DNA from: Candidatus Omnitrophota bacterium
Lineage (GTDB): Bacteria; Omnitrophota; Gorgyraeia; Gygaellales; Profunditerraquicolaceae
Length of the DNA: 50,445 bases
Assembly (NCBI GenBank): GCA_028716705.1
Contig: JAQUPI010000007.1
Location: 1-50,445 of the forward strand
Direction of reading: 5' to 3'
Below the pieces are notes generated by a model, which saw only the letters and a program-made list of their open reading frames with translations, was not told where the DNA came from and ran no database searches. Numbering within the stretch: position 1 is the first letter of the stretch; each line of letters starts with the position of its first letter. This document shows, one piece after another, positions 1 through 50,445 of this stretch. A program made the position numbers and the translations under genes.

Positions 1-1559
1 TGTTCGTTTTCCGGGTTGATCTTGATCGCCTTGTTGAAGGCGTCGATCGCCTTTTCCATTTCGCCTTTTTCCAGGTAACATAAACCCAGGTCCTGGTTTA
101 TATATCCTCTGTCGGATTTGATAATGCCCAGGGCTTTATTGAACTGCTCTATGGCGCGGTCGAAGTCCTTATTTTTGCGGTAACATAAACCGAGCCCATG
201 GCTGGCGTGTTCATTTTCAGGATGTAGTTGCAGAGCCCGCGAGAAGGTATTTATGGCTTTTTCCACATCGCCTTTTTCCAGATAACAGAAACCCAATTCC
301 TGCAAGGCCAAAATGCTCCCGGGTTTGACGTCCAAAACCGATACAAGCTCGGTAATTGCATCGTCCCATTGCTTCAATCTTCGATAGCAGATCCCCAGGC
401 TTTGATGAGCTTCCTGGCTTTTGGGATCGATCTGGATCGCCTGCCTGAATTCTTCGGCGGCTTTGACCAGATAGCCCTTTTGCGCGTAAAATTCCGCTAA
501 TTTCAGATGAGAGCGAAAACCGAAGTCCTTTTGCTCTTCAAAGGCGACTATAAAGTTGACTACGCAGCATCTTTTTCCCGGCCCGTTCCGGTCAATATCC
601 TTCCTTATCAAGCCGGCTTTATCGGAAAACCATAGGTCCTTCAGATTGTCTTTTCTTATATCCCCCAGGGTTTCACCGCTCAGATAGATGATGCCGGCTT
701 CGTCCAAATCAATGATATAGTCTTTAATCCGGTATGGCGTCTCTTCCATAAATTTTTCGGGGTCGATGTAATAAGATTTAAACGCTTCGAGCTGGGCAAC
801 GGGATTCCATATCTTATATCCTGAGGCTTTCAAACGGATCAATTCATCGATAAGAGAGTGCGTTTTTTTGACATCATGCGGCCAAAGCTCGCCATACTCC
901 GGTTTCTTAAACCAATCTTTACGCGGGTGGACCAGACCGGTCTCAAGCAAAGCTAAGAAAGAAATGTTTGCGAATAGGCTGTTGCTATTGACCCACTCCG
1001 CCAGTTCCAATATGTCGTCTAAATTCTTTTGCATGATAATAGTCAGCACCGTTATCGCCAGGCGGTTTTTGCAATGCTTTTCCAGGTTTTCAACGGCTAT
1101 TTTTACCCTGGAAAGGACGCCTTTTTTGCCCCTCAAGAAATCGTGTGTCTCTTCTTTAAGGCTTTCCAGGGAGATAGCCAGGACGGACAGCCTGGAATCG
1201 GCTATCTTCCTGGCCATGGGCTCGTCTATTAGATAGGCGTTTGTAGAGATTATGGAAGTAAACCCTTTTTCGGCGATAAAACGGCACAGGTCAAGGCACC
1301 ACTCTTTCAAAAGCGGCTCTCCGCCCATGATATTGATTTCCATGGGCGGCTTCACGAACTCCGAAAGCTGCGATATGAATTTCTTGCAATCTTCAAATGA
1401 CAGCTCGTTGGATTCCGCCGGGGTTTTCCACGACCTGCACATTTTACAGCCAAGCATGCACTTGTTTGAGATCACGATGTCGCAAAACCTCGGCCGTCCG
1501 GCGTTGTCGCTGCCGTCTGCGAACGGGTCTTCCACGCTATCCAACCGGTCTTCCTGCAT
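1..1559 (-). CDS. Radical SAM protein with degenerate SPASM domain and C-terminal TPR repeats (partial, runs off the left edge)
   Basis: Translated by hand from an ATG at 1559; the frame stays open to base 1, so the C-terminus lies outside the window. The N-terminal part (residues about 25-330) is a member of the rSAM family that fills this operon: C34-x3-C38-x2-C41 for the catalytic 4Fe-4S cluster, MGGEPLL near residue 80, a SLESLKEETHDFLRG segment and the WPHD motif. The SPASM part is eroded. The positions of the EC and LC cysteines in paralogues read PY and LS, and the final CX3CX5NC tail is reduced to RCCVVNF, so an auxiliary cluster is unlikely. From about residue 350 to the edge there are at least four TPR units of 34 residues (GLCYRKNKDFDRAIEQF type), suggesting a protein-binding or scaffolding role. 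It starts 10 nt after the preceding paralogue ends. It is probably a catalytic rSAM with a partner-docking tail; its substrate is unknown. Confidence 0.85.
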   Translation of the reverse strand, partial: MQEDRLDSVEDPFADGSDNAGRPRFCDIVISNKCMLGCKMCRSWKTPAESNELSFEDCKKFISQLSEFVKPPMEINIMGGEPLLKEWCLDLCRFIAEKGFTSIISTNAYLIDEPMARKIADSRLSVLAISLESLKEETHDFLRGKKGVLSRVKIAVENLEKHCKNRLAITVLTIIMQKNLDDILELAEWVNSNSLFANISFLALLETGLVHPRKDWFKKPEYGELWPHDVKKTHSLIDELIRLKASGYKIWNPVAQLEAFKSYYIDPEKFMEETPYRIKDYIIDLDEAGIIYLSGETLGDIRKDNLKDLWFSDKAGLIRKDIDRNGPGKRCCVVNFIVAFEEQKDFGFRSHLKLAEFYAQKGYLVKAAEEFRQAIQIDPKSQEAHQSLGICYRRLKQWDDAITELVSVLDVKPGSILALQELGFCYLEKGDVEKAINTFSRALQLHPENEHASHGLGLCYRKNKDFDRAIEQFNKALGIIKSDRGYINQDLGLCYLEKGEMEKAIDAFNKAIKINPENE

Positions 1560-1569
1560 AGTTTTTAAG

Positions 1570-2565
1570 TTAAGGCTTTTCTTCTTCAAACCAGCAATTG
1601 ACGAGGATCTGGCAATTCTTTTTACATTCCTTTATCCTCTGCCTGATGGTAACGGCGCGCTGGTTGTTCCATATATCCTTTAAATTATAATCGCGGATAT
1701 TGTTTATCGGCTCCATCAGATAACATAAGAATACATCCCCGCATGAGCCTACGCCCAGAGAATCCCGGCCCAAATGGCATTCTCTTTTCCTTATAAAGCA
1801 TTCCGGGTTGTCGTAATAGCTCAAGAACATTCTTAATTGGGATACGGGATTCCATATCTTAAGGCCCTGCCCTTTGAGTTCGATCAATTCTTCAATGATC
1901 TCTTTCAGCCTGGTTTTATCTTTCGGCCAGAGCTCTCTATATTCGTCTTTCAGGTACCATGCCGGTCCCTCTGGGGTGTAAAAAGGCGCAGTAACCGCCT
2001 GAAAGCTTATCCCGAAGAGCCGCTTGTCGGTGCAAGCCCAGCGGGCAAGGCCAATGAGGTCTTCAAGATTCTTACCGGTGATCAACGTACTGATCTGGAT
2101 ACGCGGTGTTTCTTTTTTAAGCTCCGAAATATGATCTATAGCCCTCATCAAATTATTATAAACCCCCTTTTTTCCCCTGAGGTAATCATGGGTCTCTTCT
2201 TTCAGGCTGTCCAAGGATATGAAAATGATCTCTAGCCCCGAATCAACGATCTTCTTTGCCATCGCCCTGTCTATGAGAAAGGCGTTGGTGGGTATTATTG
2301 TCCGGTAGCCCCTGCCCGCGCAAACGCTGACGATATCCAATATGCCTTCCTTAAGGAAGGGCTCTCCGCCCCCGAATGAGATCGCGATATCCGAATCAAA
2401 GACGTCCGGCAGCGAGTCGATTAAGCCCTTTAATTCTTTTATGGTTAATTCTTCTTTCTCTTCGGATATCTTCCACGCATGGCACATCTTACAGTTCAAG
2501 ACGCATCTTTTAGTCAGCTCTATGTTTATGCTTACCGGTCTATCGTGCATAGTTTTATTCTTCAT
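1570..2565 (-). CDS. Radical SAM/SPASM family protein (array paralogue 2)
   Basis: 331 residues. The catalytic cluster motif is C21-x3-C25-x2-C28, followed by GGGEP at 65-69, where the GGE element contacts SAM in this superfamily. The family-specific THDYLRG, LWPKD and NPVSQL segments are present. The SPASM half keeps all expected cysteines: REC, FLC, and the tail C314-x3-C318-x5-C324. An auxiliary 4Fe-4S cluster is therefore likely. The ATG at 2565 lies inside the last codons of the upstream paralogue (11-nt overlap). A second ATG at 2550, just after that gene's stop, is an alternative start. Neither has a strong Shine-Dalgarno, so translational coupling is likely. SPASM enzymes modify peptides, sugars or amino alcohols by H-atom abstraction; which of these applies here cannot be read from sequence. 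Confidence 0.9.
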   Translation of the reverse strand: MKNKTMHDRPVSINIELTKRCVLNCKMCHAWKISEEKEELTIKELKGLIDSLPDVFDSDIAISFGGGEPFLKEGILDIVSVCAGRGYRTIIPTNAFLIDRAMAKKIVDSGLEIIFISLDSLKEETHDYLRGKKGVYNNLMRAIDHISELKKETPRIQISTLITGKNLEDLIGLARWACTDKRLFGISFQAVTAPFYTPEGPAWYLKDEYRELWPKDKTRLKEIIEELIELKGQGLKIWNPVSQLRMFLSYYDNPECFIRKRECHLGRDSLGVGSCGDVFLCYLMEPINNIRDYNLKDIWNNQRAVTIRQRIKECKKNCQILVNCWFEEEKP

Positions 2566-3592
2566 ACCAGCAGTTCACTAAGTGGTGGCAGGCATTTCTG
2601 CATGACAACATTCTGCCTCTTATTTCTTCTGCCCTCCCGGATTCCCATAATTGCTTTATGCCTGCCTCTTTTATGTTGCCTATAGGATCCATAAAGGGGC
2701 ACAGATTAACGTCTCCATTGGGAGAAATAGAGAAAAAACCGCTTTCAAGCACCCTGCATTTTATCTTTTCCAGGAAGCTTTTTTGCTGCGTAAAATATTC
2801 CCTGAATGTTTCCAGCTGGGATACGGGATTACTGATCTTGCTCGGTTTATTATCATCGCCGCTTAATTTCATCTCTATCAGCCCATCAATTACCGATTTA
2901 ACTTTTTGCGCATCATCCGGCCAAAGCCCGGAATATACGCCCTGTTTCTGCCAGTCTTCCGCCGTAGGGTCATGAAACGGCTGCATAAGCGCCTGCAATA
3001 ATAAGGAAGATATTCTCTCCTTGCCATCCACCCACCTGGCCAATTCCAGGATCCCGTCAAGGTTGGGCTTCATGATAATGGCGTTTACCGCTAAAACCGG
3101 CCTTTCTTTAAAGCCGGGCAGGAATTCGATTATTTCCAGGACTTTTTTATGGCTTCCTTCTACGCCGCGCATGGAATCATGGGTTTTTTCATGCAGGCTG
3201 TCGAGGGAAAGGCCAAGATAATGCAGCCCTGAATCTATCAGTTTTCTGGTCAGTTCGGGATTAAAAAGATAGCCGTTACTGGCGATTGACGCCCAATAGC
3301 CCCTTTTGGAAGAAAATCCAACTAGTTCTAAGAGTTCGGCCTCGCGCAACAAAGGCTCCCCTCCGCCGAAAGTGATCGTAAATTTGTTTTCGCAGTCCCC
3401 CTTTTCTACGAAATCATCAAATGAAGAAATGAAATCTTTCCACTGCGCTATGGAAGGGGCGTTTGAATCGTCTTTGGCAACGCGCCACAAATGGCACATC
3501 CTGCACTTAAAAATGCATTCCAGAGTAAGGATCAAAATGCATCCCTTTGGCTTGATTTTTCCCAAACAATTCTGGTTTTGTTCCGATGGCAT
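2555..3592 (-). CDS. Radical SAM/SPASM family protein (array paralogue 3)
   Basis: 345 residues, with C26-x3-C30-x2-C33 (CIFKCRMCHLW), FGGGEPLL, SLDSLHEKTHD, LWPDD and SNPVSQLE segments in the same order as its neighbours. The SPASM cysteines are complete, ending in C331-x3-C335-x5-C341. A short insertion of Asp, Asn and Lys (around GDDNKPSK) precedes NPVSQL and is not seen in the others. The ATG lies 2 nt after the upstream gene's stop. The codons for that gene's C-terminal KEE (AAGGAAGAA) supply the Shine-Dalgarno at about 8 nt spacing, a good case for coupled translation. An active enzyme with two iron-sulfur clusters is expected; the substrate is unknown. Confidence 0.9.
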   Translation of the reverse strand: MPSEQNQNCLGKIKPKGCILILTLECIFKCRMCHLWRVAKDDSNAPSIAQWKDFISSFDDFVEKGDCENKFTITFGGGEPLLREAELLELVGFSSKRGYWASIASNGYLFNPELTRKLIDSGLHYLGLSLDSLHEKTHDSMRGVEGSHKKVLEIIEFLPGFKERPVLAVNAIIMKPNLDGILELARWVDGKERISSLLLQALMQPFHDPTAEDWQKQGVYSGLWPDDAQKVKSVIDGLIEMKLSGDDNKPSKISNPVSQLETFREYFTQQKSFLEKIKCRVLESGFFSISPNGDVNLCPFMDPIGNIKEAGIKQLWESGRAEEIRGRMLSCRNACHHLVNCWYEE

Positions 3593-3594
3593 GC

Positions 3595-4566
3595 TTATTC
3601 TTCCTTAAAAAAACAATTTACCATTAGCTTGCAGTTTTTCTTACAGGATTTGATCTGCTGCCTGACAGATTCTGCCTTATCCGAGAACCATGCTTTTTTT
3701 ACGTCATCTTTTCTGATGTCGCCGATGGGTTCTTTGTCTAAGCAAAAGAACATTTTGCCTGAAGAATTCACCGTTAAAGAGTCGACGCCTAAGTTACATG
3801 CCCCCTTTTTAATAAAATTCTCTGGCGAAGAAAAATAAGACCTGAATACCTCAAATTGAGAGGAGGCATTGGTGATCTTAAGGCCGCTTTTCTTCAGCTT
3901 TATTAATTCATCCAATGATCGGTTGAGTTCATTTTGGTCCTTGGGCCAAAGGAAGCTGAACGCTTCGTCATTATACCAGGCGCCTTGGCCGGGAGTAAAA
4001 AAAGGCTGCATTACCGCCTGAAAGCTGATATTGGCGACCTCTTTTTTGTCCTGGGCCCAAAGGGCCAGATCGGCAAGTTCTTTTATGTTCGAAGCCATTA
4101 TTGTGGTAACAACATGGATCCTTGGCTTTTCGGCAGCGATAGCCTCAAAATAACCGATCGCATCCATAACCTTATTATAAACGCCTGGTACACCCCTTAA
4201 ATAATCGTGCGTGCGCGGATTCAGGCTATCGAGCGAAAGGACCAAAGTATCAAGGCCGGAGCCGGCAATCCGCAACGCCATGTCTTTATCTATCAAAAAT
4301 CCGTTTGTCGTCATGGAAGAGATGAATTTATTTTGGGAAGAAAAACGGATAATATCGATGATGCCCCGCTTCATCAAAGGTTCGCCTCCAACGAAATGGA
4401 CATGCGTTTGTTTTCCGCATAAATCTTTTAAAGAAAAAAGCAGATCCATCCATGCTTCGGCCGGCATCTCCTCGGGGTCATTTTTGCATTCCCACATATG
4501 GCACATTTTGCATTTAAGAAGGCAATTTTCCAGCAGCACTAAATGGCAGTTAAACGTCTCGCTCAC
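3595..4566 (-). CDS. Radical SAM/SPASM family protein (array paralogue 4)
   Basis: 323 residues from a GTG start at 4566. This start is preferred over an in-frame TTG at 4572 because AAGGAG sits 7 nt upstream of the GTG. Catalytic cysteines are C15-x3-C19-x2-C22 (CLLKCKMCHMW), then FVGGEPLM, SLDSLNPRTHDYLRG, FLWPKD and NASSQFE, a slightly altered version of the NPxSQL motif. SPASM cysteines are intact (GAC, FFC and a CKKNC-x5-C tail). Its C-terminal FFKEE codons act as the ribosome-binding site of the next gene. It has the same predicted biochemistry as its neighbours but is clearly diverged from them, so it is not a recent copy. Confidence 0.9.
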   Translation of the reverse strand: MSETFNCHLVLLENCLLKCKMCHMWECKNDPEEMPAEAWMDLLFSLKDLCGKQTHVHFVGGEPLMKRGIIDIIRFSSQNKFISSMTTNGFLIDKDMALRIAGSGLDTLVLSLDSLNPRTHDYLRGVPGVYNKVMDAIGYFEAIAAEKPRIHVVTTIMASNIKELADLALWAQDKKEVANISFQAVMQPFFTPGQGAWYNDEAFSFLWPKDQNELNRSLDELIKLKKSGLKITNASSQFEVFRSYFSSPENFIKKGACNLGVDSLTVNSSGKMFFCLDKEPIGDIRKDDVKKAWFSDKAESVRQQIKSCKKNCKLMVNCFFKEE

Positions 4567-4577
4567 AGCCAAACTCC

Positions 4578-5558
4578 TTATTCTTCCTTAAAAAAACAGT
4601 TCACTATATTGTTGCAGGCTAAAGCGCAATTACGCATTTTTGTTCTCAATTGATCGGCCTCTTTCGAATACCAGAGAGATTTTATATCAGAGTTCTTTAT
4701 GTTCCCTATTGCCCTGTCAAAACAGCATAGAAGCACATTTCCCGCGTTGTCTACATTCAGGACATAGTCTCCGGAACGGCATTTTTTATCCGTTACCCTT
4801 TTTTCCGGGTTTTCAAAATAAGATTTGAACAACTTTAGCTGGGAAACCGGGTTACTGATAAAGTTATCCCTTTCTTTTAATTCTATCAGTTCGTCTATGA
4901 TCCTGCCTGCTTCAATGGTATCCCGGGGCCACAAGAATCCGAATTCGCTTTCTGCATACCATCGCTTGCCTGCCGAAGAGAAAAAAGGGCAAGCGATGGC
5001 TTGAAAGTATAAAGAATCGATCCTCCCCTGGCGCCTGGCCCAATCGGCGTGCTCCCGGACTTGAGCCAGATTCTTACCGGAAATTACCGTTATGATCTCG
5101 ACCCTTGGCGAGTTTTTTTCCTTTTTAAGATGATCTATGGCGCTGATAACTTTTTTATAAGACCCTGGGACGCCCCTTAAGAAATCATGTGTTTCCTCTA
5201 TGTAGCTATCCATTGATATAGATATCTGATCAAGCCCTGAGCCCGCTATCCGTTTCGCCATTTCTTTATCTATCAAAAAGGCATTTGATACCATTATGGC
5301 CTTAAGTCCCATTTTTTTACAAAAAGTGACCAGATCTAAAACGCCCTCTTTTAATAAGGGCTCTCCGCCGCTTATGACAATCTCCCCTTTGCCTTCAAAA
5401 AGAACGCAAAGTTTTTCAATAAAGCCTTTCCATTCTTCAATACTAAGCTCCTGCCTGTTATCCGTCTTCCACATATGGCACATCTTGCATTTTAATACGC
5501 ATTTTGTAAGAAGCACTATGGAGCATGAAAGCGGGGGCTTGGTGTCTGTAGGGGTCAT
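4578..5558 (-). CDS. Radical SAM/SPASM family protein (array paralogue 5)
   Basis: 326 residues. C20-x3-C24-x2-C27 in CVLKCKMCHMW is followed by ISGGEPLL and then SMDSYIEETHDFLRG, where Met replaces the usual Leu in SLDS. FLWPRD and ISNPVSQLKLF mark the linker before SPASM. The SPASM cysteines are KKC, LLCC and C311-x3-C315-x5-C321. The ATG start has only a distant GGGAAG upstream, and the gene lies 7 nt from the preceding stop. An intact two-cluster rSAM enzyme is predicted. Residues between about 150 and 210, which line the substrate side of the barrel in this superfamily, differ strongly from neighbours, suggesting a different substrate position or specificity (inference). Confidence 0.9.
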   Translation of the reverse strand: MTPTDTKPPLSCSIVLLTKCVLKCKMCHMWKTDNRQELSIEEWKGFIEKLCVLFEGKGEIVISGGEPLLKEGVLDLVTFCKKMGLKAIMVSNAFLIDKEMAKRIAGSGLDQISISMDSYIEETHDFLRGVPGSYKKVISAIDHLKKEKNSPRVEIITVISGKNLAQVREHADWARRQGRIDSLYFQAIACPFFSSAGKRWYAESEFGFLWPRDTIEAGRIIDELIELKERDNFISNPVSQLKLFKSYFENPEKRVTDKKCRSGDYVLNVDNAGNVLLCCFDRAIGNIKNSDIKSLWYSKEADQLRTKMRNCALACNNIVNCFFKEE

Positions 5559-5565
5559 TTTAATA

Positions 5566-6549
5566 TTAGAATTCTTCCCTTTCCCTGAACCAGCAATTAA
5601 TAATGTTGTTGCAGATCAATTTACATTCATACATCATCCGCCTGGCGTTGTCAGCGCTCTCTGAACGCCATATGTTAATGATACTGTCGTTCTTTATGTT
5701 CCCGACAGCCCCGATAAACGGGCATAACATGACCTCCCCGATCCGGTTCACGTTTATGATATGATCGCCGAAATTACACCGGGACTTTCTTATCAACCCT
5801 TGCGGGTCGCCGTAATACTCTTTGAACAATTGCAACTGGGGGATCGAATTTCCTATCTTATAATCCAGCTTTTTGAATTCTATTAATTTATCCAATACTG
5901 AGCGCACTTTTTTAATGTCCCTGGGCCAGATGTCGGCATATTCCTCTTTTTTGTGCCAGAGTTCATCGTAGGGGGCGTAAAACGGCTGGGCCAAAGCCTG
6001 AAAGCCTATGCCCGCTATAAGCTTATCCCCCTGCACCCACTTTGCAAGCTCTACAATGTCGTCTAAGTTAATCTCTTTTATGATGGTATTTATGTAAACC
6101 TGCCTCTTTTGCCAATATTTCCTGAGATGTCCGATAGCGCCCATTATCCTGTCATACGAATAATCTACACCCCTCAAAAAATCGTGGATTTCCCTGTTCA
6201 TGCTTGCCAAGGATAATATGATTTTTGTTAATCCGGCATCAAAAAGGTTCTTGACGGTTTCTTCATCAAGAAGGTAACCGTTTGTTGCCATAGAAGTGGA
6301 AAACCCGTTATCCGCGCACAAACGGATTATCTTCAGTATATCTTTTCTCAATAACGGCTCTCCTCCGCTCAGGTTGATCTCAAGGGGCCTGCCGTCCACG
6401 AGCTTTTCAAGGTCATTAAGCAAGGCTTCGCATTGAGAAAACGTCAATTCGGTGGAATCGCCGTATTTCCACATATGGCACATCTTGCAGCGCATATTAC
6501 ATTTCTCTACCAGCAGCAAATCAAGCGCAACCGGAAACTTTTCTTCCAT
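5566..6549 (-). CDS. Radical SAM/SPASM family protein (array paralogue 6)
   Basis: 327 residues from the ATG at 6549, which overlaps the upstream stop as TAATG. A longer reading from a TTG at 6585 would overlap the upstream gene by 37 nt and is less likely. The cluster motif is C17-x3-C21-x2-C24 (CNMRCKMCHMW), then LSGGEPLLRK. SLASMNREIHDFLRG has Ala for the usual Asp and Ile for Thr in otherwise conserved positions. DIWPRD and NSIPQLQLF follow. SPASM cysteines are complete, with a tail at C309, C313 and C319. The SLDS-to-SLAS change is a small departure from the family and may alter substrate contacts. Confidence 0.9.
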   Translation of the reverse strand: MEEKFPVALDLLLVEKCNMRCKMCHMWKYGDSTELTFSQCEALLNDLEKLVDGRPLEINLSGGEPLLRKDILKIIRLCADNGFSTSMATNGYLLDEETVKNLFDAGLTKIILSLASMNREIHDFLRGVDYSYDRIMGAIGHLRKYWQKRQVYINTIIKEINLDDIVELAKWVQGDKLIAGIGFQALAQPFYAPYDELWHKKEEYADIWPRDIKKVRSVLDKLIEFKKLDYKIGNSIPQLQLFKEYYGDPQGLIRKSRCNFGDHIINVNRIGEVMLCPFIGAVGNIKNDSIINIWRSESADNARRMMYECKLICNNIINCWFREREEF

Positions 6550-7553
6550 TAGGCTGGTCTTTCTTCCTTGTCCAGAAAGAAACAATTAACCATATTATGG
6601 CAGTTTTTCGCGCATTTATACATCTGTTCTCTTTTTTCTTGCGCCCGGTCGGAGAACCAGAGCCGGTTTATGTCGTCTTTTCTTATATTTCCTACCGGCC
6701 CGAGAGAGCCGCACAGGAATATATTCCCGTTCGGATTAATATTGATCGAATAATCTCCCAAATAGCATCTAGACTTCGTTACGAACAGATTTGGGTTCTC
6801 AAAATAGGACCGGAATTTCTCAAGGTGTTGAAGCTGGTTGATAATCGGGTAATTTCTACTTTTGAATTCTATCAGGATATCCAGGGCATCATGCACTGCC
6901 TTTAGGTCCTGCGGCCACAGAAAGCTGTATTCCTCTTTTTGCTGCCAGTATTCCTCGAACTCCGTATAAAAGGGCTGCGCAATCGCCTGGAAATATACGC
7001 CGCCGACCATCCCTTCCCCGGATAATTTTTTAACATGCCCGGAGATCTCGTGCAAATTGCATCCGGAAAGCACTGTAATAACATTTACCTTGAGATCACT
7101 TCTGTATTTATTCAGGTGCCCAATCGCATCCGTAGCCTTTTTGTGGCTTCCTTCGACACCGCGTAAAAAATCATGCGTTTTTTCATTAAAGCTGTCGAGA
7201 GAAATGTATATTTCCTTCAGCCCGGCCGCAACGAGCTCTTCCGCTTTCTTACCGTCAATAAGAAAGGCGTTGGTTGATAAGACGGTCCGCAAACCCTTCT
7301 TATTTGCATAGCTTATAAGCGCTGTTATATCTTTGTTGAGAAGAGGCTCTCCTCCGCTGAATATCAGTTCCTTGCGGTCATCCAGCAGCCCGGAAAGAGA
7401 ATCAATGAAATTTTGCCATTCTTCAGGATTTATTTTGTCCGGTTCCGGGCGGCTCTTCCATAAATGACACATCTTGCACTTGAAAAAACATTCAATAGAA
7501 GGCACGATGCAGCATGAGATGGGCTTATGTATTTTGTCTTCGCTAGTCGGCAC
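6549..7553 (-). CDS. Radical SAM/SPASM family protein (array paralogue 7)
   Basis: 334 residues from a GTG start at 7553 with AAGGA upstream. It carries C22-x3-C26-x2-C29 (CFFKCKMCHLW), FSGGEPLLNK, SLDSFNEKTHDFLRG, FLWPQD and a modified linker INQLQHLE where most paralogues have NPVSQLE. SPASM cysteines are SRC, FLC and C314-x3-C318-x5-C324. Its stop overlaps the start of the next paralogue by one base, and the upstream paralogue ends 1 nt before its GTG. It is predicted to be an intact two-cluster enzyme. The GTG start and tight packing suggest its expression depends on readthrough from the upstream gene. Confidence 0.9.
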   Translation of the reverse strand: MPTSEDKIHKPISCCIVPSIECFFKCKMCHLWKSRPEPDKINPEEWQNFIDSLSGLLDDRKELIFSGGEPLLNKDITALISYANKKGLRTVLSTNAFLIDGKKAEELVAAGLKEIYISLDSFNEKTHDFLRGVEGSHKKATDAIGHLNKYRSDLKVNVITVLSGCNLHEISGHVKKLSGEGMVGGVYFQAIAQPFYTEFEEYWQQKEEYSFLWPQDLKAVHDALDILIEFKSRNYPIINQLQHLEKFRSYFENPNLFVTKSRCYLGDYSININPNGNIFLCGSLGPVGNIRKDDINRLWFSDRAQEKREQMYKCAKNCHNMVNCFFLDKEERPA

Positions 7554-7554
7554 C

Positions 7555-8529
7555 TTAATCCTTATAATAACAATTAATTACCAGCTCGCAATTATTCCGG
7601 CATTCCCGCATTTGGCCGCGGATACGTTCAGCCTTTTGCGAATGCCAGAGCTCCACTATGTTGTCTGTTTTAATGTTGCCGAGTTTTTCCATAAAAAAAC
7701 ACAGGTAAGCGTCGCCCAAGGCGTTGACATTAATGGCCTGTTCTGAGACGTTACAACGGTTGGCTTTAACGAATTTAAAGGGGTCTTTAAAATAAGCCTT
7801 GAAAGCCTCAAGCTGTCCCACAGGGTTTTCTATCTTATATCCTTTTTTCTTTAATGCTATAAGCTTATCTAAAACAGTCTCCACCCGGAGGGTTTCGGAA
7901 GGCCATAAAAATTTGCATTCTTCCTTTTTAAACCATTCCCATTCGAATCCTGAGCCAAAAGGCCTCATTACCGCCATAAAATAAATGGAATCCAGGCAAA
8001 GTCTTTTTTGCACCCACTCCGTCAATTCAAGAATGTCATCGAGGTTTGCCCCTGAAATGATAGAATTGATGCCCAGCTTCATTTTTTTTCTTTCAATCCG
8101 GTCAAGATTGTCAATGGCGGTCTTTACCCTGTCCAAACAACCCTCCCTGCCCCTCAGAAAATCATGTACATTCGGGTTAAGGCTCTCTAAAGACAGATTC
8201 AACATCGCCAGGCCCGAATCGACCAGCGCCTTCGCTTTAGATCCGTCGATCGTATATCCGGAAGAGGTAATTACCGTACGATAACCTTTATCGTTTATAT
8301 ATCTTATAAGTTCGAGTACGCCTTCTTTGATCAGCGATTCTCCGCCTATAAGATGCACTTCCATCGGGTCTGGGCCGAATTTACCGAGAGAATCGACGAA
8401 TCTTTTGCATTCGCCGATACTGATCTCATTGTTTCCTGTATCCGCCCGCCAGAGGTGGCACATCTTACAACGCAGAACGCAGTTGTTAGTCACGGTCAAA
8501 AGACAGGTTTTTGGATTCTTGATCGGCAT
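7555..8529 (-). CDS. Radical SAM/SPASM family protein (array paralogue 8)
   Basis: 324 residues. C17-x3-C21-x2-C24 lies in CVLRCKMCHLW. The SAM-contacting element is IGGESLI, with Ser for the usual Pro. SLESLNPNVHDFLRG replaces the Asp of SLDS with Glu and the Thr of THD with Val. FLWPSE departs from WPxD at its acidic position. SPASM cysteines are present (NRC, YLC and CRNNC-x5-C, ending in CYYKD). The accumulated changes place it on a longer branch than its neighbours, with paralogue 9 the closest in the GGE region. It begins 2 nt after paralogue 9 ends, with no clear Shine-Dalgarno. Probably active, substrate unknown. Confidence 0.9.
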   Translation of the reverse strand: MPIKNPKTCLLTVTNNCVLRCKMCHLWRADTGNNEISIGECKRFVDSLGKFGPDPMEVHLIGGESLIKEGVLELIRYINDKGYRTVITSSGYTIDGSKAKALVDSGLAMLNLSLESLNPNVHDFLRGREGCLDRVKTAIDNLDRIERKKMKLGINSIISGANLDDILELTEWVQKRLCLDSIYFMAVMRPFGSGFEWEWFKKEECKFLWPSETLRVETVLDKLIALKKKGYKIENPVGQLEAFKAYFKDPFKFVKANRCNVSEQAINVNALGDAYLCFFMEKLGNIKTDNIVELWHSQKAERIRGQMRECRNNCELVINCYYKD

Positions 8530-8531
8530 TA

Positions 8532-9557
8532 TTAGCTTATATACTCGGTTATGTTCTCGATCTTATAAAAACAGTTCACTGCTATGTCGCAGTCTTTTTT
8601 ACAGGTATTTATCTCTTCCATCGCCGCTTCCATTTCTTTTGAAAACCAGACTTCCGAGAATTTCTTCGCTCTTATATTCCCTACGGGCGACATACAAAAA
8701 CACATGTTGATATCGCCGTAGGCATTGACCTCGGGGGCCAGGTCTCCGCGCGGGCATTTTATCCCCTGGTCGTGAATGAACCTATAAGGATTGTTGAAAT
8801 AATGTTTTATCAGCCTTAATTGTTCCGGGGGATTGCATATCTTATATCCTTTTTCTTTTAAAAGCGCCAGATCTTCCAATATAGCGGATATTTTTTTGTG
8901 ATCTTGGGGCCAGATCTCCCTGTATTCCTTGCTGTTATACCAGTCCCGTTGGTAATTATCGCAGTCAAACGGCTGTAAGCAGGCGTTAAGGAACAGGTCG
9001 TTGATTTTCTCATTGTTGTTTGCCCACTCGGTCAAGGCCAGAACCTCATCCAGATTCTTCTCCATCATGGTCATGGTTATCCCTATACTGAGCCTGTTGG
9101 CCTTATCCTGGCCCCTATGTTTATCTAACAGGTCTATAGCATTCATTACCCTGCCGTAACTTCCTTTTATTCCCCTGAGATAATCATGAGTCTCCTCCTT
9201 GAACCCATCGAGCGATAAGAAGATCCCTGTAAGGCGTGAATTTACTATTTTCCTGGCCATATCCTCATTAATATAAAAGCCGTTGGTGGTTATTGAGCAG
9301 TTAAACCCGTTCTCCCTTATGTATAATATGATCTCGCACAGATCATCTCTCAGTAAAGCTTCCCCGCCGATCAAATGGATGAAGATTGGCTCGGTAGTTA
9401 CATTCTTTAAATCCTGCACAAAGCCCTTTATTTCATTAATACTAAGCTCTTCCCTTTCTGTTTTGCGCTCCTTATTCTTCCACATATTGCACATTTTACA
9501 GTGGAAGTTGCACTTTTTGGAAACTACCAAAAGACAAAACGCCGGGGTCTTCTTCAT
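8532..9557 (-). CDS. Radical SAM/SPASM family protein (array paralogue 9)
   Basis: 341 residues from the ATG at 9557, which overlaps the stop of the preceding small ORF as ATGA. A 51-nt longer reading from 9608 would place an unrelated basic peptide before the conserved N-terminus and is rejected. The motif is C16-x3-C20-x2-C23 (CNFHCKMCNMW), then IGGEALL, LDGFKEETHDYLRG (SLDG rather than SLDS), IWPQD and a linker NPPEQL. In SPASM the first cysteine is in IKCPRG, the second in MCFCM, and the tail CKKDC-x5-C is intact. It extends about 12 residues beyond the tail cysteines. It groups with paralogue 8 by its GGE element. Confidence 0.9.
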   Translation of the reverse strand: MKKTPAFCLLVVSKKCNFHCKMCNMWKNKERKTEREELSINEIKGFVQDLKNVTTEPIFIHLIGGEALLRDDLCEIILYIRENGFNCSITTNGFYINEDMARKIVNSRLTGIFLSLDGFKEETHDYLRGIKGSYGRVMNAIDLLDKHRGQDKANRLSIGITMTMMEKNLDEVLALTEWANNNEKINDLFLNACLQPFDCDNYQRDWYNSKEYREIWPQDHKKISAILEDLALLKEKGYKICNPPEQLRLIKHYFNNPYRFIHDQGIKCPRGDLAPEVNAYGDINMCFCMSPVGNIRAKKFSEVWFSKEMEAAMEEINTCKKDCDIAVNCFYKIENITEYIS

Positions 9558-9691
9558 TCGTCCTCGAAGAAACAGTTTACAAAATATTCGCAGGCCTTTT
9601 CGCAGCATAGCATCCTTCTTCTTGCCTCCTCAGCGCGGTTGTTTAAAATATCCGATATGTGATCCTGGAGTATATTCCCGAGGCCGCCCAT
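9554..9691 (-). CDS. 45-residue ORF matching only the SPASM tail of the rSAM array family (remnant or free mini-domain)
   Basis: Translated by hand. ATG at 9691 with AGGAGA 8 nt upstream; the stop overlaps the ATG of the next rSAM gene as ATGA. The product aligns only with the last 45 residues of its rSAM neighbours: LGNILQDHISDILNN corresponds to their GNIxxDxIxxIW segment, and CCEKACEYFVNCFF to their CX3CX5NCFF tail. An in-frame stop lies directly before the ATG and there is no rSAM core upstream. It is therefore either the 3' remnant of a deleted 17th paralogue that regained a ribosome-binding site, or a deliberately translated cysteine-rich peptide. The good Shine-Dalgarno and coupling to the next gene favour continued translation. 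Confidence 0.6.
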   Translation of the reverse strand: MGGLGNILQDHISDILNNRAEEARRRMLCCEKACEYFVNCFFEDE

Positions 9692-9698
9692 TTATAAT

Positions 9699-9704
9699 TC
9701 TCCT
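9699..9704 (-). promoter_or_regulatory. Ribosome-binding site of the 45-residue SPASM-tail ORF
   Basis: AGGAGA on the minus strand, 8 nt before the ATG at 9691. It is one of the better Shine-Dalgarno sequences in this operon and is the main reason to treat the small ORF as translated. Confidence 0.6.
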
Positions 9705-9765
9705 GCCCTCGCTAAAGCATCAGGCAAAGTAAGAAAAACCGCGTTTCTAAAGACCGTCTTCATAC

Positions 9766-11124
9766 TTATTTTCTGGTTTTGATCTCGGGCAATAGACCTG
9801 AATTTAACAATGTTGAATAAAGATTGGTTGCGATTAGTTTATATCCCTTCGCGTTGCAATGACCGTCAAAATTGAAAAGGCCCTCCTTATCCATCCTTCC
9901 CTGAAACTCAAACTCGTTATCGATTAACGGGACTTCAAATTGCGAGGCTATCTTTCTGGCCGCTCCATTGGCGTCATCAATGTGCGGATATGTCATCAAA
10001 ATCATTTTTATATTATTTTCTCTCGAAATCCTCATTAATTGCGCCAGGTCTTCTTTAATTATTTTGATTTTCTGCTCGCGGTTTTTTTGCAAATATATAA
10101 ATGCCTCCAAGATTTCCGCTCCTTTGCGCCCGTGGATCCGGAAGATCGATTCGCGCAGGCTTTCGGCTTCTTTAACAAAGTCTAAACCGGTACCCGCATC
10201 GCAAATATTTTTCAGTTCGATCAAGGCGCTTTGAATAAGCGCGGGTTCCGGCAAAACCAGATCTATTTCTTCCCTTGCGGATCCCCAGTCTTTCTTTGCC
10301 ATATAATCATACAATAACTCAAGATGTATATACGCATTGTGTCTAGGGTCGTCCGGTGCGTATTTAAGCGCCTTTTCCGCATACTGTATAGCCGAATCAT
10401 AATCCCCGGCTTCCCTTAAAAATAAGGCAAACTGCGCATTCGAGCTGCAGGAATTCGGATATTTTTCCAGCATATTCCTGGTTTCTTGCAGCGCTAAATC
10501 GATTTGCCCTTTTTCCTTATAAATCTTCATTTTCTCTACATATGCCTCGGATTCCGGGTCAGTGGCATTATACTGCCGGCCATCCTCGGCATTCTTTGCC
10601 GCTTTCTTCTCCCAGCCCAATGACAGGATCTCCCAGAGTTTATAAAGGCGTAAATCATAGACTCTGGATTTTATACTGTTAAGTATGCCTTTTTGACGGA
10701 ATCTCTCCATGCCTTCTAGGTTCCAATTATTATTCATGCCCACCATAACGATAACTATGTGTGGATTATATTTGGGAATATTTTCTCTCAAGATCTTTAA
10801 AATCCTGAAGGAGTTCCCCCCGGGACTGCCGAGATTCTGCACAGTTATCTTTTTCCCCCTGCCGTCAGCCTTAAGAAGCTGTTCAAGCTGCCGCGGATAA
10901 CTGTATTCAAAAGAAGCGCCGAGGCCATAAGTATAAGAATCGCCGATGCAAAGAACATTAAACTCCTGAGTATCAACCGCGGGTTTCTGGCAAACTTGAG
11001 AGCTATGGAAGCGAGTATAAATATAACCGCCTGCACGCAGAGTCATCTCTAGCATAAACAAAAAAGCTAGAATGCTGGGCAAGGTTATAAAGAAAATTTT
11101 ACGCAAGATGGGTTTCATCTTCAT
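9766..11124 (-). CDS. SGNH-fold hydrolase/esterase with internal TPR-like repeats, membrane-anchored
   Basis: 452 residues. A hydrophobic segment at residues 10-28 looks like a signal anchor, placing the enzyme on the outer face of the cytoplasmic membrane. The SGNH family blocks are visible: GDSYTYG with the nucleophile S63, a Gly block around LGSPGGNS, GMNNNW for the Asn block, and DGHCN near the C-terminus supplying Asp and His. Between about residues 180 and 300 are two or three TPR-like units (AGDYDSAIQYAEKALKY). SGNH enzymes of this type add or remove acyl groups on surface glycans. Its start overlaps the upstream rSAM gene by 26 nt, so it belongs to the same transcript. It is the only non-rSAM enzyme inside this stretch of the array. 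Confidence 0.85.
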   Translation of the reverse strand: MKMKPILRKIFFITLPSILAFLFMLEMTLRAGGYIYTRFHSSQVCQKPAVDTQEFNVLCIGDSYTYGLGASFEYSYPRQLEQLLKADGRGKKITVQNLGSPGGNSFRILKILRENIPKYNPHIVIVMVGMNNNWNLEGMERFRQKGILNSIKSRVYDLRLYKLWEILSLGWEKKAAKNAEDGRQYNATDPESEAYVEKMKIYKEKGQIDLALQETRNMLEKYPNSCSSNAQFALFLREAGDYDSAIQYAEKALKYAPDDPRHNAYIHLELLYDYMAKKDWGSAREEIDLVLPEPALIQSALIELKNICDAGTGLDFVKEAESLRESIFRIHGRKGAEILEAFIYLQKNREQKIKIIKEDLAQLMRISRENNIKMILMTYPHIDDANGAARKIASQFEVPLIDNEFEFQGRMDKEGLFNFDGHCNAKGYKLIATNLYSTLLNSGLLPEIKTRK

Positions 11125-12106
11125 AAAAACAATTGATCATGATGTGGCAGTTCTTCCGGCAACCGTAAACATCCTGCCTGATCCTTCCGGTATTTGGCGC
11201 GTTCCAGATCTGGGCCAGGTTGTCTGTCTTGATGTTGCCAAACGGTTCGATCAAGCAACAAAAAAAAGTTTTTCCGTAGGGGTCAACGTGGAATTCATAA
11301 TCCCCCAGATTGCATTTGATTTGCTTTAAAAACTTGTTCGGGTCTTTAAAATATTCCCTGAAGTGCAGGAAATGATTGGGGTGGTTACCGATTTTATAGC
11401 CATTAAACCTTAGCGCCCTTAGCTTTTCCAGGATGGACGCAGCTTTTCCCGTATCCTGAGGCCAGAAAATCCGGTTTTTCTCTTCTAGAAACCAGCTGTT
11501 ATCCGTCTTTTCCCCGAAAGGCTGGGTTATCGCCTGAAAACTGATCATGTTTATTCTCTGGTCACGCTGGACCCATTCCGCAAGGTCCATTATCTCGTTC
11601 AAGTTACGCTCCATAATGATGGTAAGGATGGAGATTGCCGGTTTTTTATTTTTGCGGAATTTATCCAGGTAACCGATGGCTTGTATTGCTCTCGCATGGC
11701 TGCCTTTTACTCCCCGTATAAAGTCGTGCGTTTGCGCCGTGACGCCGTCCAAAGAAATGGTCAGGCTGTCAAGGCCGGAATTAACAATATTTTCCGCCAT
11801 ATGCTCATCGATAAGAAACCCGTTGGTAACTAAGTTGGTTTTGTATCCCTGTCCGGAAATAAAATCAACCAGGTCCAGGACGCCATCGGTCATTAAAGGC
11901 TCACCTCCGGATAAATGGAACTCGAACCCCTGGTCCACCAGGCCCCGCAGAGACCTGACAAAATCTTTCTTTTGCTCCATCGTGGTTTCGAGGCTCTTAT
12001 CATCATTGATGCTCCAGATATTGCACATCTTGCATCTGAGCATACAGCGATAATTAAGCACCCAACAGCAATAATTGGGTTTTCTTGTCAGCTTATCATG
12101 TTCCAT
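11099..12106 (-). CDS. Radical SAM/SPASM family protein (array paralogue 10)
   Basis: 335 residues. It carries C21-x3-C25-x2-C28 (CMLRCKMCNIW), LSGGEPLM, SLDGVTAQTHDFIRG, FWPQD and a divergent linker GNHPNHFLHF in place of NPVSQLExF. SPASM cysteines are IKC, FFCC and C316-x3-C320-x5-C326. The ATG at 12106 has no good Shine-Dalgarno and lies 12 nt after the previous gene. Immediately before the cluster motif it has the aromatic/Cys segment NYCCW, which resembles FCC in paralogues 11-12 and 14-15. The linker change is the strongest deviation among the intact members and might mark a different interaction between the rSAM barrel and the SPASM domain. Confidence 0.9.
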   Translation of the reverse strand: MEHDKLTRKPNYCCWVLNYRCMLRCKMCNIWSINDDKSLETTMEQKKDFVRSLRGLVDQGFEFHLSGGEPLMTDGVLDLVDFISGQGYKTNLVTNGFLIDEHMAENIVNSGLDSLTISLDGVTAQTHDFIRGVKGSHARAIQAIGYLDKFRKNKKPAISILTIIMERNLNEIMDLAEWVQRDQRINMISFQAITQPFGEKTDNSWFLEEKNRIFWPQDTGKAASILEKLRALRFNGYKIGNHPNHFLHFREYFKDPNKFLKQIKCNLGDYEFHVDPYGKTFFCCLIEPFGNIKTDNLAQIWNAPNTGRIRQDVYGCRKNCHIMINCFYEDETHLA

Positions 12107-12118
12107 AATAAAACGGAC

Positions 12119-13165
12119 TTAAATTGCGTATAAGGAAGGGTCGTCTTCTATATAACAACAGTTAAGTAATAGGTGGCAGTTGGTCTTGCACTGATCGACT
12201 TTTTCCCTGATCAACTCCGCATCCCGCGAATACCATAATTTTCTGATATCGTCTTTCCTTATGTTGCCGATAAAGTCTTTAAAGAGGCAAAGCTGGATAA
12301 AACCATAAGCATTTACGCTTATCGCCCTGCCCCCGATGACACATTTTGCCTTATTCACCAACTTCTGGGGGTTGGCAAAATAGGCTTTGTAGGCCCTTAG
12401 GTGTTCGATCCTATTGCTTATCTTGGAACCATCCTGTCTCAAACGAATAAGTTCATCCAAGACAGAAATCGCCTTGATCTTATCTTTCGGCCAAAGGTAT
12501 TTATATTCGTCCCGCCATTCATCGGTCAAAGGGCCGCTGTAATTCGGCTGGACTACCACCATAAAATATAACCAGTCGACTTTAACGTTGCTGTCCGCCC
12601 ACTTTACCAGACTAAGCAAATCATCTAAATTCTCGTTCATGATAATACAACAGAGGCCTTTCTTTGTCTGCGGGGCGTATTTGGTTAAATTGTCTATTGC
12701 CTGCATCACATGTTGATAAACCCCTTCGACCCCGCGCATGCGGTCATGCACTTCGGGACGCGGGCTATCCAAAGAAAGGCTTACCGCGTCCAATCCGGAA
12801 TCCCCGATCTTTTTGGCTAATTCCTTATTGATCAGATAGCCGTTCGAAGCCATAGTGGTCTTGAACCCCTTTTCTTTTGCGAACCTTACCAGGTCCAGTA
12901 TCCCGGGCATGGATAAGACTTCCCCGCCGCCAAAATCCATTTCGAAACCCGGATCCACAAGTTCCCTTAAACCGCCGATAAAACTCTTCCATTCATCCAG
13001 AGACGGAAGTTCCTCCGGCTTTGGGGAAGGCTCTTGCCATTTATTGCACATTTTGCAGCGCAGCATACAGTAATCCGTCGGCGCAAGGCAGCAAAACCGC
13101 GGTTTTGACGCGTCGCCTTTAATGGAACCGTCTTTATTCAATGCGGCTTCGCATAAATCAGCCAT
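12119..13165 (-). CDS. Radical SAM/SPASM family protein (array paralogue 11)
   Basis: 348 residues, with an ATG at 13165 preceded by AGGAGA. A 20-residue N-terminal extension precedes RFCCLAPTDYC. Catalytic cysteines are C33-x3-C37-x2-C40 (CMLRCKMCNKWQE). The SAM element is FGGGEVLS, with Val for the usual Pro. SLDSPRPEVHDRMRG, YLWPKD and ISNRIEHLRA follow. SPASM cysteines are AKC, QLC and CKTNC-x5-CC. It shares KWQE, VHDRMRG and a longer N-terminus with paralogue 12, and the NCHxLLNC tail with paralogues 12 and 13, so these three form a local subclade that arose by tandem duplication. Confidence 0.9.
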   Translation of the reverse strand: MADLCEAALNKDGSIKGDASKPRFCCLAPTDYCMLRCKMCNKWQEPSPKPEELPSLDEWKSFIGGLRELVDPGFEMDFGGGEVLSMPGILDLVRFAKEKGFKTTMASNGYLINKELAKKIGDSGLDAVSLSLDSPRPEVHDRMRGVEGVYQHVMQAIDNLTKYAPQTKKGLCCIIMNENLDDLLSLVKWADSNVKVDWLYFMVVVQPNYSGPLTDEWRDEYKYLWPKDKIKAISVLDELIRLRQDGSKISNRIEHLRAYKAYFANPQKLVNKAKCVIGGRAISVNAYGFIQLCLFKDFIGNIRKDDIRKLWYSRDAELIREKVDQCKTNCHLLLNCCYIEDDPSLYAI

Positions 13166-13180
13166 TATATATTCTCCTCT

Positions 13181-14257
13181 CTATTCCGTTTTATTTTCGG
13201 CGGCCTGGACAACCCCTGTCCCCAGGGCGAAAGGGTAATCCCCTTCAAAAAAACAATTTAGCAGAAAATGACAGTTGTCCTGGCATTTTCGTATATCGGC
13301 CCTGGCATTCTGAGCCGCTTCTGAATGCCAAATCTCCCTTATATCAGCGCCTTCTTTTATGTTGCCCAGAAGCGCCCAGCGGTAACACAGGAAGATATCC
13401 CCGATCGAACTGGCGTGTATCGCCCGGTCCAGATTGCAGGGGCTCTTTTTCACAAATTTGTCCGGATTAGCGAAATAGGCCTTAAACGCCTCTAATTGCA
13501 CCACGGAATCGCCTATCCAATGCCCTTGCTTCCTGCGTGATATAAGTTCATCTAGTATCGCGCTTGTTTTCCCGATATCCTTTGGCCAGAAGAAGCTAAA
13601 ATCCTCTTTGTACCAGTCAGCGTCAAGGGCGGTATTGTTTGGCTGCATCGGCGCCATGAACAAAATGGAATTGGTTTTATCCCGGTTAATATTTACCCAT
13701 TCGGCCAAATCCAGGATACCGTCAAGCGTCTGCTCCATAATGATAGAGCATATCCCGATATGGATATCCTTGGAATATTTCCTTAAATATTTAATCGCGT
13801 TATGCACTCTCTGGGCAACGCCCTCTACGCCGCGCATACGGTCATGAACTTCATTCTTCAAGCTGTCCAATGAAAGGACTATGCTGTCGAGCCCGGAATC
13901 GACTATCCTCTTGGCCATTTCTTCATCGATAAGAAAACCATTCGAGGCGATGGCATTTTTAAATCCCAGCCCTTTTGCGTATGATACCAGTTCCAAAAGG
14001 TCCTTTCGCATCAAGGCCTCTCCGCCGCCAAAATCGATTTCAAAACCTTCATCGACCAGATCTCTTAATTGGCGGATAAAAGTCTTCCATTGCTCCGTGG
14101 TGGGTTGGGAAAACCCCTTTGTGCCGAGGTCTTCCTGCCACTTCTGGCACATTTTGCATTTCAGCATGCAGCTGTCTACAATGCCAATACAGCAAAAACC
14201 GGGTTTCAACGCTTTGGTTTTATCCTTTATCGCTTGGTCCTTTAAATTATTATTCAT
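13181..14257 (-). CDS. Radical SAM/SPASM family protein (array paralogue 12)
   Basis: 358 residues with an ATG at 14257 and AGGAGAG about 10 nt upstream. It carries C30-x3-C34-x2-C37 (CMLKCKMCQKWQE), FGGGEALM, SLDSLKNEVHDRMRG, FFWPKD and a divergent linker GDSVVQLEAF. SPASM cysteines are SPC, FLC and CQDNC-x5-C, followed by FFEGDYPF, which is nearly identical in paralogue 13. A C-terminal extension of about 20 residues is unique to it. It also shares NLDRAIHASSIGDIFLC with its right-hand neighbour almost residue for residue, so the duplication that produced the pair is relatively recent. Confidence 0.9.
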   Translation of the reverse strand: MNNNLKDQAIKDKTKALKPGFCCIGIVDSCMLKCKMCQKWQEDLGTKGFSQPTTEQWKTFIRQLRDLVDEGFEIDFGGGEALMRKDLLELVSYAKGLGFKNAIASNGFLIDEEMAKRIVDSGLDSIVLSLDSLKNEVHDRMRGVEGVAQRVHNAIKYLRKYSKDIHIGICSIIMEQTLDGILDLAEWVNINRDKTNSILFMAPMQPNNTALDADWYKEDFSFFWPKDIGKTSAILDELISRRKQGHWIGDSVVQLEAFKAYFANPDKFVKKSPCNLDRAIHASSIGDIFLCYRWALLGNIKEGADIREIWHSEAAQNARADIRKCQDNCHFLLNCFFEGDYPFALGTGVVQAAENKTE

Positions 14258-14271
14258 CCCTGGATCTCTCC

Positions 14272-15360
14272 TTATTGCATTTTTAAATAAAAGGGGTAGT
14301 CCCCCTCAAAGAAACAATTAAGCAGAAAATGACAGTTATTTTTACAGGCAGCTATATCCTGCCTCACGCGTCCGGCTCTTTCGGAATTCCACACGCTGAC
14401 GACATCGTCGGTTTTAATATTGCCTAAGGCACCCCAACGATAACAAAGAAATATGTCCCCGGTAGAACTGATATGTACAGCCCTGTCCATATTGCACTTG
14501 GTTTTTTTGACAAACTTTTCCGGGTATTGGTAATAGGATTTAAAGGCTTCCAACTGGCAGATTTGGTTGGTTATTTTAGAGCCGTTTTTTTTGCGATTTA
14601 TTAATTCATCTATTATCGAAGAGGCCTTAAGCGGGTCCTTCGGCCAAAGGCAACTGAATTCATCCTTTTCGCGCCATTGACTGTTTTCCGGGGTGTTATT
14701 AGGCCGCATCGCGGCCATAAAATAAATTGAGTTTATCCTATCGTCATTATCTGCCCATTCGAGGAGACTTAAAATATCATCCAGGTTCTTTTCGTATATT
14801 ACGCAGCAAATGCCCTTATAGATCCCGTCGCAGAATTTCTCAAGAAAACCGACCGCGCCTTTCGCCCTGGAATAGACCCCCGGGACGCCGCGAAGATAAT
14901 CGTGCGTCTTCTCGTTTAAGCTATCCAACGATACGATTACGCTGTCTAGCCCGGAAACCGCAATACGCTTGGCCATCGCTTCATCAAGCAGATAGCCGTT
15001 CGTGGCCACATTGACCTTAAACCCTTCTTTTTTGCAGAAATGAATAAGCTCAAGGATACCTTCTTTCAAAAAAGGCTCCCCTCCGCCGAAATTTATCTGA
15101 AATGAATCCCCCGTGATCCTCCTCAGGGAAGAAGCGCAATTTTTCCAGTCGTCCAGGGACGGTTTGCCTGTTTTTTCTTTAATAAAAATGTCTTCCTTCC
15201 ATTTGTAACACATCTTACAGCTCAACATGCATTCGTCGGTAATCCCAAAGCAGGAGAATTCCGGGGCGATCAAGGGCGGCCGCCTGGTTATAAAGAGGCG
15301 CTTTATCCCGTCTTTGAGTTCATTGCCGAGTAGCTTAGTATGTTTTAAAGAAAGCAACAC
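14272..15360 (-). CDS. Radical SAM/SPASM family protein (array paralogue 13)
   Basis: 362 residues from a GTG start at 15360 with AAGGTGG upstream. A basic N-terminal extension of about 30 residues (LKDGIKRLFITRRPP) precedes the conserved FSCFGITDEC. Catalytic cysteines are C44-x3-C48-x2-C51 (CMLSCKMCYKWKE). FGGGEPFL, SLDSLNEKTHDYLRG, LWPKD and ITNQICQLEAFKSYY follow. SPASM cysteines are TKC, FLC and CKNNC-x5-C, ending in FFEGDYPF. It lies 13 nt after the small basic ORF at 15374-15523. The basic extension could associate with membrane or with an acidic partner (inference). Confidence 0.9.
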   Translation of the reverse strand: MLLSLKHTKLLGNELKDGIKRLFITRRPPLIAPEFSCFGITDECMLSCKMCYKWKEDIFIKEKTGKPSLDDWKNCASSLRRITGDSFQINFGGGEPFLKEGILELIHFCKKEGFKVNVATNGYLLDEAMAKRIAVSGLDSVIVSLDSLNEKTHDYLRGVPGVYSRAKGAVGFLEKFCDGIYKGICCVIYEKNLDDILSLLEWADNDDRINSIYFMAAMRPNNTPENSQWREKDEFSCLWPKDPLKASSIIDELINRKKNGSKITNQICQLEAFKSYYQYPEKFVKKTKCNMDRAVHISSTGDIFLCYRWGALGNIKTDDVVSVWNSERAGRVRQDIAACKNNCHFLLNCFFEGDYPFYLKMQ

Positions 15361-15373
15361 CTTCCACCTTGTC

Positions 15374-15523
15374 TTATTTATTCCTGGCGAACTGCTTCCA
15401 GTCTATGCCTCTTCTCGCGCACATACTGCGCCATTTGATATATTTTATCCCCCTGTAGAGGGCGTAAAAAACCCCTCCATTCTTAAAATGTTTGGCAAAT
15501 TTCTGCCAATTTGTCTCTGCCAT
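15374..15523 (-). CDS. Small basic protein, 49 residues, unknown function
   Basis: Hand-translated ORF with ATG at 15523 and a near-consensus AAGGAGG Shine-Dalgarno, sitting exactly between two rSAM genes (18 nt after one, 13 nt before the next). The product starts MAETNWQKFAKHF, contains GGVFYALYRGIKYIKWR and ends GIDWKQFARNK. It is strongly basic (about 14 Lys/Arg against 2 acidic residues), aromatic-rich and likely helical and amphipathic, with one cysteine. I do not recognise the family. Possible roles are a small accessory or chaperone protein, a membrane-associated anchor, or a peptide substrate for an adjacent radical enzyme. The last has no direct support, because no leader/core architecture or repeated core motif is visible. 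Confidence 0.6.
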   Translation of the reverse strand: MAETNWQKFAKHFKNGGVFYALYRGIKYIKWRSMCARRGIDWKQFARNK

Positions 15524-15527
15524 ACCG

Positions 15528-15534
15528 CCTCCTT
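15528..15534 (-). promoter_or_regulatory. Strong Shine-Dalgarno of the 49-residue ORF
   Basis: AAGGAGG on the minus strand, 4 nt before the ATG at 15523. It is the best match to the anti-Shine-Dalgarno consensus that I noticed in the left operon, so the small ORF may be translated at a higher level than its neighbours. Confidence 0.6.
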
Positions 15535-15541
15535 TTTTGAA

Positions 15542-16837
15542 TCAGGGATTTCTTATGGATTTTGCCAAATTCGCTATTCCTTTTAGAAATGTTTTTTCTA
15601 TTCGGCTAAGCGAGTTAAACCTTCCGTGAATGTCCAGGTTGTGCCCGATATTATCGCAGCTCTTATAACAGCCCATATTAGAATCCGGGTCATTGCCGAT
15701 AAGAGAAAAAAAGGGATCGTTTTTTTCAAACCGGATTGTCTTCTCCCTGAATTGCCTTTGCAAAGAACCGTTCCAGATCACTCCAAAGTCCTGTTCGAGT
15801 ATGTTGCCGACCGGAAACCTGTGTGACTTAAGACAGGAATTAACATTGCCGTCTGCCAATATCCTTACAAACGCCCATCCCGCATAACAGGGCATCTTAT
15901 CTATCATATCCGAATCATATTGCGCTGTCCGGGCGCCGCTATTGGAAACCCTGCGCATAAACTGTTCAAGCCCGAATATCCGGATCTTGTTTCCAATTTC
16001 CCGGCTTTCATATTTCTCCTTCAATCGCTTACAATCCTTAAGCAAAATATCCCTCTCTCTGTCGTTTAACAATAATCTTTCGGTCTTCCCGGGAATCGTA
16101 TCTATGACCGTAAATTCTACCGCTTCTGAATTAGTCTGCAAGCCGAGTTCCACCATTTTTTCGATGTCATGGTAATTCATGTTAAAGATCACATTGTAAA
16201 GCTTTATAACGGGGGAATTACGCTTAAGTGTATTTAACCGCTTCAGCATTTCTTTTATCCTAAGAAAGGTCTCTCCGTTCTTATTGGGATGAGTAGCCGC
16301 ATAAACTTGAGGCGTCCCTGCCCAGACGCTTACAGTCAAGTGATCTATCTTTAGATCCGCCAGTTGCCCCGCTATCTTCTCATCAACCAAAGTGAAATTG
16401 GTGTTAATGTAACAGATGAAACCTTTGCGCTTCGTGTATTTAAGGATCTCGATAATTTCAGGGTGCATAAACGGCTCTCCGCCGCCCGCGTAATATATAT
16501 ACTTAGTCCCCATCTTATGCAGCTCATCAAGCAATGCCACAAGTCTTTTAAAAGGAATGGTTTGTTTTTTCACCTCGGGGTCGATCTTTTTTTCCGCCAG
16601 AAGAGGGGAATTGCACCAGCACCCTATGCAATCATTATTGCAGTTATTCGTCAGGTCTATTTGGGCAAAACCCGGCCCTTTATAAGCGCGCGAACCATCT
16701 AAGATCCCTACAGCGTCGAGATAATCGACGAAAATCCTTTTCGGTTTAAGGTAAAATGCGAATTTTTTGAATACGCCCTTTAATCCGCTATCCCTAAATT
16801 GAGACCCGACCGATCTTAGAATGGAACGCATTTTCAT
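15542..16837 (-). CDS. Radical SAM/SPASM protein of a second subfamily
   Basis: 431 residues. A 55-residue N-terminal region precedes the barrel, whose motif C66-x3-C70-x2-C73 (CNNDCIGCWC) is followed by YAGGGEPFMHPEI, where GGGEP contacts SAM. The SPASM part contains MPCYAGW, NVNSCLKSHRFPVGNI, and GCYKSCDNIGHN near the end, giving at least four cysteines for an auxiliary cluster. It is not a close relative of the array paralogues: it lacks the LRG, WPxD and NPVSQL blocks. It resembles the rSAM half of the 1114-residue protein encoded at 19035-22379 (shared HP-x-I-x-E/DERF region and the Asn-Tyr-x-x-(I/M)-E motif). It starts 2 nt after the B12-rSAM gene. Probably a sugar- or peptide-modifying enzyme of unknown substrate. 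Confidence 0.85.
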   Translation of the reverse strand: MKMRSILRSVGSQFRDSGLKGVFKKFAFYLKPKRIFVDYLDAVGILDGSRAYKGPGFAQIDLTNNCNNDCIGCWCNSPLLAEKKIDPEVKKQTIPFKRLVALLDELHKMGTKYIYYAGGGEPFMHPEIIEILKYTKRKGFICYINTNFTLVDEKIAGQLADLKIDHLTVSVWAGTPQVYAATHPNKNGETFLRIKEMLKRLNTLKRNSPVIKLYNVIFNMNYHDIEKMVELGLQTNSEAVEFTVIDTIPGKTERLLLNDRERDILLKDCKRLKEKYESREIGNKIRIFGLEQFMRRVSNSGARTAQYDSDMIDKMPCYAGWAFVRILADGNVNSCLKSHRFPVGNILEQDFGVIWNGSLQRQFREKTIRFEKNDPFFSLIGNDPDSNMGCYKSCDNIGHNLDIHGRFNSLSRIEKTFLKGIANLAKSIRNP

Positions 16838-16839
16838 TT

Positions 16840-19038
16840 TCAGCTGGACTTTCGTTTGCTAAAATCCTCTTCAACGATCTTTATTATCCCCGAGAATAAT
16901 TTATGTATACCGGGAGCGTATCCGGCATCCCCATTTTTATTGAAGGCTTTTACCCCGATCATGCGCGCCCCTGCCCCCGCGGGAAAAACCACATTCTTTA
17001 CCAGCGGAACATAGTTGGCGTTGTTTTCTGATAAATCCAACAATACAGTAGGTATCTGGCCTCTTAGTTTTTTTCTGCCTCTCAGGCCGATAAAAATACT
17101 TTTCGGATTTCTAAGCTCCGCTTCCATGGTATTATGCACAGGCGGGAAAAAGCCTTCCCCCCAGGAATCTACCCATTTAAGATATCTTTCCGATAAGATA
17201 ACTCCGATTTTCTTTTTGGGGATTTTTATCTCTTTTTTAATGTTTATTTCTATGTCCCAGGAGATCTGCTTTTCGTCTATAACCTTGATTTTCCATATTT
17301 CATCAAGGGCTAAGTTTTCCAGCCTTCTCCTCAGCAGAAATTCATTGGCATTCAACTTCTGCGTATTCCACGGATAAACTTTTTCCCTTTCGAATTTTTC
17401 CACGTCCGGGAAGAAGGAGCTTATTAACCCTTCGGCTCGGGTTAATTTCATATTATCCCAATATAACTCTAATCCGCCCGGGGTAAAAAGCAACGTTAAC
17501 CTGCCTATCTTTAACCCGGCTTCCTTTATTTCTTTCTCTATTTCTTTTTTATAAAGAACTCTTTCTCTTAAAAACAGAAGTGCCCTCCGCGATAAAAACC
17601 TGGCTGTCTTAAACAAAGTCATAAGGAATCCGTATCTTGCCAGTGATTTCAAAATTAATTGGCAATAGCCCGCATTTATCGCGGTCTTCCTCTTGGCGCA
17701 ATGAAGTGCCCATTCTTTATATGCCGACCTTATGGCATACTGAAGATCTTTTTTTGTAATATTCCCGTACTCTATTACGCTGTTATTATTGCCGTCATAT
17801 TCGGCCCAATTATTAGAAAGCAGGCACCCTTTTTGTTCCATCTCTTTATAAAATTGCGTCCCGGGGAAAGGCGTGGCAATGGAAAATTGGATCGTAGTGG
17901 GATCCAGTCTTAGCGCGAAATCTATCGTTTTGCGTACTGTCTCTTTAGTTTCTCCGGGCAAACCGAACGTAAATGTAAGGTGGGTCTTTATGCCTAGCAT
18001 TTTCGTAAGTTTGATTATCTCTTCGGTCTTGCCGATGTCCATGTTCTTATCTATATTATCCAACAGCTTCTGGCTTGCTGATTCCACTCCGTATTTGACC
18101 GCGTACAAACCCGCCTCTCTCATGTTTTCTAAGATTTCTTCGTCCATCAGATCGGCCCTTGCCATGATCGCCCACGGGATATTCAATTTGCGTTTTTTTA
18201 CTTCGTCACAGAATAAAAGCATCCTCGCTTTCCCGATATTAAAAGTGTCGTCGTCAAAATATATCGATTTGAAGCCCATTTCTTTTGCCAAATACTCCAT
18301 CTCATCTACTACATCAGCTACGTCGCGGGTCCTGTAATGGCTGCTCTGGTACATAACCTGCGGCCAGAGACAGAATTTACATTTATAGGGGCATCCGCGG
18401 CTTGCGAGTATTTGCGCCGAAGGCAAAGGCATGTCTCCGGGCGTGTCATTATAGCGCTCCATAGGCAATCCTTCCCGTAGCGGCCAACAAAGCCCGTCCA
18501 GATCAACGACCGGCCGAGAGGGATTGATCTTTACATCTCCTGAATAATCGCGGTAAATAAGTCCTGGGACACCGCTTAAATCCCTGCCTTCCTTCAAGTG
18601 CCTGGCTAGATCCAGAAGCGCAAATTCGTATTCTCCGATAAGGACATAATTTATGAATTTGTGATTTTTAAGGAATCCCTTCTGTCTTATATTGGTGTCC
18701 GGCCCGCAGATAGTTATAGGGATGCCTTTTTCGATCTTTGCCAACAATCTTAAATCATGCTCCAGCGTAACCGTGGACGTTTCGCAAACAAGAAGGTCGG
18801 GCTTTGTCCTTTTTATCAGCCTCAGGAATTGCCCGTAGAACATATCTTCTGCGATAGCGTCGATCAAGCTGATTTCAAAGTGATGCTTTTTTAACAAAGC
18901 CGCGCTGTAGGATAAAAAGAAGGGGAAAGGCAGATAATCCCTTTCTGTCGGGCCTTTTAAATGCGGCCACCGGGAACCGGCCCTTACGCCCGTCCGGGCA
19001 AGAGTCCTCCAGGGAAGGTTGACAAGCGCTATCTTCAT
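16840..19038 (-). CDS. B12-binding radical SAM protein with a C-terminal copy of the shared operon module
   Basis: 732 residues. Residues 1-180 form a Rossmann-like cobalamin-binding domain as in BchE/HpnJ-type proteins. The rSAM domain has C216-x3-C220-x2-C223 in SRGCPYKCKFC, then FDDDTFNI and FGLPGETKETV blocks typical of B12-rSAM enzymes, which often carry out methyl transfer or ring chemistry. A basic linker (about 430-500) leads to a C-terminal domain of about 220 residues (LTLLFTPGGLELYWDNMKL onward, including ISWDIEI and LSERYLKWV). This domain matches the modules of the exporter ATPase and of the upstream 1114-residue protein. The fusion is unusual for this family and suggests that the enzyme binds the same ligand as the exporter. 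The start overlaps the upstream stop as ATGA. Confidence 0.88.
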   Translation of the reverse strand: MKIALVNLPWRTLARTGVRAGSRWPHLKGPTERDYLPFPFFLSYSAALLKKHHFEISLIDAIAEDMFYGQFLRLIKRTKPDLLVCETSTVTLEHDLRLLAKIEKGIPITICGPDTNIRQKGFLKNHKFINYVLIGEYEFALLDLARHLKEGRDLSGVPGLIYRDYSGDVKINPSRPVVDLDGLCWPLREGLPMERYNDTPGDMPLPSAQILASRGCPYKCKFCLWPQVMYQSSHYRTRDVADVVDEMEYLAKEMGFKSIYFDDDTFNIGKARMLLFCDEVKKRKLNIPWAIMARADLMDEEILENMREAGLYAVKYGVESASQKLLDNIDKNMDIGKTEEIIKLTKMLGIKTHLTFTFGLPGETKETVRKTIDFALRLDPTTIQFSIATPFPGTQFYKEMEQKGCLLSNNWAEYDGNNNSVIEYGNITKKDLQYAIRSAYKEWALHCAKRKTAINAGYCQLILKSLARYGFLMTLFKTARFLSRRALLFLRERVLYKKEIEKEIKEAGLKIGRLTLLFTPGGLELYWDNMKLTRAEGLISSFFPDVEKFEREKVYPWNTQKLNANEFLLRRRLENLALDEIWKIKVIDEKQISWDIEINIKKEIKIPKKKIGVILSERYLKWVDSWGEGFFPPVHNTMEAELRNPKSIFIGLRGRKKLRGQIPTVLLDLSENNANYVPLVKNVVFPAGAGARMIGVKAFNKNGDAGYAPGIHKLFSGIIKIVEEDFSKRKSS

Positions 19039-22000
19039 AACGAGGCTTTATCTAAGAATTTATTGAGCTTATACTTTTCCAGCAATCCATTTATCATCAG
19101 GATCACCTGGTGGGTGTCGCAATGGCTGCAAAACTCATCGTATAATTTTCTTCCATTGCCGAAGGTGACATCTTTATTCTCCATCAGGTATTTAGCCTGT
19201 GTTCTGATTTTATTGTACGATTCGGAATCCCACAGTTGCGCGAAGTTTTTCCCGTCCAAACTTCCAAGGGTGCGCAGGTGGCAGCACATACTTAACTCTC
19301 CGCGCGCCAATGCCAGGCAAAAAAACCACCCCACGGGGCAGCCGGTCTTTAAAAAGGTTTTTCCTGCCCAGGAACCGCTGGAGGGGTCATAATTCTTTAG
19401 TTGAAAATAAATATTATCCTGCAGTTCTATATTTTCTTTCTTCAAATAAGGCGCGACTTTTTTTAGGGATTCGCTCATTGCCTCGACATGGCTGCGGCTT
19501 AATTTCAAAGACTTGATATTCTCATCTAACCGTACCAGATAAAATCTTACCTTATCCGCTCCTATATACGCATCCGCTTTGGCCATCTCTTCCATTTCCT
19601 GATAGTTCAAATTGTGGATAACATGGCTCATCTGCAATATCGGCTTGTCCCTGCCGGAAGCCTTTCTTAACGATATAAGACCCTTTAAATTCTCAACGAT
19701 CAAAGGGAATGTATCTTTGGATTGTTTAGGATTTATCAATGCGTAAGTCTTATCTGTTCCCGCGGGAAGGCTGCAGAATATCTCGTTTATCTCCAGGTCC
19801 ATTATTCGCCTTGCCTTCTCTTTGTCCATAAGTATGCCGTTGGTAAAAAACAGCACCTTCATCCCCTTGTCTCTCGCGTAGCCGGCCATTTCAAAGAACC
19901 GCTCATCCAGAAGCGGCTCCCCGTCCCCCTGGAATATTATCTCATCGCTTAGTAAGCTTACCGCGTCGTCGACAATATTTTTATACAGCTGGAAATCCAT
20001 TTTTATGTTAATTGATCTCGGGGGGATCTTGCGTAAAGGCGTGTGTATCCAGCAATGGAGACAATTGGTATTGCAACGGTGATTCGTATCGATAACTATC
20101 GTCTGCGGGCCAATAAAGGGGTGTTCGCTGATGATCCCGAGCAGCCTGAGAAGCTCTTTTTCATTATATTGATCTGCCTGCAAAGAAACATTCCAGAGCA
20201 GGTCCAGTAATTCTTCGTCTTTTAAAAACAGGTTGACCTTGCTTGACGAGAGGCGTTCATTCAATTCTTTTACATATTCCCTGAAATTAGAATAAAGGTT
20301 TTTTACCGGGAAAAGTTTTAAGGAAATGGAACGCAGGTCTTGACGCCTGTTTATCAGCCCGGAACAGAACTGGGCAATTGTATTCAGTTTGAAGAAGTTA
20401 AGTCTCGAAATGCCAATTTTCAGATTAATGCTTTCTTTTCTTGCCGACCGTATCCTTGATATTATTCTTTCAAAGTCGCCGTCTTCAGAACTGATCTTAT
20501 CGTGTAATTCCGGACGATCCCCGAATATATATTCGCTTCTTTCTTCTTTCGGAGTGATCCTCTTTATATCCTCTTTAAATATTGAAAAGGCATTTTCCTT
20601 GGCTTCTTTTTCTTTCCGCCGCTTCTCCTCTTCGGCTTCTCTTTCTTTTCTACGCATCTCCTCTTCTTGAGCCTTTCTCAGCTGTTCCTGTTCCTGCTTG
20701 ACCCTCAGCTCTTCCAGCCGCTTTCTCTCTTCTATATATTTTTTCCGCTGCTCGATCTGCCGCCTTCTTTCTTCTTCCTCTGCTTGGCGTATTTTATTCA
20801 AGGCGACTTCCAGGACAGCCTTGTCGGCGTAAAGCTGGATAACGGCTTTTAGATAAGGATAAGTTCCCGGCCGGTAAAGCTCTTTTTCCTCCTCAAACTG
20901 CACTTCCACTACCCGGGAAGAAAGATTGGCGTCCGTATTGGATATCAACAGCGAGGCTTTTGTATCCTGCAAATTCTTCAGGGTTATGTCTGGAAGGTTG
21001 TCTGAAGATGAAATCACCCCTATGAATTCAGGGTTATCCGCGGCTGAATTCATGCACTGCCATCCGGAATTAAAACCAGGGGAGAAATGCTCCTGCTTGG
21101 GAGGGGCAACCCATTCCTTGTACGCTTTGGATAAAAATAGGGCGGCATTCCGGCGATCTATGCGCAGGGGCTGTTTGATCTCAACATCTACATCCCAGGT
21201 AAGTTTTCCCTCGGCATTAAGTTCCAAATGCCAGGTTTGAATAAGAGGGAGGCGATTATGGGTAAGCCTGACAACCATTTCATGGGAAGAGGGTTTTTCT
21301 ATTTGCGCATGCGAATCCACAGAGCTGTACCAATTGCTTTCGCAAAGTATCCCGAAATTAAGGCCGCTTCCCTTGGTTGATTCATTATTTTTATAGTAAA
21401 TATGCATCTGGTTCTGATGGTCAAAATAGAGCCGGAAAGGACCGTTATCTAAGTTGCGGCGTTTCTCGTCTTCGTCCCGGGCCTTGCGCAAGAGCGCTTC
21501 TTCCTTTTCCTTTAGTTCCAGCTGGAGTTTTCGCTCTTCTTCCCTGGCTTCTTCCTGGGCCTTGCGCAAGAGCGCTTCTTCCTTTTCCTTTAGTTCCAGC
21601 TGGAGTTTTCGCTCTTCTTCCTCCGCTTGTCTTATTTTCTCAAGGATATCCTGCAAAATAGCCTTATCGCCGTAAAACTGGATTACGGATCTCAGGTAAG
21701 GGTATGGCCCCGGCCGGTAGAGTTCTTTCCCCTCCTCAAACTGCACTTCCATTACCCGGGAAGAAAGATTGGCGTCCGTATTGGATATCAACAGCGAGGC
21801 TTTTGTATCCTGGCATTCCTTAAGGATAATATCGGGAAAATCGTCTTTTAGAGAGGCGCACCCGATAAAATCAACCGCCTCTTTGGGCAAATTTACAGGC
21901 TGCCAGCAGGGGCCGAACTCTGGCGAGAACGCATCTGTTCTTTGGGGGATTACCCATCGCGAATATGACTTAGATAAGAAAATTTTAGCGCTTTTTAGAT

Positions 22001-22379
22001 CTATACGCAGCGGTTCCTTTAATTCCATATCTACATCCCATATGATGCTGCCTTCGCCGGTTATCTTAATCCGCCAGATCTGGTCCGCGGGCAGGGTAGG
22101 CGACTTCACGTTAATCCTTAACTCCTGCTCCGATATTTTGTTAACCTCAAACTCCGAATCCGAAGAATAATGCCTCGCGCCTTCCGATAATATCTCTGTA
22201 CTTAATCCGCAGTGCTTGGTCAATTCGTTTTCTTTAAAATACAGTCTCGCTCTTTTTTGGTTATCGAAGATTATTTTCAGCTCGCCATTCTGTATTGTCC
22301 GGGAATCGGTATTCTCCTTCTCCGATATCCTGTTATATTCTTCTATTTTATTCTTTAATTTTGCTATTAATGGCCACAT
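19035..22379 (-). CDS. Large fusion: two shared modules, two coiled coils and a C-terminal radical SAM/SPASM domain
   Basis: 1114 residues with an ATG at 22379 and AGGAGG about 11 nt upstream. Layout by eye: module A (about 30-245); a Glu/Lys coiled coil (245-305) containing a perfect internal repeat; module B (about 310-528); a second coiled coil (528-605, EEERRRQIEQRKKYIEERK type); a mixed region (605-750); and a rSAM domain (about 755-1090) with CNTNCLHCW and QGDGEPLLDE, where GDGE replaces the usual GGE. The SPASM part has TGCPVGW, MCCHLR and FCSHCDTH cysteines. Modules A and B share an almost identical C-terminal half. The coiled coils suggest oligomerisation or a long reach between the ligand-binding modules and the catalytic domain. 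It is the largest enzyme of the operon and the one most closely tied to the exporter by shared domains. Confidence 0.88.
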   Translation of the reverse strand: MWPLIAKLKNKIEEYNRISEKENTDSRTIQNGELKIIFDNQKRARLYFKENELTKHCGLSTEILSEGARHYSSDSEFEVNKISEQELRINVKSPTLPADQIWRIKITGEGSIIWDVDMELKEPLRIDLKSAKIFLSKSYSRWVIPQRTDAFSPEFGPCWQPVNLPKEAVDFIGCASLKDDFPDIILKECQDTKASLLISNTDANLSSRVMEVQFEEGKELYRPGPYPYLRSVIQFYGDKAILQDILEKIRQAEEEERKLQLELKEKEEALLRKAQEEAREEERKLQLELKEKEEALLRKARDEDEKRRNLDNGPFRLYFDHQNQMHIYYKNNESTKGSGLNFGILCESNWYSSVDSHAQIEKPSSHEMVVRLTHNRLPLIQTWHLELNAEGKLTWDVDVEIKQPLRIDRRNAALFLSKAYKEWVAPPKQEHFSPGFNSGWQCMNSAADNPEFIGVISSSDNLPDITLKNLQDTKASLLISNTDANLSSRVVEVQFEEEKELYRPGTYPYLKAVIQLYADKAVLEVALNKIRQAEEEERRRQIEQRKKYIEERKRLEELRVKQEQEQLRKAQEEEMRRKEREAEEEKRRKEKEAKENAFSIFKEDIKRITPKEERSEYIFGDRPELHDKISSEDGDFERIISRIRSARKESINLKIGISRLNFFKLNTIAQFCSGLINRRQDLRSISLKLFPVKNLYSNFREYVKELNERLSSSKVNLFLKDEELLDLLWNVSLQADQYNEKELLRLLGIISEHPFIGPQTIVIDTNHRCNTNCLHCWIHTPLRKIPPRSINIKMDFQLYKNIVDDAVSLLSDEIIFQGDGEPLLDERFFEMAGYARDKGMKVLFFTNGILMDKEKARRIMDLEINEIFCSLPAGTDKTYALINPKQSKDTFPLIVENLKGLISLRKASGRDKPILQMSHVIHNLNYQEMEEMAKADAYIGADKVRFYLVRLDENIKSLKLSRSHVEAMSESLKKVAPYLKKENIELQDNIYFQLKNYDPSSGSWAGKTFLKTGCPVGWFFCLALARGELSMCCHLRTLGSLDGKNFAQLWDSESYNKIRTQAKYLMENKDVTFGNGRKLYDEFCSHCDTHQVILMINGLLEKYKLNKFLDKASL
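20888..20969. repeat. 82-bp near-identical direct repeat, copy 1 (inside module B)
   Basis: Matches 21731-21812 with a single mismatch that I can see. It encodes the NTDANLSSRV-containing end of module B. The flanking parts of the two modules are far more diverged, which points to gene conversion or selection on this segment. Confidence 0.85.
21479..21621. repeat. In-frame tandem duplication of 78 bp in the coiled-coil region
   Basis: Two copies of a unit of about 63 bp, beginning at 21481 and 21559 (period 78 bp, 26 codons). They are identical over the segment encoding EERKLQLELKEKEEALLRKA. A 26-residue step keeps an approximate heptad register, so it lengthens the coiled coil without breaking it. 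Confidence 0.85.
21731..21812. repeat. 82-bp near-identical direct repeat, copy 2 (inside module A)
   Basis: Partner of 20888-20969 in the same orientation and reading frame, encoding the corresponding end of module A. The two copies are 843 bp apart. Confidence 0.85.
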
Positions 22380-22400
22380 GGAAATTTATTCCTCCTCACC

Positions 22401-23450
22401 TTATCCTGCGCACTCCGATGCTAAGCTGTCTTCTGCTTCGTAGCCGCAATTAATTAAGATATGACAATTTGCTTTGCATTTTCTTATCTTTTCTCTCATG
22501 CGGTCAGCTGTTTTGGAATACCATATGTCTTTAGGAAGGTCGGTCTTTATATTCCCGATCACCGGCATCATCCCGCAGGTACGTACATCCCCGAACTGGT
22601 CTACGGTCATATAAAAATCCACGTTGCAAGCGGATTTCCTGATAAATCTTCCCGGATTATCAAAATATGTTTTAAATATTTCCAGCTGGCAGAAAGTATT
22701 AGCGATCTTGTATCCGGAATGTTTCAGTCTTATCAATTCATCAATTACCCGGTGGACCCGCGTTATATTTTTCGGCCATAGCGTATTGTATTCCTTTTTT
22801 TTATGCCAGCCATTGACAGGAGGCGTAAAAAATGTCTGCGCCAGCGCCTGAAAGCAAATGTGGTCTATCCTTTTACGAGCCTCGGCCCATTCGGTTAACC
22901 CGATGATCTCGTCCAGATTATTCTCTAATATCACCGTTTGGATGCCTATCGTAAGGCCGCCGCAATGCTTATCCAGATGATCTATGCCCTGCATGACTTT
23001 ATCGTAACAGCCTTCTGTGCCTCTTAAAAAATCATGGGTAGACCGGTTCATACTATCGAGTGAAATAGTTATCGAATTCAGCCCGCTGCGGGATATCCTG
23101 CGGGCCTTATCCGCATCTATCAGAAAACCGCTGGTATTCAAGGAAGTGCATAGGCCTCTGTCGGAGCAAAAAGCGATTAAATCCAAATTCCTGCTGTCAG
23201 ATAATGGTTCCGCTCCCGAGAAATTTATCTCTATAGAATCCTCGCTTAATTCGGCGAGCAGACTGATAAAATCCTTCCATTCGTTCAGGGTCGGCTGCCT
23301 GCCGGAATTAGCGCCTCTCAACTTCCAGGCAAAGCACATTTTGCATTTAAGTAAACATACCGAAGAAATTTCTATACAGCAGAACGCGGGGCGGCGGGTT
23401 TGCGCAGACCTGCTTTCAGATCTTAAGAAACTATCTGATTTATATTGCAT
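22401..23450 (-). CDS. Radical SAM/SPASM family protein (array paralogue 14), GGE changed to GAE
   Basis: 349 residues from the ATG at 23450, 2 nt after the upstream stop; a TTG at 23456 is the longer alternative. Catalytic cysteines are C32-x3-C36-x2-C39 (CLLKCKMCFAW). The SAM-contacting element reads FSGAEPLS: the second Gly of the family GGE is Ala, an unusual change. SLDSMNRSTHDFLRG, LWPKN (Asn for Asp) and IANTFCQLEIF are further deviations from the consensus. SPASM cysteines are SAC, RTC and CKANC-x5-C. It shares HCGGLTIGIQTVI and related stretches with paralogue 15, its clear sister. Whether the Ala weakens SAM binding is uncertain. Confidence 0.88.
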   Translation of the reverse strand: MQYKSDSFLRSESRSAQTRRPAFCCIEISSVCLLKCKMCFAWKLRGANSGRQPTLNEWKDFISLLAELSEDSIEINFSGAEPLSDSRNLDLIAFCSDRGLCTSLNTSGFLIDADKARRISRSGLNSITISLDSMNRSTHDFLRGTEGCYDKVMQGIDHLDKHCGGLTIGIQTVILENNLDEIIGLTEWAEARKRIDHICFQALAQTFFTPPVNGWHKKKEYNTLWPKNITRVHRVIDELIRLKHSGYKIANTFCQLEIFKTYFDNPGRFIRKSACNVDFYMTVDQFGDVRTCGMMPVIGNIKTDLPKDIWYSKTADRMREKIRKCKANCHILINCGYEAEDSLASECAG

Positions 23451-23452
23451 AA

Positions 23453-24487
23453 TCAATTCCCGATGTTCTGTCTGATCTCATTCCCTAAAAGCGGCGGATG
23501 CTCTTCCTTGTAACAGCAATTCACCAGATGATGGCAATTATCCCTGCATTTACCCATTTCTTTTCTTATCCGGTCTACCTTCTGAGAATGCCAAAATTCT
23601 TCCGGAGCGAACGTCCTTATATTACCTATGGATTCTTTACGTAAGCATAAGAATATGTCTCCAAATTGATTTATATTCATATAATTCTCGCTTACGTTGC
23701 ATTTTCCCTGTTTGATAAATTTACCGGGGTCAGCGAAATACGCCTTAAAGATTTCTAATTGAGAAACCGGGTTGGTTATTTTATATCCGGACCCTTTCAG
23801 CCTTATCAATTCATCAATGACATTGTTTACCCTGTGCGTATCCCTGGGCCACAAAAAAGCGTATTCACTTTTGTTATGCCACTCAAGATCAAGCGGGGTA
23901 TTAAAAGGATGTTCTATTGCCTGAAAAACAATGTACCTGATCCTTCGATGCGCGTTGACCCACTCAGTCAGCCTGATAACCTCATCCAAATTCCTATCGG
24001 ATATAACTGTCTGGATGCCTATGGTAAGATGGCCGCAGTGTCTTTCAAGATGATCGATCCCTTTCATTATTTTATCGTAAGAGCCCTGCACGCCCCTTAA
24101 GAAATCATGGGTATTTTCGTCGATGCCGTCCAAAGAAATACCGATCACGTCTAATCCGCTCCGCGCGATTGAGGACGCCATTTCCTTATTTATAAGAAAA
24201 CCGTTGCTCGATAATGAAGTGTATACCCCTTTTTTCGCGGCAAAATCAACGAGTTTTAAGTTCCTTTCATCCAGCAAAGGTTCTCCCCCGGCAAGATTGA
24301 TCTCGACTGTATTTTCGCCCAGATCAGCCAACAGGCTGATAAAATTATACCACTCCTGTAATGTAGGCTCCTGTTCAGTTCTTTCATATTTATTTTTCCA
24401 GAAAAAACACATCTTGCACTTAAAGATGCATTCCTGGGAAATGCCGATGCAGCAAAAAATGCGCTTAGGAATAATCTGTGTAATCAT
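23453..24487 (-). CDS. Radical SAM/SPASM family protein (array paralogue 15)
   Basis: 344 residues from the ATG at 24487, overlapping the upstream gene by 23 nt. A TTG at 24541 would extend it 54 nt further into that gene and adds no conserved residues. The motif C20-x3-C24-x2-C27 lies in CIFKCKMCFFW. LAGGEPLL, SLDGIDENTHDFLRG, FLWPRD and ITNPVSQLEIF follow in canonical order. SPASM cysteines are GKC, FLC and CRDNC-x5-C. It is the intact sister of paralogue 14; the two share long stretches between residues 150 and 260. An active enzyme is predicted, possibly acting on the same substrate class as paralogue 14. Confidence 0.88.
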   Translation of the reverse strand: MITQIIPKRIFCCIGISQECIFKCKMCFFWKNKYERTEQEPTLQEWYNFISLLADLGENTVEINLAGGEPLLDERNLKLVDFAAKKGVYTSLSSNGFLINKEMASSIARSGLDVIGISLDGIDENTHDFLRGVQGSYDKIMKGIDHLERHCGHLTIGIQTVISDRNLDEVIRLTEWVNAHRRIRYIVFQAIEHPFNTPLDLEWHNKSEYAFLWPRDTHRVNNVIDELIRLKGSGYKITNPVSQLEIFKAYFADPGKFIKQGKCNVSENYMNINQFGDIFLCLRKESIGNIRTFAPEEFWHSQKVDRIRKEMGKCRDNCHHLVNCCYKEEHPPLLGNEIRQNIGN

Positions 24488-25457
24488 TCTCTTTAAAAGA
24501 GCAGTTGAGCAGAAAATGACAAAATTTCTTACATCCGGCAATCTCGCTCCTTATCCGGGCCGCTTCCCGCGAATGCCAAATCTCGTCGATAGTATTATCC
24601 CTGACGTTGCCTATGGGGCCCTTGGAGAAACAAAGATATACGTCACCGTATGGATCTATGTTTATATCGCGTTCTCCTATAGTGCAATTCAAATTTTTAC
24701 AAGCGCAGAGCGGATCCTCAAAATATTTCGCGAACATTTTAAGCTGAGAACTCGTATTGGCTATTTTCTTATTCCGGGCCTTCTTGATCGTAATCCGCTC
24801 CATAGCTCTCTTCGCCTTTGCGGTATCTTGCGGCCACATAAACTTGTAGCCGTCATTTTTAAACCAGTTAACGTCCCGGCCCGCTCCGAAAGGAAACATG
24901 GGTGCCAAGTACAAAATGTAATCTATCCGCCCGTCTTCTTGAACCCAATCGGCCATATCTACGGCTTCTTCCAGGTTTACATCCATGATAATGGTCTGTA
25001 TATTTATTCCGATATCCGGACCGATCTTAGACAAATAATCCATGGCCTTAAAAACTTTTGCATAGGAGCCCTTCCTGCCGCGCAAATAATCGTGCACTTC
25101 TTCCTTTAAGCTGTAAAGAGAAATGCATACCCTCCACAAACCGGCGTCCGCCAGTTTCCTTGCCAATTCATCATCTATTAAGAAAGCGTTTGTTTGCAGG
25201 GAGACCCTATACCCGATCCTGGAACAATGGGAAATTAAATCTATCAGGCCTTCCTTGAGAAGCGGTTCACCGCCGGTAATAATAATATCGGTTTTTTTAT
25301 CCAACACTTTAGGCAAATGGGTCAGCGCTTCTTTCCATTTTTCCGCGGGCAGCTCCCTCGAAAAATCCTCCTTCTGCTTCCATATATAACAGGCCCTGCA
25401 TTGCATCAAACATTTTAAAGTAACGGAAAAACAACAATAACTCGGGTGCTCATTCAT
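24465..25457 (-). CDS. Radical SAM/SPASM family protein (array paralogue 16, nearest the exporter)
   Basis: 330 residues with an ATG at 25457, 18 nt after the exporter ATPase gene. It is the first rSAM gene of the transcript. Its cluster motif C16-x3-C20-x2-C23 is CLMQCRACYIW, whereas most other members carry KMC (one has RMC). ITGGEPLLKE, SLYSLKEEVHDYLRG (Tyr for Asp of SLDS), FMWPQD and IANTSSQLKMF follow. SPASM cysteines are NLNC, YLC and CKKFC-x5-C, ending in SFKEND. The Asp-to-Tyr change in SLDS and the RAC variant set it apart, so a distinct substrate is plausible (inference). Confidence 0.9.
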   Translation of the reverse strand: MNEHPSYCCFSVTLKCLMQCRACYIWKQKEDFSRELPAEKWKEALTHLPKVLDKKTDIIITGGEPLLKEGLIDLISHCSRIGYRVSLQTNAFLIDDELARKLADAGLWRVCISLYSLKEEVHDYLRGRKGSYAKVFKAMDYLSKIGPDIGINIQTIIMDVNLEEAVDMADWVQEDGRIDYILYLAPMFPFGAGRDVNWFKNDGYKFMWPQDTAKAKRAMERITIKKARNKKIANTSSQLKMFAKYFEDPLCACKNLNCTIGERDINIDPYGDVYLCFSKGPIGNVRDNTIDEIWHSREAARIRSEIAGCKKFCHFLLNCSFKENDYTDYS

Positions 25458-25475
25458 TTTTATGTATGAAATTTT

Positions 25476-28301
25476 TTAAGATATTATTCTGATTTGCCCT
25501 TCGAAACATTCATTTCTAAAATCGGTTTTTTGATTCAAATCCACTTCATACTGAAGAACGCGCGCCTGAAACAGGTCATCGGTATTTTCAATAATCGAAT
25601 AACACGCCTGAGAATCCGCAGCCGCGCAGTCCAGGATAACCGAAGGTAAAGATCCCCTGCTTAAAAATCCCCCTTTGAATTTACATTTTTTGATCATTAT
25701 CGGCGATCCCGCTTTCCCGCTCCACAATCTGTCCCAGAGCAGGCCATCGTGTTCCTTGAATTTACCGGGGAATTTACCGCAAGCCAGCTCCGGGACGGAC
25801 CATTCTTTATACTTGTCAGACAGCATAAGATTCACCTGCATTCTTTTTAAGGCGGCTTCTTCCCAAATCTCTTTTGTTACCTTGAAGTAAATCTTCGCTT
25901 CATCCAATATAGATATCTCCCATAACTGGGTCAGGGGGATGTAAGGCCAATAGCCGGTTGCCACTAATTTATCTTTGCCCAGCTTTTCGATCTCCCAAAA
26001 TGCCTGCGACGAGTCGCGCCAGACGTCTTTAAAGAGAACGGAAGAATAAAGACCAAGCCCCTTGGTCAATTCCGTGCCTTTCCAGCAGATTTTCCCTTTA
26101 CCGTTATCAAAAAATAATGTAACGCCGTCATATTCTATTTTTCCGGATGAACCGGTAACGTGCTTTTCTGTGCGTGGGTTATCAAGCGATAATCTTTCCG
26201 GTTCATTTTCCCGCTCTTTATCCGCAAAGATGTTTATTTTACCGGTAAAATATTTATAATTGCCCGGGGGAGTATAAAATTTTTCTTTACGATCTATCTC
26301 CACAAAACGCAGCGTTGTAGCGGGAGCGTCTTCCATGGTTTTAAAGATATAAGAAGATTTCGGATATTCGTCACCGTATCTTAATAGGATTCCCGGGCAA
26401 ACCACGCTGTCTTCTTTATAGACACCCGCTACTCCTATGCAGTCGTTTGTATACTTGCCTAAAATAACGGCGTTGCCTCTTTTTTCAAGCTTGTCAAAAT
26501 CTCCGGATCCATCAAAAGTAAGCCATTTTTCGTACTCAGTGCAAAGCGTTAACTCCACTTGTTTGTTTCTTAACTTTACTTTTTTGTCGATATTCATTTC
26601 TATGTCCCATGAGATCAATTCCTGACTCTGCGATTTAAGCGTCCAAGTCTGAATAAACCGGGGGTCGTTATCCCAATTGATATTAATGACGACCGCGTCA
26701 TTGTTCTTCTTTATGATCTCCCAGCAGCCTTCGATAGCGCTGTAATCTCTATCCTCATACCGGAAGAATGTATTCATCCCCGGACCGGATGTGATTAGTT
26801 TGTCCTGCCAATAAATCTCGACTCGCTTATTTTTACAAAAAATCCTCAAGGACCCGTTATTTATCACGGGCGGTCCGCTAATTGAACGTTTGGCGTCTTT
26901 CAGGTAATCGGCCAGGCTATCTGATTCTTCCGGTTCAAATATCACCGCTTTACTCAGGAAATACCTGGTATATTTTTCTTTGATAAAATTGATGTTTGAA
27001 GTCGCGGGAAAAACCTGATAGTGAATGAACCTGCTGCTGATGTCAGCTCCTGTATTTCCCAGTTGGCATGCGGTCCTGGCATAATCTTGCAATCTATCAA
27101 AAACAACCACCGGCAATTTTATCCCGCTATTTTCTCCTCCCTTGATCCCGACCAAACCGTTATCGGGATCCAGGATGCTTATAGCCTCCCCCTCAGTTTC
27201 ATGAATAAAATTTTCTGGAAAGGCATTCTCATTGCATAAGGTAAGCCAACTTTTGTATTTATCGGTGAAAAAAATCCTCGTATCGGCTTTATCTATAGAG
27301 ATACCGCCCAATACCTGAATGGCTATTTCCCATAAGAATTCCCTTTCATTTAAAATAGCTATCTTCCAACGCTGCCTAACGCCAACATCCGGCCACTCCC
27401 CGATAGCGACTATTTCCTGGTCTGTATCCGATTTTTTTACCTGCCAATCGGCCATAGTAGAAAGGTATTCGCGGCCTGAAATCGACATAATACTGTGCCC
27501 GCCAGAATTGGATGTGACGGTTTCTTCCTTCCATCTTAGGGCAAGCGTTCCGTTATTGAAGATTATACCAAGTGCATCTTTTTGCGCGATCGCTATTCCC
27601 CTCCTGTCTCCCACGGTCTCCATGTAATAATTACTCACTGAACTTATCGGCCCATCTTTGATGATCTTGCCCTCCCTAAGAAAAATGCTGCGGGTACAGA
27701 TCCTTTTCAGCATTTCTATATCCTGAAGGGCAAAAATAATGGTCGCTCCTTTCTCCTTCAGTTCCAGTATTTTCTTAAAACATTTGCGCTGCGCGTAGAT
27801 ATCCCCGACAGCGAATATATCATCTATCAAAAGGATGTCCGGATCAACGTGGATAGCGATAGAGAAAGCGAGACGGAAAAACATACCCTGGGAGTAGCAT
27901 TTGACCGGCGCGTTAATGAATTTGCCCAAAGAGGCGAAGTCTACGATCTCATCATACTTCTCTTCGGTCTCCTTGCGGCTTAAACCGAATAGTCCGGCAT
28001 TCAAATAAATATTTTCCTTTCCTGTAAATTCCGGTTGAAAACCCGCGCCTAATTCCAAAAGCCCGGAGACCCTTCCGGAGACGGTAACCTCTCCCCGGTC
28101 GGGCTTTAACATTCCCGCGATCAATTTCAAAACCGTAGTCTTGCCTGAACCGTTTTCTCCGATTATCCCTACGGCTTCTCCTTTACCTATCTCAAAGCTT
28201 ATGCCTTTTAAAGCGCAAAAATCTTCCCAAGATACTTTATTATCAAGGGTAAATTTTATTTTGTATATTTCCCACGCGTCTTTGAACCGGATTACCTTCA
28301 T
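25476..28301 (-). CDS. Polysaccharide ABC exporter ATPase (Wzt/TagH class) with three C-terminal shared modules
   Basis: 941 residues, about twice the usual length of Wzt-type ATPases. The ATPase domain (1-230) has Walker A GENGSGKT at 48-55, Q-loop Q89, signature YSQGM at 136-140 and Walker B ILLID at 156-160. The position after Walker B, normally the catalytic Glu, is D161 (LLIDDIFAVGD). The switch His is Q193 (FALQD), so ATP hydrolysis may be slow or regulated. Residues about 240-470, 478-705 and 720-941 are three copies of a domain with a conserved pattern: a short beta-rich start ending in (I/L)xW, a QxW-x-I segment, a WDI/WEI strand, then (L/F)(S/T)xxYKxW. In Wzt proteins the C-terminal domain binds the glycan terminus before export, and the same role is inferred here. 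The permease gene ends 1 nt before its ATG. Confidence 0.9.
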   Translation of the reverse strand: MKVIRFKDAWEIYKIKFTLDNKVSWEDFCALKGISFEIGKGEAVGIIGENGSGKTTVLKLIAGMLKPDRGEVTVSGRVSGLLELGAGFQPEFTGKENIYLNAGLFGLSRKETEEKYDEIVDFASLGKFINAPVKCYSQGMFFRLAFSIAIHVDPDILLIDDIFAVGDIYAQRKCFKKILELKEKGATIIFALQDIEMLKRICTRSIFLREGKIIKDGPISSVSNYYMETVGDRRGIAIAQKDALGIIFNNGTLALRWKEETVTSNSGGHSIMSISGREYLSTMADWQVKKSDTDQEIVAIGEWPDVGVRQRWKIAILNEREFLWEIAIQVLGGISIDKADTRIFFTDKYKSWLTLCNENAFPENFIHETEGEAISILDPDNGLVGIKGGENSGIKLPVVVFDRLQDYARTACQLGNTGADISSRFIHYQVFPATSNINFIKEKYTRYFLSKAVIFEPEESDSLADYLKDAKRSISGPPVINNGSLRIFCKNKRVEIYWQDKLITSGPGMNTFFRYEDRDYSAIEGCWEIIKKNNDAVVININWDNDPRFIQTWTLKSQSQELISWDIEMNIDKKVKLRNKQVELTLCTEYEKWLTFDGSGDFDKLEKRGNAVILGKYTNDCIGVAGVYKEDSVVCPGILLRYGDEYPKSSYIFKTMEDAPATTLRFVEIDRKEKFYTPPGNYKYFTGKINIFADKERENEPERLSLDNPRTEKHVTGSSGKIEYDGVTLFFDNGKGKICWKGTELTKGLGLYSSVLFKDVWRDSSQAFWEIEKLGKDKLVATGYWPYIPLTQLWEISILDEAKIYFKVTKEIWEEAALKRMQVNLMLSDKYKEWSVPELACGKFPGKFKEHDGLLWDRLWSGKAGSPIMIKKCKFKGGFLSRGSLPSVILDCAAADSQACYSIIENTDDLFQARVLQYEVDLNQKTDFRNECFEGQIRIIS

Positions 28302-28302
28302 T

Positions 28303-29082
28303 TTAAATCCTCTTCAAAATTTTCGATTCCAGGCTTAAAAAAACCCATAAACCTGAAGTCAAACTGATAAACGCCCAGAAAAAGGCCCCGATGGACATCG
28401 AAAGGTTAGGCATATGCCCGTTAAAAATAACCTCCTGATAGCTTGCGATATAAGGGACCACCGGGTTAAAGTTATATATCCAGCGGAATCTTTCAGGGAT
28501 CATATCTATAGAGTAAAACACGGGTGTTACCCAAAGCCAGAACATTAATAGGGTGCCGCTGAGCTGTCCGATATCCCGGAAAAAAACGTTCAAAACGGAT
28601 AATGCCAAACTCAATCCGCAAACAAAAAAGAAAAATAAAAGCGAAACCAGGACGAACAACGGCAGCAATAAGACGATTTTCGGGTTAAAAAATATGAATA
28701 GAGGATAAATAATCAGCCACCCGAAAAAGAAATTTAAAAAATTAGATAGGACCGAACTCAGGGGCAGGATCTCCCGGGGCAAGTTGAACTGGCGCAGAAT
28801 GCTTTGCTGGCCCAGTATTGAAAAAGTTGCTTCCTGCAAGGCTCCGGAAAAGAAAAACCAGGGGAAAATCCCCGAAAGGACAAAAAAAGAGAAATTCTTT
28901 ATTTCCGCTTTGAACACATAGAGAAAGACAAATGTTATCGCCAGCATGATCAAAAGGGGATTTATCACTGCCCAAGCGACGCCCAGAATAGAATTTTCGT
29001 ATCTGGCCTTGAATTGCTTAAGAGACATCTCCCATAAAGCCCGGCGATAAAAATATATCTTTCCTAATCTGCCCAATACCAT
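28303..29082 (-). CDS. Polysaccharide ABC exporter permease (Wzm/TagG class, ABC-2 type)
   Basis: 259 residues from the ATG at 29082; a TTG one codon earlier is possible. A cytoplasmic N-terminal helix with the family hallmark WEMSLKQFKARYENSILG and AWAVINPLL is followed by about six membrane segments, including FVLSGIFPWFFFSGAL, FNLPREILPLSSVL (the coupling region) and FNPVVPYIASYQEVIF near the end. Length and layout are those of ABC-2 permeases that export O-antigen, teichoic acid or other lipid-linked glycans across the inner membrane. It pairs with the ATPase gene immediately downstream. The presence of this pair is the main reason to think the operon product is an exported, lipid-anchored glycan. 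Confidence 0.92.
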   Translation of the reverse strand: MVLGRLGKIYFYRRALWEMSLKQFKARYENSILGVAWAVINPLLIMLAITFVFLYVFKAEIKNFSFFVLSGIFPWFFFSGALQEATFSILGQQSILRQFNLPREILPLSSVLSNFLNFFFGWLIIYPLFIFFNPKIVLLLPLFVLVSLLFFFFVCGLSLALSVLNVFFRDIGQLSGTLLMFWLWVTPVFYSIDMIPERFRWIYNFNPVVPYIASYQEVIFNGHMPNLSMSIGAFFWAFISLTSGLWVFLSLESKILKRI

Positions 29083-29128
29083 CAATAATGCGCTTTTTCG
29101 TTATTCAACGGTAAAGATTCTCTGAATT

Positions 29129-30427
29129 TTATCGAAAGCGGTCTGTTGCCGTTTTGCCTTCCAGCATGGTCTCTTCCATGGACATATAACGCCAGGAGCC
29201 ATAACGGCCGCAGGATACAATATTATGCTTGGCAAGCTCTCCGAGAATTTTTCCCCGGGCAAGCTTATAATTTTTATCACAGATCGGATAGCCGTATTCT
29301 ATATCGTTTATATCCCGTACTAAAATACCGGAATGCTCCCCGACAATCCCGGCCTTTCTTAAGTCTTTTATAATCTGCGAAGCGATCTTCCCCTTATCTA
29401 TTGTCCGGCCGGTAGAATATGAAACTTCGGCGTATAAAGAAGTATGCCTTGCCGGAGCAAGGTCGCTGGCAAAGTTATTAAAAAAACCGGCGCGGAAAAA
29501 ACAGGGTTCTTTATGGGGGAAATATATCCAGTGCCTGCCCAAAGCGTCTTCCTCTTTTACTCCCAAATTAAGGTTAAAGATTGAATTCCATTTTAACTTT
29601 TTAAACGACTTACGAACTTCTTCCGGCAAACTCCGGATAAGATTTGATATTTCCGGAAGGGGTATCGTAGAAATAAGATAGTCGAATTTTTCACCGTTTC
29701 CGATTGAAAACTTTATCTCTTTATTTTTGAGGTTGATTTCCGAAATCGCACAACCCGTATGGATATTCCGGATCCTCTCCGCAAAAGCCGACGGCAATGA
29801 GCCTATGCCTCCTTTTTTAGGATACCAGAACCTAGCGTTGTAACCAAATTCCTTGTTACTTTCTTCAATTGTACCTTCCAGCAATTGAGGTAAAGAAGGC
29901 ACGGGGATAAACCCATCCAGCCATTCGCTGGTCAGCTCTTTGGGGGGAAGCGTCCAAAATTTTGTGTTGTAGGGGATCATGAAATGCTTTGCTATCCCAC
30001 TACCAAAAGCTCGCTTTACCCAGCTCAGAAAGTCTTTGCATTTTTGGCGGTGATGACCGTTTTTTTGCGCCTGAATAAATCCTATAAGGCATTCCTTAAT
30101 TATAGATGGGGGTAAACCGTAAAGATTGGCTTGAAATGGATAGTGGACATATGTGCCAAAAGCATAAATCCATGAGTTCCTTCGGTGTTCTACAAGATTG
30201 TTTCCGAGAAGTTCTTTAACTAAGTCTAAAGTGTACCGGTGCTTGAAATGCAGAAGATGGCCATCATAATCAAAGGTAAATCCGTTTATTTTCTTGGAGC
30301 GGCATAAGCCCCCTACTTCCGTTTCCTTTTCAAAAATTTGGCAATCTATGCCCCTTTTTTGCAGGTGCCAGGCCGCGCTCAGGCCGGCGAGGCCTGCCCC
30401 GAGGATGATGATTTTCTTCCTGAACAT
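29129..30427 (-). CDS. FAD-dependent oxidoreductase resembling UDP-galactopyranose mutase/protoporphyrinogen oxidase
   Basis: 432 residues from the ATG at 30427, which overlaps the upstream stop as TAATG; this removes 37 poorly conserved residues of a TTG-initiated reading. The N-terminal GAGLAGLSAA at the dinucleotide-binding fold is followed by FEKETEVGGLCRS, and FDYDGHLLHF resembles the region lining the flavin in UDP-galactopyranose mutases. GRYGSWRYMSMEETM at the end matches the second FAD-binding block. Such proteins in polysaccharide clusters catalyse ring contraction of UDP-sugars or related redox changes. The exact reaction is not certain, because several amine-oxidase-like families share these motifs. 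About 46 nt separate it from the permease. Confidence 0.85.
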   Translation of the reverse strand: MFRKKIIILGAGLAGLSAAWHLQKRGIDCQIFEKETEVGGLCRSKKINGFTFDYDGHLLHFKHRYTLDLVKELLGNNLVEHRRNSWIYAFGTYVHYPFQANLYGLPPSIIKECLIGFIQAQKNGHHRQKCKDFLSWVKRAFGSGIAKHFMIPYNTKFWTLPPKELTSEWLDGFIPVPSLPQLLEGTIEESNKEFGYNARFWYPKKGGIGSLPSAFAERIRNIHTGCAISEINLKNKEIKFSIGNGEKFDYLISTIPLPEISNLIRSLPEEVRKSFKKLKWNSIFNLNLGVKEEDALGRHWIYFPHKEPCFFRAGFFNNFASDLAPARHTSLYAEVSYSTGRTIDKGKIASQIIKDLRKAGIVGEHSGILVRDINDIEYGYPICDKNYKLARGKILGELAKHNIVSCGRYGSWRYMSMEETMLEGKTATDRFR

Positions 30428-31401
30428 TATACTAAGATCCCGCCCATTTTCCTTGTTAACAACAAAGTCACGGAAGCCGCAAAGATAATTATAATAATTC
30501 CGAACGGGCTGGGAACCTGGCTGATCAGTATCCCGCAAAAAGAAAAGAAGGAGGCTATCAGAAGCATAAATAAGAGGGCCTTCCTTTTGGAATGACCTGA
30601 TTTTATAAATCTCAAGGCAAGGTGATCATCGCTTTTCTTCAGCATAGACCTGCCCTGTTTTACCCGCATAAAGATAAGAAAAGCCGTATCAAATATAGGC
30701 AACCCCAGTATGAGTATCGGGGAAAGAAGCGCGATCTTCCTTTCTTCCGGGGCGTAGCTTATTCCCATGGCAGCGGCGGCTAAGATAAAACCCAGAAAAT
30801 GGCTCCCTGAATTTCCCATATAGATCTTTGCCGGAGGCAGGTTATAGGCCAGGAAACCGGCGATAGCGCTGGCTAAAGCCAAAGCCAAAACTCCGTTATT
30901 CACATCGCCGTTTAAAAACGAAATGGCGAAAAAAGACAAGCTCACTATTAACGCGGTCCCTCCCGCCACGCCGTCGCTTACGTCTAAATGATTAAACGCG
31001 TTGCTGATCCCGAGCACCCAAATAAATGTTACGGCTATGTTAACGGCGGTGCCGATGTTAACGATCTGCGTTTTTACGCCAAAAAAGATCAGCAGCGATA
31101 TTGCGACAATTTGTACCGCGAATTTTGCCTGGACGGAGAATTCTTTCCAATCATCAATTATTCCGAAGACCAGCATTATAAATGAAGCTATAATTATCCC
31201 CTTCGCCTCCTGCGGAAAGCCCCCGAAAAGGTAAAAACCCGCCAAAGATGCAATGATAAAAGACAAATATACGGCAATGCCTCCTATAAGAGGTATACCC
31301 TGAGGGACCAAGATCTTGAATCTCAGGGAAAGCCCGCGCAATAACAATACAAAAAATACCCCCCCAAAAACTCCCGCAAGGGCCGTAAGGAAATAGTTCA
31401 T
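30427..31401 (-). CDS. Polyprenyl-phosphate sugar-1-phosphate transferase (WecA/MraY family)
   Basis: 324 residues with AAGGAAGGGGG upstream of the ATG at 31401. About ten membrane segments are visible. Family motifs: GIPLIGGIAVYL near the N-terminus, FGIIDDWKEFS (the DDxxD-like Mg/phosphate site), HLDVSDGVAGG (catalytic Asp region), YMGNSGSHFLGF (Asn replaces the Asp more often seen after MG), and a cytoplasmic KKSDDHLALR loop. These enzymes transfer a sugar-1-phosphate from a UDP-sugar to undecaprenyl phosphate, the first membrane step of glycan assembly. It is the first gene of the long minus-strand operon, consistent with synthesis of the lipid carrier preceding modification and export. 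Confidence 0.9.
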   Translation of the reverse strand: MNYFLTALAGVFGGVFFVLLLRGLSLRFKILVPQGIPLIGGIAVYLSFIIASLAGFYLFGGFPQEAKGIIIASFIMLVFGIIDDWKEFSVQAKFAVQIVAISLLIFFGVKTQIVNIGTAVNIAVTFIWVLGISNAFNHLDVSDGVAGGTALIVSLSFFAISFLNGDVNNGVLALALASAIAGFLAYNLPPAKIYMGNSGSHFLGFILAAAAMGISYAPEERKIALLSPILILGLPIFDTAFLIFMRVKQGRSMLKKSDDHLALRFIKSGHSKRKALLFMLLIASFFSFCGILISQVPSPFGIIIIIFAASVTLLLTRKMGGILV

Positions 31402-31528
31402 CGGCTTATCCCCCTTCCTTTAAATTAACCTCTTGGTTTATTAAAGTCTGTAGGAAATTTTTGAACGAAAAACCCTGGTTTTAGTAAGCCTTGAGAGAAG
31501 ATTAATTATATATACCCGAACAACTTAC

Positions 31529-31556
31529 ATTATATCTTTTTTAGCGGAGAATTCAA
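31529..31556 (-). promoter_or_regulatory. Sigma-70-like promoter for the long left operon
   Basis: On the minus strand, -35 TTGAAT (31551-31556), a 16-bp spacer, then -10 TATAAT (31529-31534), a perfect consensus -10. Transcription would start near 31522, giving a leader of about 120 nt before the ATG at 31401. I noticed no other comparably strong promoter upstream of the array genes, although internal promoters cannot be excluded. Confidence 0.55.
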
Positions 31557-31583
31557 GCTTTAATGTACCTGAGATTTCCGCTA
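31542..31583. promoter_or_regulatory. Inverted repeat straddling the -35 element (possible operator)
   Basis: Perfect 7-bp arms TAGCGGA (31542-31548) and TCCGCTA (31577-31583), separated by 28 bp. The left arm lies in the promoter spacer and the -35 hexamer lies just inside the arms, a position where a dimeric regulator could block or stabilise RNA polymerase. Arms this short could occur by chance. Confidence 0.3.
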
Positions 31584-31608
31584 TTATTGAGAAAATTTGT
31601 AGCAATCC

Positions 31609-31655
31609 CTTGATTTTCAGGTTCTAAAAACCTCGCGCAAATTAAAGAAATCAAG
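31609..31655. repeat. Inverted repeat with nested small hairpin
   Basis: Outer arms CTTGATTT (31609-31616) and AAATCAAG (31648-31655) are perfect complements. Inside them AGGTT and AACCT (31619-31623, 31629-31633) can form a small second stem. No U-tract follows, so it does not look like an intrinsic terminator. It may be a regulatory or fortuitous structure between the divergent promoters. Confidence 0.3.
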
Positions 31656-31730
31656 CGTTAAACACAGGGATTATTATGCCGTAAAATGCCCAAAAATATC
31701 TTCTCCCCGGAATACCGCGTAGAATTAAAA

Positions 31731-31759
31731 TTTACTATAAGCGCTGTTGATGGTACAAT
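31731..31759 (+). promoter_or_regulatory. Candidate promoter for the plus-strand genes
   Basis: TTTACT (31731-31736) and TACAAT (31754-31759) with a 17-bp spacer: four and five of six consensus positions. It would give a leader of about 210 nt before the ATG at 31976. Weak evidence in an AT-rich region. Confidence 0.35.
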
Positions 31760-31975
31760 ATTCAAAAAGGCGGAAGACGCGTATCAAATTTTAAATTTCT
31801 TTTATTTGTATTTCTTCTTTGTTCCATTGTTTACCTTAATACCTGCGGCAAAACTTTGCCGAATAGAAAAATGATGCCGTGGCGTTGCAAGCAAGGTATG
31901 CCCTCAAGATCAAGAGATAAATGAAAAATTAAATAAAACCGGGAAATTATTAGAAAATAAATGATCCGTTAAGCT

Positions 31976-33460
31976 ATGGCAAAAATTGTTTTCGTAAACC
32001 CTTCAATAAACTTTAAGCGCAGCTTCGGGAGGCTCGCCCCATTTATGGAGCCGGCACCCTGCATAGGCTTAGCCCGGCTGGCGACCCTAATGAAACAGGC
32101 CGGGCATAAAGTATATGGGGTAGATGCTTATTGCGAACGCCTGACCACGTCTGAGGCGAGCGAAATTATCTCAACTCATAATCCCGATATTGTAGGCATC
32201 AGCTGCCTTACGGCAAGCGCCCCCTGGGTAAAAGACCTGATCCATAAGTTAAAAGATCTGCGTCTTTCAGCCAGGATCGTTCTGGGAAGTCTCCATGCCA
32301 GCCTGTTTGCCGAAGAGTTTATTCTCTCTGATGGAGTAGATGTTGTAGTCCATGGCGAAGGCGAAGAAACCTTCTGCGAATTAGTACCTAAGCTGCTTTC
32401 AGACAGCAAGCTCGATGACGTAAGGGGTATCAGTTTCAAAAGCAACGGCAGCATGATAAAAACCGAGGAGAGGCCATTAATTGCAGATTTAGACCGACTC
32501 CCTTATCCTGATTGGGGAATATTTAATTATAAAAATTACGGGCTATTGCCATTTGTAACTATGGGAAAACCGGCCTTGATGATAGAGGGTTCCAGGGGCT
32601 GCCCTTATAGCTGCAGTTTCTGTGCCCTGGGTTGGCTGGGAGGAAAATATAGGATGAGATCAATCCCGTCGATAGTCGATGAATTTGAGTATTCGATAAA
32701 TAATTTCGGGGCCAAACAGATAGCTTTTGCCGATGCCATGTTCCCTTTGACGCAAAAGCAGGGTTTGGAATTCTGCGCGGAGATAATCAAGAGACGGCTG
32801 GAAAAAAAATGTATTTGGGTAACCGAAACCAGGGTAGATATTATTACGCGGCCCCTAGTGAAAGCCATGAGAGAGGCCGGCTGCAGGAGAATTCTGTTCG
32901 GTATTGAGTCTGGAGCTCAAGCTGTACTGAACGGGATCGGGAAAAAAATCGACCTGGGAAAAACAATTGAAGTTATAAAGATCTGCCAGGAAGAGAAGTT
33001 ACAAACCTGCGGTTTTTTTATTCTTGGTTTACCGGGAGAAGATAGGCCCGCGACAGAAGAGACTATAAGTTTTGCTTTAAAATTACCCCTTGATCTGGCG
33101 AAATTCAACATTGCCATCCCCTACCCCGGAAGCCCTATGTACCGGGAAGCGTTAGAGAACGGGCGCCTGCTGCATCGTAATTGGGAAGACTATAGTTGTT
33201 ATGGTTCCGATCCCAACCAGCTGCCGTGGTTACCCGAAGGAAGGCAAGCAAAAGAATTGATATCTAAGCAGAAAACCGCGACCCGCCGTTTCTATCTCAG
33301 GCCGGGCATGATCCTAAAGCATATTTTTATCATCCGGACCATTGGATTAAAATTTATGCTTCTGGGAGGGTGGATATTGATTTCAGAGGGAATATTGGGC
33401 TTGTTTCAAAACTCTTCTCTAAAAATCAAAACTGCTCTTCTAAAATCAAAAAACCTTTAA
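31976..33460 (+). CDS. B12-binding radical SAM protein
   Basis: 494 residues. The cobalamin-binding domain covers about residues 1-175, with GSLHASLFAEEFI and a following HGEGEET segment typical of the family. The rSAM domain has C209-x3-C213-x2-C216 in SRGCPYSCSFC. ILFGIESGAQAVL and FILGLPGEDRPATEE are standard blocks of BchE/HpnJ-like enzymes. A C-terminal region with RRFYLRPGMIL resembles the tails of the B12-rSAM proteins in the right-hand operon. Such enzymes often methylate or rearrange lipid or sugar intermediates; the reaction here is unknown. It is the first gene of a three-gene plus-strand group, with the next gene starting 7 nt after its stop. No clear Shine-Dalgarno precedes the ATG. 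Confidence 0.9.
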   Translation: MAKIVFVNPSINFKRSFGRLAPFMEPAPCIGLARLATLMKQAGHKVYGVDAYCERLTTSEASEIISTHNPDIVGISCLTASAPWVKDLIHKLKDLRLSARIVLGSLHASLFAEEFILSDGVDVVVHGEGEETFCELVPKLLSDSKLDDVRGISFKSNGSMIKTEERPLIADLDRLPYPDWGIFNYKNYGLLPFVTMGKPALMIEGSRGCPYSCSFCALGWLGGKYRMRSIPSIVDEFEYSINNFGAKQIAFADAMFPLTQKQGLEFCAEIIKRRLEKKCIWVTETRVDIITRPLVKAMREAGCRRILFGIESGAQAVLNGIGKKIDLGKTIEVIKICQEEKLQTCGFFILGLPGEDRPATEETISFALKLPLDLAKFNIAIPYPGSPMYREALENGRLLHRNWEDYSCYGSDPNQLPWLPEGRQAKELISKQKTATRRFYLRPGMILKHIFIIRTIGLKFMLLGGWILISEGILGLFQNSSLKIKTALLKSKNL

Positions 33461-33467
33461 TAAAAAG

Positions 33468-35168
33468 ATGATAACGGACTTTTCAAAAGATAAACTATCA
33501 GTTAAAATCTTTGACTTTCTGTTGCCTGTAATTTATGGCCTTGCTTTTTATTCTTGGATCATAATCTCAGAAAAGATATTACATAACCTAAACTGCCCGA
33601 ATTACGTCCCCTATCTCTTCTTTCTCCCTGTTGTTGCAATGGAAATCTGGACGGCTTATTATTTATCGCCGAAAGAAAAGATCTTAAAGTTTAAAAAGGA
33701 TTTGAAAATATTCCTGGCTAATATAACTTTTTACAGATTTTTAGTAAAACTTTTTTTGACGGTGATTGGCGTATTAATTTTTGCATTCCGCCATCTACTT
33801 TTTCAATACTTATTTTTCTTTCTATGGGTAATATACCCCCTTCATCCGGATATCTCCGGCTTTGAATGGATGAGCTCCCACAGCCCTTACGTGTTACAGT
33901 CTCTCTGGTTGTTTCCTTACGCCCGGCCGTTTAATTCTTTGATCATACTTATACTGGCGGCATTGCTTTATTTCTTCCTTTGGGTAAAACGAAGGGCGGG
34001 CCGTATATTTTTTAGCATCTCTTTTTTCATTATATTCCTTGCTGTTTCGTATATTTTATTTTATTTCGACGCTGCAGGAGGGCAATCAAAAGAAGAAGTA
34101 ATTAAACAGCCGGGGGTATCGATCATACTGCCTTATGGTAATTTTTATTGCGGAGAACGCCTGCCGCGTTATCCCGCAAGATATATATTACCCTTCAGGT
34201 TCCCCCGCTGCTTACAAGGAGACTGGGAAAAAGCGAAGCTATATGTAAGTTTTGGATCCATCTGGGGCCACCCCTTACATTGCCCCCATTTAATTGCTTG
34301 TGACCTGGATGGAAGGAATTTGCAAACATTTTTATTTTCAGGCAGGCAAGTTGAGCCGTGGCAAAAGACTTTTCGAGAATTTCAGCTAGAGCCTCAGACT
34401 AAAGACTTTTATATATCCAGCTGGTCACAATCTTTCAAAATATACCGCGTTGACCGGACCAGTTTATCGGTTCTTGAAGAGATCCCGTTTGATTACCTGA
34501 AAGAAGAGTTTGTAAATTATAATCTTTTTGATATTGTTTCCGATGAACAAAATAATCGTTTATTTTTCATTACGGGTCAGCCTCCCTTGATGGCCAAGGT
34601 AAATCTTATCGAAAAGACAACGAAAGTCATGAATTTAACAAAAATGGGGATTACCGAATTAGGATCAATTATTCATATCATGCGTTATGATAAAAAGTTA
34701 AATAGGATTTACGCCATTGTAGTGACCGGTGATAAAGGAGGGTTGTTAATCGAAGCTGACCCGGAAAATATGGCGCTTACCCGTATGCTATCCTTGCCCG
34801 GTATTGTCATGGTCTCTTTAGAACTGGATCCGGAAAACAATGAGATCCTGGTAGGGATGGGATTAAAGAAAGCTATATGGGTGATCGACCGTGAAACATT
34901 CAAAATCAAATCCTCGATCCCAATACCCTTCCCCTGTATCCGCCGTTTTGATATCGACAACGAAAACGGATTCCTCTATGTGGTGGATTATTTACATGGC
35001 TATCTTTATGTCATAAGGAGGGATTCCGGAGAAACCGTAACAAGATATAAGGTGGGAAATAAGCCTTTGGGCATGGTTCGAAACGGCTCAACAGTATATG
35101 TCGCTTCAGTTCTTGGAATTATTAAAATCGATACAGCCGATCTTCCTGCTCTCAAACCTGTTAAGTAG
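33468..35168 (+). CDS. Membrane protein with C-terminal beta-propeller-like domain, unknown function
   Basis: 566 residues. The first 200 contain about five or six hydrophobic helices (for example IFLAVSYILFYF near 190-200), followed by a soluble region. The latter half has repeating blade-like segments, such as SLELDPENNEILVGMGLKKAIWVIDRE and FDIDNENGFLYVVDYLHGYLYVIRR, as in NHL/YVTN-type propellers; the end (VGNKPLGMVRNGSTVYVAS) fits the last blade. If the helices anchor it, the propeller would lie outside the cytoplasm. A short Cys-containing stretch (GNFYCGERLPRYP, HPLHCPHLIACD) links the two parts. I do not recognise a named family. It lies between two B12-rSAM genes and may bind or present their product (inference). 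Confidence 0.75.
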   Translation: MITDFSKDKLSVKIFDFLLPVIYGLAFYSWIIISEKILHNLNCPNYVPYLFFLPVVAMEIWTAYYLSPKEKILKFKKDLKIFLANITFYRFLVKLFLTVIGVLIFAFRHLLFQYLFFFLWVIYPLHPDISGFEWMSSHSPYVLQSLWLFPYARPFNSLIILILAALLYFFLWVKRRAGRIFFSISFFIIFLAVSYILFYFDAAGGQSKEEVIKQPGVSIILPYGNFYCGERLPRYPARYILPFRFPRCLQGDWEKAKLYVSFGSIWGHPLHCPHLIACDLDGRNLQTFLFSGRQVEPWQKTFREFQLEPQTKDFYISSWSQSFKIYRVDRTSLSVLEEIPFDYLKEEFVNYNLFDIVSDEQNNRLFFITGQPPLMAKVNLIEKTTKVMNLTKMGITELGSIIHIMRYDKKLNRIYAIVVTGDKGGLLIEADPENMALTRMLSLPGIVMVSLELDPENNEILVGMGLKKAIWVIDRETFKIKSSIPIPFPCIRRFDIDNENGFLYVVDYLHGYLYVIRRDSGETVTRYKVGNKPLGMVRNGSTVYVASVLGIIKIDTADLPALKPVK

Positions 35169-35210
35169 ATTAGTTAAACTGATTAAAGAGAAAAATAACT
35201 TAAATCCCTC

Positions 35211-36953
35211 GTGAGAACTGACTTTATATTGCTTCATCCCCCAACTGTTTACGACTTCAGGAACTTACCGATAATGTATGGCCCTGTAAGTGATGTAGTC
35301 CCCTCAACTCCTATCTTTGAGATGTACCCTATCGGCTTTTTCCGTATCGCAGGATATTTAGAAAAAAACGGGTATAAGGTCAGGGTAATAAACATCGCTT
35401 TCAGGATGTTACATGATCCCAAATTCAATGCGGAGCGGCTCATTAGAAACCTGCGCCCCGCTGCTTTTGGGATAGATCTGCATTGGTTAGCCCATGCCCA
35501 AGGGTGTTTAGAATTGGCTAAATTGATCAAAGCATGCCATCAGAATATACCGGTAATAATAGGCGGGCTCTCCGCCTCCTATTACCATGAAGAACTTATC
35601 AAATGTCCGCAGATAGATTGTATAATCCGGGGCGATGCTGCCGAAGAGCCAACCTTACAGCTGCTGCGCTCATTCAAAAATAATAGGCTGCCTGAAGACG
35701 TACCAAATGTCACATGGAAGGATAAAAATGGCAAAGCCCATATTAATCCCATTTCTTATATACCAGCTAACCTTGACGATGCCCTTATAAGCTATAAGAA
35801 GATTATTCATTCGATAATCCATTCGGTAATTAGATATCGCGATCTATTAAGTTACACACCTTACGCAAATTGGTCAAAGAGCCATCTAGCCGGTATACTG
35901 CTGTCTCATGGTTGTATGTATAACTGTATAACCTGCGGGGGATCATCATTCAGCTCCCAAAGGATCTGTAACCGCAAAGATCCGGTTTACAGGGACCCTG
36001 ACTTGGTAGCGGAAGATATAAAAAGCATAGCGAGCTATATGAAATCATCGATTAGTATATTGGGTAATATTCAAGGAGTTCAATATGGATATGCAAAGAG
36101 ATTGCTAAGAGCGATCAAGCAAAGAAAGATTCGCAACCAGATACGTCTGGAGATCTTTTTGCCCGCGGAGAGAGAATTATTGGAGGAAATAGCCGGCTCT
36201 ATTGAAAACTTCGTCTTTCAGATGTCGCCAGAGTCTCATGATGAGAAGATCCGGAAAGCTTTTGGCAGGCCATATTCCAATGAAGCCTTGGAGAGGATGA
36301 TCAAAACATCGATAGAATTAGGATGCAAGAGGCTCGACCTATTCTTTATGATCGGCCTTCCATATCAAACCCCTGAATCTGTGCAACAAACTATCTCTTA
36401 TTGCCGGACCCTGTTAGAAAAGTATGGTAAGGATAAGAAGATACATCCATATATAGCCCCATTGGCTCCGTTTCTAGACCCCGGGAGTATTGCCTTCGAA
36501 CAACCGGAAAAGTATGGGTATAAGTTATTCTATAAGACATTGGAAGAACATAGGCAGGCATTGTTAGCCCCCAGCTGGAAGTATACTCTTAATTATGAGA
36601 CTGAATGGATGTCGCGCGATCAGATAGTTGAGGCCACATACGAAGCAAACCTCAAGATTAATAGACTAAAAGTAGAATATGGCTTATTAGATGTTCGCAC
36701 TTTTAATAAGCTAGAAGCTCGCATCAATCAAAGCATGGAGATCATGCGTAAGATCGACAGGCTCGTGCTTATAAATGACCAAGGTGAGAAAGCGCGCCAA
36801 ATAGAAAAATTAAAGCTGTCTGGTGCTCCATTGGACATTTCTTCCATCTGCGATAAAAATGAATTACGGGACTTATTACACTGGCCAATTGCGCTATTTA
36901 AACTTAATATCTTAAAGTTAATGCGGGATATGATCTTTTCACTTTCCGCTTAA
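35211..36953 (+). CDS. B12-binding radical SAM protein, Ta0216-like group
   Basis: 580 residues from a GTG start at 35211; the N-terminal FILLHPPTVYDFRN matches the start of this group, although the upstream ribosome-binding site is weak. The cobalamin domain (about 1-185) includes IIGGLSASYYHEELI. The rSAM motif is C235-x3-C239-x2-C242 in SHGCMYNCITCGGS, with the double Gly after the last Cys. QMSPESHDEKIRK, DLFFMIGLPYQTPESV and APFLDPGSIAFEQPEKYGY are distinctive blocks that I associate with the Ta0216-type B12-rSAM family. The same CGGS and SPES layout occurs in the partial gene at the right edge, so the two are homologues. Its 3' end overlaps the convergent sulfatase-like gene by 15 bp. 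Confidence 0.87.
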   Translation: MRTDFILLHPPTVYDFRNLPIMYGPVSDVVPSTPIFEMYPIGFFRIAGYLEKNGYKVRVINIAFRMLHDPKFNAERLIRNLRPAAFGIDLHWLAHAQGCLELAKLIKACHQNIPVIIGGLSASYYHEELIKCPQIDCIIRGDAAEEPTLQLLRSFKNNRLPEDVPNVTWKDKNGKAHINPISYIPANLDDALISYKKIIHSIIHSVIRYRDLLSYTPYANWSKSHLAGILLSHGCMYNCITCGGSSFSSQRICNRKDPVYRDPDLVAEDIKSIASYMKSSISILGNIQGVQYGYAKRLLRAIKQRKIRNQIRLEIFLPAERELLEEIAGSIENFVFQMSPESHDEKIRKAFGRPYSNEALERMIKTSIELGCKRLDLFFMIGLPYQTPESVQQTISYCRTLLEKYGKDKKIHPYIAPLAPFLDPGSIAFEQPEKYGYKLFYKTLEEHRQALLAPSWKYTLNYETEWMSRDQIVEATYEANLKINRLKVEYGLLDVRTFNKLEARINQSMEIMRKIDRLVLINDQGEKARQIEKLKLSGAPLDISSICDKNELRDLLHWPIALFKLNILKLMRDMIFSLSA

Positions 36954-38498
36954 TAGAACTTCGATCTTTTCTTTAAGTTGTTTTGCCGTTTCGCTCTTTA
37001 CCCCTATTAGATTGACTTTCTCCAGCGGATCGCTGGACAAATCGTATAACTCTTCATTTTTCCCGTTCAAGACATAGCTTTCGCCATCCATATTCATATC
37101 TGATATATATTTCCAATTTCCAATCCGGCAGGATATTTTATCATTTTGCGCCTGCGCGTAAATATATCTGCCAGAAAAAACCTGTTTATCTTGTTTCATC
37201 AAGGGAAGCAAACTGATACCCCGCGCATAATCGGGGATTCTTATATTTACTAAATCCAGGACTGTCGGCATTAAGTCGATGCTTTGAACGAGTTCAGTCA
37301 CTTCGAGATATCCGCCGTTTTTTGGCAAGAATATGATAAGAGGGATATGGGTTGCTTCTTCATAAAGGGTACCGCCGTGTTCGATTGAGCCATGTTCAAA
37401 GAATTCCTCTCCGTGGTCCGAAGTGATAACAACGACCGTTTTCTCAAGTAAGCCGGAATTTTCTAATTCCTCGATCAATATCCCCAGCGTTTCGTCCATT
37501 TCATGGATCTCTGCGTCGTACAGGGCTTTTACATATTCCATATCGGACTTATTGGATGTATCTATACTTTCCCAGAAGATCCTGTCAAACAACATAGGCA
37601 AAGATTGGAGGCAATCCGCTTGAAGTTCCTTGAACCTGCGCATTATATCCTGATAATCTTGCCCCTTTAAATTATCAATATCATATTGTTGCAGGAAAAG
37701 ATGCTTATTCTTTTCTATCGAGCTCTCAAGGAAGATAAGAGAAGGATTGTTGATTATCCTTTTGATAGTTTTCTGAAATAACTTCTTATAACTGTTCGGT
37801 ATGGCCTCGCTGATCTTATCAGTGAACATGAGGATGCTTTCATCTGAGGCAAAATAAGGGGAGTGGACCCTGTCCGTATACAACGCCATAAAAAACTTCT
37901 TATCCCGGTTATCCTTATTTTTTATCCAGGCAAAGGCGTTGTCCCAGGCGATGTCTTTTCTTCCTTCGGGAAGCTCAAAGAAAGGCGTGTCGGGAAGATG
38001 GCTGTATTTTTCGTCAAAACCTCTTCCTGTACCGCGGGATATATCTACCCAGGGATTATCCAAAGGCCCGATCCATACTGTTTTGTAGCCGTTTTCTCTT
38101 AAGATCTGGGTCAAAGTCGAGTTTTTTATGTTCAGGCTCGTCGACTCCAAAGGAGAGAATACCCTGTGCTCATGGGGATGCATGGAAGTAAATAATGACA
38201 TCTGGCTTGATAAAGTAATCGAACTCTGGCTGTGGTTATTCTTAAAAACAAAAGATCTTCCTGCCAATCTATCGGTGTTGGGGCTTGTATTGCGAGAATA
38301 TCCGTAACATCCGAGGTGGTCGGATCTTAGCGGCCCCAGAGAAATAAGGACTATATTGTATCCCTTATAATTGAAGAGTTCCCGGAAATTACTTTCACTT
38401 CCGCGACTGGAATAAAGAAGGCTGAAAAGCAATAAGAAGAACGCGAATGCATAAATGATTTTCCGTAATTTGATTTTCACGCTTTTTAAAAGGATCAC
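36939..38498 (-). CDS. Sulfatase/alkaline-phosphatase-fold membrane-anchored protein with altered active site
   Basis: 519 residues from a GTG at 38498, which overlaps the upstream stop as GTGA; a GTG at 38528 gives ten more residues and a 34-nt overlap. A membrane anchor (about 14-30) precedes a large periplasmic-type domain. The family is recognisable from LGPLRSDHLGCYGYSRNTSPNTDRLA and from ITSDHGEEFFEHGSIEHGG, which carries metal ligands. However, Gly sits where an Asp ligand usually lies in xDTLRADH, and the nucleophile region reads TLSSQMSLFTS, with neither the Cys/Ser of formylglycine sulfatases nor the Pro/Arg that follow. Thr95 could be a nucleophile as in phosphoethanolamine or LTA synthases. 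It may be a phosphotransferase, a changed sulfatase, or inactive. Confidence 0.82.
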   Translation of the reverse strand: MILLKSVKIKLRKIIYAFAFFLLLFSLLYSSRGSESNFRELFNYKGYNIVLISLGPLRSDHLGCYGYSRNTSPNTDRLAGRSFVFKNNHSQSSITLSSQMSLFTSMHPHEHRVFSPLESTSLNIKNSTLTQILRENGYKTVWIGPLDNPWVDISRGTGRGFDEKYSHLPDTPFFELPEGRKDIAWDNAFAWIKNKDNRDKKFFMALYTDRVHSPYFASDESILMFTDKISEAIPNSYKKLFQKTIKRIINNPSLIFLESSIEKNKHLFLQQYDIDNLKGQDYQDIMRRFKELQADCLQSLPMLFDRIFWESIDTSNKSDMEYVKALYDAEIHEMDETLGILIEELENSGLLEKTVVVITSDHGEEFFEHGSIEHGGTLYEEATHIPLIIFLPKNGGYLEVTELVQSIDLMPTVLDLVNIRIPDYARGISLLPLMKQDKQVFSGRYIYAQAQNDKISCRIGNWKYISDMNMDGESYVLNGKNEELYDLSSDPLEKVNLIGVKSETAKQLKEKIEVLLSGK

Positions 38499-39271
38499 CA
38501 ATATCCGCTTTTCCTGATCCTGTTCCACTTTTCCAAGTGCTGGCTGTTTACTTCAATGCGTTCTACGGTATCTATTCTTTGTCCGGTTAAATATTTTAAA
38601 GCGTCTTGCAGATATTGCCTATCTTTTGCAAAGTATTCTATGCAGTCTATTTTATTTTTGGCTTCGGCCATTTTCCCGCGCAATATCTCCGCGGGTTCGA
38701 GGCTCAGCTTATCATCATCGCTGGATATAATGACCAATATGCCGGAGGATATTTTGCCATAATCGGCGGTATTAACTGAAGCATGGACCTTATTATACAA
38801 TGCCGGATCATAAAAAGGAGCGCCGAAATCCATAAGGATCATAGACCTGATATTTGAGGGATGCATGCTGTTAAAAGCCGCCAGTGAACCCAGGCAAAAA
38901 CCGATCACATGGATGTTATTCTTATCGACCGCCGGGTCCCTGAGCGCCTTTTCCAGTGTTTTTTTGCAGCTATATTCTGCTTCGTCAAGGGCTTTTAACG
39001 GGTCTTGCGAAACAGGTTTTCTTTCGGGGACCCAGACAAGGAATCCCGCATCCGATAAGACCCGGGAAATCTCTTGACGAGTGAATGGTTCATTTTTTTC
39101 ATAGCCCTGTCCCTCGAGGTAAATCACTAGTGGGTATTTATCAAGCTGTCTGGAAGGCCTGGTTACGGCCATATCAGGTCCGCAGCCGCTTAAGGAACAA
39201 ACGGTAATAAATAAAATAATTGCTTTCTTTTTTACCGACAGCCGATAAAAACGGCCATGCGAATATGTCAT
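38495..39271 (-). CDS. Dienelactone-hydrolase-like lipoprotein (alpha/beta hydrolase)
   Basis: 258 residues. A signal sequence with basic RLSVKKKA, a hydrophobic core and the lipobox LSGC (C30) predicts a lipoprotein. The fold is indicated by YPLVIYLEGQGY, the nucleophile elbow GFCLGS with C126 (Cys nucleophile as in dienelactone hydrolases), and ILVIISSDDDKL for the acid region; the catalytic His is less clear. It probably hydrolyses an ester or lactone outside the cytoplasm. The start overlaps the SGNH gene's stop as ATGA, so the two are coupled and may act on the same acylated glycan. The substrate is unknown. Confidence 0.8.
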   Translation of the reverse strand: MTYSHGRFYRLSVKKKAIILFITVCSLSGCGPDMAVTRPSRQLDKYPLVIYLEGQGYEKNEPFTRQEISRVLSDAGFLVWVPERKPVSQDPLKALDEAEYSCKKTLEKALRDPAVDKNNIHVIGFCLGSLAAFNSMHPSNIRSMILMDFGAPFYDPALYNKVHASVNTADYGKISSGILVIISSDDDKLSLEPAEILRGKMAEAKNKIDCIEYFAKDRQYLQDALKYLTGQRIDTVERIEVNSQHLEKWNRIRKSGYW

Positions 39272-40275
39272 TTTTGGCCTCTAAGGAAAGAAAGTATTTT
39301 CTGCGCGTACATCTTGTTGGCATTAACATTGGGGTGATTATCAAAAGGCAGATTGGTATTCTCCTTTGCACCCAGATCCACTGTGATATTAGTGTTCGAG
39401 ATACCTTGGTCTTCGCAGTATTCCAGCATATCTTTCGTCGCCGGGTCAGAAACTATACCTGCGACCACGAACTTCACGTTGTGATCTTTGCATAAATTAT
39501 AGAATTTCTTTATCAACGCCTTGGAGATATCATGGCTGTGGATAAAAAAATCCTCTATTTTACTATACGGCTCTTCCAGCCAGCTGATGAATGCTGAATG
39601 CCGCGTTAAGGGCAGCTCCTTGTAAACAAATTCACTCATATACCTGCGTAAATTCCCGTTACGGTCGAACCTGGCATAAGGATAAAACAAGGGGCCAAGA
39701 TGGCTAACGGGCACAAGTGTCTTCCTGAAAGACCTTAAACAGGAGTTTCTCGGGTCATGAAACGATGCATACGCGACAATGATTACTTCAGGAATATTTC
39801 TTTTCTTAATAGCTTCCTCGAATTGTATCAACGACTGTAATGTACTGTAGCCTTCCTGCCCGAAGTTAATGATTTCATAATCAGGCATCATTTCCTGCAA
39901 TAGCCAGGGGAAAGTTTCGTAATCATTGACTATGCCATAAGTAAAAGAGCAGCCGAAGATCCAGATCTCATCCTTATTGCCGTTGGTTTCATATGTTTCT
40001 AAGGGATGGGTAATCCTCAAGTGATTATCTAAATTTGTAGCAGTAAAAGAGAAGGCTTCGTTTATGACCATTTTGCGTTTTCCCGGGGCATGCGCGTATC
40101 CGAGCTTTTCGTGCCCGATGACCCACTTATTTTCCGGCTCTACCCTGATATTTGCCGGTTTCGGGTCCCAAGGTTTCTGCCCTGAAGCCCTTAAAATGAT
40201 CTCAGCACAAAAAAAGATCAAGCATCCTAAAAACATGGCTTTTAAAAACCGGAGCAAGGACGATTTGCTATTCAT
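39268..40275 (-). CDS. SGNH-fold hydrolase, membrane-anchored
   Basis: 335 residues from the ATG at 40275, chosen because GAGGTG lies about 5 nt upstream and the start overlaps the preceding stop by 8 nt; a start 39 nt earlier is less likely. A hydrophobic segment at residues 10-28 is a probable signal anchor. SGNH motifs: FGCSFTYG with S110 (Cys in place of Asp after Gly), a NFGQEGYST Gly block, and DNHPN at the C-terminal Asp/His block. The enzyme would remove or transfer acetyl or acyl groups on an envelope glycan. It resembles the SGNH protein of the left operon in the GxSxTYG block but lacks the TPR insert. Confidence 0.85.
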   Translation of the reverse strand: MNSKSSLLRFLKAMFLGCLIFFCAEIILRASGQKPWDPKPANIRVEPENKWVIGHEKLGYAHAPGKRKMVINEAFSFTATNLDNHLRITHPLETYETNGNKDEIWIFGCSFTYGIVNDYETFPWLLQEMMPDYEIINFGQEGYSTLQSLIQFEEAIKKRNIPEVIIVAYASFHDPRNSCLRSFRKTLVPVSHLGPLFYPYARFDRNGNLRRYMSEFVYKELPLTRHSAFISWLEEPYSKIEDFFIHSHDISKALIKKFYNLCKDHNVKFVVAGIVSDPATKDMLEYCEDQGISNTNITVDLGAKENTNLPFDNHPNVNANKMYAQKILSFLRGQK

Positions 40276-41950
40276 TAACACCTCTTTTTTTATAGACGTA
40301 TACCGGGCTTTCATCCGGTACTGCGGTCTTTAATATGAGACTGTACGCTCCTGCGATATCGGGGGCGATGTATTCCAAGCTTTTAACGCTGATTATAAAA
40401 TCAAGCTTGGCCGAATGCATCCAATCTTTGTTGCTGTAAAGCAGGCTTATAACCTTATAAGGTAACCTCGCCGCGTTCACGAAGTATTCCACCGCAGAAT
40501 TATTGACGACCATGAAGTTATCGCGCCAAAAATCGCCTAAAGTCCCGGGGTCCGGGTCAAACCAAGCTACCCTTTCACAGTCAATAGCCGCGTCGGTAAC
40601 ACCTATTTCCGAATATTTGCTCCCGGGATTATTCAGTTCTATAGCTTCGATTATTTGTTCCAGTTTCCAGTCGCCTTTTCTGGGAAAATGATAAAAGAAT
40701 TCCCCAATGGGAAGTATGTGGCAGCTCTGGCTAAAGTCAAAGGATGTTTGTCTTTTAAAAAAACTGTCGCGGATTTTTATTGACGTTGGGAAACTAACCC
40801 GCATTTTTGTTTCTTCGGGTGAAGTATAGGATATGATCCCGTACTGGATCAGCGCCAAAACAACGGTCAACAGGATCGCGGACCTTTTCAGGAATTGATT
40901 TTTTATTTTTAATATGCCCGCCCCTGAAATGAGGGCTATAGGCAGTAAAGCGGGTATGGTGTCGGTCATGTACCTGACGCCGGCAAATATAAATAAGGCG
41001 TAAGGGAGAATGAACCACAATAAGAAGATTAAGAAAGATTTAGCTTTATTTTTCAATAAAAAAACTGAGCCTATAAGAAATAGGGCTGTAAAGAACGGGG
41101 CTATCTGGTCAAATGTCAAAAGCTTGGCGTAGTAAGTGACCGATGAAAGGATGGTTGAAGGGCCGAAGAGATGTGTTTTCGCGTATTGGTACTTATTCCA
41201 GGCGGATTGAAGTTCAAAAAGCTTAGGCAAGTGCCAAATACCGGCTATGATCGCGGCCAAAACCAGCGCAACCCCCAGATTAAACACCGATTTTTTGCGC
41301 AAATGGATAGATTCACGGTTAAAAACAATATTTATTACAGCCATGGCCAAAGGAGCGACAAGAAAGATTACAAAAGTTTGCTTGGTTAATATCCCGATCC
41401 CCAGGGATACGCCAAACAGCGCGGAATAACCGCTGCGCCTGAGATTATCTGAATAAACCAGGCAACAAAGGCTAAAGCCAACCATCGCAAGCAGGGCAAA
41501 ATCGAGCAGGAATGTCCTGGATAATCCAAAAACATAGGGATACATCGATAATATAAAGGCGGCGAACAGTCCGGTATACTTGTCTTCGTATTTGCGGCCG
41601 ATAAAATATACTGAAAAAAACAATGCTGCCGCAAAAACCATATTCGTCATCACTAAAGCGATTATGGAGTGTCCGATCACAAGGCTCATTAGCGCAGCGC
41701 AAAAGGTAAAAAATGGGGGGTACATTTTATCCACATCAAGCAGCCTTAGGAAAATATCCGGGGAGGGGCTGGTCAATATCTCTGAGTATTTCAAACTGCT
41801 TAAAAGATGGAAGGCCTCATCCGAGGTAGGCGGCAGATCATCCAATTTAAGCCAGATGGAGTTGTTTATGCCGTAAAATAAAAGGAGCAGGGATATAACA
41901 AAAAACCAAGACCTGTTTCCGGCAAAAGTCTTTTTTACTGGGATCGGCAT
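40268..41950 (-). CDS. GT39-like polytopic membrane glycosyltransferase (ArnT/PMT superfamily)
   Basis: 560 residues. About ten hydrophobic helices in the first 370 residues are followed by a soluble domain. In the first extracytoplasmic loop TSDEAFH carries D44-E45, the acidic pair typical of GT39/GT83 enzymes. YPYVFGLSRTFLLDFAL and GIGILTKQT fit later conserved loops. These enzymes use a polyprenyl-phosphate sugar donor on the outer face of the membrane to glycosylate lipid A, glycans or proteins. It is the third GT39-like protein of this operon counted from the right edge and follows the U32-like gene by 13 nt. Acceptor and sugar are unknown. Confidence 0.87.
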   Translation of the reverse strand: MPIPVKKTFAGNRSWFFVISLLLLFYGINNSIWLKLDDLPPTSDEAFHLLSSLKYSEILTSPSPDIFLRLLDVDKMYPPFFTFCAALMSLVIGHSIIALVMTNMVFAAALFFSVYFIGRKYEDKYTGLFAAFILSMYPYVFGLSRTFLLDFALLAMVGFSLCCLVYSDNLRRSGYSALFGVSLGIGILTKQTFVIFLVAPLAMAVINIVFNRESIHLRKKSVFNLGVALVLAAIIAGIWHLPKLFELQSAWNKYQYAKTHLFGPSTILSSVTYYAKLLTFDQIAPFFTALFLIGSVFLLKNKAKSFLIFLLWFILPYALFIFAGVRYMTDTIPALLPIALISGAGILKIKNQFLKRSAILLTVVLALIQYGIISYTSPEETKMRVSFPTSIKIRDSFFKRQTSFDFSQSCHILPIGEFFYHFPRKGDWKLEQIIEAIELNNPGSKYSEIGVTDAAIDCERVAWFDPDPGTLGDFWRDNFMVVNNSAVEYFVNAARLPYKVISLLYSNKDWMHSAKLDFIISVKSLEYIAPDIAGAYSLILKTAVPDESPVYVYKKRGVNE

Positions 41951-41963
41951 TTATAATATGCTT

Positions 41964-43136
41964 TTACCTGTATTTAAATATATTCCCGGATATAAGGCCG
42001 TTTAAAAAATCCTGATGCAGGCCTTTGGCTTTATGCGCGGATCCGCTGTTTATTTTTACCGCCTTTTTCGCCGCCTCATGACAGTAGCCGCATATCCGGC
42101 ACGATCTTGACTCGCAATTCTCCTTTAAGAAAAATTCGATAAAACCGTCTAAGGCGCGGTTTTCGATATAAACGTCAAAATCGTTCATAATGGATTTTAC
42201 CCGGTAAAGCTTGAAAACATTCACGTAAAACGGCCTGAAAAAATACCTTATCTTGCTTAACAGGTCGGACCTGGAAACCGCCAAATTAGCGGAAGGGTGA
42301 GGAAGCAGGTCCAGGAGGTTTCCGTCGTAGCGGTTTTTCGCATAAGCGCCTGCTATGCGTAATATAGCCTCCGTGGTCATTCCCCGGTCGATTATCTTAA
42401 GCACGTCCACTCCCGCCTCTTCATAATATGGCACGTCCTCCGGCCTGATCCATGATGCCCGTATGAAATTAACGGGCTCGCTTATCCTTTTTAAACGGCA
42501 AGCTATCATGCAGTAATCAAGAAAGTAGTTTCCGAGGGTATTTTGCGAGGCGTGGGCGCTGACATTGGCATGATAAAAGTAATTGGGACAATGGAAAAAA
42601 CAGTCTTCGTTCGCGACCAGCTTTATCCCGCACTTTACGTTCTTTCTTATTTCTCTTATGGCGGGAAAATTCCTGTTGAGGTCTATCTGGGAAAGGGCGA
42701 TCTCGTCTGCCCCGAGATCTTCCCACGCTTTGGCCTGGGCAATCGAATGGATCTGCGTCATGCTGGAAATGGTCATCCTGAAAGCATAATTTTTCTTTAT
42801 CAGCTCCGCGAGATAGGGCGAGGAGACGCTGACCGTATCCACTCCTATGCGGTCCAGCCAATCAAGCAGGCTCCTTATCTTCTTTTGGCCTGAGCGTATC
42901 CATTCCCTGTTACCCAGGCAGGATGCGTTGAGAAGATAATTAAAATTGATGCCGTATTTTTTAGCCTCTCTGACGCAAGAAGATATTTTTTCCCTGGAAA
43001 CATACGGGTTTATGCAGGAGGCCCTTCCTCCCCCCAGAAAATCCTGGGAAAGTTTCCCGTATATTTCCGTTATTTTTTCCTTGTCCAACCTTTTTAATAA
43101 ATCAGCCTGACCGTTGAACGGAATAGAAAATTTCAT
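41964..43136 (-). CDS. U32 peptidase-like iron-sulfur protein
   Basis: 390 residues. The sequence follows the U32 family barrel: GGGRAS near the start, TISSMTQIHSIAQAK, then LGADEIALSQIDLNRN and NEDCFFHCPNYFYHAN. Cysteines in EDCFFHC, DYCMIAC and the later CRICGYC could bind an iron-sulfur cluster, as shown for UbiU/UbiV, which hydroxylate ubiquinone precursors without oxygen. Despite the family name, many members are not proteases. The C-terminal CESRSCRICGYCH stretch gives an additional Cys-rich motif. Its start overlaps a 32-residue ORF as ATGA. In this context an oxygen-independent hydroxylation of a lipid or sugar intermediate is plausible (inference). Confidence 0.85.
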   Translation of the reverse strand: MKFSIPFNGQADLLKRLDKEKITEIYGKLSQDFLGGGRASCINPYVSREKISSCVREAKKYGINFNYLLNASCLGNREWIRSGQKKIRSLLDWLDRIGVDTVSVSSPYLAELIKKNYAFRMTISSMTQIHSIAQAKAWEDLGADEIALSQIDLNRNFPAIREIRKNVKCGIKLVANEDCFFHCPNYFYHANVSAHASQNTLGNYFLDYCMIACRLKRISEPVNFIRASWIRPEDVPYYEEAGVDVLKIIDRGMTTEAILRIAGAYAKNRYDGNLLDLLPHPSANLAVSRSDLLSKIRYFFRPFYVNVFKLYRVKSIMNDFDVYIENRALDGFIEFFLKENCESRSCRICGYCHEAAKKAVKINSGSAHKAKGLHQDFLNGLISGNIFKYR

Positions 43137-43231
43137 TTCTTCTCTTCCTCCCCTGGCTTCGGCTTAAGCCATTTTAAGGCTTCGCTGTCGAACCTTTGCA
43201 TATACAAGACAATAATATTCTTTTTATTCAT
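43133..43231 (-). CDS. 32-residue ORF between a B12-rSAM gene and the U32-like gene
   Basis: Hand-translated ORF. The ATG lies 2 nt after the stop of the upstream B12-rSAM gene, and its own TGA overlaps the next ATG as ATGA, so it is coupled on both sides. The product runs from MNKKNIIVLYMQRF to a charged tail ending KPGEEEKK. It has no clear Shine-Dalgarno and I do not recognise it. It fills the only gap of this size in the operon and could be a small accessory peptide, or simply a spacer ORF that keeps ribosomes moving between genes. Confidence 0.4.
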   Translation of the reverse strand: MNKKNIIVLYMQRFDSEALKWLKPKPGEEEKK

Positions 43232-43233
43232 TT

Positions 43234-44643
43234 TTACCGGCTTAAAGTTGTCGTAAATAAAGAAGCCGCTGACTTTAATTGCGCGATCAGCTGTCTAGAC
43301 GAAGATACCCGGCAAGACCGCTTGAAGATATAAGCCGGCCTGAAATAAAATCTTCTATACGCCCTTTTGATCTGTTTATCTAAAAAACCGGCGCTCAAAA
43401 GCGAATTCGAACTGTAAGACCTATTATACCATCTCTGGGTCAGCGAAGCATTTGCGTCTTCGGGAAGACCTGATAATTCGTAGAATTTAGTGGAAGGGAG
43501 AGGCGTGGCCACCAGGAATTCCGCGTAATCAAGATCGAGTTCTATGGCAAAATCTACGGTATTCTTGATCGTACTTTCATTATCCCCGAACATCCCCAGC
43601 ATGAATGAACCGGAAACTTCCATGCCTGCCGCCTTAGTAAAACGAACGGCGTCTATAGATTCTTTCAGGGTAACTCCTTTGTTATTTGAATCCAGGACCT
43701 GCTGCGATCCGCTCTCAAAACCGTAATTTACCTGGTAGCAGCCGGCTCTCTTCATGATAGAAAGCAGTTCCATATTTATTCCTCCGACCCCGGCAAAGCA
43801 TCTCCAGCTTAAAGGATAATCCCTGCGGATGATTTCTTCGCAAATATTAAAAAGCCTTTCCCGTTCGAACGTCAAAGACTGGTCCCTGAAGACCAGGGAA
43901 CGGATCCCGTACTTATAAACGATCTCGTCTATCTCCTCCATTACGTTTCCTACGGAACGGTACCTGACCTGGTTCATATACCAGATATTGGTCGGGCAGA
44001 AAATGCATTTAGAATAAGGGCAGCCCCTGCTTGTAGAGATGGTAGTGAAAGGATTTTCCCTGGCGTAAGGCGCGATGTATCTTTTATTAGGCAATAAATC
44101 CCGGGCCGGGAAAGGAAGCGAATCCAAATCCTGCAGAAGGGTCCTTTTTGTCTGAACTAACTTCCCGCATGTTTGATATGCGATATTTTCAGTAAACATT
44201 CCGTTAACAATATCCAGAAACGGCTTTTCCGGTTCTCCCAGAATAACGTAATCTATATGACCGCAAGATAAAGCCGTTTCGGGTCCAGCGGTAACGTTTG
44301 GGCCCCAGATGATTATTTTTGCGTCAGGCAGTGCGTTTTTAAAATATCGGGACAGATCCATATCGTATTGAATACTGCCCCAGGCCGAAGGTATGCCGAT
44401 AAAATCCGGATCTTCTTTAACGGCTGTCTTCACTAATTCGGGGACAGCTATATCCAGGGTACTTGCGTCTAACAGACTTACTGAAACGCCGTGCTCGCGC
44501 AAAAGAGCCGCTGTATACGCCAAGTCCAAAGGCGGATAAACCATAGAGGTGGGGATTTCTCCTCCGGCGTAGTCGCGCAAAAAATGTATACGTTCCTTGT
44601 TATTTATCTGGACGAGGGGATTAACCAGAAAAACTTTTGTCAT
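43234..44643 (-). CDS. B12-binding radical SAM protein with CX4CX2C cluster motif
   Basis: 469 residues. The cobalamin-binding domain covers residues 1-180 (IIIWGPNVTAGPETALS, VILGEPEKPFLD). The rSAM motif is SRGCPYSKCIFC, C208-x4-C213-x2-C216, one residue longer than the usual CX3CX2C; similar CPYxxCxFC spacings occur in other B12-rSAM proteins. VNYGFESGSQQVL and SFMLGMFGDNES follow. The tail YRRFYFRPAYIFKRS is shared with other B12-rSAM enzymes here. The start overlaps the upstream GT39 stop as ATGA. Such proteins often act on lipid-linked or membrane substrates, which fits the flanking membrane transferases. Confidence 0.9.
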   Translation of the reverse strand: MTKVFLVNPLVQINNKERIHFLRDYAGGEIPTSMVYPPLDLAYTAALLREHGVSVSLLDASTLDIAVPELVKTAVKEDPDFIGIPSAWGSIQYDMDLSRYFKNALPDAKIIIWGPNVTAGPETALSCGHIDYVILGEPEKPFLDIVNGMFTENIAYQTCGKLVQTKRTLLQDLDSLPFPARDLLPNKRYIAPYARENPFTTISTSRGCPYSKCIFCPTNIWYMNQVRYRSVGNVMEEIDEIVYKYGIRSLVFRDQSLTFERERLFNICEEIIRRDYPLSWRCFAGVGGINMELLSIMKRAGCYQVNYGFESGSQQVLDSNNKGVTLKESIDAVRFTKAAGMEVSGSFMLGMFGDNESTIKNTVDFAIELDLDYAEFLVATPLPSTKFYELSGLPEDANASLTQRWYNRSYSSNSLLSAGFLDKQIKRAYRRFYFRPAYIFKRSCRVSSSRQLIAQLKSAASLFTTTLSR

Positions 44644-46241
44644 ATTTGGCCATTCGGGTTTACAAGTAAATATACCGTCAAATTCTTAAAATGTTTAACT
44701 TCTTTCCTGACATATTCCTTCTCCAATAATTCCAATTTTATGCGTTCTTTTGAACCAGGCATGCAGGCGATCTTGAAAGGATCCCAGCTGGCAAATACCA
44801 GCCATAGCCGTTTGTGGCCCTTTAAGGGAAAGTCTGTTTTCGTCAAAAGCTCGCCTACTTTATCCCAGCTTTTGAAGGCAGCCATTTCGCCTTCTAGGGT
44901 CCAATGCAACATCAGGGATATTTCATCCTGCTTGAAGGACCGGCTGTTCTTGCCTGCAGTCTTATTGAAACGGTAATTAAAATAATAGCGGAAAGGAACA
45001 ACCGTATTGCATTCGGTATGGAATATGACGTCCCCCTCCTGGAAGTTTTCATAAATGTACCGGGCCGATTCCCTGCATTCCGGTTTTTCCTTTATCCCGA
45101 TGTGCTCTTCCTTTACTGCAGAAAGGTGGCCTTTGTAATAATTATTCAACGCAAGGCAGTTTAACGTAAAGAGCGGGACAAGAACCATTATTGTCAAATT
45201 TCTCTGCAAACAGGCAATGCCGCCCCCGGCGATCAAATATAGGAAAATAGAACTGGGTATCAGATATCTGTCGGCGTATGCCATTTGCCTGCCCGAATAC
45301 ATCACCAGGATAGGAAAAAGAAAACACGATAAGCAAAGATATAACGCCTCTTTTTGCCTTACTTTTACTAATGCCAAAAAGAATAACCCGAGGAACAATA
45401 AAGAGGCCGTTATCCAGACCCAGCGAACAGCGTTATACCCTATGCACATATTCTTGAACGTATAACATAATATCGGTACCCGGGAGCTGATCGCTTCAGA
45501 AGCAGTGGAAACGAAAATGTAGGAGGCGGCCTGCTTGAGCCCTCCGGCGCGGGCCAATTCTATTAATGTGAATATTATCCCGGGCATGATCAAAAACGCG
45601 ATTATCCCAAGGCCCGTCGCCCACTGTCTGAAGGAATATTTGAACCTTTTACGCCAGAAGATGCAAAATACGACCTGGGCGGATAGGACAAAAACGGTAG
45701 CAATGTGCATATAAAAATTTACGGCAGAGGATATTATATAAACCCATAAATAGCGGTATTCCCCGCTGTGCAGGAATTTCCAGAGAGAGTAAACCGCAAG
45801 CAAGGTCAATAAAGATATGAGCGAATACATCCTGAATTCCTGCGAGTAATAAACATGAAAAGGCGCCATCGCTATAATAAAGGCGCTGGCTAATCCGGCC
45901 CGGCGGCCGAAAAAAAGCTTGCCTACCTTGTATATCAGGAATATGCAGAGTATCCCAAAGATTACTGAGGGTAACCTGAGCATGAATTCCCCCTCAAAGA
46001 AGCTGCTCCAGAAAGTGCTGAACACCCTGTAGCCGTAATTGCTTATATCCAATCCTTCCCTGCAGAGCTTGTCCCACATGAATTTCAGGCTTGGCCAGAA
46101 CCCCGCCGGCCCGGACCTGAATAATATAAAAAGCGATTCATCAGCCCAAAGACTCTCCTGGCCTAATTTGTAGAGCCTTAAAACCGCTCCTGATAATAAG
46201 GCCGAGATGAGAAATGCCTTAATTCGAGGTTCCTTTTTCAT
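44640..46241 (-). CDS. GT39-like polytopic membrane glycosyltransferase
   Basis: 533 residues with about eleven membrane helices. LWADES provides D34-E35 in the first periplasmic loop. FHVYYSQEFRMYSLI is a hallmark block of the GT39/GT83 superfamily, and GRRAGLASAFIIAMAP precedes it as usual. A C-terminal soluble part (about 380-533) is shorter than in ArnT. It would transfer a sugar from polyprenyl phosphate to an acceptor on the outer face of the inner membrane. Its 3' end overlaps the start of the CX4CX2C B12-rSAM gene by 4 nt, and its 5' end overlaps the upstream B12-rSAM gene by 23 nt, so it is translated with two radical enzymes. Confidence 0.9.
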   Translation of the reverse strand: MKKEPRIKAFLISALLSGAVLRLYKLGQESLWADESLFILFRSGPAGFWPSLKFMWDKLCREGLDISNYGYRVFSTFWSSFFEGEFMLRLPSVIFGILCIFLIYKVGKLFFGRRAGLASAFIIAMAPFHVYYSQEFRMYSLISLLTLLAVYSLWKFLHSGEYRYLWVYIISSAVNFYMHIATVFVLSAQVVFCIFWRKRFKYSFRQWATGLGIIAFLIMPGIIFTLIELARAGGLKQAASYIFVSTASEAISSRVPILCYTFKNMCIGYNAVRWVWITASLLFLGLFFLALVKVRQKEALYLCLSCFLFPILVMYSGRQMAYADRYLIPSSIFLYLIAGGGIACLQRNLTIMVLVPLFTLNCLALNNYYKGHLSAVKEEHIGIKEKPECRESARYIYENFQEGDVIFHTECNTVVPFRYYFNYRFNKTAGKNSRSFKQDEISLMLHWTLEGEMAAFKSWDKVGELLTKTDFPLKGHKRLWLVFASWDPFKIACMPGSKERIKLELLEKEYVRKEVKHFKNLTVYLLVNPNGQI

Positions 46242-47667
46242 CTTTTCTCAGGTGCAAAAATAACGCGAAAAAACCGAGGATCTGAGCTTTTAATTGGAGC
46301 CAGGACTCCGCGCAAAGCGCCCTGCGCATCATGTATGCGGCGCGGAAATAGAATTCTCTTCTCGCCCGGAAAAGAAAGTCCGTAAGCTCCTGTTTCTTCA
46401 GCGATTCCGGCACATACATGATATCGTTGTGATCCATCATGCTTGTCCTTTGATTGAAATCAAAGCGATAACCTTTTTCGGTGAGCATTTTGTAGATTTC
46501 GCTTCCGGGAAAAGGCATAAATTTGATAAAATGCGCGTAATCGATAGGCAGCTCCTTAGAAAAATTTAGCGTCTTACGCAGGGTTTCCTTTGTGTCCCAG
46601 GGAGTTCCCACGACAAAATCCGCCCGCACGCTTAAACCCGCCTCTTTCGCCAGGTAAACCGCCTTCCTGTTATCGGCGAGGGTAATCTTCTTCTTCAGGC
46701 GCATTAGCACATTCTCGTCTCCGGATTCCAAACCAAACAATATCTGCCAGCATCCGGCTTCTTTCATGCTTTTTAACAGCTCTTTTGAAACGCTGTTGAC
46801 CGATGCGAAACAGATCCAGGGTATCCTGATTCCGCGTTTTTTTATTTTTTCGCATATCTCAAAGATCAGATCTTTATTCCAGGTGAAGTTATCATCATAA
46901 AACCTGATCTCCCGCGCGCCGAATTCTCTTTGCGCCAGCTCAATCTCATCCAGGATATTATCCGCATCCCTTGTCCGGTAAACCTGCCCAAAGACCGCCT
47001 GATCGCAAAAAGTACATCCCATGGGACAGCCCCTGCTGCTCATAAGCGTGGCCACAGGCATCTTCCGGTAAGAAGCGGGAAAGGGGCTATATGCTGAAAG
47101 CGGAGGCAAAAGGTGCCTTGCGGGAAAGGGCAGTTCACTCAAGTCGCTAATAAATCCGCGCCTGCCGGTCTGCAGCTCGTTACCGTTCTGATCATGATAA
47201 ACCAGCCCGTCAATATCTTGCAGGCGGCTTAATCCTGAAGTCTCGATCCGCTTTACCAGTTCTAAGAATGTAACTTCCCCCTCTCCGATTACGCCTATAT
47301 CAAAACTGCCCGAAGACATAGCTTCCCGGGGCAGGGCGGTAACGTGCGGCCCTCCGATGACAATAACGGACTTGGGAAAAAGCTTTCGAGCCTGGACGGC
47401 TACTTTTTGGGCGCTCGCAAAAGATATACTGGTTGCGGTGATACCAAGGACATCGGGCGAATAACAGGTTAAGGAATGGACTAGATCCGGCATGTAAAGT
47501 CCTAGCGCGCAATCAAGAATCTTCACCTGATAATTATTTTTTTCCAAAACGGCGGCGAGGTAAGCCAGCCCTAAAGGAGCGACAATCTCCAGGATCGCTT
47601 TTTTGCGTTTATCTTTAATCACACATAGCCATTCTTCTAACGGCGGATTGATCAAAGCTACTTTCAT
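46219..47667 (-). CDS. B12-binding radical SAM protein (BchE/HpnJ-like)
   Basis: 482 residues. The cobalamin domain spans 1-175, with VIGGPHVTALPREAM and GVIGEGEVTFLELV, both typical of BchE and hopanoid HpnJ-type proteins. The rSAM motif is C214-x3-C218-x2-C221 in SRGCPMGCTFC. FYDDNFTWNKDL, ILFGLESGDENVL and DFVVGTPWDTKETL follow. The C-terminal FYFRAAYMMRRAL is the tail shared with other members here. HpnJ and BchE modify lipid side chains or tetrapyrrole rings, but without a hopanoid cluster that function cannot be assigned. It lies between two GT39-like genes (5-nt gap on one side, overlap on the other). Confidence 0.9.
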   Translation of the reverse strand: MKVALINPPLEEWLCVIKDKRKKAILEIVAPLGLAYLAAVLEKNNYQVKILDCALGLYMPDLVHSLTCYSPDVLGITATSISFASAQKVAVQARKLFPKSVIVIGGPHVTALPREAMSSGSFDIGVIGEGEVTFLELVKRIETSGLSRLQDIDGLVYHDQNGNELQTGRRGFISDLSELPFPARHLLPPLSAYSPFPASYRKMPVATLMSSRGCPMGCTFCDQAVFGQVYRTRDADNILDEIELAQREFGAREIRFYDDNFTWNKDLIFEICEKIKKRGIRIPWICFASVNSVSKELLKSMKEAGCWQILFGLESGDENVLMRLKKKITLADNRKAVYLAKEAGLSVRADFVVGTPWDTKETLRKTLNFSKELPIDYAHFIKFMPFPGSEIYKMLTEKGYRFDFNQRTSMMDHNDIMYVPESLKKQELTDFLFRARREFYFRAAYMMRRALCAESWLQLKAQILGFFALFLHLRKDEKGTSN

Positions 47668-47671
47668 GGGA

Positions 47672-49420
47672 TTATTCCCTTAAAATACGCTTCAATACAT
47701 AGATGTTCTCTTTTCTGAACTTAAGCGCGTTATAATACTGTTTTCTCCTGTAGGCCTTAAAATCCCACTCGCTTCTTAAGCCTGAAGTATTCTTCGCCGA
47801 AGAAAAACGGTGCAAATAATCTCCCTTGCGCAGGGAGGGGGAAAAAGAAATTATGTACTCCGGATCATATTTTGGCTCAATATACGCTATCCATTTGGGT
47901 GTGGTATATTTATCTTCCTGATTTGCCTCTATTTCTTTTCTTCTTTTTTCTACCGCGCTATCAGAATAGACCAAATACCCCCACTCATATCCTCCTTCTA
48001 TATTGTTCGCGGCTACCCCTTCCTTAAGCAGGTCATTCGCCGCTTCCCAGCGGGCCTGGTTCCAATTCATATAATCTCTTGTTCCCAGGATCGAATAAAA
48101 AGCCATAAGAGCCAGTCCGGCAATTACCGCGGCCCTGCTAAATCCTGTCTTTTCTAGGACCTCTATGGCCAATAAAATAGCCATAGGCAGGAAATAGACC
48201 AGGTTGTGGTCCGCGTAACGCAGCATAAAAAACAGCATAAACATCAATTGCAATATCCCGATTATGAAGATTAAATTGCGCTTATCCTCCCTGAAAAGTG
48301 TCGGGAGCCTGACCAATAAGGCCATTGCCAACGCTAATGCCGATAAAAAGGAGATCAAAGTTATAAACATCTGCTGGCCGGAGTTGAAGAATATCGATTT
48401 GTCTCCAAGGATACTTACCGGCCCTACTCCCCATTTATGCATGATAGCCAGGCCGTACGGCATCAAGTTAGTATCCAAAAAATTACCGGAAACTACCCGC
48501 GGCAGGAAGCCAAAAGCCAGCTTTATGGTTATAGCCGAGAAAATTAATCCGGCTATCGCGATCTTTTTATCTTTGAACGCCTTTTTGACTGCGGAAAGGC
48601 TGCCCAACAATAAGGGTGTAATGAATATTCCCAGGTATAATAACACGATAAATAAATTCCGGGGAACATCCTTAAGGTAAGAAAACCGGTCCGAGTATGA
48701 ACTGGAGGCTGCGGAAAGAGGATGATAAAACGCGACTATCGATCCCGGCAAATAAAAAAGGATATACCAGGTTATGTAAACGCAGAATACGATAAACGGG
48801 ACAATACAACTGAGTATAATTTTTTTTAGTAAAATCCGCTCTTTCTTTTGGGTCAAGAATAAATAAAGGGCAAAGGAAAAAGGAATAACGGCTCCCTGCT
48901 GCTTGATCAGTAAGCTGGCAGCGCAAGGCAATGAAGCGAGGAACAATGTCCTGTCGCTACCTTCATCCAGACCCTTAAGGTATAAAAGAACGGAAATAAG
49001 CATTAAAGCCAGGCAGGGGACATCGAGCATAAAAGTAAAGGTAAGGAAAAAATACACGGGGTTAAGGATAAGACAAAGGGCGCCCAACGCGCATAATTCT
49101 TCTTTGATCCTTAACCTTTTTAATATCAAATAAAAGCTGGCTGACCCGGCAAGGCTTAGGATAAATGTTGAGAGGTTGAGCATCCCGAAGGAAAAGCCTT
49201 TAGAAAATAAGCAGAAAAAAGAGCCCCACAAAATCTGCGGTAAAAATGAGGTCAGGCATAATTGGGGAAGTTTTAACTGATAAGTTTTTAAAAAATCCCT
49301 TACTGCCATGCTGTATACCCAGGCATCTCCGGAAGGAAATTCCCTTAAGGGCGAAACCGCCATAAAAAAAACAGCGTAAAGAATAACTACAAAGCCTAAA
49401 AAATGTTTTCCGTATTTCAT
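47672..49420 (-). CDS. GT39-like polytopic membrane glycosyltransferase, divergent first loop
   Basis: 582 residues with 11-12 predicted membrane helices. The first loop reads FPSGDAWVYS, retaining the Asp (D32) but not the following Glu usual in GT39/GT83. YFFLTFTFMLDVPCLALM and LLIKQQGAVIPF match later conserved blocks. A C-terminal region of about 140 residues is soluble. The missing Glu may change catalysis or simply reflect a distant subfamily. It is 5 nt before the B12-rSAM gene and 4 nt after the partial rSAM gene. It is expected to use a polyprenyl-linked donor; the acceptor is unknown. Confidence 0.85.
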   Translation of the reverse strand: MKYGKHFLGFVVILYAVFFMAVSPLREFPSGDAWVYSMAVRDFLKTYQLKLPQLCLTSFLPQILWGSFFCLFSKGFSFGMLNLSTFILSLAGSASFYLILKRLRIKEELCALGALCLILNPVYFFLTFTFMLDVPCLALMLISVLLYLKGLDEGSDRTLFLASLPCAASLLIKQQGAVIPFSFALYLFLTQKKERILLKKIILSCIVPFIVFCVYITWYILFYLPGSIVAFYHPLSAASSSYSDRFSYLKDVPRNLFIVLLYLGIFITPLLLGSLSAVKKAFKDKKIAIAGLIFSAITIKLAFGFLPRVVSGNFLDTNLMPYGLAIMHKWGVGPVSILGDKSIFFNSGQQMFITLISFLSALALAMALLVRLPTLFREDKRNLIFIIGILQLMFMLFFMLRYADHNLVYFLPMAILLAIEVLEKTGFSRAAVIAGLALMAFYSILGTRDYMNWNQARWEAANDLLKEGVAANNIEGGYEWGYLVYSDSAVEKRRKEIEANQEDKYTTPKWIAYIEPKYDPEYIISFSPSLRKGDYLHRFSSAKNTSGLRSEWDFKAYRRKQYYNALKFRKENIYVLKRILRE

Positions 49421-49423
49421 CGG

Positions 49424-50445
49424 CTAACCGCCATCTTTATAGAATATTCTCCAAAAGGCAGAAATGACATTGCACATTAATTTTGAACAAAAGAAAACCA
49501 TCCTCCTTATCAGCCTGGAATTGGATTTCAGCAAATATGGGAAAAGAAACTCCGCTATCCTGCAAGAGCTCTTGCATATTGTCTGCTGCAATTTCATCCT
49601 GAAAGATTCCTCTTCTGATAACCTCCCGCGCGGCTCGCAAAAACCCGGAATGAAATATCCCAGCTTAGGGGTCAGAAAACCTTCTCTATTGGTATCCGCG
49701 CTGGATCTAATGAAATCTTTAAAAGAAGACCTGGTCCTGACTATGCCGTATTTCGATGGATCAAGGGATATGGGGCTTGCCGGCTCAATTGCCGGACTGC
49801 TGGTAGAAATACTGATGATGTTCTTGAAACGCCCTCTTAACGTGTCCTGGAAATAAAGGGTTTCTTTAAAATCGCCGGCTGTTTCAAAAGGCAAACCGCA
49901 TGAGAAATATAAATATACCGGAATATCCAACGATTCGATCGCCTCTAGCTTGTCCGCCAGCTCTTCATTATTGTAATAGAACCCTTTATTCAGTTTCCTG
50001 ATCTTCTCGGAACCTGACTCAGGCGAAATCCCGATATGCAGCTTAAACCCTTCCGCGCGCAGGCCGCTAAACGCGTCTAGGACGCTTTTAGGAGGCAGGG
50101 CCCAGCATTCGAGGAAATAGTCCATCTTTATATCCTTCGATTTTAAACTCTCAAAAAGTTTCTCAAAATAATCCCGATGATTGCTGAACGGAAAATATGA
50201 AATGTAAATTTCCTTGAACCCGTAATCCCGGGCTTCCGTAATAGTTTCCAGGACTTTCTCGACCGAGCGCACGCTGACCCCGCTCCTGCCGCAAGTTTGG
50301 ACTTGGCTTAATTTTGAACCTCCGCAATAACTGCAGCTTACCATGCAGCCTTTGCTTATAAGCAAGGGGAAATAAGGGGGCGGGCCCATCTTTGAGAATA
50401 TCTTCGCATTTATCCCCCTTGGCCAACGCGCTCCGCGCATGTCCT
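49424..50445 (-). CDS. Radical SAM protein, Ta0216-like, partial at the right edge
   Basis: The frame is open to the right edge, so the N-terminus (presumably a cobalamin-binding domain) lies outside; an ATG at 50440 is probably internal. Visible motifs: SKGCMVSCSYCGGS with CX3CX2C followed by GG, HIGISPESGSEKIRK, LYFSCGLPFETAGDF and AIEPASPISLDPSKYGI. These correspond block by block to the plus-strand B12-rSAM gene at 35211-36953. Here the FLDPGSxAFE block reads IEPASPISLD. The C-terminal part after about residue 270 is basic and hydrophobic and could touch the membrane. It is the first visible gene of the right-hand operon. Confidence 0.85.
   Translation of the reverse strand, partial: DMRGARWPRGINAKIFSKMGPPPYFPLLISKGCMVSCSYCGGSKLSQVQTCGRSGVSVRSVEKVLETITEARDYGFKEIYISYFPFSNHRDYFEKLFESLKSKDIKMDYFLECWALPPKSVLDAFSGLRAEGFKLHIGISPESGSEKIRKLNKGFYYNNEELADKLEAIESLDIPVYLYFSCGLPFETAGDFKETLYFQDTLRGRFKNIISISTSSPAIEPASPISLDPSKYGIVRTRSSFKDFIRSSADTNREGFLTPKLGYFIPGFCEPRGRLSEEESFRMKLQQTICKSSCRIAEFLFPYLLKSNSRLIRRMVFFCSKLMCNVISAFWRIFYKDGG

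Follow-up and report, generated by a model that had tools for sequence, protein, structure and literature searches.

Radical SAM (rSAM) enzymes with sugar chemistry are exemplified by BlsE, AprD4, NeoN, AviX12 and BtrN, which are single genes in antibiotic pathways; some act on assembled oligosaccharides. The SPASM pattern comprises seven cysteines with two auxiliary clusters. That several paralogues may modify one exported polysaccharide is known from the Azotobacter mannuronan C5-epimerases AlgE1-7; these are non-rSAM, secreted enzymes with overlapping specificities, and they do not form a fixed cassette that recurs across a phylum. During Wzm/Wzt-mediated O-antigen export in A. aeolicus, the carbohydrate-binding domain of Wzt recognizes a chemical cap carried by the chain (PMC9445017), and the rSAM enzyme HpnJ yields the BHT cyclitol ether from a glucosaminyl lipid (PMC12583986). 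Among open-licence papers, we found none that links rSAM/SPASM enzymes to Wzt or O-antigen loci, and none that describes a row of paralogous rSAM genes as long as the one presented here; the passages of a paper that name both Omnitrophota and radical SAM contain no comparable array. To our knowledge, neither an O-antigen locus with an rSAM array nor another paralogous rSAM row of this length is known.

The window analyzed (50,445 nucleotides) comprises contig C7 in its entirety; the MAG, from an organism within Omnitrophota, totals 1.87 Mb. Positions 3-25457 harbor, on the minus strand, 16 members of one rSAM family and one C-terminal remnant. These are F01 (24465-25457), identified by PF04055, PF13186, family profile and motifs; F02 (23453-24541) and F03 (22401-23456), identified by family profile and motifs; and, identified by motifs and orthologous group, F04 (14272-15360), F05 (13181-14257), F06 (12119-13165), F07 (11099-12106), F09 (7555-8529), F10 (6549-7553), F11 (5566-6585), F12 (4578-5558; its structure was predicted), F13 (3595-4572), F14 (2555-3592) and F15 (1570-2565). 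The open frame of F08 (8532-9608) overlaps the remnant in another frame, which is why its true start is probably near 9557. The remnant itself (about 9557-9691) represents the last ~45 residues of a lost member, as deduced from its translation and a match to profile positions 286-332 (E 5e-8). F16 (3-1589) runs off the contig and continues on contig C26, which at its start shares 55 bp with the window end and carries a 17th member at 682-1650; the array extends past the window end. The sequence-only reading had already counted sixteen members plus a remnant of one family, which is borne out by profile scores (360-493 bits for all 16; 171 for the best-scoring protein encoded elsewhere in the genome, neither in the array nor on C26) and by an all-against-all identity matrix. 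At full length, member pairs are 31-55% identical (one pair 30% in one direction), the closest being 22401/23453 with 55%, and PF04055 was matched above cut-off at all sixteen positions. It had been stated beforehand that a scatter over unrelated rSAM families would contradict this reading; the array proteins form one family, and chance is excluded as its source. One correction is required: not every rSAM gene in the span is a member, as the rSAM/SPASM protein at 15542, the B12-rSAM at 16840 and the module-rSAM at 19035 fall outside the family; one GDSL gene is also interspersed.

The motifs listed from sequence alone needed partial revision. CX3CX2C and HD-x-LRG, more precisely HDx[LMI]RG, are found in 16/16 window members, whereas NPxSQL and WPxD are only loosely kept, and the C-terminal motif, given as CX3CX5NC, is CX3CX4NC (i.e. 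CX3CX5C; 15/16). Across 157 members, the CX3CX2C triad is intact in every row covering that region. In Pfam scans, F01 as one typical member matched PF13186 (SPASM) with 41.6 bits (cut-off 21.5), and the aberrant F16, an rSAM core whose Cys-rich tail is replaced by TPRs, gave no SPASM match. Wherever the F16 group occurs, namely in six genomes and in archaeal L039, the cysteines of the auxiliary clusters have been lost. As a statement on sequence and not on cluster content, the invariant C-terminal cysteines of the family are five only (C260-x12-G-x4-C278 and C311-x3-C315-x5-C321), and the seven-Cys SPASM pattern is not attained. In this respect, and in that no precursor is established, the family differs from the RiPP maturases SkfB, CteB and SuiB, with which it shares superfamily and general fold. 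Group-separating positions, i.e. those conserved within but differing between orthologous groups, are enriched in the barrel: 14 of the top 40 are among 38 barrel-strand residues (Fisher 2e-5), and all 14 are of one parity per strand. This parity is consistent with residues that point into the lumen of the predicted barrel.

None of three array members tested passed an NCBIfam rSAM cut-off (NirJ2, AhbD, GeoRSP, BlsE and others), the best score being 109 bits for NirJ2 (cut-off 500). In sequence comparisons, rSAM enzymes of the heme (NirJ2, AhbD) and the peptide (SkfB) type are at about the same distance from the family; therefore, the family itself is no proof of sugars. GDGT-MAS is among its sequence matches to solved structures. 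A comparison of predicted folds gave the best TM-score for BlsE, with SkfB and anSME also among the top matches. BlsE has a sugar nucleoside as substrate. In contrast to the sugar-acting enzymes, which it resembles in being of rSAM type, the array family passes no curated cut-off.

Related loci were searched for with a six-row subset of a 15-row alignment. Arrays of 4-17 members are present in several Omnitrophota families and classes, and arrays of about 10 members in three archaeal MAGs. Orthologous groups were traced across G000, G008, G016, G121, G146, G254, G190 and G202, those of F06 and F07 ranking among the best conserved. Gene order is identical, with 55 concordant and 0 discordant gene pairs for G000-G121 and 66 and 0 for G121-G190. 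Orthologues are 52-83% identical, compared with a mean of 34-40% for paralogues within a genome, and dN/dS is 0.05-0.15 for those orthologue pairs with estimable dS; by these sequence comparisons, the array is under strongly purifying selection and does not represent a repertoire confined to one lineage. RecA and array similarity disagree (95 vs 59 for G016-G121, 64 vs 70 for G254-G190), and the block therefore probably moves horizontally, like a surface-glycan locus. Block transfer by itself would also preserve gene order.

Next to the arrays lie a Wzm/Wzt-type exporter, a WecA-like transferase and an HpnJ-like B12-rSAM. The first gene of the window operon (30427-31401; this and all following features are on the minus strand) encodes a WecA/TagO-like polyprenyl-phosphate sugar-1-phosphate transferase (PF00953; Glycos_transf_4, 110 bits), which is the only recognisable sugar transferase there and whose best NCBIfam match, ECA_wecA with 91 bits, is under its cut-off. 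An FAD-dependent oxidoreductase of the PRK07208/amine-oxidase type (29129-30538), UDP-galactopyranose-mutase-like, has the same position in L020, L022 and L023. The exporter pair consists of a Wzm-like ABC-2 permease (28303-29085; PF01061, 58.6 bits; galactan_ABC_perm, 49 bits, below cut-off) and a Wzt-like ATPase (25476-28301; PF00005) whose best NCBIfam matches are teichoic/galactan export ATPases; by sequence the pair is nearest to teichoic and galactan exporters, under the equivalog cut-offs. As in known Wzm/Wzt systems, an ABC-2 permease is combined with an ATPase bearing C-terminal modules; in the present case a WecA-like priming enzyme is encoded next to them. Unlike in Wzt, these modules (MOD; residues 243-454, 483-691 and 726-939) are of super-beta-sandwich type, occur in 2-11 copies and are found on rSAM enzymes too; Pfam reports ABC_tran only and no Wzt_C match. 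Walker A, signature and Walker B are present in the MOD-bearing ATPases. The core exporter is also found without the array, and since exporter plus MOD cassettes without array are common, the array is unnecessary for export as such. The converse case, which had been named as contrary to a link with the exporter and module proteins, did not occur: MOD proteins are present in 19/19 genomes with at least four members. In the Wzt/TagH-like ATPase of archaeal L039, no MOD was detectable, and a hidden MOD in the C-terminus of the archaeal exporter was not supported (hhalign probability 0.2).

In bacteria, MOD is common to the exporter ATPase and two rSAM proteins. The latter are the HpnJ-like B12-binding rSAM (16840-19038), with one C-terminal MOD at 512-721, and a protein of 1114 aa (19035-22379) combining two MODs, a coiled coil and rSAM/SPASM, an architecture that recurs in related cassettes. 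HpnJ, which acts on lipid-linked glucosamine, is the best curated match of the former (263 bits, short of the 577.6 cut-off), and AprD4 (6fd2) is its nearest solved structure; unlike HpnJ, it carries a MOD, and no hopanoid genes were recognised beside it. Such a B12-rSAM accompanies arrays in bacteria and in archaeal L039. The MOD sequence gave no match to solved structures. Its model (pLDDT 95.6) matches a galactosaminidase domain, OpgG, GalM and other mutarotase-like folds, and is also near the YidC periplasmic and GH domains. As judged from this prediction, MOD is a new module whose fold (super-beta-sandwich) is of the mutarotase-like, sugar-binding kind; none of its residues was identified as binding. 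Inspection by eye revealed no consistent relation between exporter MOD number (2-11) and array length (0-17 members) across cassettes. The sugar context, for which the sequence-only reading had relied on glycan export, is strengthened by the galactose-mutarotase-type MOD fold, the HpnJ-like enzyme and the genes of the near-complete relative G016, where glycosyltransferases, a sugar epimerase/dehydratase and a PMT-MOD protein follow the array; the glycan substrate stays inferred.

The remaining genes are a GDSL/SGNH hydrolase with a TPR insert (9766-11124; PF13472, 67 bits), of a kind recurring in related cassettes, a separate rSAM/SPASM protein of 431 aa (15542-16837), conserved directly before the main array, and a 49-aa small ORF with a Shine-Dalgarno site (15374-15523). 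The window contains no tRNA genes and, at gathering threshold, no known RNAs including riboswitches; in the small-ORF gap, RNA structure reached z = -3.1. The small ORF raises the possibility of a peptide system, in which a single ribosomal peptide, possibly the 49-aa product, would be modified by the array enzymes at different residues and exported by the ABC transporter. Peptides are frequent substrates of SPASM enzymes, SkfB and anSME rank high among the fold matches, and the ORF is aromatic-rich and conserved just ahead of the main array in six genomes (besides the window's own, G008, G016, G121, G146 and G254). However, it was undetected in the array loci retrieved from G190, G202, the f36 type and archaea, and the N-terminal segment of a MOD-B12-rSAM protein in G004 is homologous to it, which would suit a helper. 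On both grounds the product, at first a candidate RiPP precursor, was judged to be probably a helper peptide. Moreover, the exporter is of the glycan type, the annotated genes include no leader peptidase or recognition domain, and the WecA-like and MOD proteins would be left unexplained; we regard a peptide substrate as quite unlikely.

Successive action on a monomer instead of a polymer, be it an unusual sugar nucleotide or a lipid-linked precursor, would agree with BlsE as best fold match and with the few glycosyltransferases in the window operon. The substrates of BlsE, BtrN, DesII and AprD4 are likewise small sugars or nucleosides. A single monomer undergoing thirteen or more separate radical steps would nevertheless be extreme, and the fusion of MOD to the exporter and two rSAMs hints at contact with the chain that is exported, which makes this model unlikely. 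A polyprenyl or membrane lipid carrier as target, to be cross-linked or tethered, is brought to mind by rSAMs such as the lipid-acting GDGT-MAS and by the hopanoid glycoside substrate of HpnJ; as the cassette has no recognisable lipid-synthesis genes and the common module has a carbohydrate-type fold, we deem it very unlikely. The remnant and the close pair 22401/23453 are signs of gene gain and loss, and the presence of the cassette is patchy within the phylum, as would be expected of redundant copies or a variable repertoire that arose by recent tandem duplication and serves dosage or antigenic variation. Yet the groups are 1:1 and in the same order across classes, paralogues share a mean identity of only 34-40%, selection is strongly purifying and lumen residues are group-specific; a recent or variable repertoire was rejected on orthology, gene order and selection, and is highly improbable. 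The sequence-only reading had left the choice between an assembly line and a repertoire of specificities. Fixed, non-redundant steps are favored by the conserved order, by orthologues that correspond 1:1 between genera and between classes, by purifying selection and by group-specific lumen residues.

We consider it rather likely that the array serves as a tailoring line without redundancy, whose substrate is an exported lipid-linked glycan. It is directly established that the members belong to one family, keep a fixed order, are 1:1 orthologous and under purifying selection, differ by group in their lumen residues and are linked to an exporter; the MOD fold is given by prediction. From these we infer that the substrate is a glycan, which types of reaction take place, that MOD reads the glycan and how many steps there are. 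In this tailoring line, the WecA-like enzyme would prime the polyprenyl carrier with a sugar, and glycosyltransferases, some encoded elsewhere, would extend the chain. The ~17 paralogous rSAM/SPASM enzymes, the associated rSAMs and the HpnJ-like B12-rSAM would then perform radical reactions on separate sugar positions, one fixed step per paralogue; epimerisation, deoxygenation, oxidation or ring change are candidates for this C-H chemistry. The MODs on the exporter ATPase and on two rSAMs may bind the glycan, such that only the correctly modified chain would be passed to Wzm/Wzt. That gene order equals order of action is no part of the proposal. The arrangement may be likened to AlgE1-7, as several paralogous enzymes would act on one exported polysaccharide. 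A bolder version, which we hold to be doubtful, is an ordered radical assembly line in Omnitrophota and some archaea: about 13-17 orthologous rSAMs would each act once at a fixed position of a long, defined glycan, or would themselves build its backbone and cross-link it, repeated carbohydrate modules would read completion prior to export, and the polymer would be unlike any described.

The recurrence of the array in distant relatives, in the same order and in a related form in some archaea, suggests a long assembly line with separate steps. Fixed order and 1:1 orthology across classes, together with the related archaeal arrays, make "one enzyme, one position" directly testable. A new exporter module has been defined which, according to its modeled fold, could read glycan completion. 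If the substrate is a glycan, a widespread and almost uncultured phylum would produce a polysaccharide with many radical-made sugar modifications.

The sequence-only reading had reported sixteen tandem radical SAM (rSAM)/SPASM paralogues of one family and a remnant in a single operon. With corrections, this is borne out for the window, which is contig C7 of its MAG: identity among the 16 members (F01-F16 in gene order) is 31-55% in nearly all pairs, and they score 360-493 bits against one family profile, compared to 171 for the best protein of the same MAG outside the array and contig C26. Genome-wide, this MAG of 1.87 Mb contains 75 radical SAM matches. The minus-strand genes from 31401 onward form an operon-like run, beginning with a WecA-like transferase, an FAD oxidoreductase, a Wzm-like permease, and a Wzt-like ATPase with three copies of an extra domain, the module. 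These are followed by F01-F03, a module-rSAM of 1114 aa, a B12-rSAM that resembles HpnJ and bears a single module, a separate rSAM/SPASM, a conserved small ORF of 49 aa (15374-15523), F04-F07, a GDSL hydrolase, the array remnant, and finally F08-F16. Contig C26, which starts with TPR sequence, a 17th array member and another rSAM, overlaps the window end by 55 bp; the two contigs are likely joined, which falls short of certainty because TPRs are repeats. Among the neighbours of the operon (31976-50443), B12-rSAMs occur at 31976, 35211 and 46219 and PMT-type membrane proteins at 40268 and 44640; a sulfatase (36939-38528) and a U32 peptidase (41964-43136) also lie here. Carbamoyltransferases of NodU/CmcH type lie near the cassettes (L020:2934-4781, L009:10996-12000); at L009:6780-9550, two consecutive ORFs with near-identical starts read as putative sulfatases (VVIIVIDSLRPDHLSCYGYP).

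Array-bearing relatives are recorded as Candidatus Omnitrophota or Omnitrophica. Within the order, a strong array member is present in 12 of 128 genomes and a module in 40; six genomes of the own family have arrays of at least four members, as do 13 elsewhere in the phylum, two of them outside the class. Arrays lacking the module proteins, which the earlier reading had regarded as telling against it, did not appear: all 19 genomes with at least four members carry modules, and among fetched contigs reaching the array start, the module-bearing ATPase is usually located there. The converse does not hold, as the cassette of G004, a genome of the same genus, combines the exporter and modules with the core rSAMs yet lacks array members. 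Upstream of the array in G202:C178 (L101-L102), a 2743-aa exporter ATPase has 11 modules. In several genomes, adjacent array members are fused pairwise into one protein (L028:15074-17134, L029:4472-6547, L024:1380-3389, L030:16473-18674). Three archaeal MAGs (loci L037, L038, L039) contain tandem arrays of the same family with about ten members each, which suggests transfer between domains; L039 also encodes a Wzt/TagH-like ATPase and an HpnJ-like B12-rSAM. No described system with a comparable array was found in the open-licence literature searched.

A tree of 157 members (quick search, support by SH-aLRT only) resolves groups in which a genome is represented by a single member, and many of these are strongly supported. 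Mean identity of orthologues per genome pair is 52-83%, that of paralogues 34-40%, and dN/dS is 0.05-0.15 for pairs with estimable dS. Gene order, compared through reciprocal best hits, is kept in nearly every well-sampled pair of long arrays: concordant and discordant gene pairs number 55/0 for G000 (the own genome) and G121, 66/0 for G121-G190, and 28/0 for G000-G146. The exception is G008-G146 (15/6); the cassette of G008 is fragmented. Short arrays of four to five members (f36 type) gave 6/0 each among themselves. Note that conserved order is no proof of sequential action, because block transfer alone would preserve it. Surface-glycan loci move between lineages, and the array block probably does so too, since RecA and array similarity disagree: G016 and G121 have RecA 95% identical and arrays 59% alike, G254 and G190 64% and 70%.

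Positions conserved within but differing between groups, the groups being taken from the tree by eye, were ranked. Of the top 40, 14 fall on the 38 residues of six strands predicted by an AlphaFold2 model (pLDDT 94.1; Fisher 2e-5, phylogeny-uncorrected). Within each predicted barrel strand they share one parity, which is the pattern expected of lumen-pointing side chains, where SAM and substrate would meet. Auxiliary-cluster cysteines are lost in F16 and its orthologues, and likewise in member 4 of archaeal L039, which groups with them.

A peptide substrate would be conceivable if the small ORF encoded a RiPP precursor, and its conserved place just before F04, following the separate rSAM, in six genomes (46-49 aa; G000, G008, G016, G121, G146, G254) fits this idea. 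However, the ORF was not detected in the remaining fetched array loci, and in G004 a homologous segment is the N-terminus of a MOD-B12-rSAM protein, MOD being the module. For these two reasons we take the product as a putative helper peptide and consider a precursor improbable. By sequence and fold, the array family is near SkfB, BlsE, anSME, NirJ2 and AhbD; the best TM-score (0.74 both ways) is to BlsE, a sugar-nucleoside enzyme, which does not settle the substrate.

The module, which is common to the exporter ATPase and two rSAM enzymes and in relatives also to a PMT-type protein, says more about the substrate than the likeness of the array family. No sequence relative of it was found among solved structures; its confident model is all-beta and matches best a galactosaminidase, along with OpgG, GalM and other mutarotase-like domains, and, further down the list, YidC. 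In G016, the genes following the array include four glycosyltransferases, two each of group 1 and group 2, together with a sugar epimerase/dehydratase. The Wzt domain of the A. aeolicus transporter recognises a chemical cap carried by the chain (PMC9445017), and HpnJ, the nearest to the cassette B12-rSAM, converts a glucosaminyl lipid to the cyclitol ether (PMC12583986). Module fold and sharing, the G016 sugar genes and both precedents together favour a lipid-linked glycan, so that the sugar context proposed earlier gains support and the glycan itself stays a presumed substrate. The proposed assembly line or repertoire of specificities is borne out in part: it is well supported that each member performs a fixed, non-redundant step, which would probably be carried out on a glycan.

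Follow-up and report, generated by a model that had tools for sequence, protein, structure and literature searches.

A domain module shared by a Wzt-type exporter ATPase and neighboring radical SAM enzymes in Omnitrophota is a candidate for glycan recognition

Why would the ATPase of a glycan exporter carry the same domain as the radical SAM (rSAM) enzymes encoded beside it? A few cases are known in which the modification of a glycan is coupled to its export; there, the Wzt_C domain reads methyl, phosphate, or Kdo caps. The question arises from a 50,445-nucleotide stretch of DNA from a Candidatus Omnitrophota bacterium, which is here called the window. Six homologous modules of ~215 residues lie on its minus strand: three in an ABC ATPase, two in an 1114-aa rSAM protein, and one in a B12-type rSAM (B12-rSAM) protein (Table 1). 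A preliminary description of the window had assigned six copies of one domain to these three proteins, and all six were recovered where it had placed them.

Table 1. Module copies, their host proteins, and the surrounding gene cluster in the window
Feature	Position	Strand	Evidence
Array of 12 further ~325-362-aa rSAM/SPASM paralogues, broken by a GDSL-TPR protein	1570..15360	-	Pfam
431-aa rSAM/SPASM protein; elsewhere fused to the module (B12rSAM-MOD-rSAM431-MOD)	15542..16837	-	Pfam; fusions in other genomes
732-aa B12-type rSAM protein with C-terminal module, HpnJ-like	16840..19038	-	PF04055 8.9e-23
Module at C terminus of B12-type rSAM protein (residues 503-725)	16864..17532	-	HMM E 3e-51
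1114-aa rSAM/SPASM protein	19035..22379	-	Pfam; linkers read from sequence
Module copy 2 of 1114-aa rSAM/SPASM protein (residues 304-520)	20820..21470	-	HMM E 1e-64
Module copy 1 of 1114-aa rSAM/SPASM protein (residues 23-239)	21663..22313	-	HMM E 5e-64
Three module-free rSAM/SPASM proteins between ATPase and 1114-aa rSAM protein	22401..25457	-	Pfam
Wzt-type ABC ATPase, whole protein	25476-28301	-	
Module copy 3 of Wzt-type ATPase (residues 717-941)	25479..26153	-	HMM E 3e-63
Module copy 2 of Wzt-type ATPase (residues 475-695)	26217..26879	-	HMM E 2e-60
Module copy 1 of Wzt-type ATPase (residues 233-458)	26928..27605	-	HMM E 3e-57
ABC nucleotide-binding domain of Wzt-type ATPase (residues 1-232)	27606..28301	-	PF00005 2.7e-19
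Wzm-type ABC-2 permease, partner of the ATPase	28303..29085	-	PF01061 8.2e-16
UDP-galactopyranose-mutase (UGM)-like flavoprotein	29129..30538	-	PF01593; PDB 4dsg 1.3e-51
GT4-type polyprenyl-phosphate sugar-phosphate transferase, likely initiating enzyme	30427..31401	-	PF00953 1.3e-31

The segments belong to a single domain family, as had been proposed. When only the three ATPase copies went into the profile, it still found the two copies of the 1114-aa protein (E values of 1e-23 and 1e-22, calculated for a database size of one million sequences) and the B12-rSAM copy (2e-19, on the same scale), and reversed proteins and the other open reading frames of the window scored ~0 bits; the likeness is thus not due to chance. 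The QxW, WDI, and YxxW motifs by which the domain had originally been recognized are real. The six copies matched no Pfam family, even at an E value of 10, and a search of PDB sequences with the module profile returned only chance matches to a Golgi protein (E values of 0.06-0.1). The module is an undescribed domain family, whose only copies in this genome, as evidenced by a genome-wide search, are the six in the window.

An alignment of 129 module copies revealed which residues define the family. With numbering according to the third ATPase segment (window 25479-26177), conservation is strongest at W86, F136, Y123, P178, W126, T38, W61, G42, N198, Q84, and R206, and W86, Y123, W126, F136, and P178 are conserved in more than 90% of copies. 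The conserved set is mostly aromatic, plus T, Q, N, R, and D/S. No His column is conserved, and no Glu is strongly so (the best, E36, is present in 82/129); these alignment columns speak against the module being an aldose-1-epimerase (GalM) enzyme, in which catalytic His residues and a Glu are conserved.

The host proteins can be assigned to known families. The ATPase has a C-terminal extension, and its gene adjoins that of an ABC-2 permease within a glycan cluster, as in Wzm/Wzt-type exporters; the PDB entry nearest to the ATPase is Aquifex aeolicus Wzt (8dku; 1.2e-66). Its Walker B motif (within residues ~160-200) reads ILLIDD rather than ending in DE, and its H-loop reads IIFALQD, with Gln for His; in the listed motifs, the Walker B Asp recurs in ~43 of 50 module-bearing Wzt proteins, and Glu occupies this position in the six module-free ones. 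The 1114-aa protein is a radical SAM/SPASM enzyme, in which two modules, each followed by a Glu/Lys-rich linker, precede the rSAM (residues 767-934) and SPASM (residues 1014-1087) domains; PF04055 (54.3 bits) and PF13186 (23.4 bits) both score above their cutoffs, and the CxxxCxxC motif is present as CNTNCLHC. Its linkers (residues 240-304 and 520-600) are long and coiled-coil-like, and in relatives they vary in length or are absent. The 732-aa B12-type rSAM protein matches PF02310 (1.4e-05) below that family's cutoff. Its closest NCBIfam model is HpnJ, a hopanoid-associated radical SAM protein (TIGR03471), but its score falls below the cutoff of that model (263.4 against 577.6 bits), and it differs from HpnJ in having the module and in being encoded within a glycan-export cluster.

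Radical SAM genes are abundant throughout the window. Between positions 1570 and 25457, ~18 of them occupy 24 kb, of which 15 encode SPASM paralogues of ~325-362 aa, mostly in a row around the GDSL-TPR protein. Positions 43234 to 50440 show an alternation of PMT-like GT-C genes with genes for B12-type radical SAM or rSAM proteins. The window contains no GT2 gene; GT1 and GT2 genes flank other clusters.

A model of the third ATPase module, made with AlphaFold2 from the 129-copy alignment (pLDDT of 93.1, pTM of 0.90, ~20 strands), predicts a galactose-mutarotase-like supersandwich fold, which is what the preliminary description had guessed. Structural comparison by VIA-align gave Z scores of ~15-18.5 over ~195-205 residues to aldose-1-epimerase-like proteins and to glycosidase and polysaccharide lyase supersandwich domains, the majority being sugar active. 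The top rows were glycosidase supersandwich domains (Z of 18.5, 195 residues, 2.8 Å) and aldose-1-epimerase-like proteins (PDB 3nre; Z of 17.7, 203 residues, 3.0 Å), followed by LacZ-type, GH38, GH97, and lyase domains. Foldseek agreed on the fold class, and its list also held YidC and a viral capsid protein; because the supersandwich fold occurs in these two as well, the fold alone is no proof of sugar binding. The entire three-module ATPase tail, modeled separately (pLDDT of 81, pTM of 0.61), repeats an identical strand order three times, and its modules 1 and 3 match the same structures (module 1, Z of 17.6 to 3nre). Profile homology carries the predicted fold over to the copies in the 1114-aa and B12-type rSAM proteins, which probably share it. 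Relative to the galactose-mutarotase-like superfamily (e.g., Escherichia coli b2544 [3nre] and GH2, GH38, GH97, and PL supersandwich domains), however, the module has only ~10% identity, lacks a conserved His and a Pfam match, and is fused to Wzt and rSAM proteins rather than to hydrolases.

In the ATPase, the module lies directly behind the ATPase domain, the position of the carbohydrate-binding domain in Wzt exporters. The parallel that had been drawn with that domain holds for its place but, at the sequence level, not for its family, as evidenced by the lack of any match to Wzt_C (PF14524) for the ATPase at an E value of ≤1 or for any module at an E value of ≤10, and by an hhalign comparison of the 129-copy profile with a canonical Wzt_C domain (probability of 0.2%). 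The same kind of search does detect PF14524 in three loci labeled Proteobacteria (L138), Desulfobulbaceae (L140), and archaeon (L120), where the same B12-rSAM family (47-48% identical) is module free and Wzt ends in PF14524. Moreover, the genome under study encodes two other proteins with PF14524, one of them carrying it twice, on separate contigs (C2 and C30 of genome G000; L177 and L178), indicating that the module is not simply the Wzt_C of this lineage but forms part of this system. Structures of Wzt_C, a jelly roll with a strand-swapped dimer, are absent among the VIA-align and Foldseek matches listed, an absence that excludes nothing.

The sharing of the module between exporter and radical enzymes recurs across many genomes. 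The unbiased sample comes from two module searches, in which the six-copy profile found the module in 23 of 98 genomes (the genome under study and its relatives) and a larger profile found it in 36 of 190 genomes of the phylum. Separately, 80 loci were collected with the B12-rSAM domain as bait, and this sample is therefore biased toward clusters with B12-rSAM genes. Most of these loci are labeled Omnitrophota; the few module-bearing loci outside it are labeled CSSED10-310 and Deltaproteobacteria, along with one Caldisericota and one Elulimicrobium record. Architectures in the 80 loci include Wzt-MODn (34), MODn-B12rSAM (17), MODn-rSAM/SPASM (11), B12rSAM-MOD-rSAM431-MOD (8), B12rSAM-MOD (6), and rarer ones. 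In total, these loci contain 34 Wzt-module proteins and about 50 rSAM-module proteins. The usual gene order is GT4, UGM-like, Wzm, and Wzt-MODn, followed by module-bearing rSAM genes. Wzt proteins carry 1 to 11 modules, most of them two to five, and the neighboring rSAM proteins carry 1 to 4; the largest Wzt protein, with 11 copies, has 2743 aa (L153:7429-15660). C-terminal modules are also found on GT-C mannosyltransferase-like proteins, in nine loci (L059-L062, L064, L116, and L162-L164), and stand-alone module proteins lie beside Wzt in two (L105 and L158). Six loci (L055, L057, L067, L153, L159, and L160) have Wzt modules without module-bearing rSAM genes in reach. In four loci (L098, L095, L122, and L137), the N terminus of the MOD-B12rSAM protein has a conserved GGLxYAxxRGIKYFIF-like stretch before the module, which is possibly a membrane-surface anchor.

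Natural fusions tie some of these components together. One relative encodes Wzt-MOD-MOD-B12rSAM-MOD-rSAM431 in a single 1902-aa frame (L046:9067-14775). At its Wzt/rSAM junction (...SEQISVKPVVAKVLFVNLPWR...), the methionine with which other B12-rSAM proteins begin is missing; this argues against the simple loss of a stop codon. No second Wzt-rSAM fusion was found in 147 genomes of the class, and this type is known from one genome. Four other relatives encode a GT2 glycosyltransferase fused to an rSAM/SPASM protein of the array family (L055:13095-14999, L057:1062-3002, L067:939-2870, and L159:4199-6103), providing a link between this rSAM family and glycan assembly that does not depend on the module. 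The N-terminal part of these 634-646-aa rSAM proteins was also considered as a divergent module and rejected, as it is the GT2 glycosyltransferase.

Modules cluster by their position in the protein and not by genome, indicating old position classes. The nearest module in another locus belongs to the same class for 24/24 B12N, 8/8 r431C, 26/27 rSbN, and 42/49 WztLast modules. Between classes, identity within a locus exceeds that between loci by about 0.01-0.02 at most, which gives no strong sign of codiversification; such an excess is at most slight and is what shared ancestry would give. From sequence comparison, the classes fit specialized modules, and they neither support nor exclude a common ligand.

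Described export systems offer partial precedents. Export of lipid-linked glycans in A. aeolicus, E. coli O9a, and Klebsiella is gated by a domain that follows the Wzt ATPase and binds the glycan at its modified end (PMC9445017, PMC11231755). The window shares with the Wzm/Wzt O-antigen exporters of A. aeolicus and E. coli O9a (PF14524) an ABC-2 permease, an ATPase with an extra C-terminal beta domain and a match to 8dku, and the presence of partner enzymes, which in those systems modify the glycan. However, the published C-terminal domain is a jelly roll (PMC9445017), whereas the module is of another sequence family, is modeled as mutarotase-like, occurs in 1 to 11 copies, and is shared with radical enzymes. 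The Klebsiella O7 terminator ORF6, which combines a methyltransferase-kinase, a predicted immunoglobulin-like carbohydrate-binding module (CBM), and a coiled coil, was the only terminator known at the time to have a CBM (PMC11231755). ORF6 resembles what is proposed for the module-bearing enzymes of the window in being a chain modifier of an ABC-exported glycan with its own binding domain and coiled coil; it differs in the immunoglobulin-like fold and in being a methyltransferase-kinase. In literature coverage lying mostly outside subscription journals, no report was found that connects radical SAM enzymes with Wzm/Wzt modules.

An exporter and the adjacent radical enzymes thus share a module whose predicted fold is that of sugar-handling proteins, and this points to a link between the modification of one glycan and its export. 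We propose that the module is probably a noncatalytic glycan-recognition domain of both glycan-finishing enzymes and exporter, one that couples modification to export. By analogy with the described exporters, events could run as follows. The cluster would build a polyprenyl-linked glycan by means of its GT4 and UGM-like enzymes, and radical SAM enzymes would modify it at the cytoplasmic face, with the modules of the module-bearing ones holding the glycan during the reaction. The tandem modules of Wzt (three in the window) would then pick the same finished glycan for export via Wzm, thereby doing what the carbohydrate-binding Wzt_C domain does in O-antigen exporters. This proposal draws on the sugar-active fold relatives, the Wzt_C position, the recurrence of the architecture, the Wzt-rSAM fusion, the GT2-rSAM fusions, the GT1/GT2 neighbors, and the aromatic conserved residues. 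Counted against it are the occurrence of the fold in YidC and a capsid protein, the position classes, the six loci with Wzt modules only, the lack of a GT2 gene in the window, and the restriction of the Wzt-rSAM fusion to one genome.

Some of these observations would suit other readings. The tandem repetition (1 to 11 copies), the strong position classes, the stand-alone module proteins beside Wzt, and the one direct fusion could all belong to a scaffold, in which Wzt and rSAM modules bind each other or a common partner and assemble a membrane-bound synthesis-export complex without touching the sugar. We consider this unlikely, given that the closest solved fold relatives are mostly sugar active and that the module replaces Wzt_C, a binder of glycan caps. 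The similarity to aldose-1-epimerase relatives (Z of ~15-17.7) might instead point to an enzyme of mutarotase, epimerase, or lyase type acting on the sugar chain, but the lack of a conserved His and of a strongly conserved Glu, the largely aromatic conserved set, the absence of a Pfam match, and tandem arrays reaching 11 copies, which are atypical of a catalytic domain, leave little chance of that. Similarly, it is very improbable that the substrate is a peptide or lipid, with the rSAM/SPASM array maturing peptides as in RiPP systems: the SPASM-type enzymes do match mainly peptide, cofactor, or heme maturases in NCBIfam, but GT4 and UGM-like genes lie beside Wzm, GT2 is fused to rSAM/SPASM proteins in relatives, GT1 and GT2 genes flank other clusters, and the partner enzyme is HpnJ-like.

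The proposed coupling between modification and export is plausible and well motivated. A more specific version of this proposal, which we offer tentatively and hold to be possible rather than probable, is that of a radical-SAM export checkpoint. A mark installed by rSAM enzymes would license the lipid-linked glycan for export, replacing methyltransferase/kinase terminators, and enzyme and exporter would read the chain with the same new lectin modules of mutarotase fold.

With a new domain family, apparently of a different fold, standing in for Wzt_C and occurring on radical enzymes as well, the licensing of export would be extended to radical chemistry. Also, because a single soluble module is amenable to expression and ligand testing, the module provides a first handle on the role of the long radical SAM arrays in Omnitrophota, a poorly known group.
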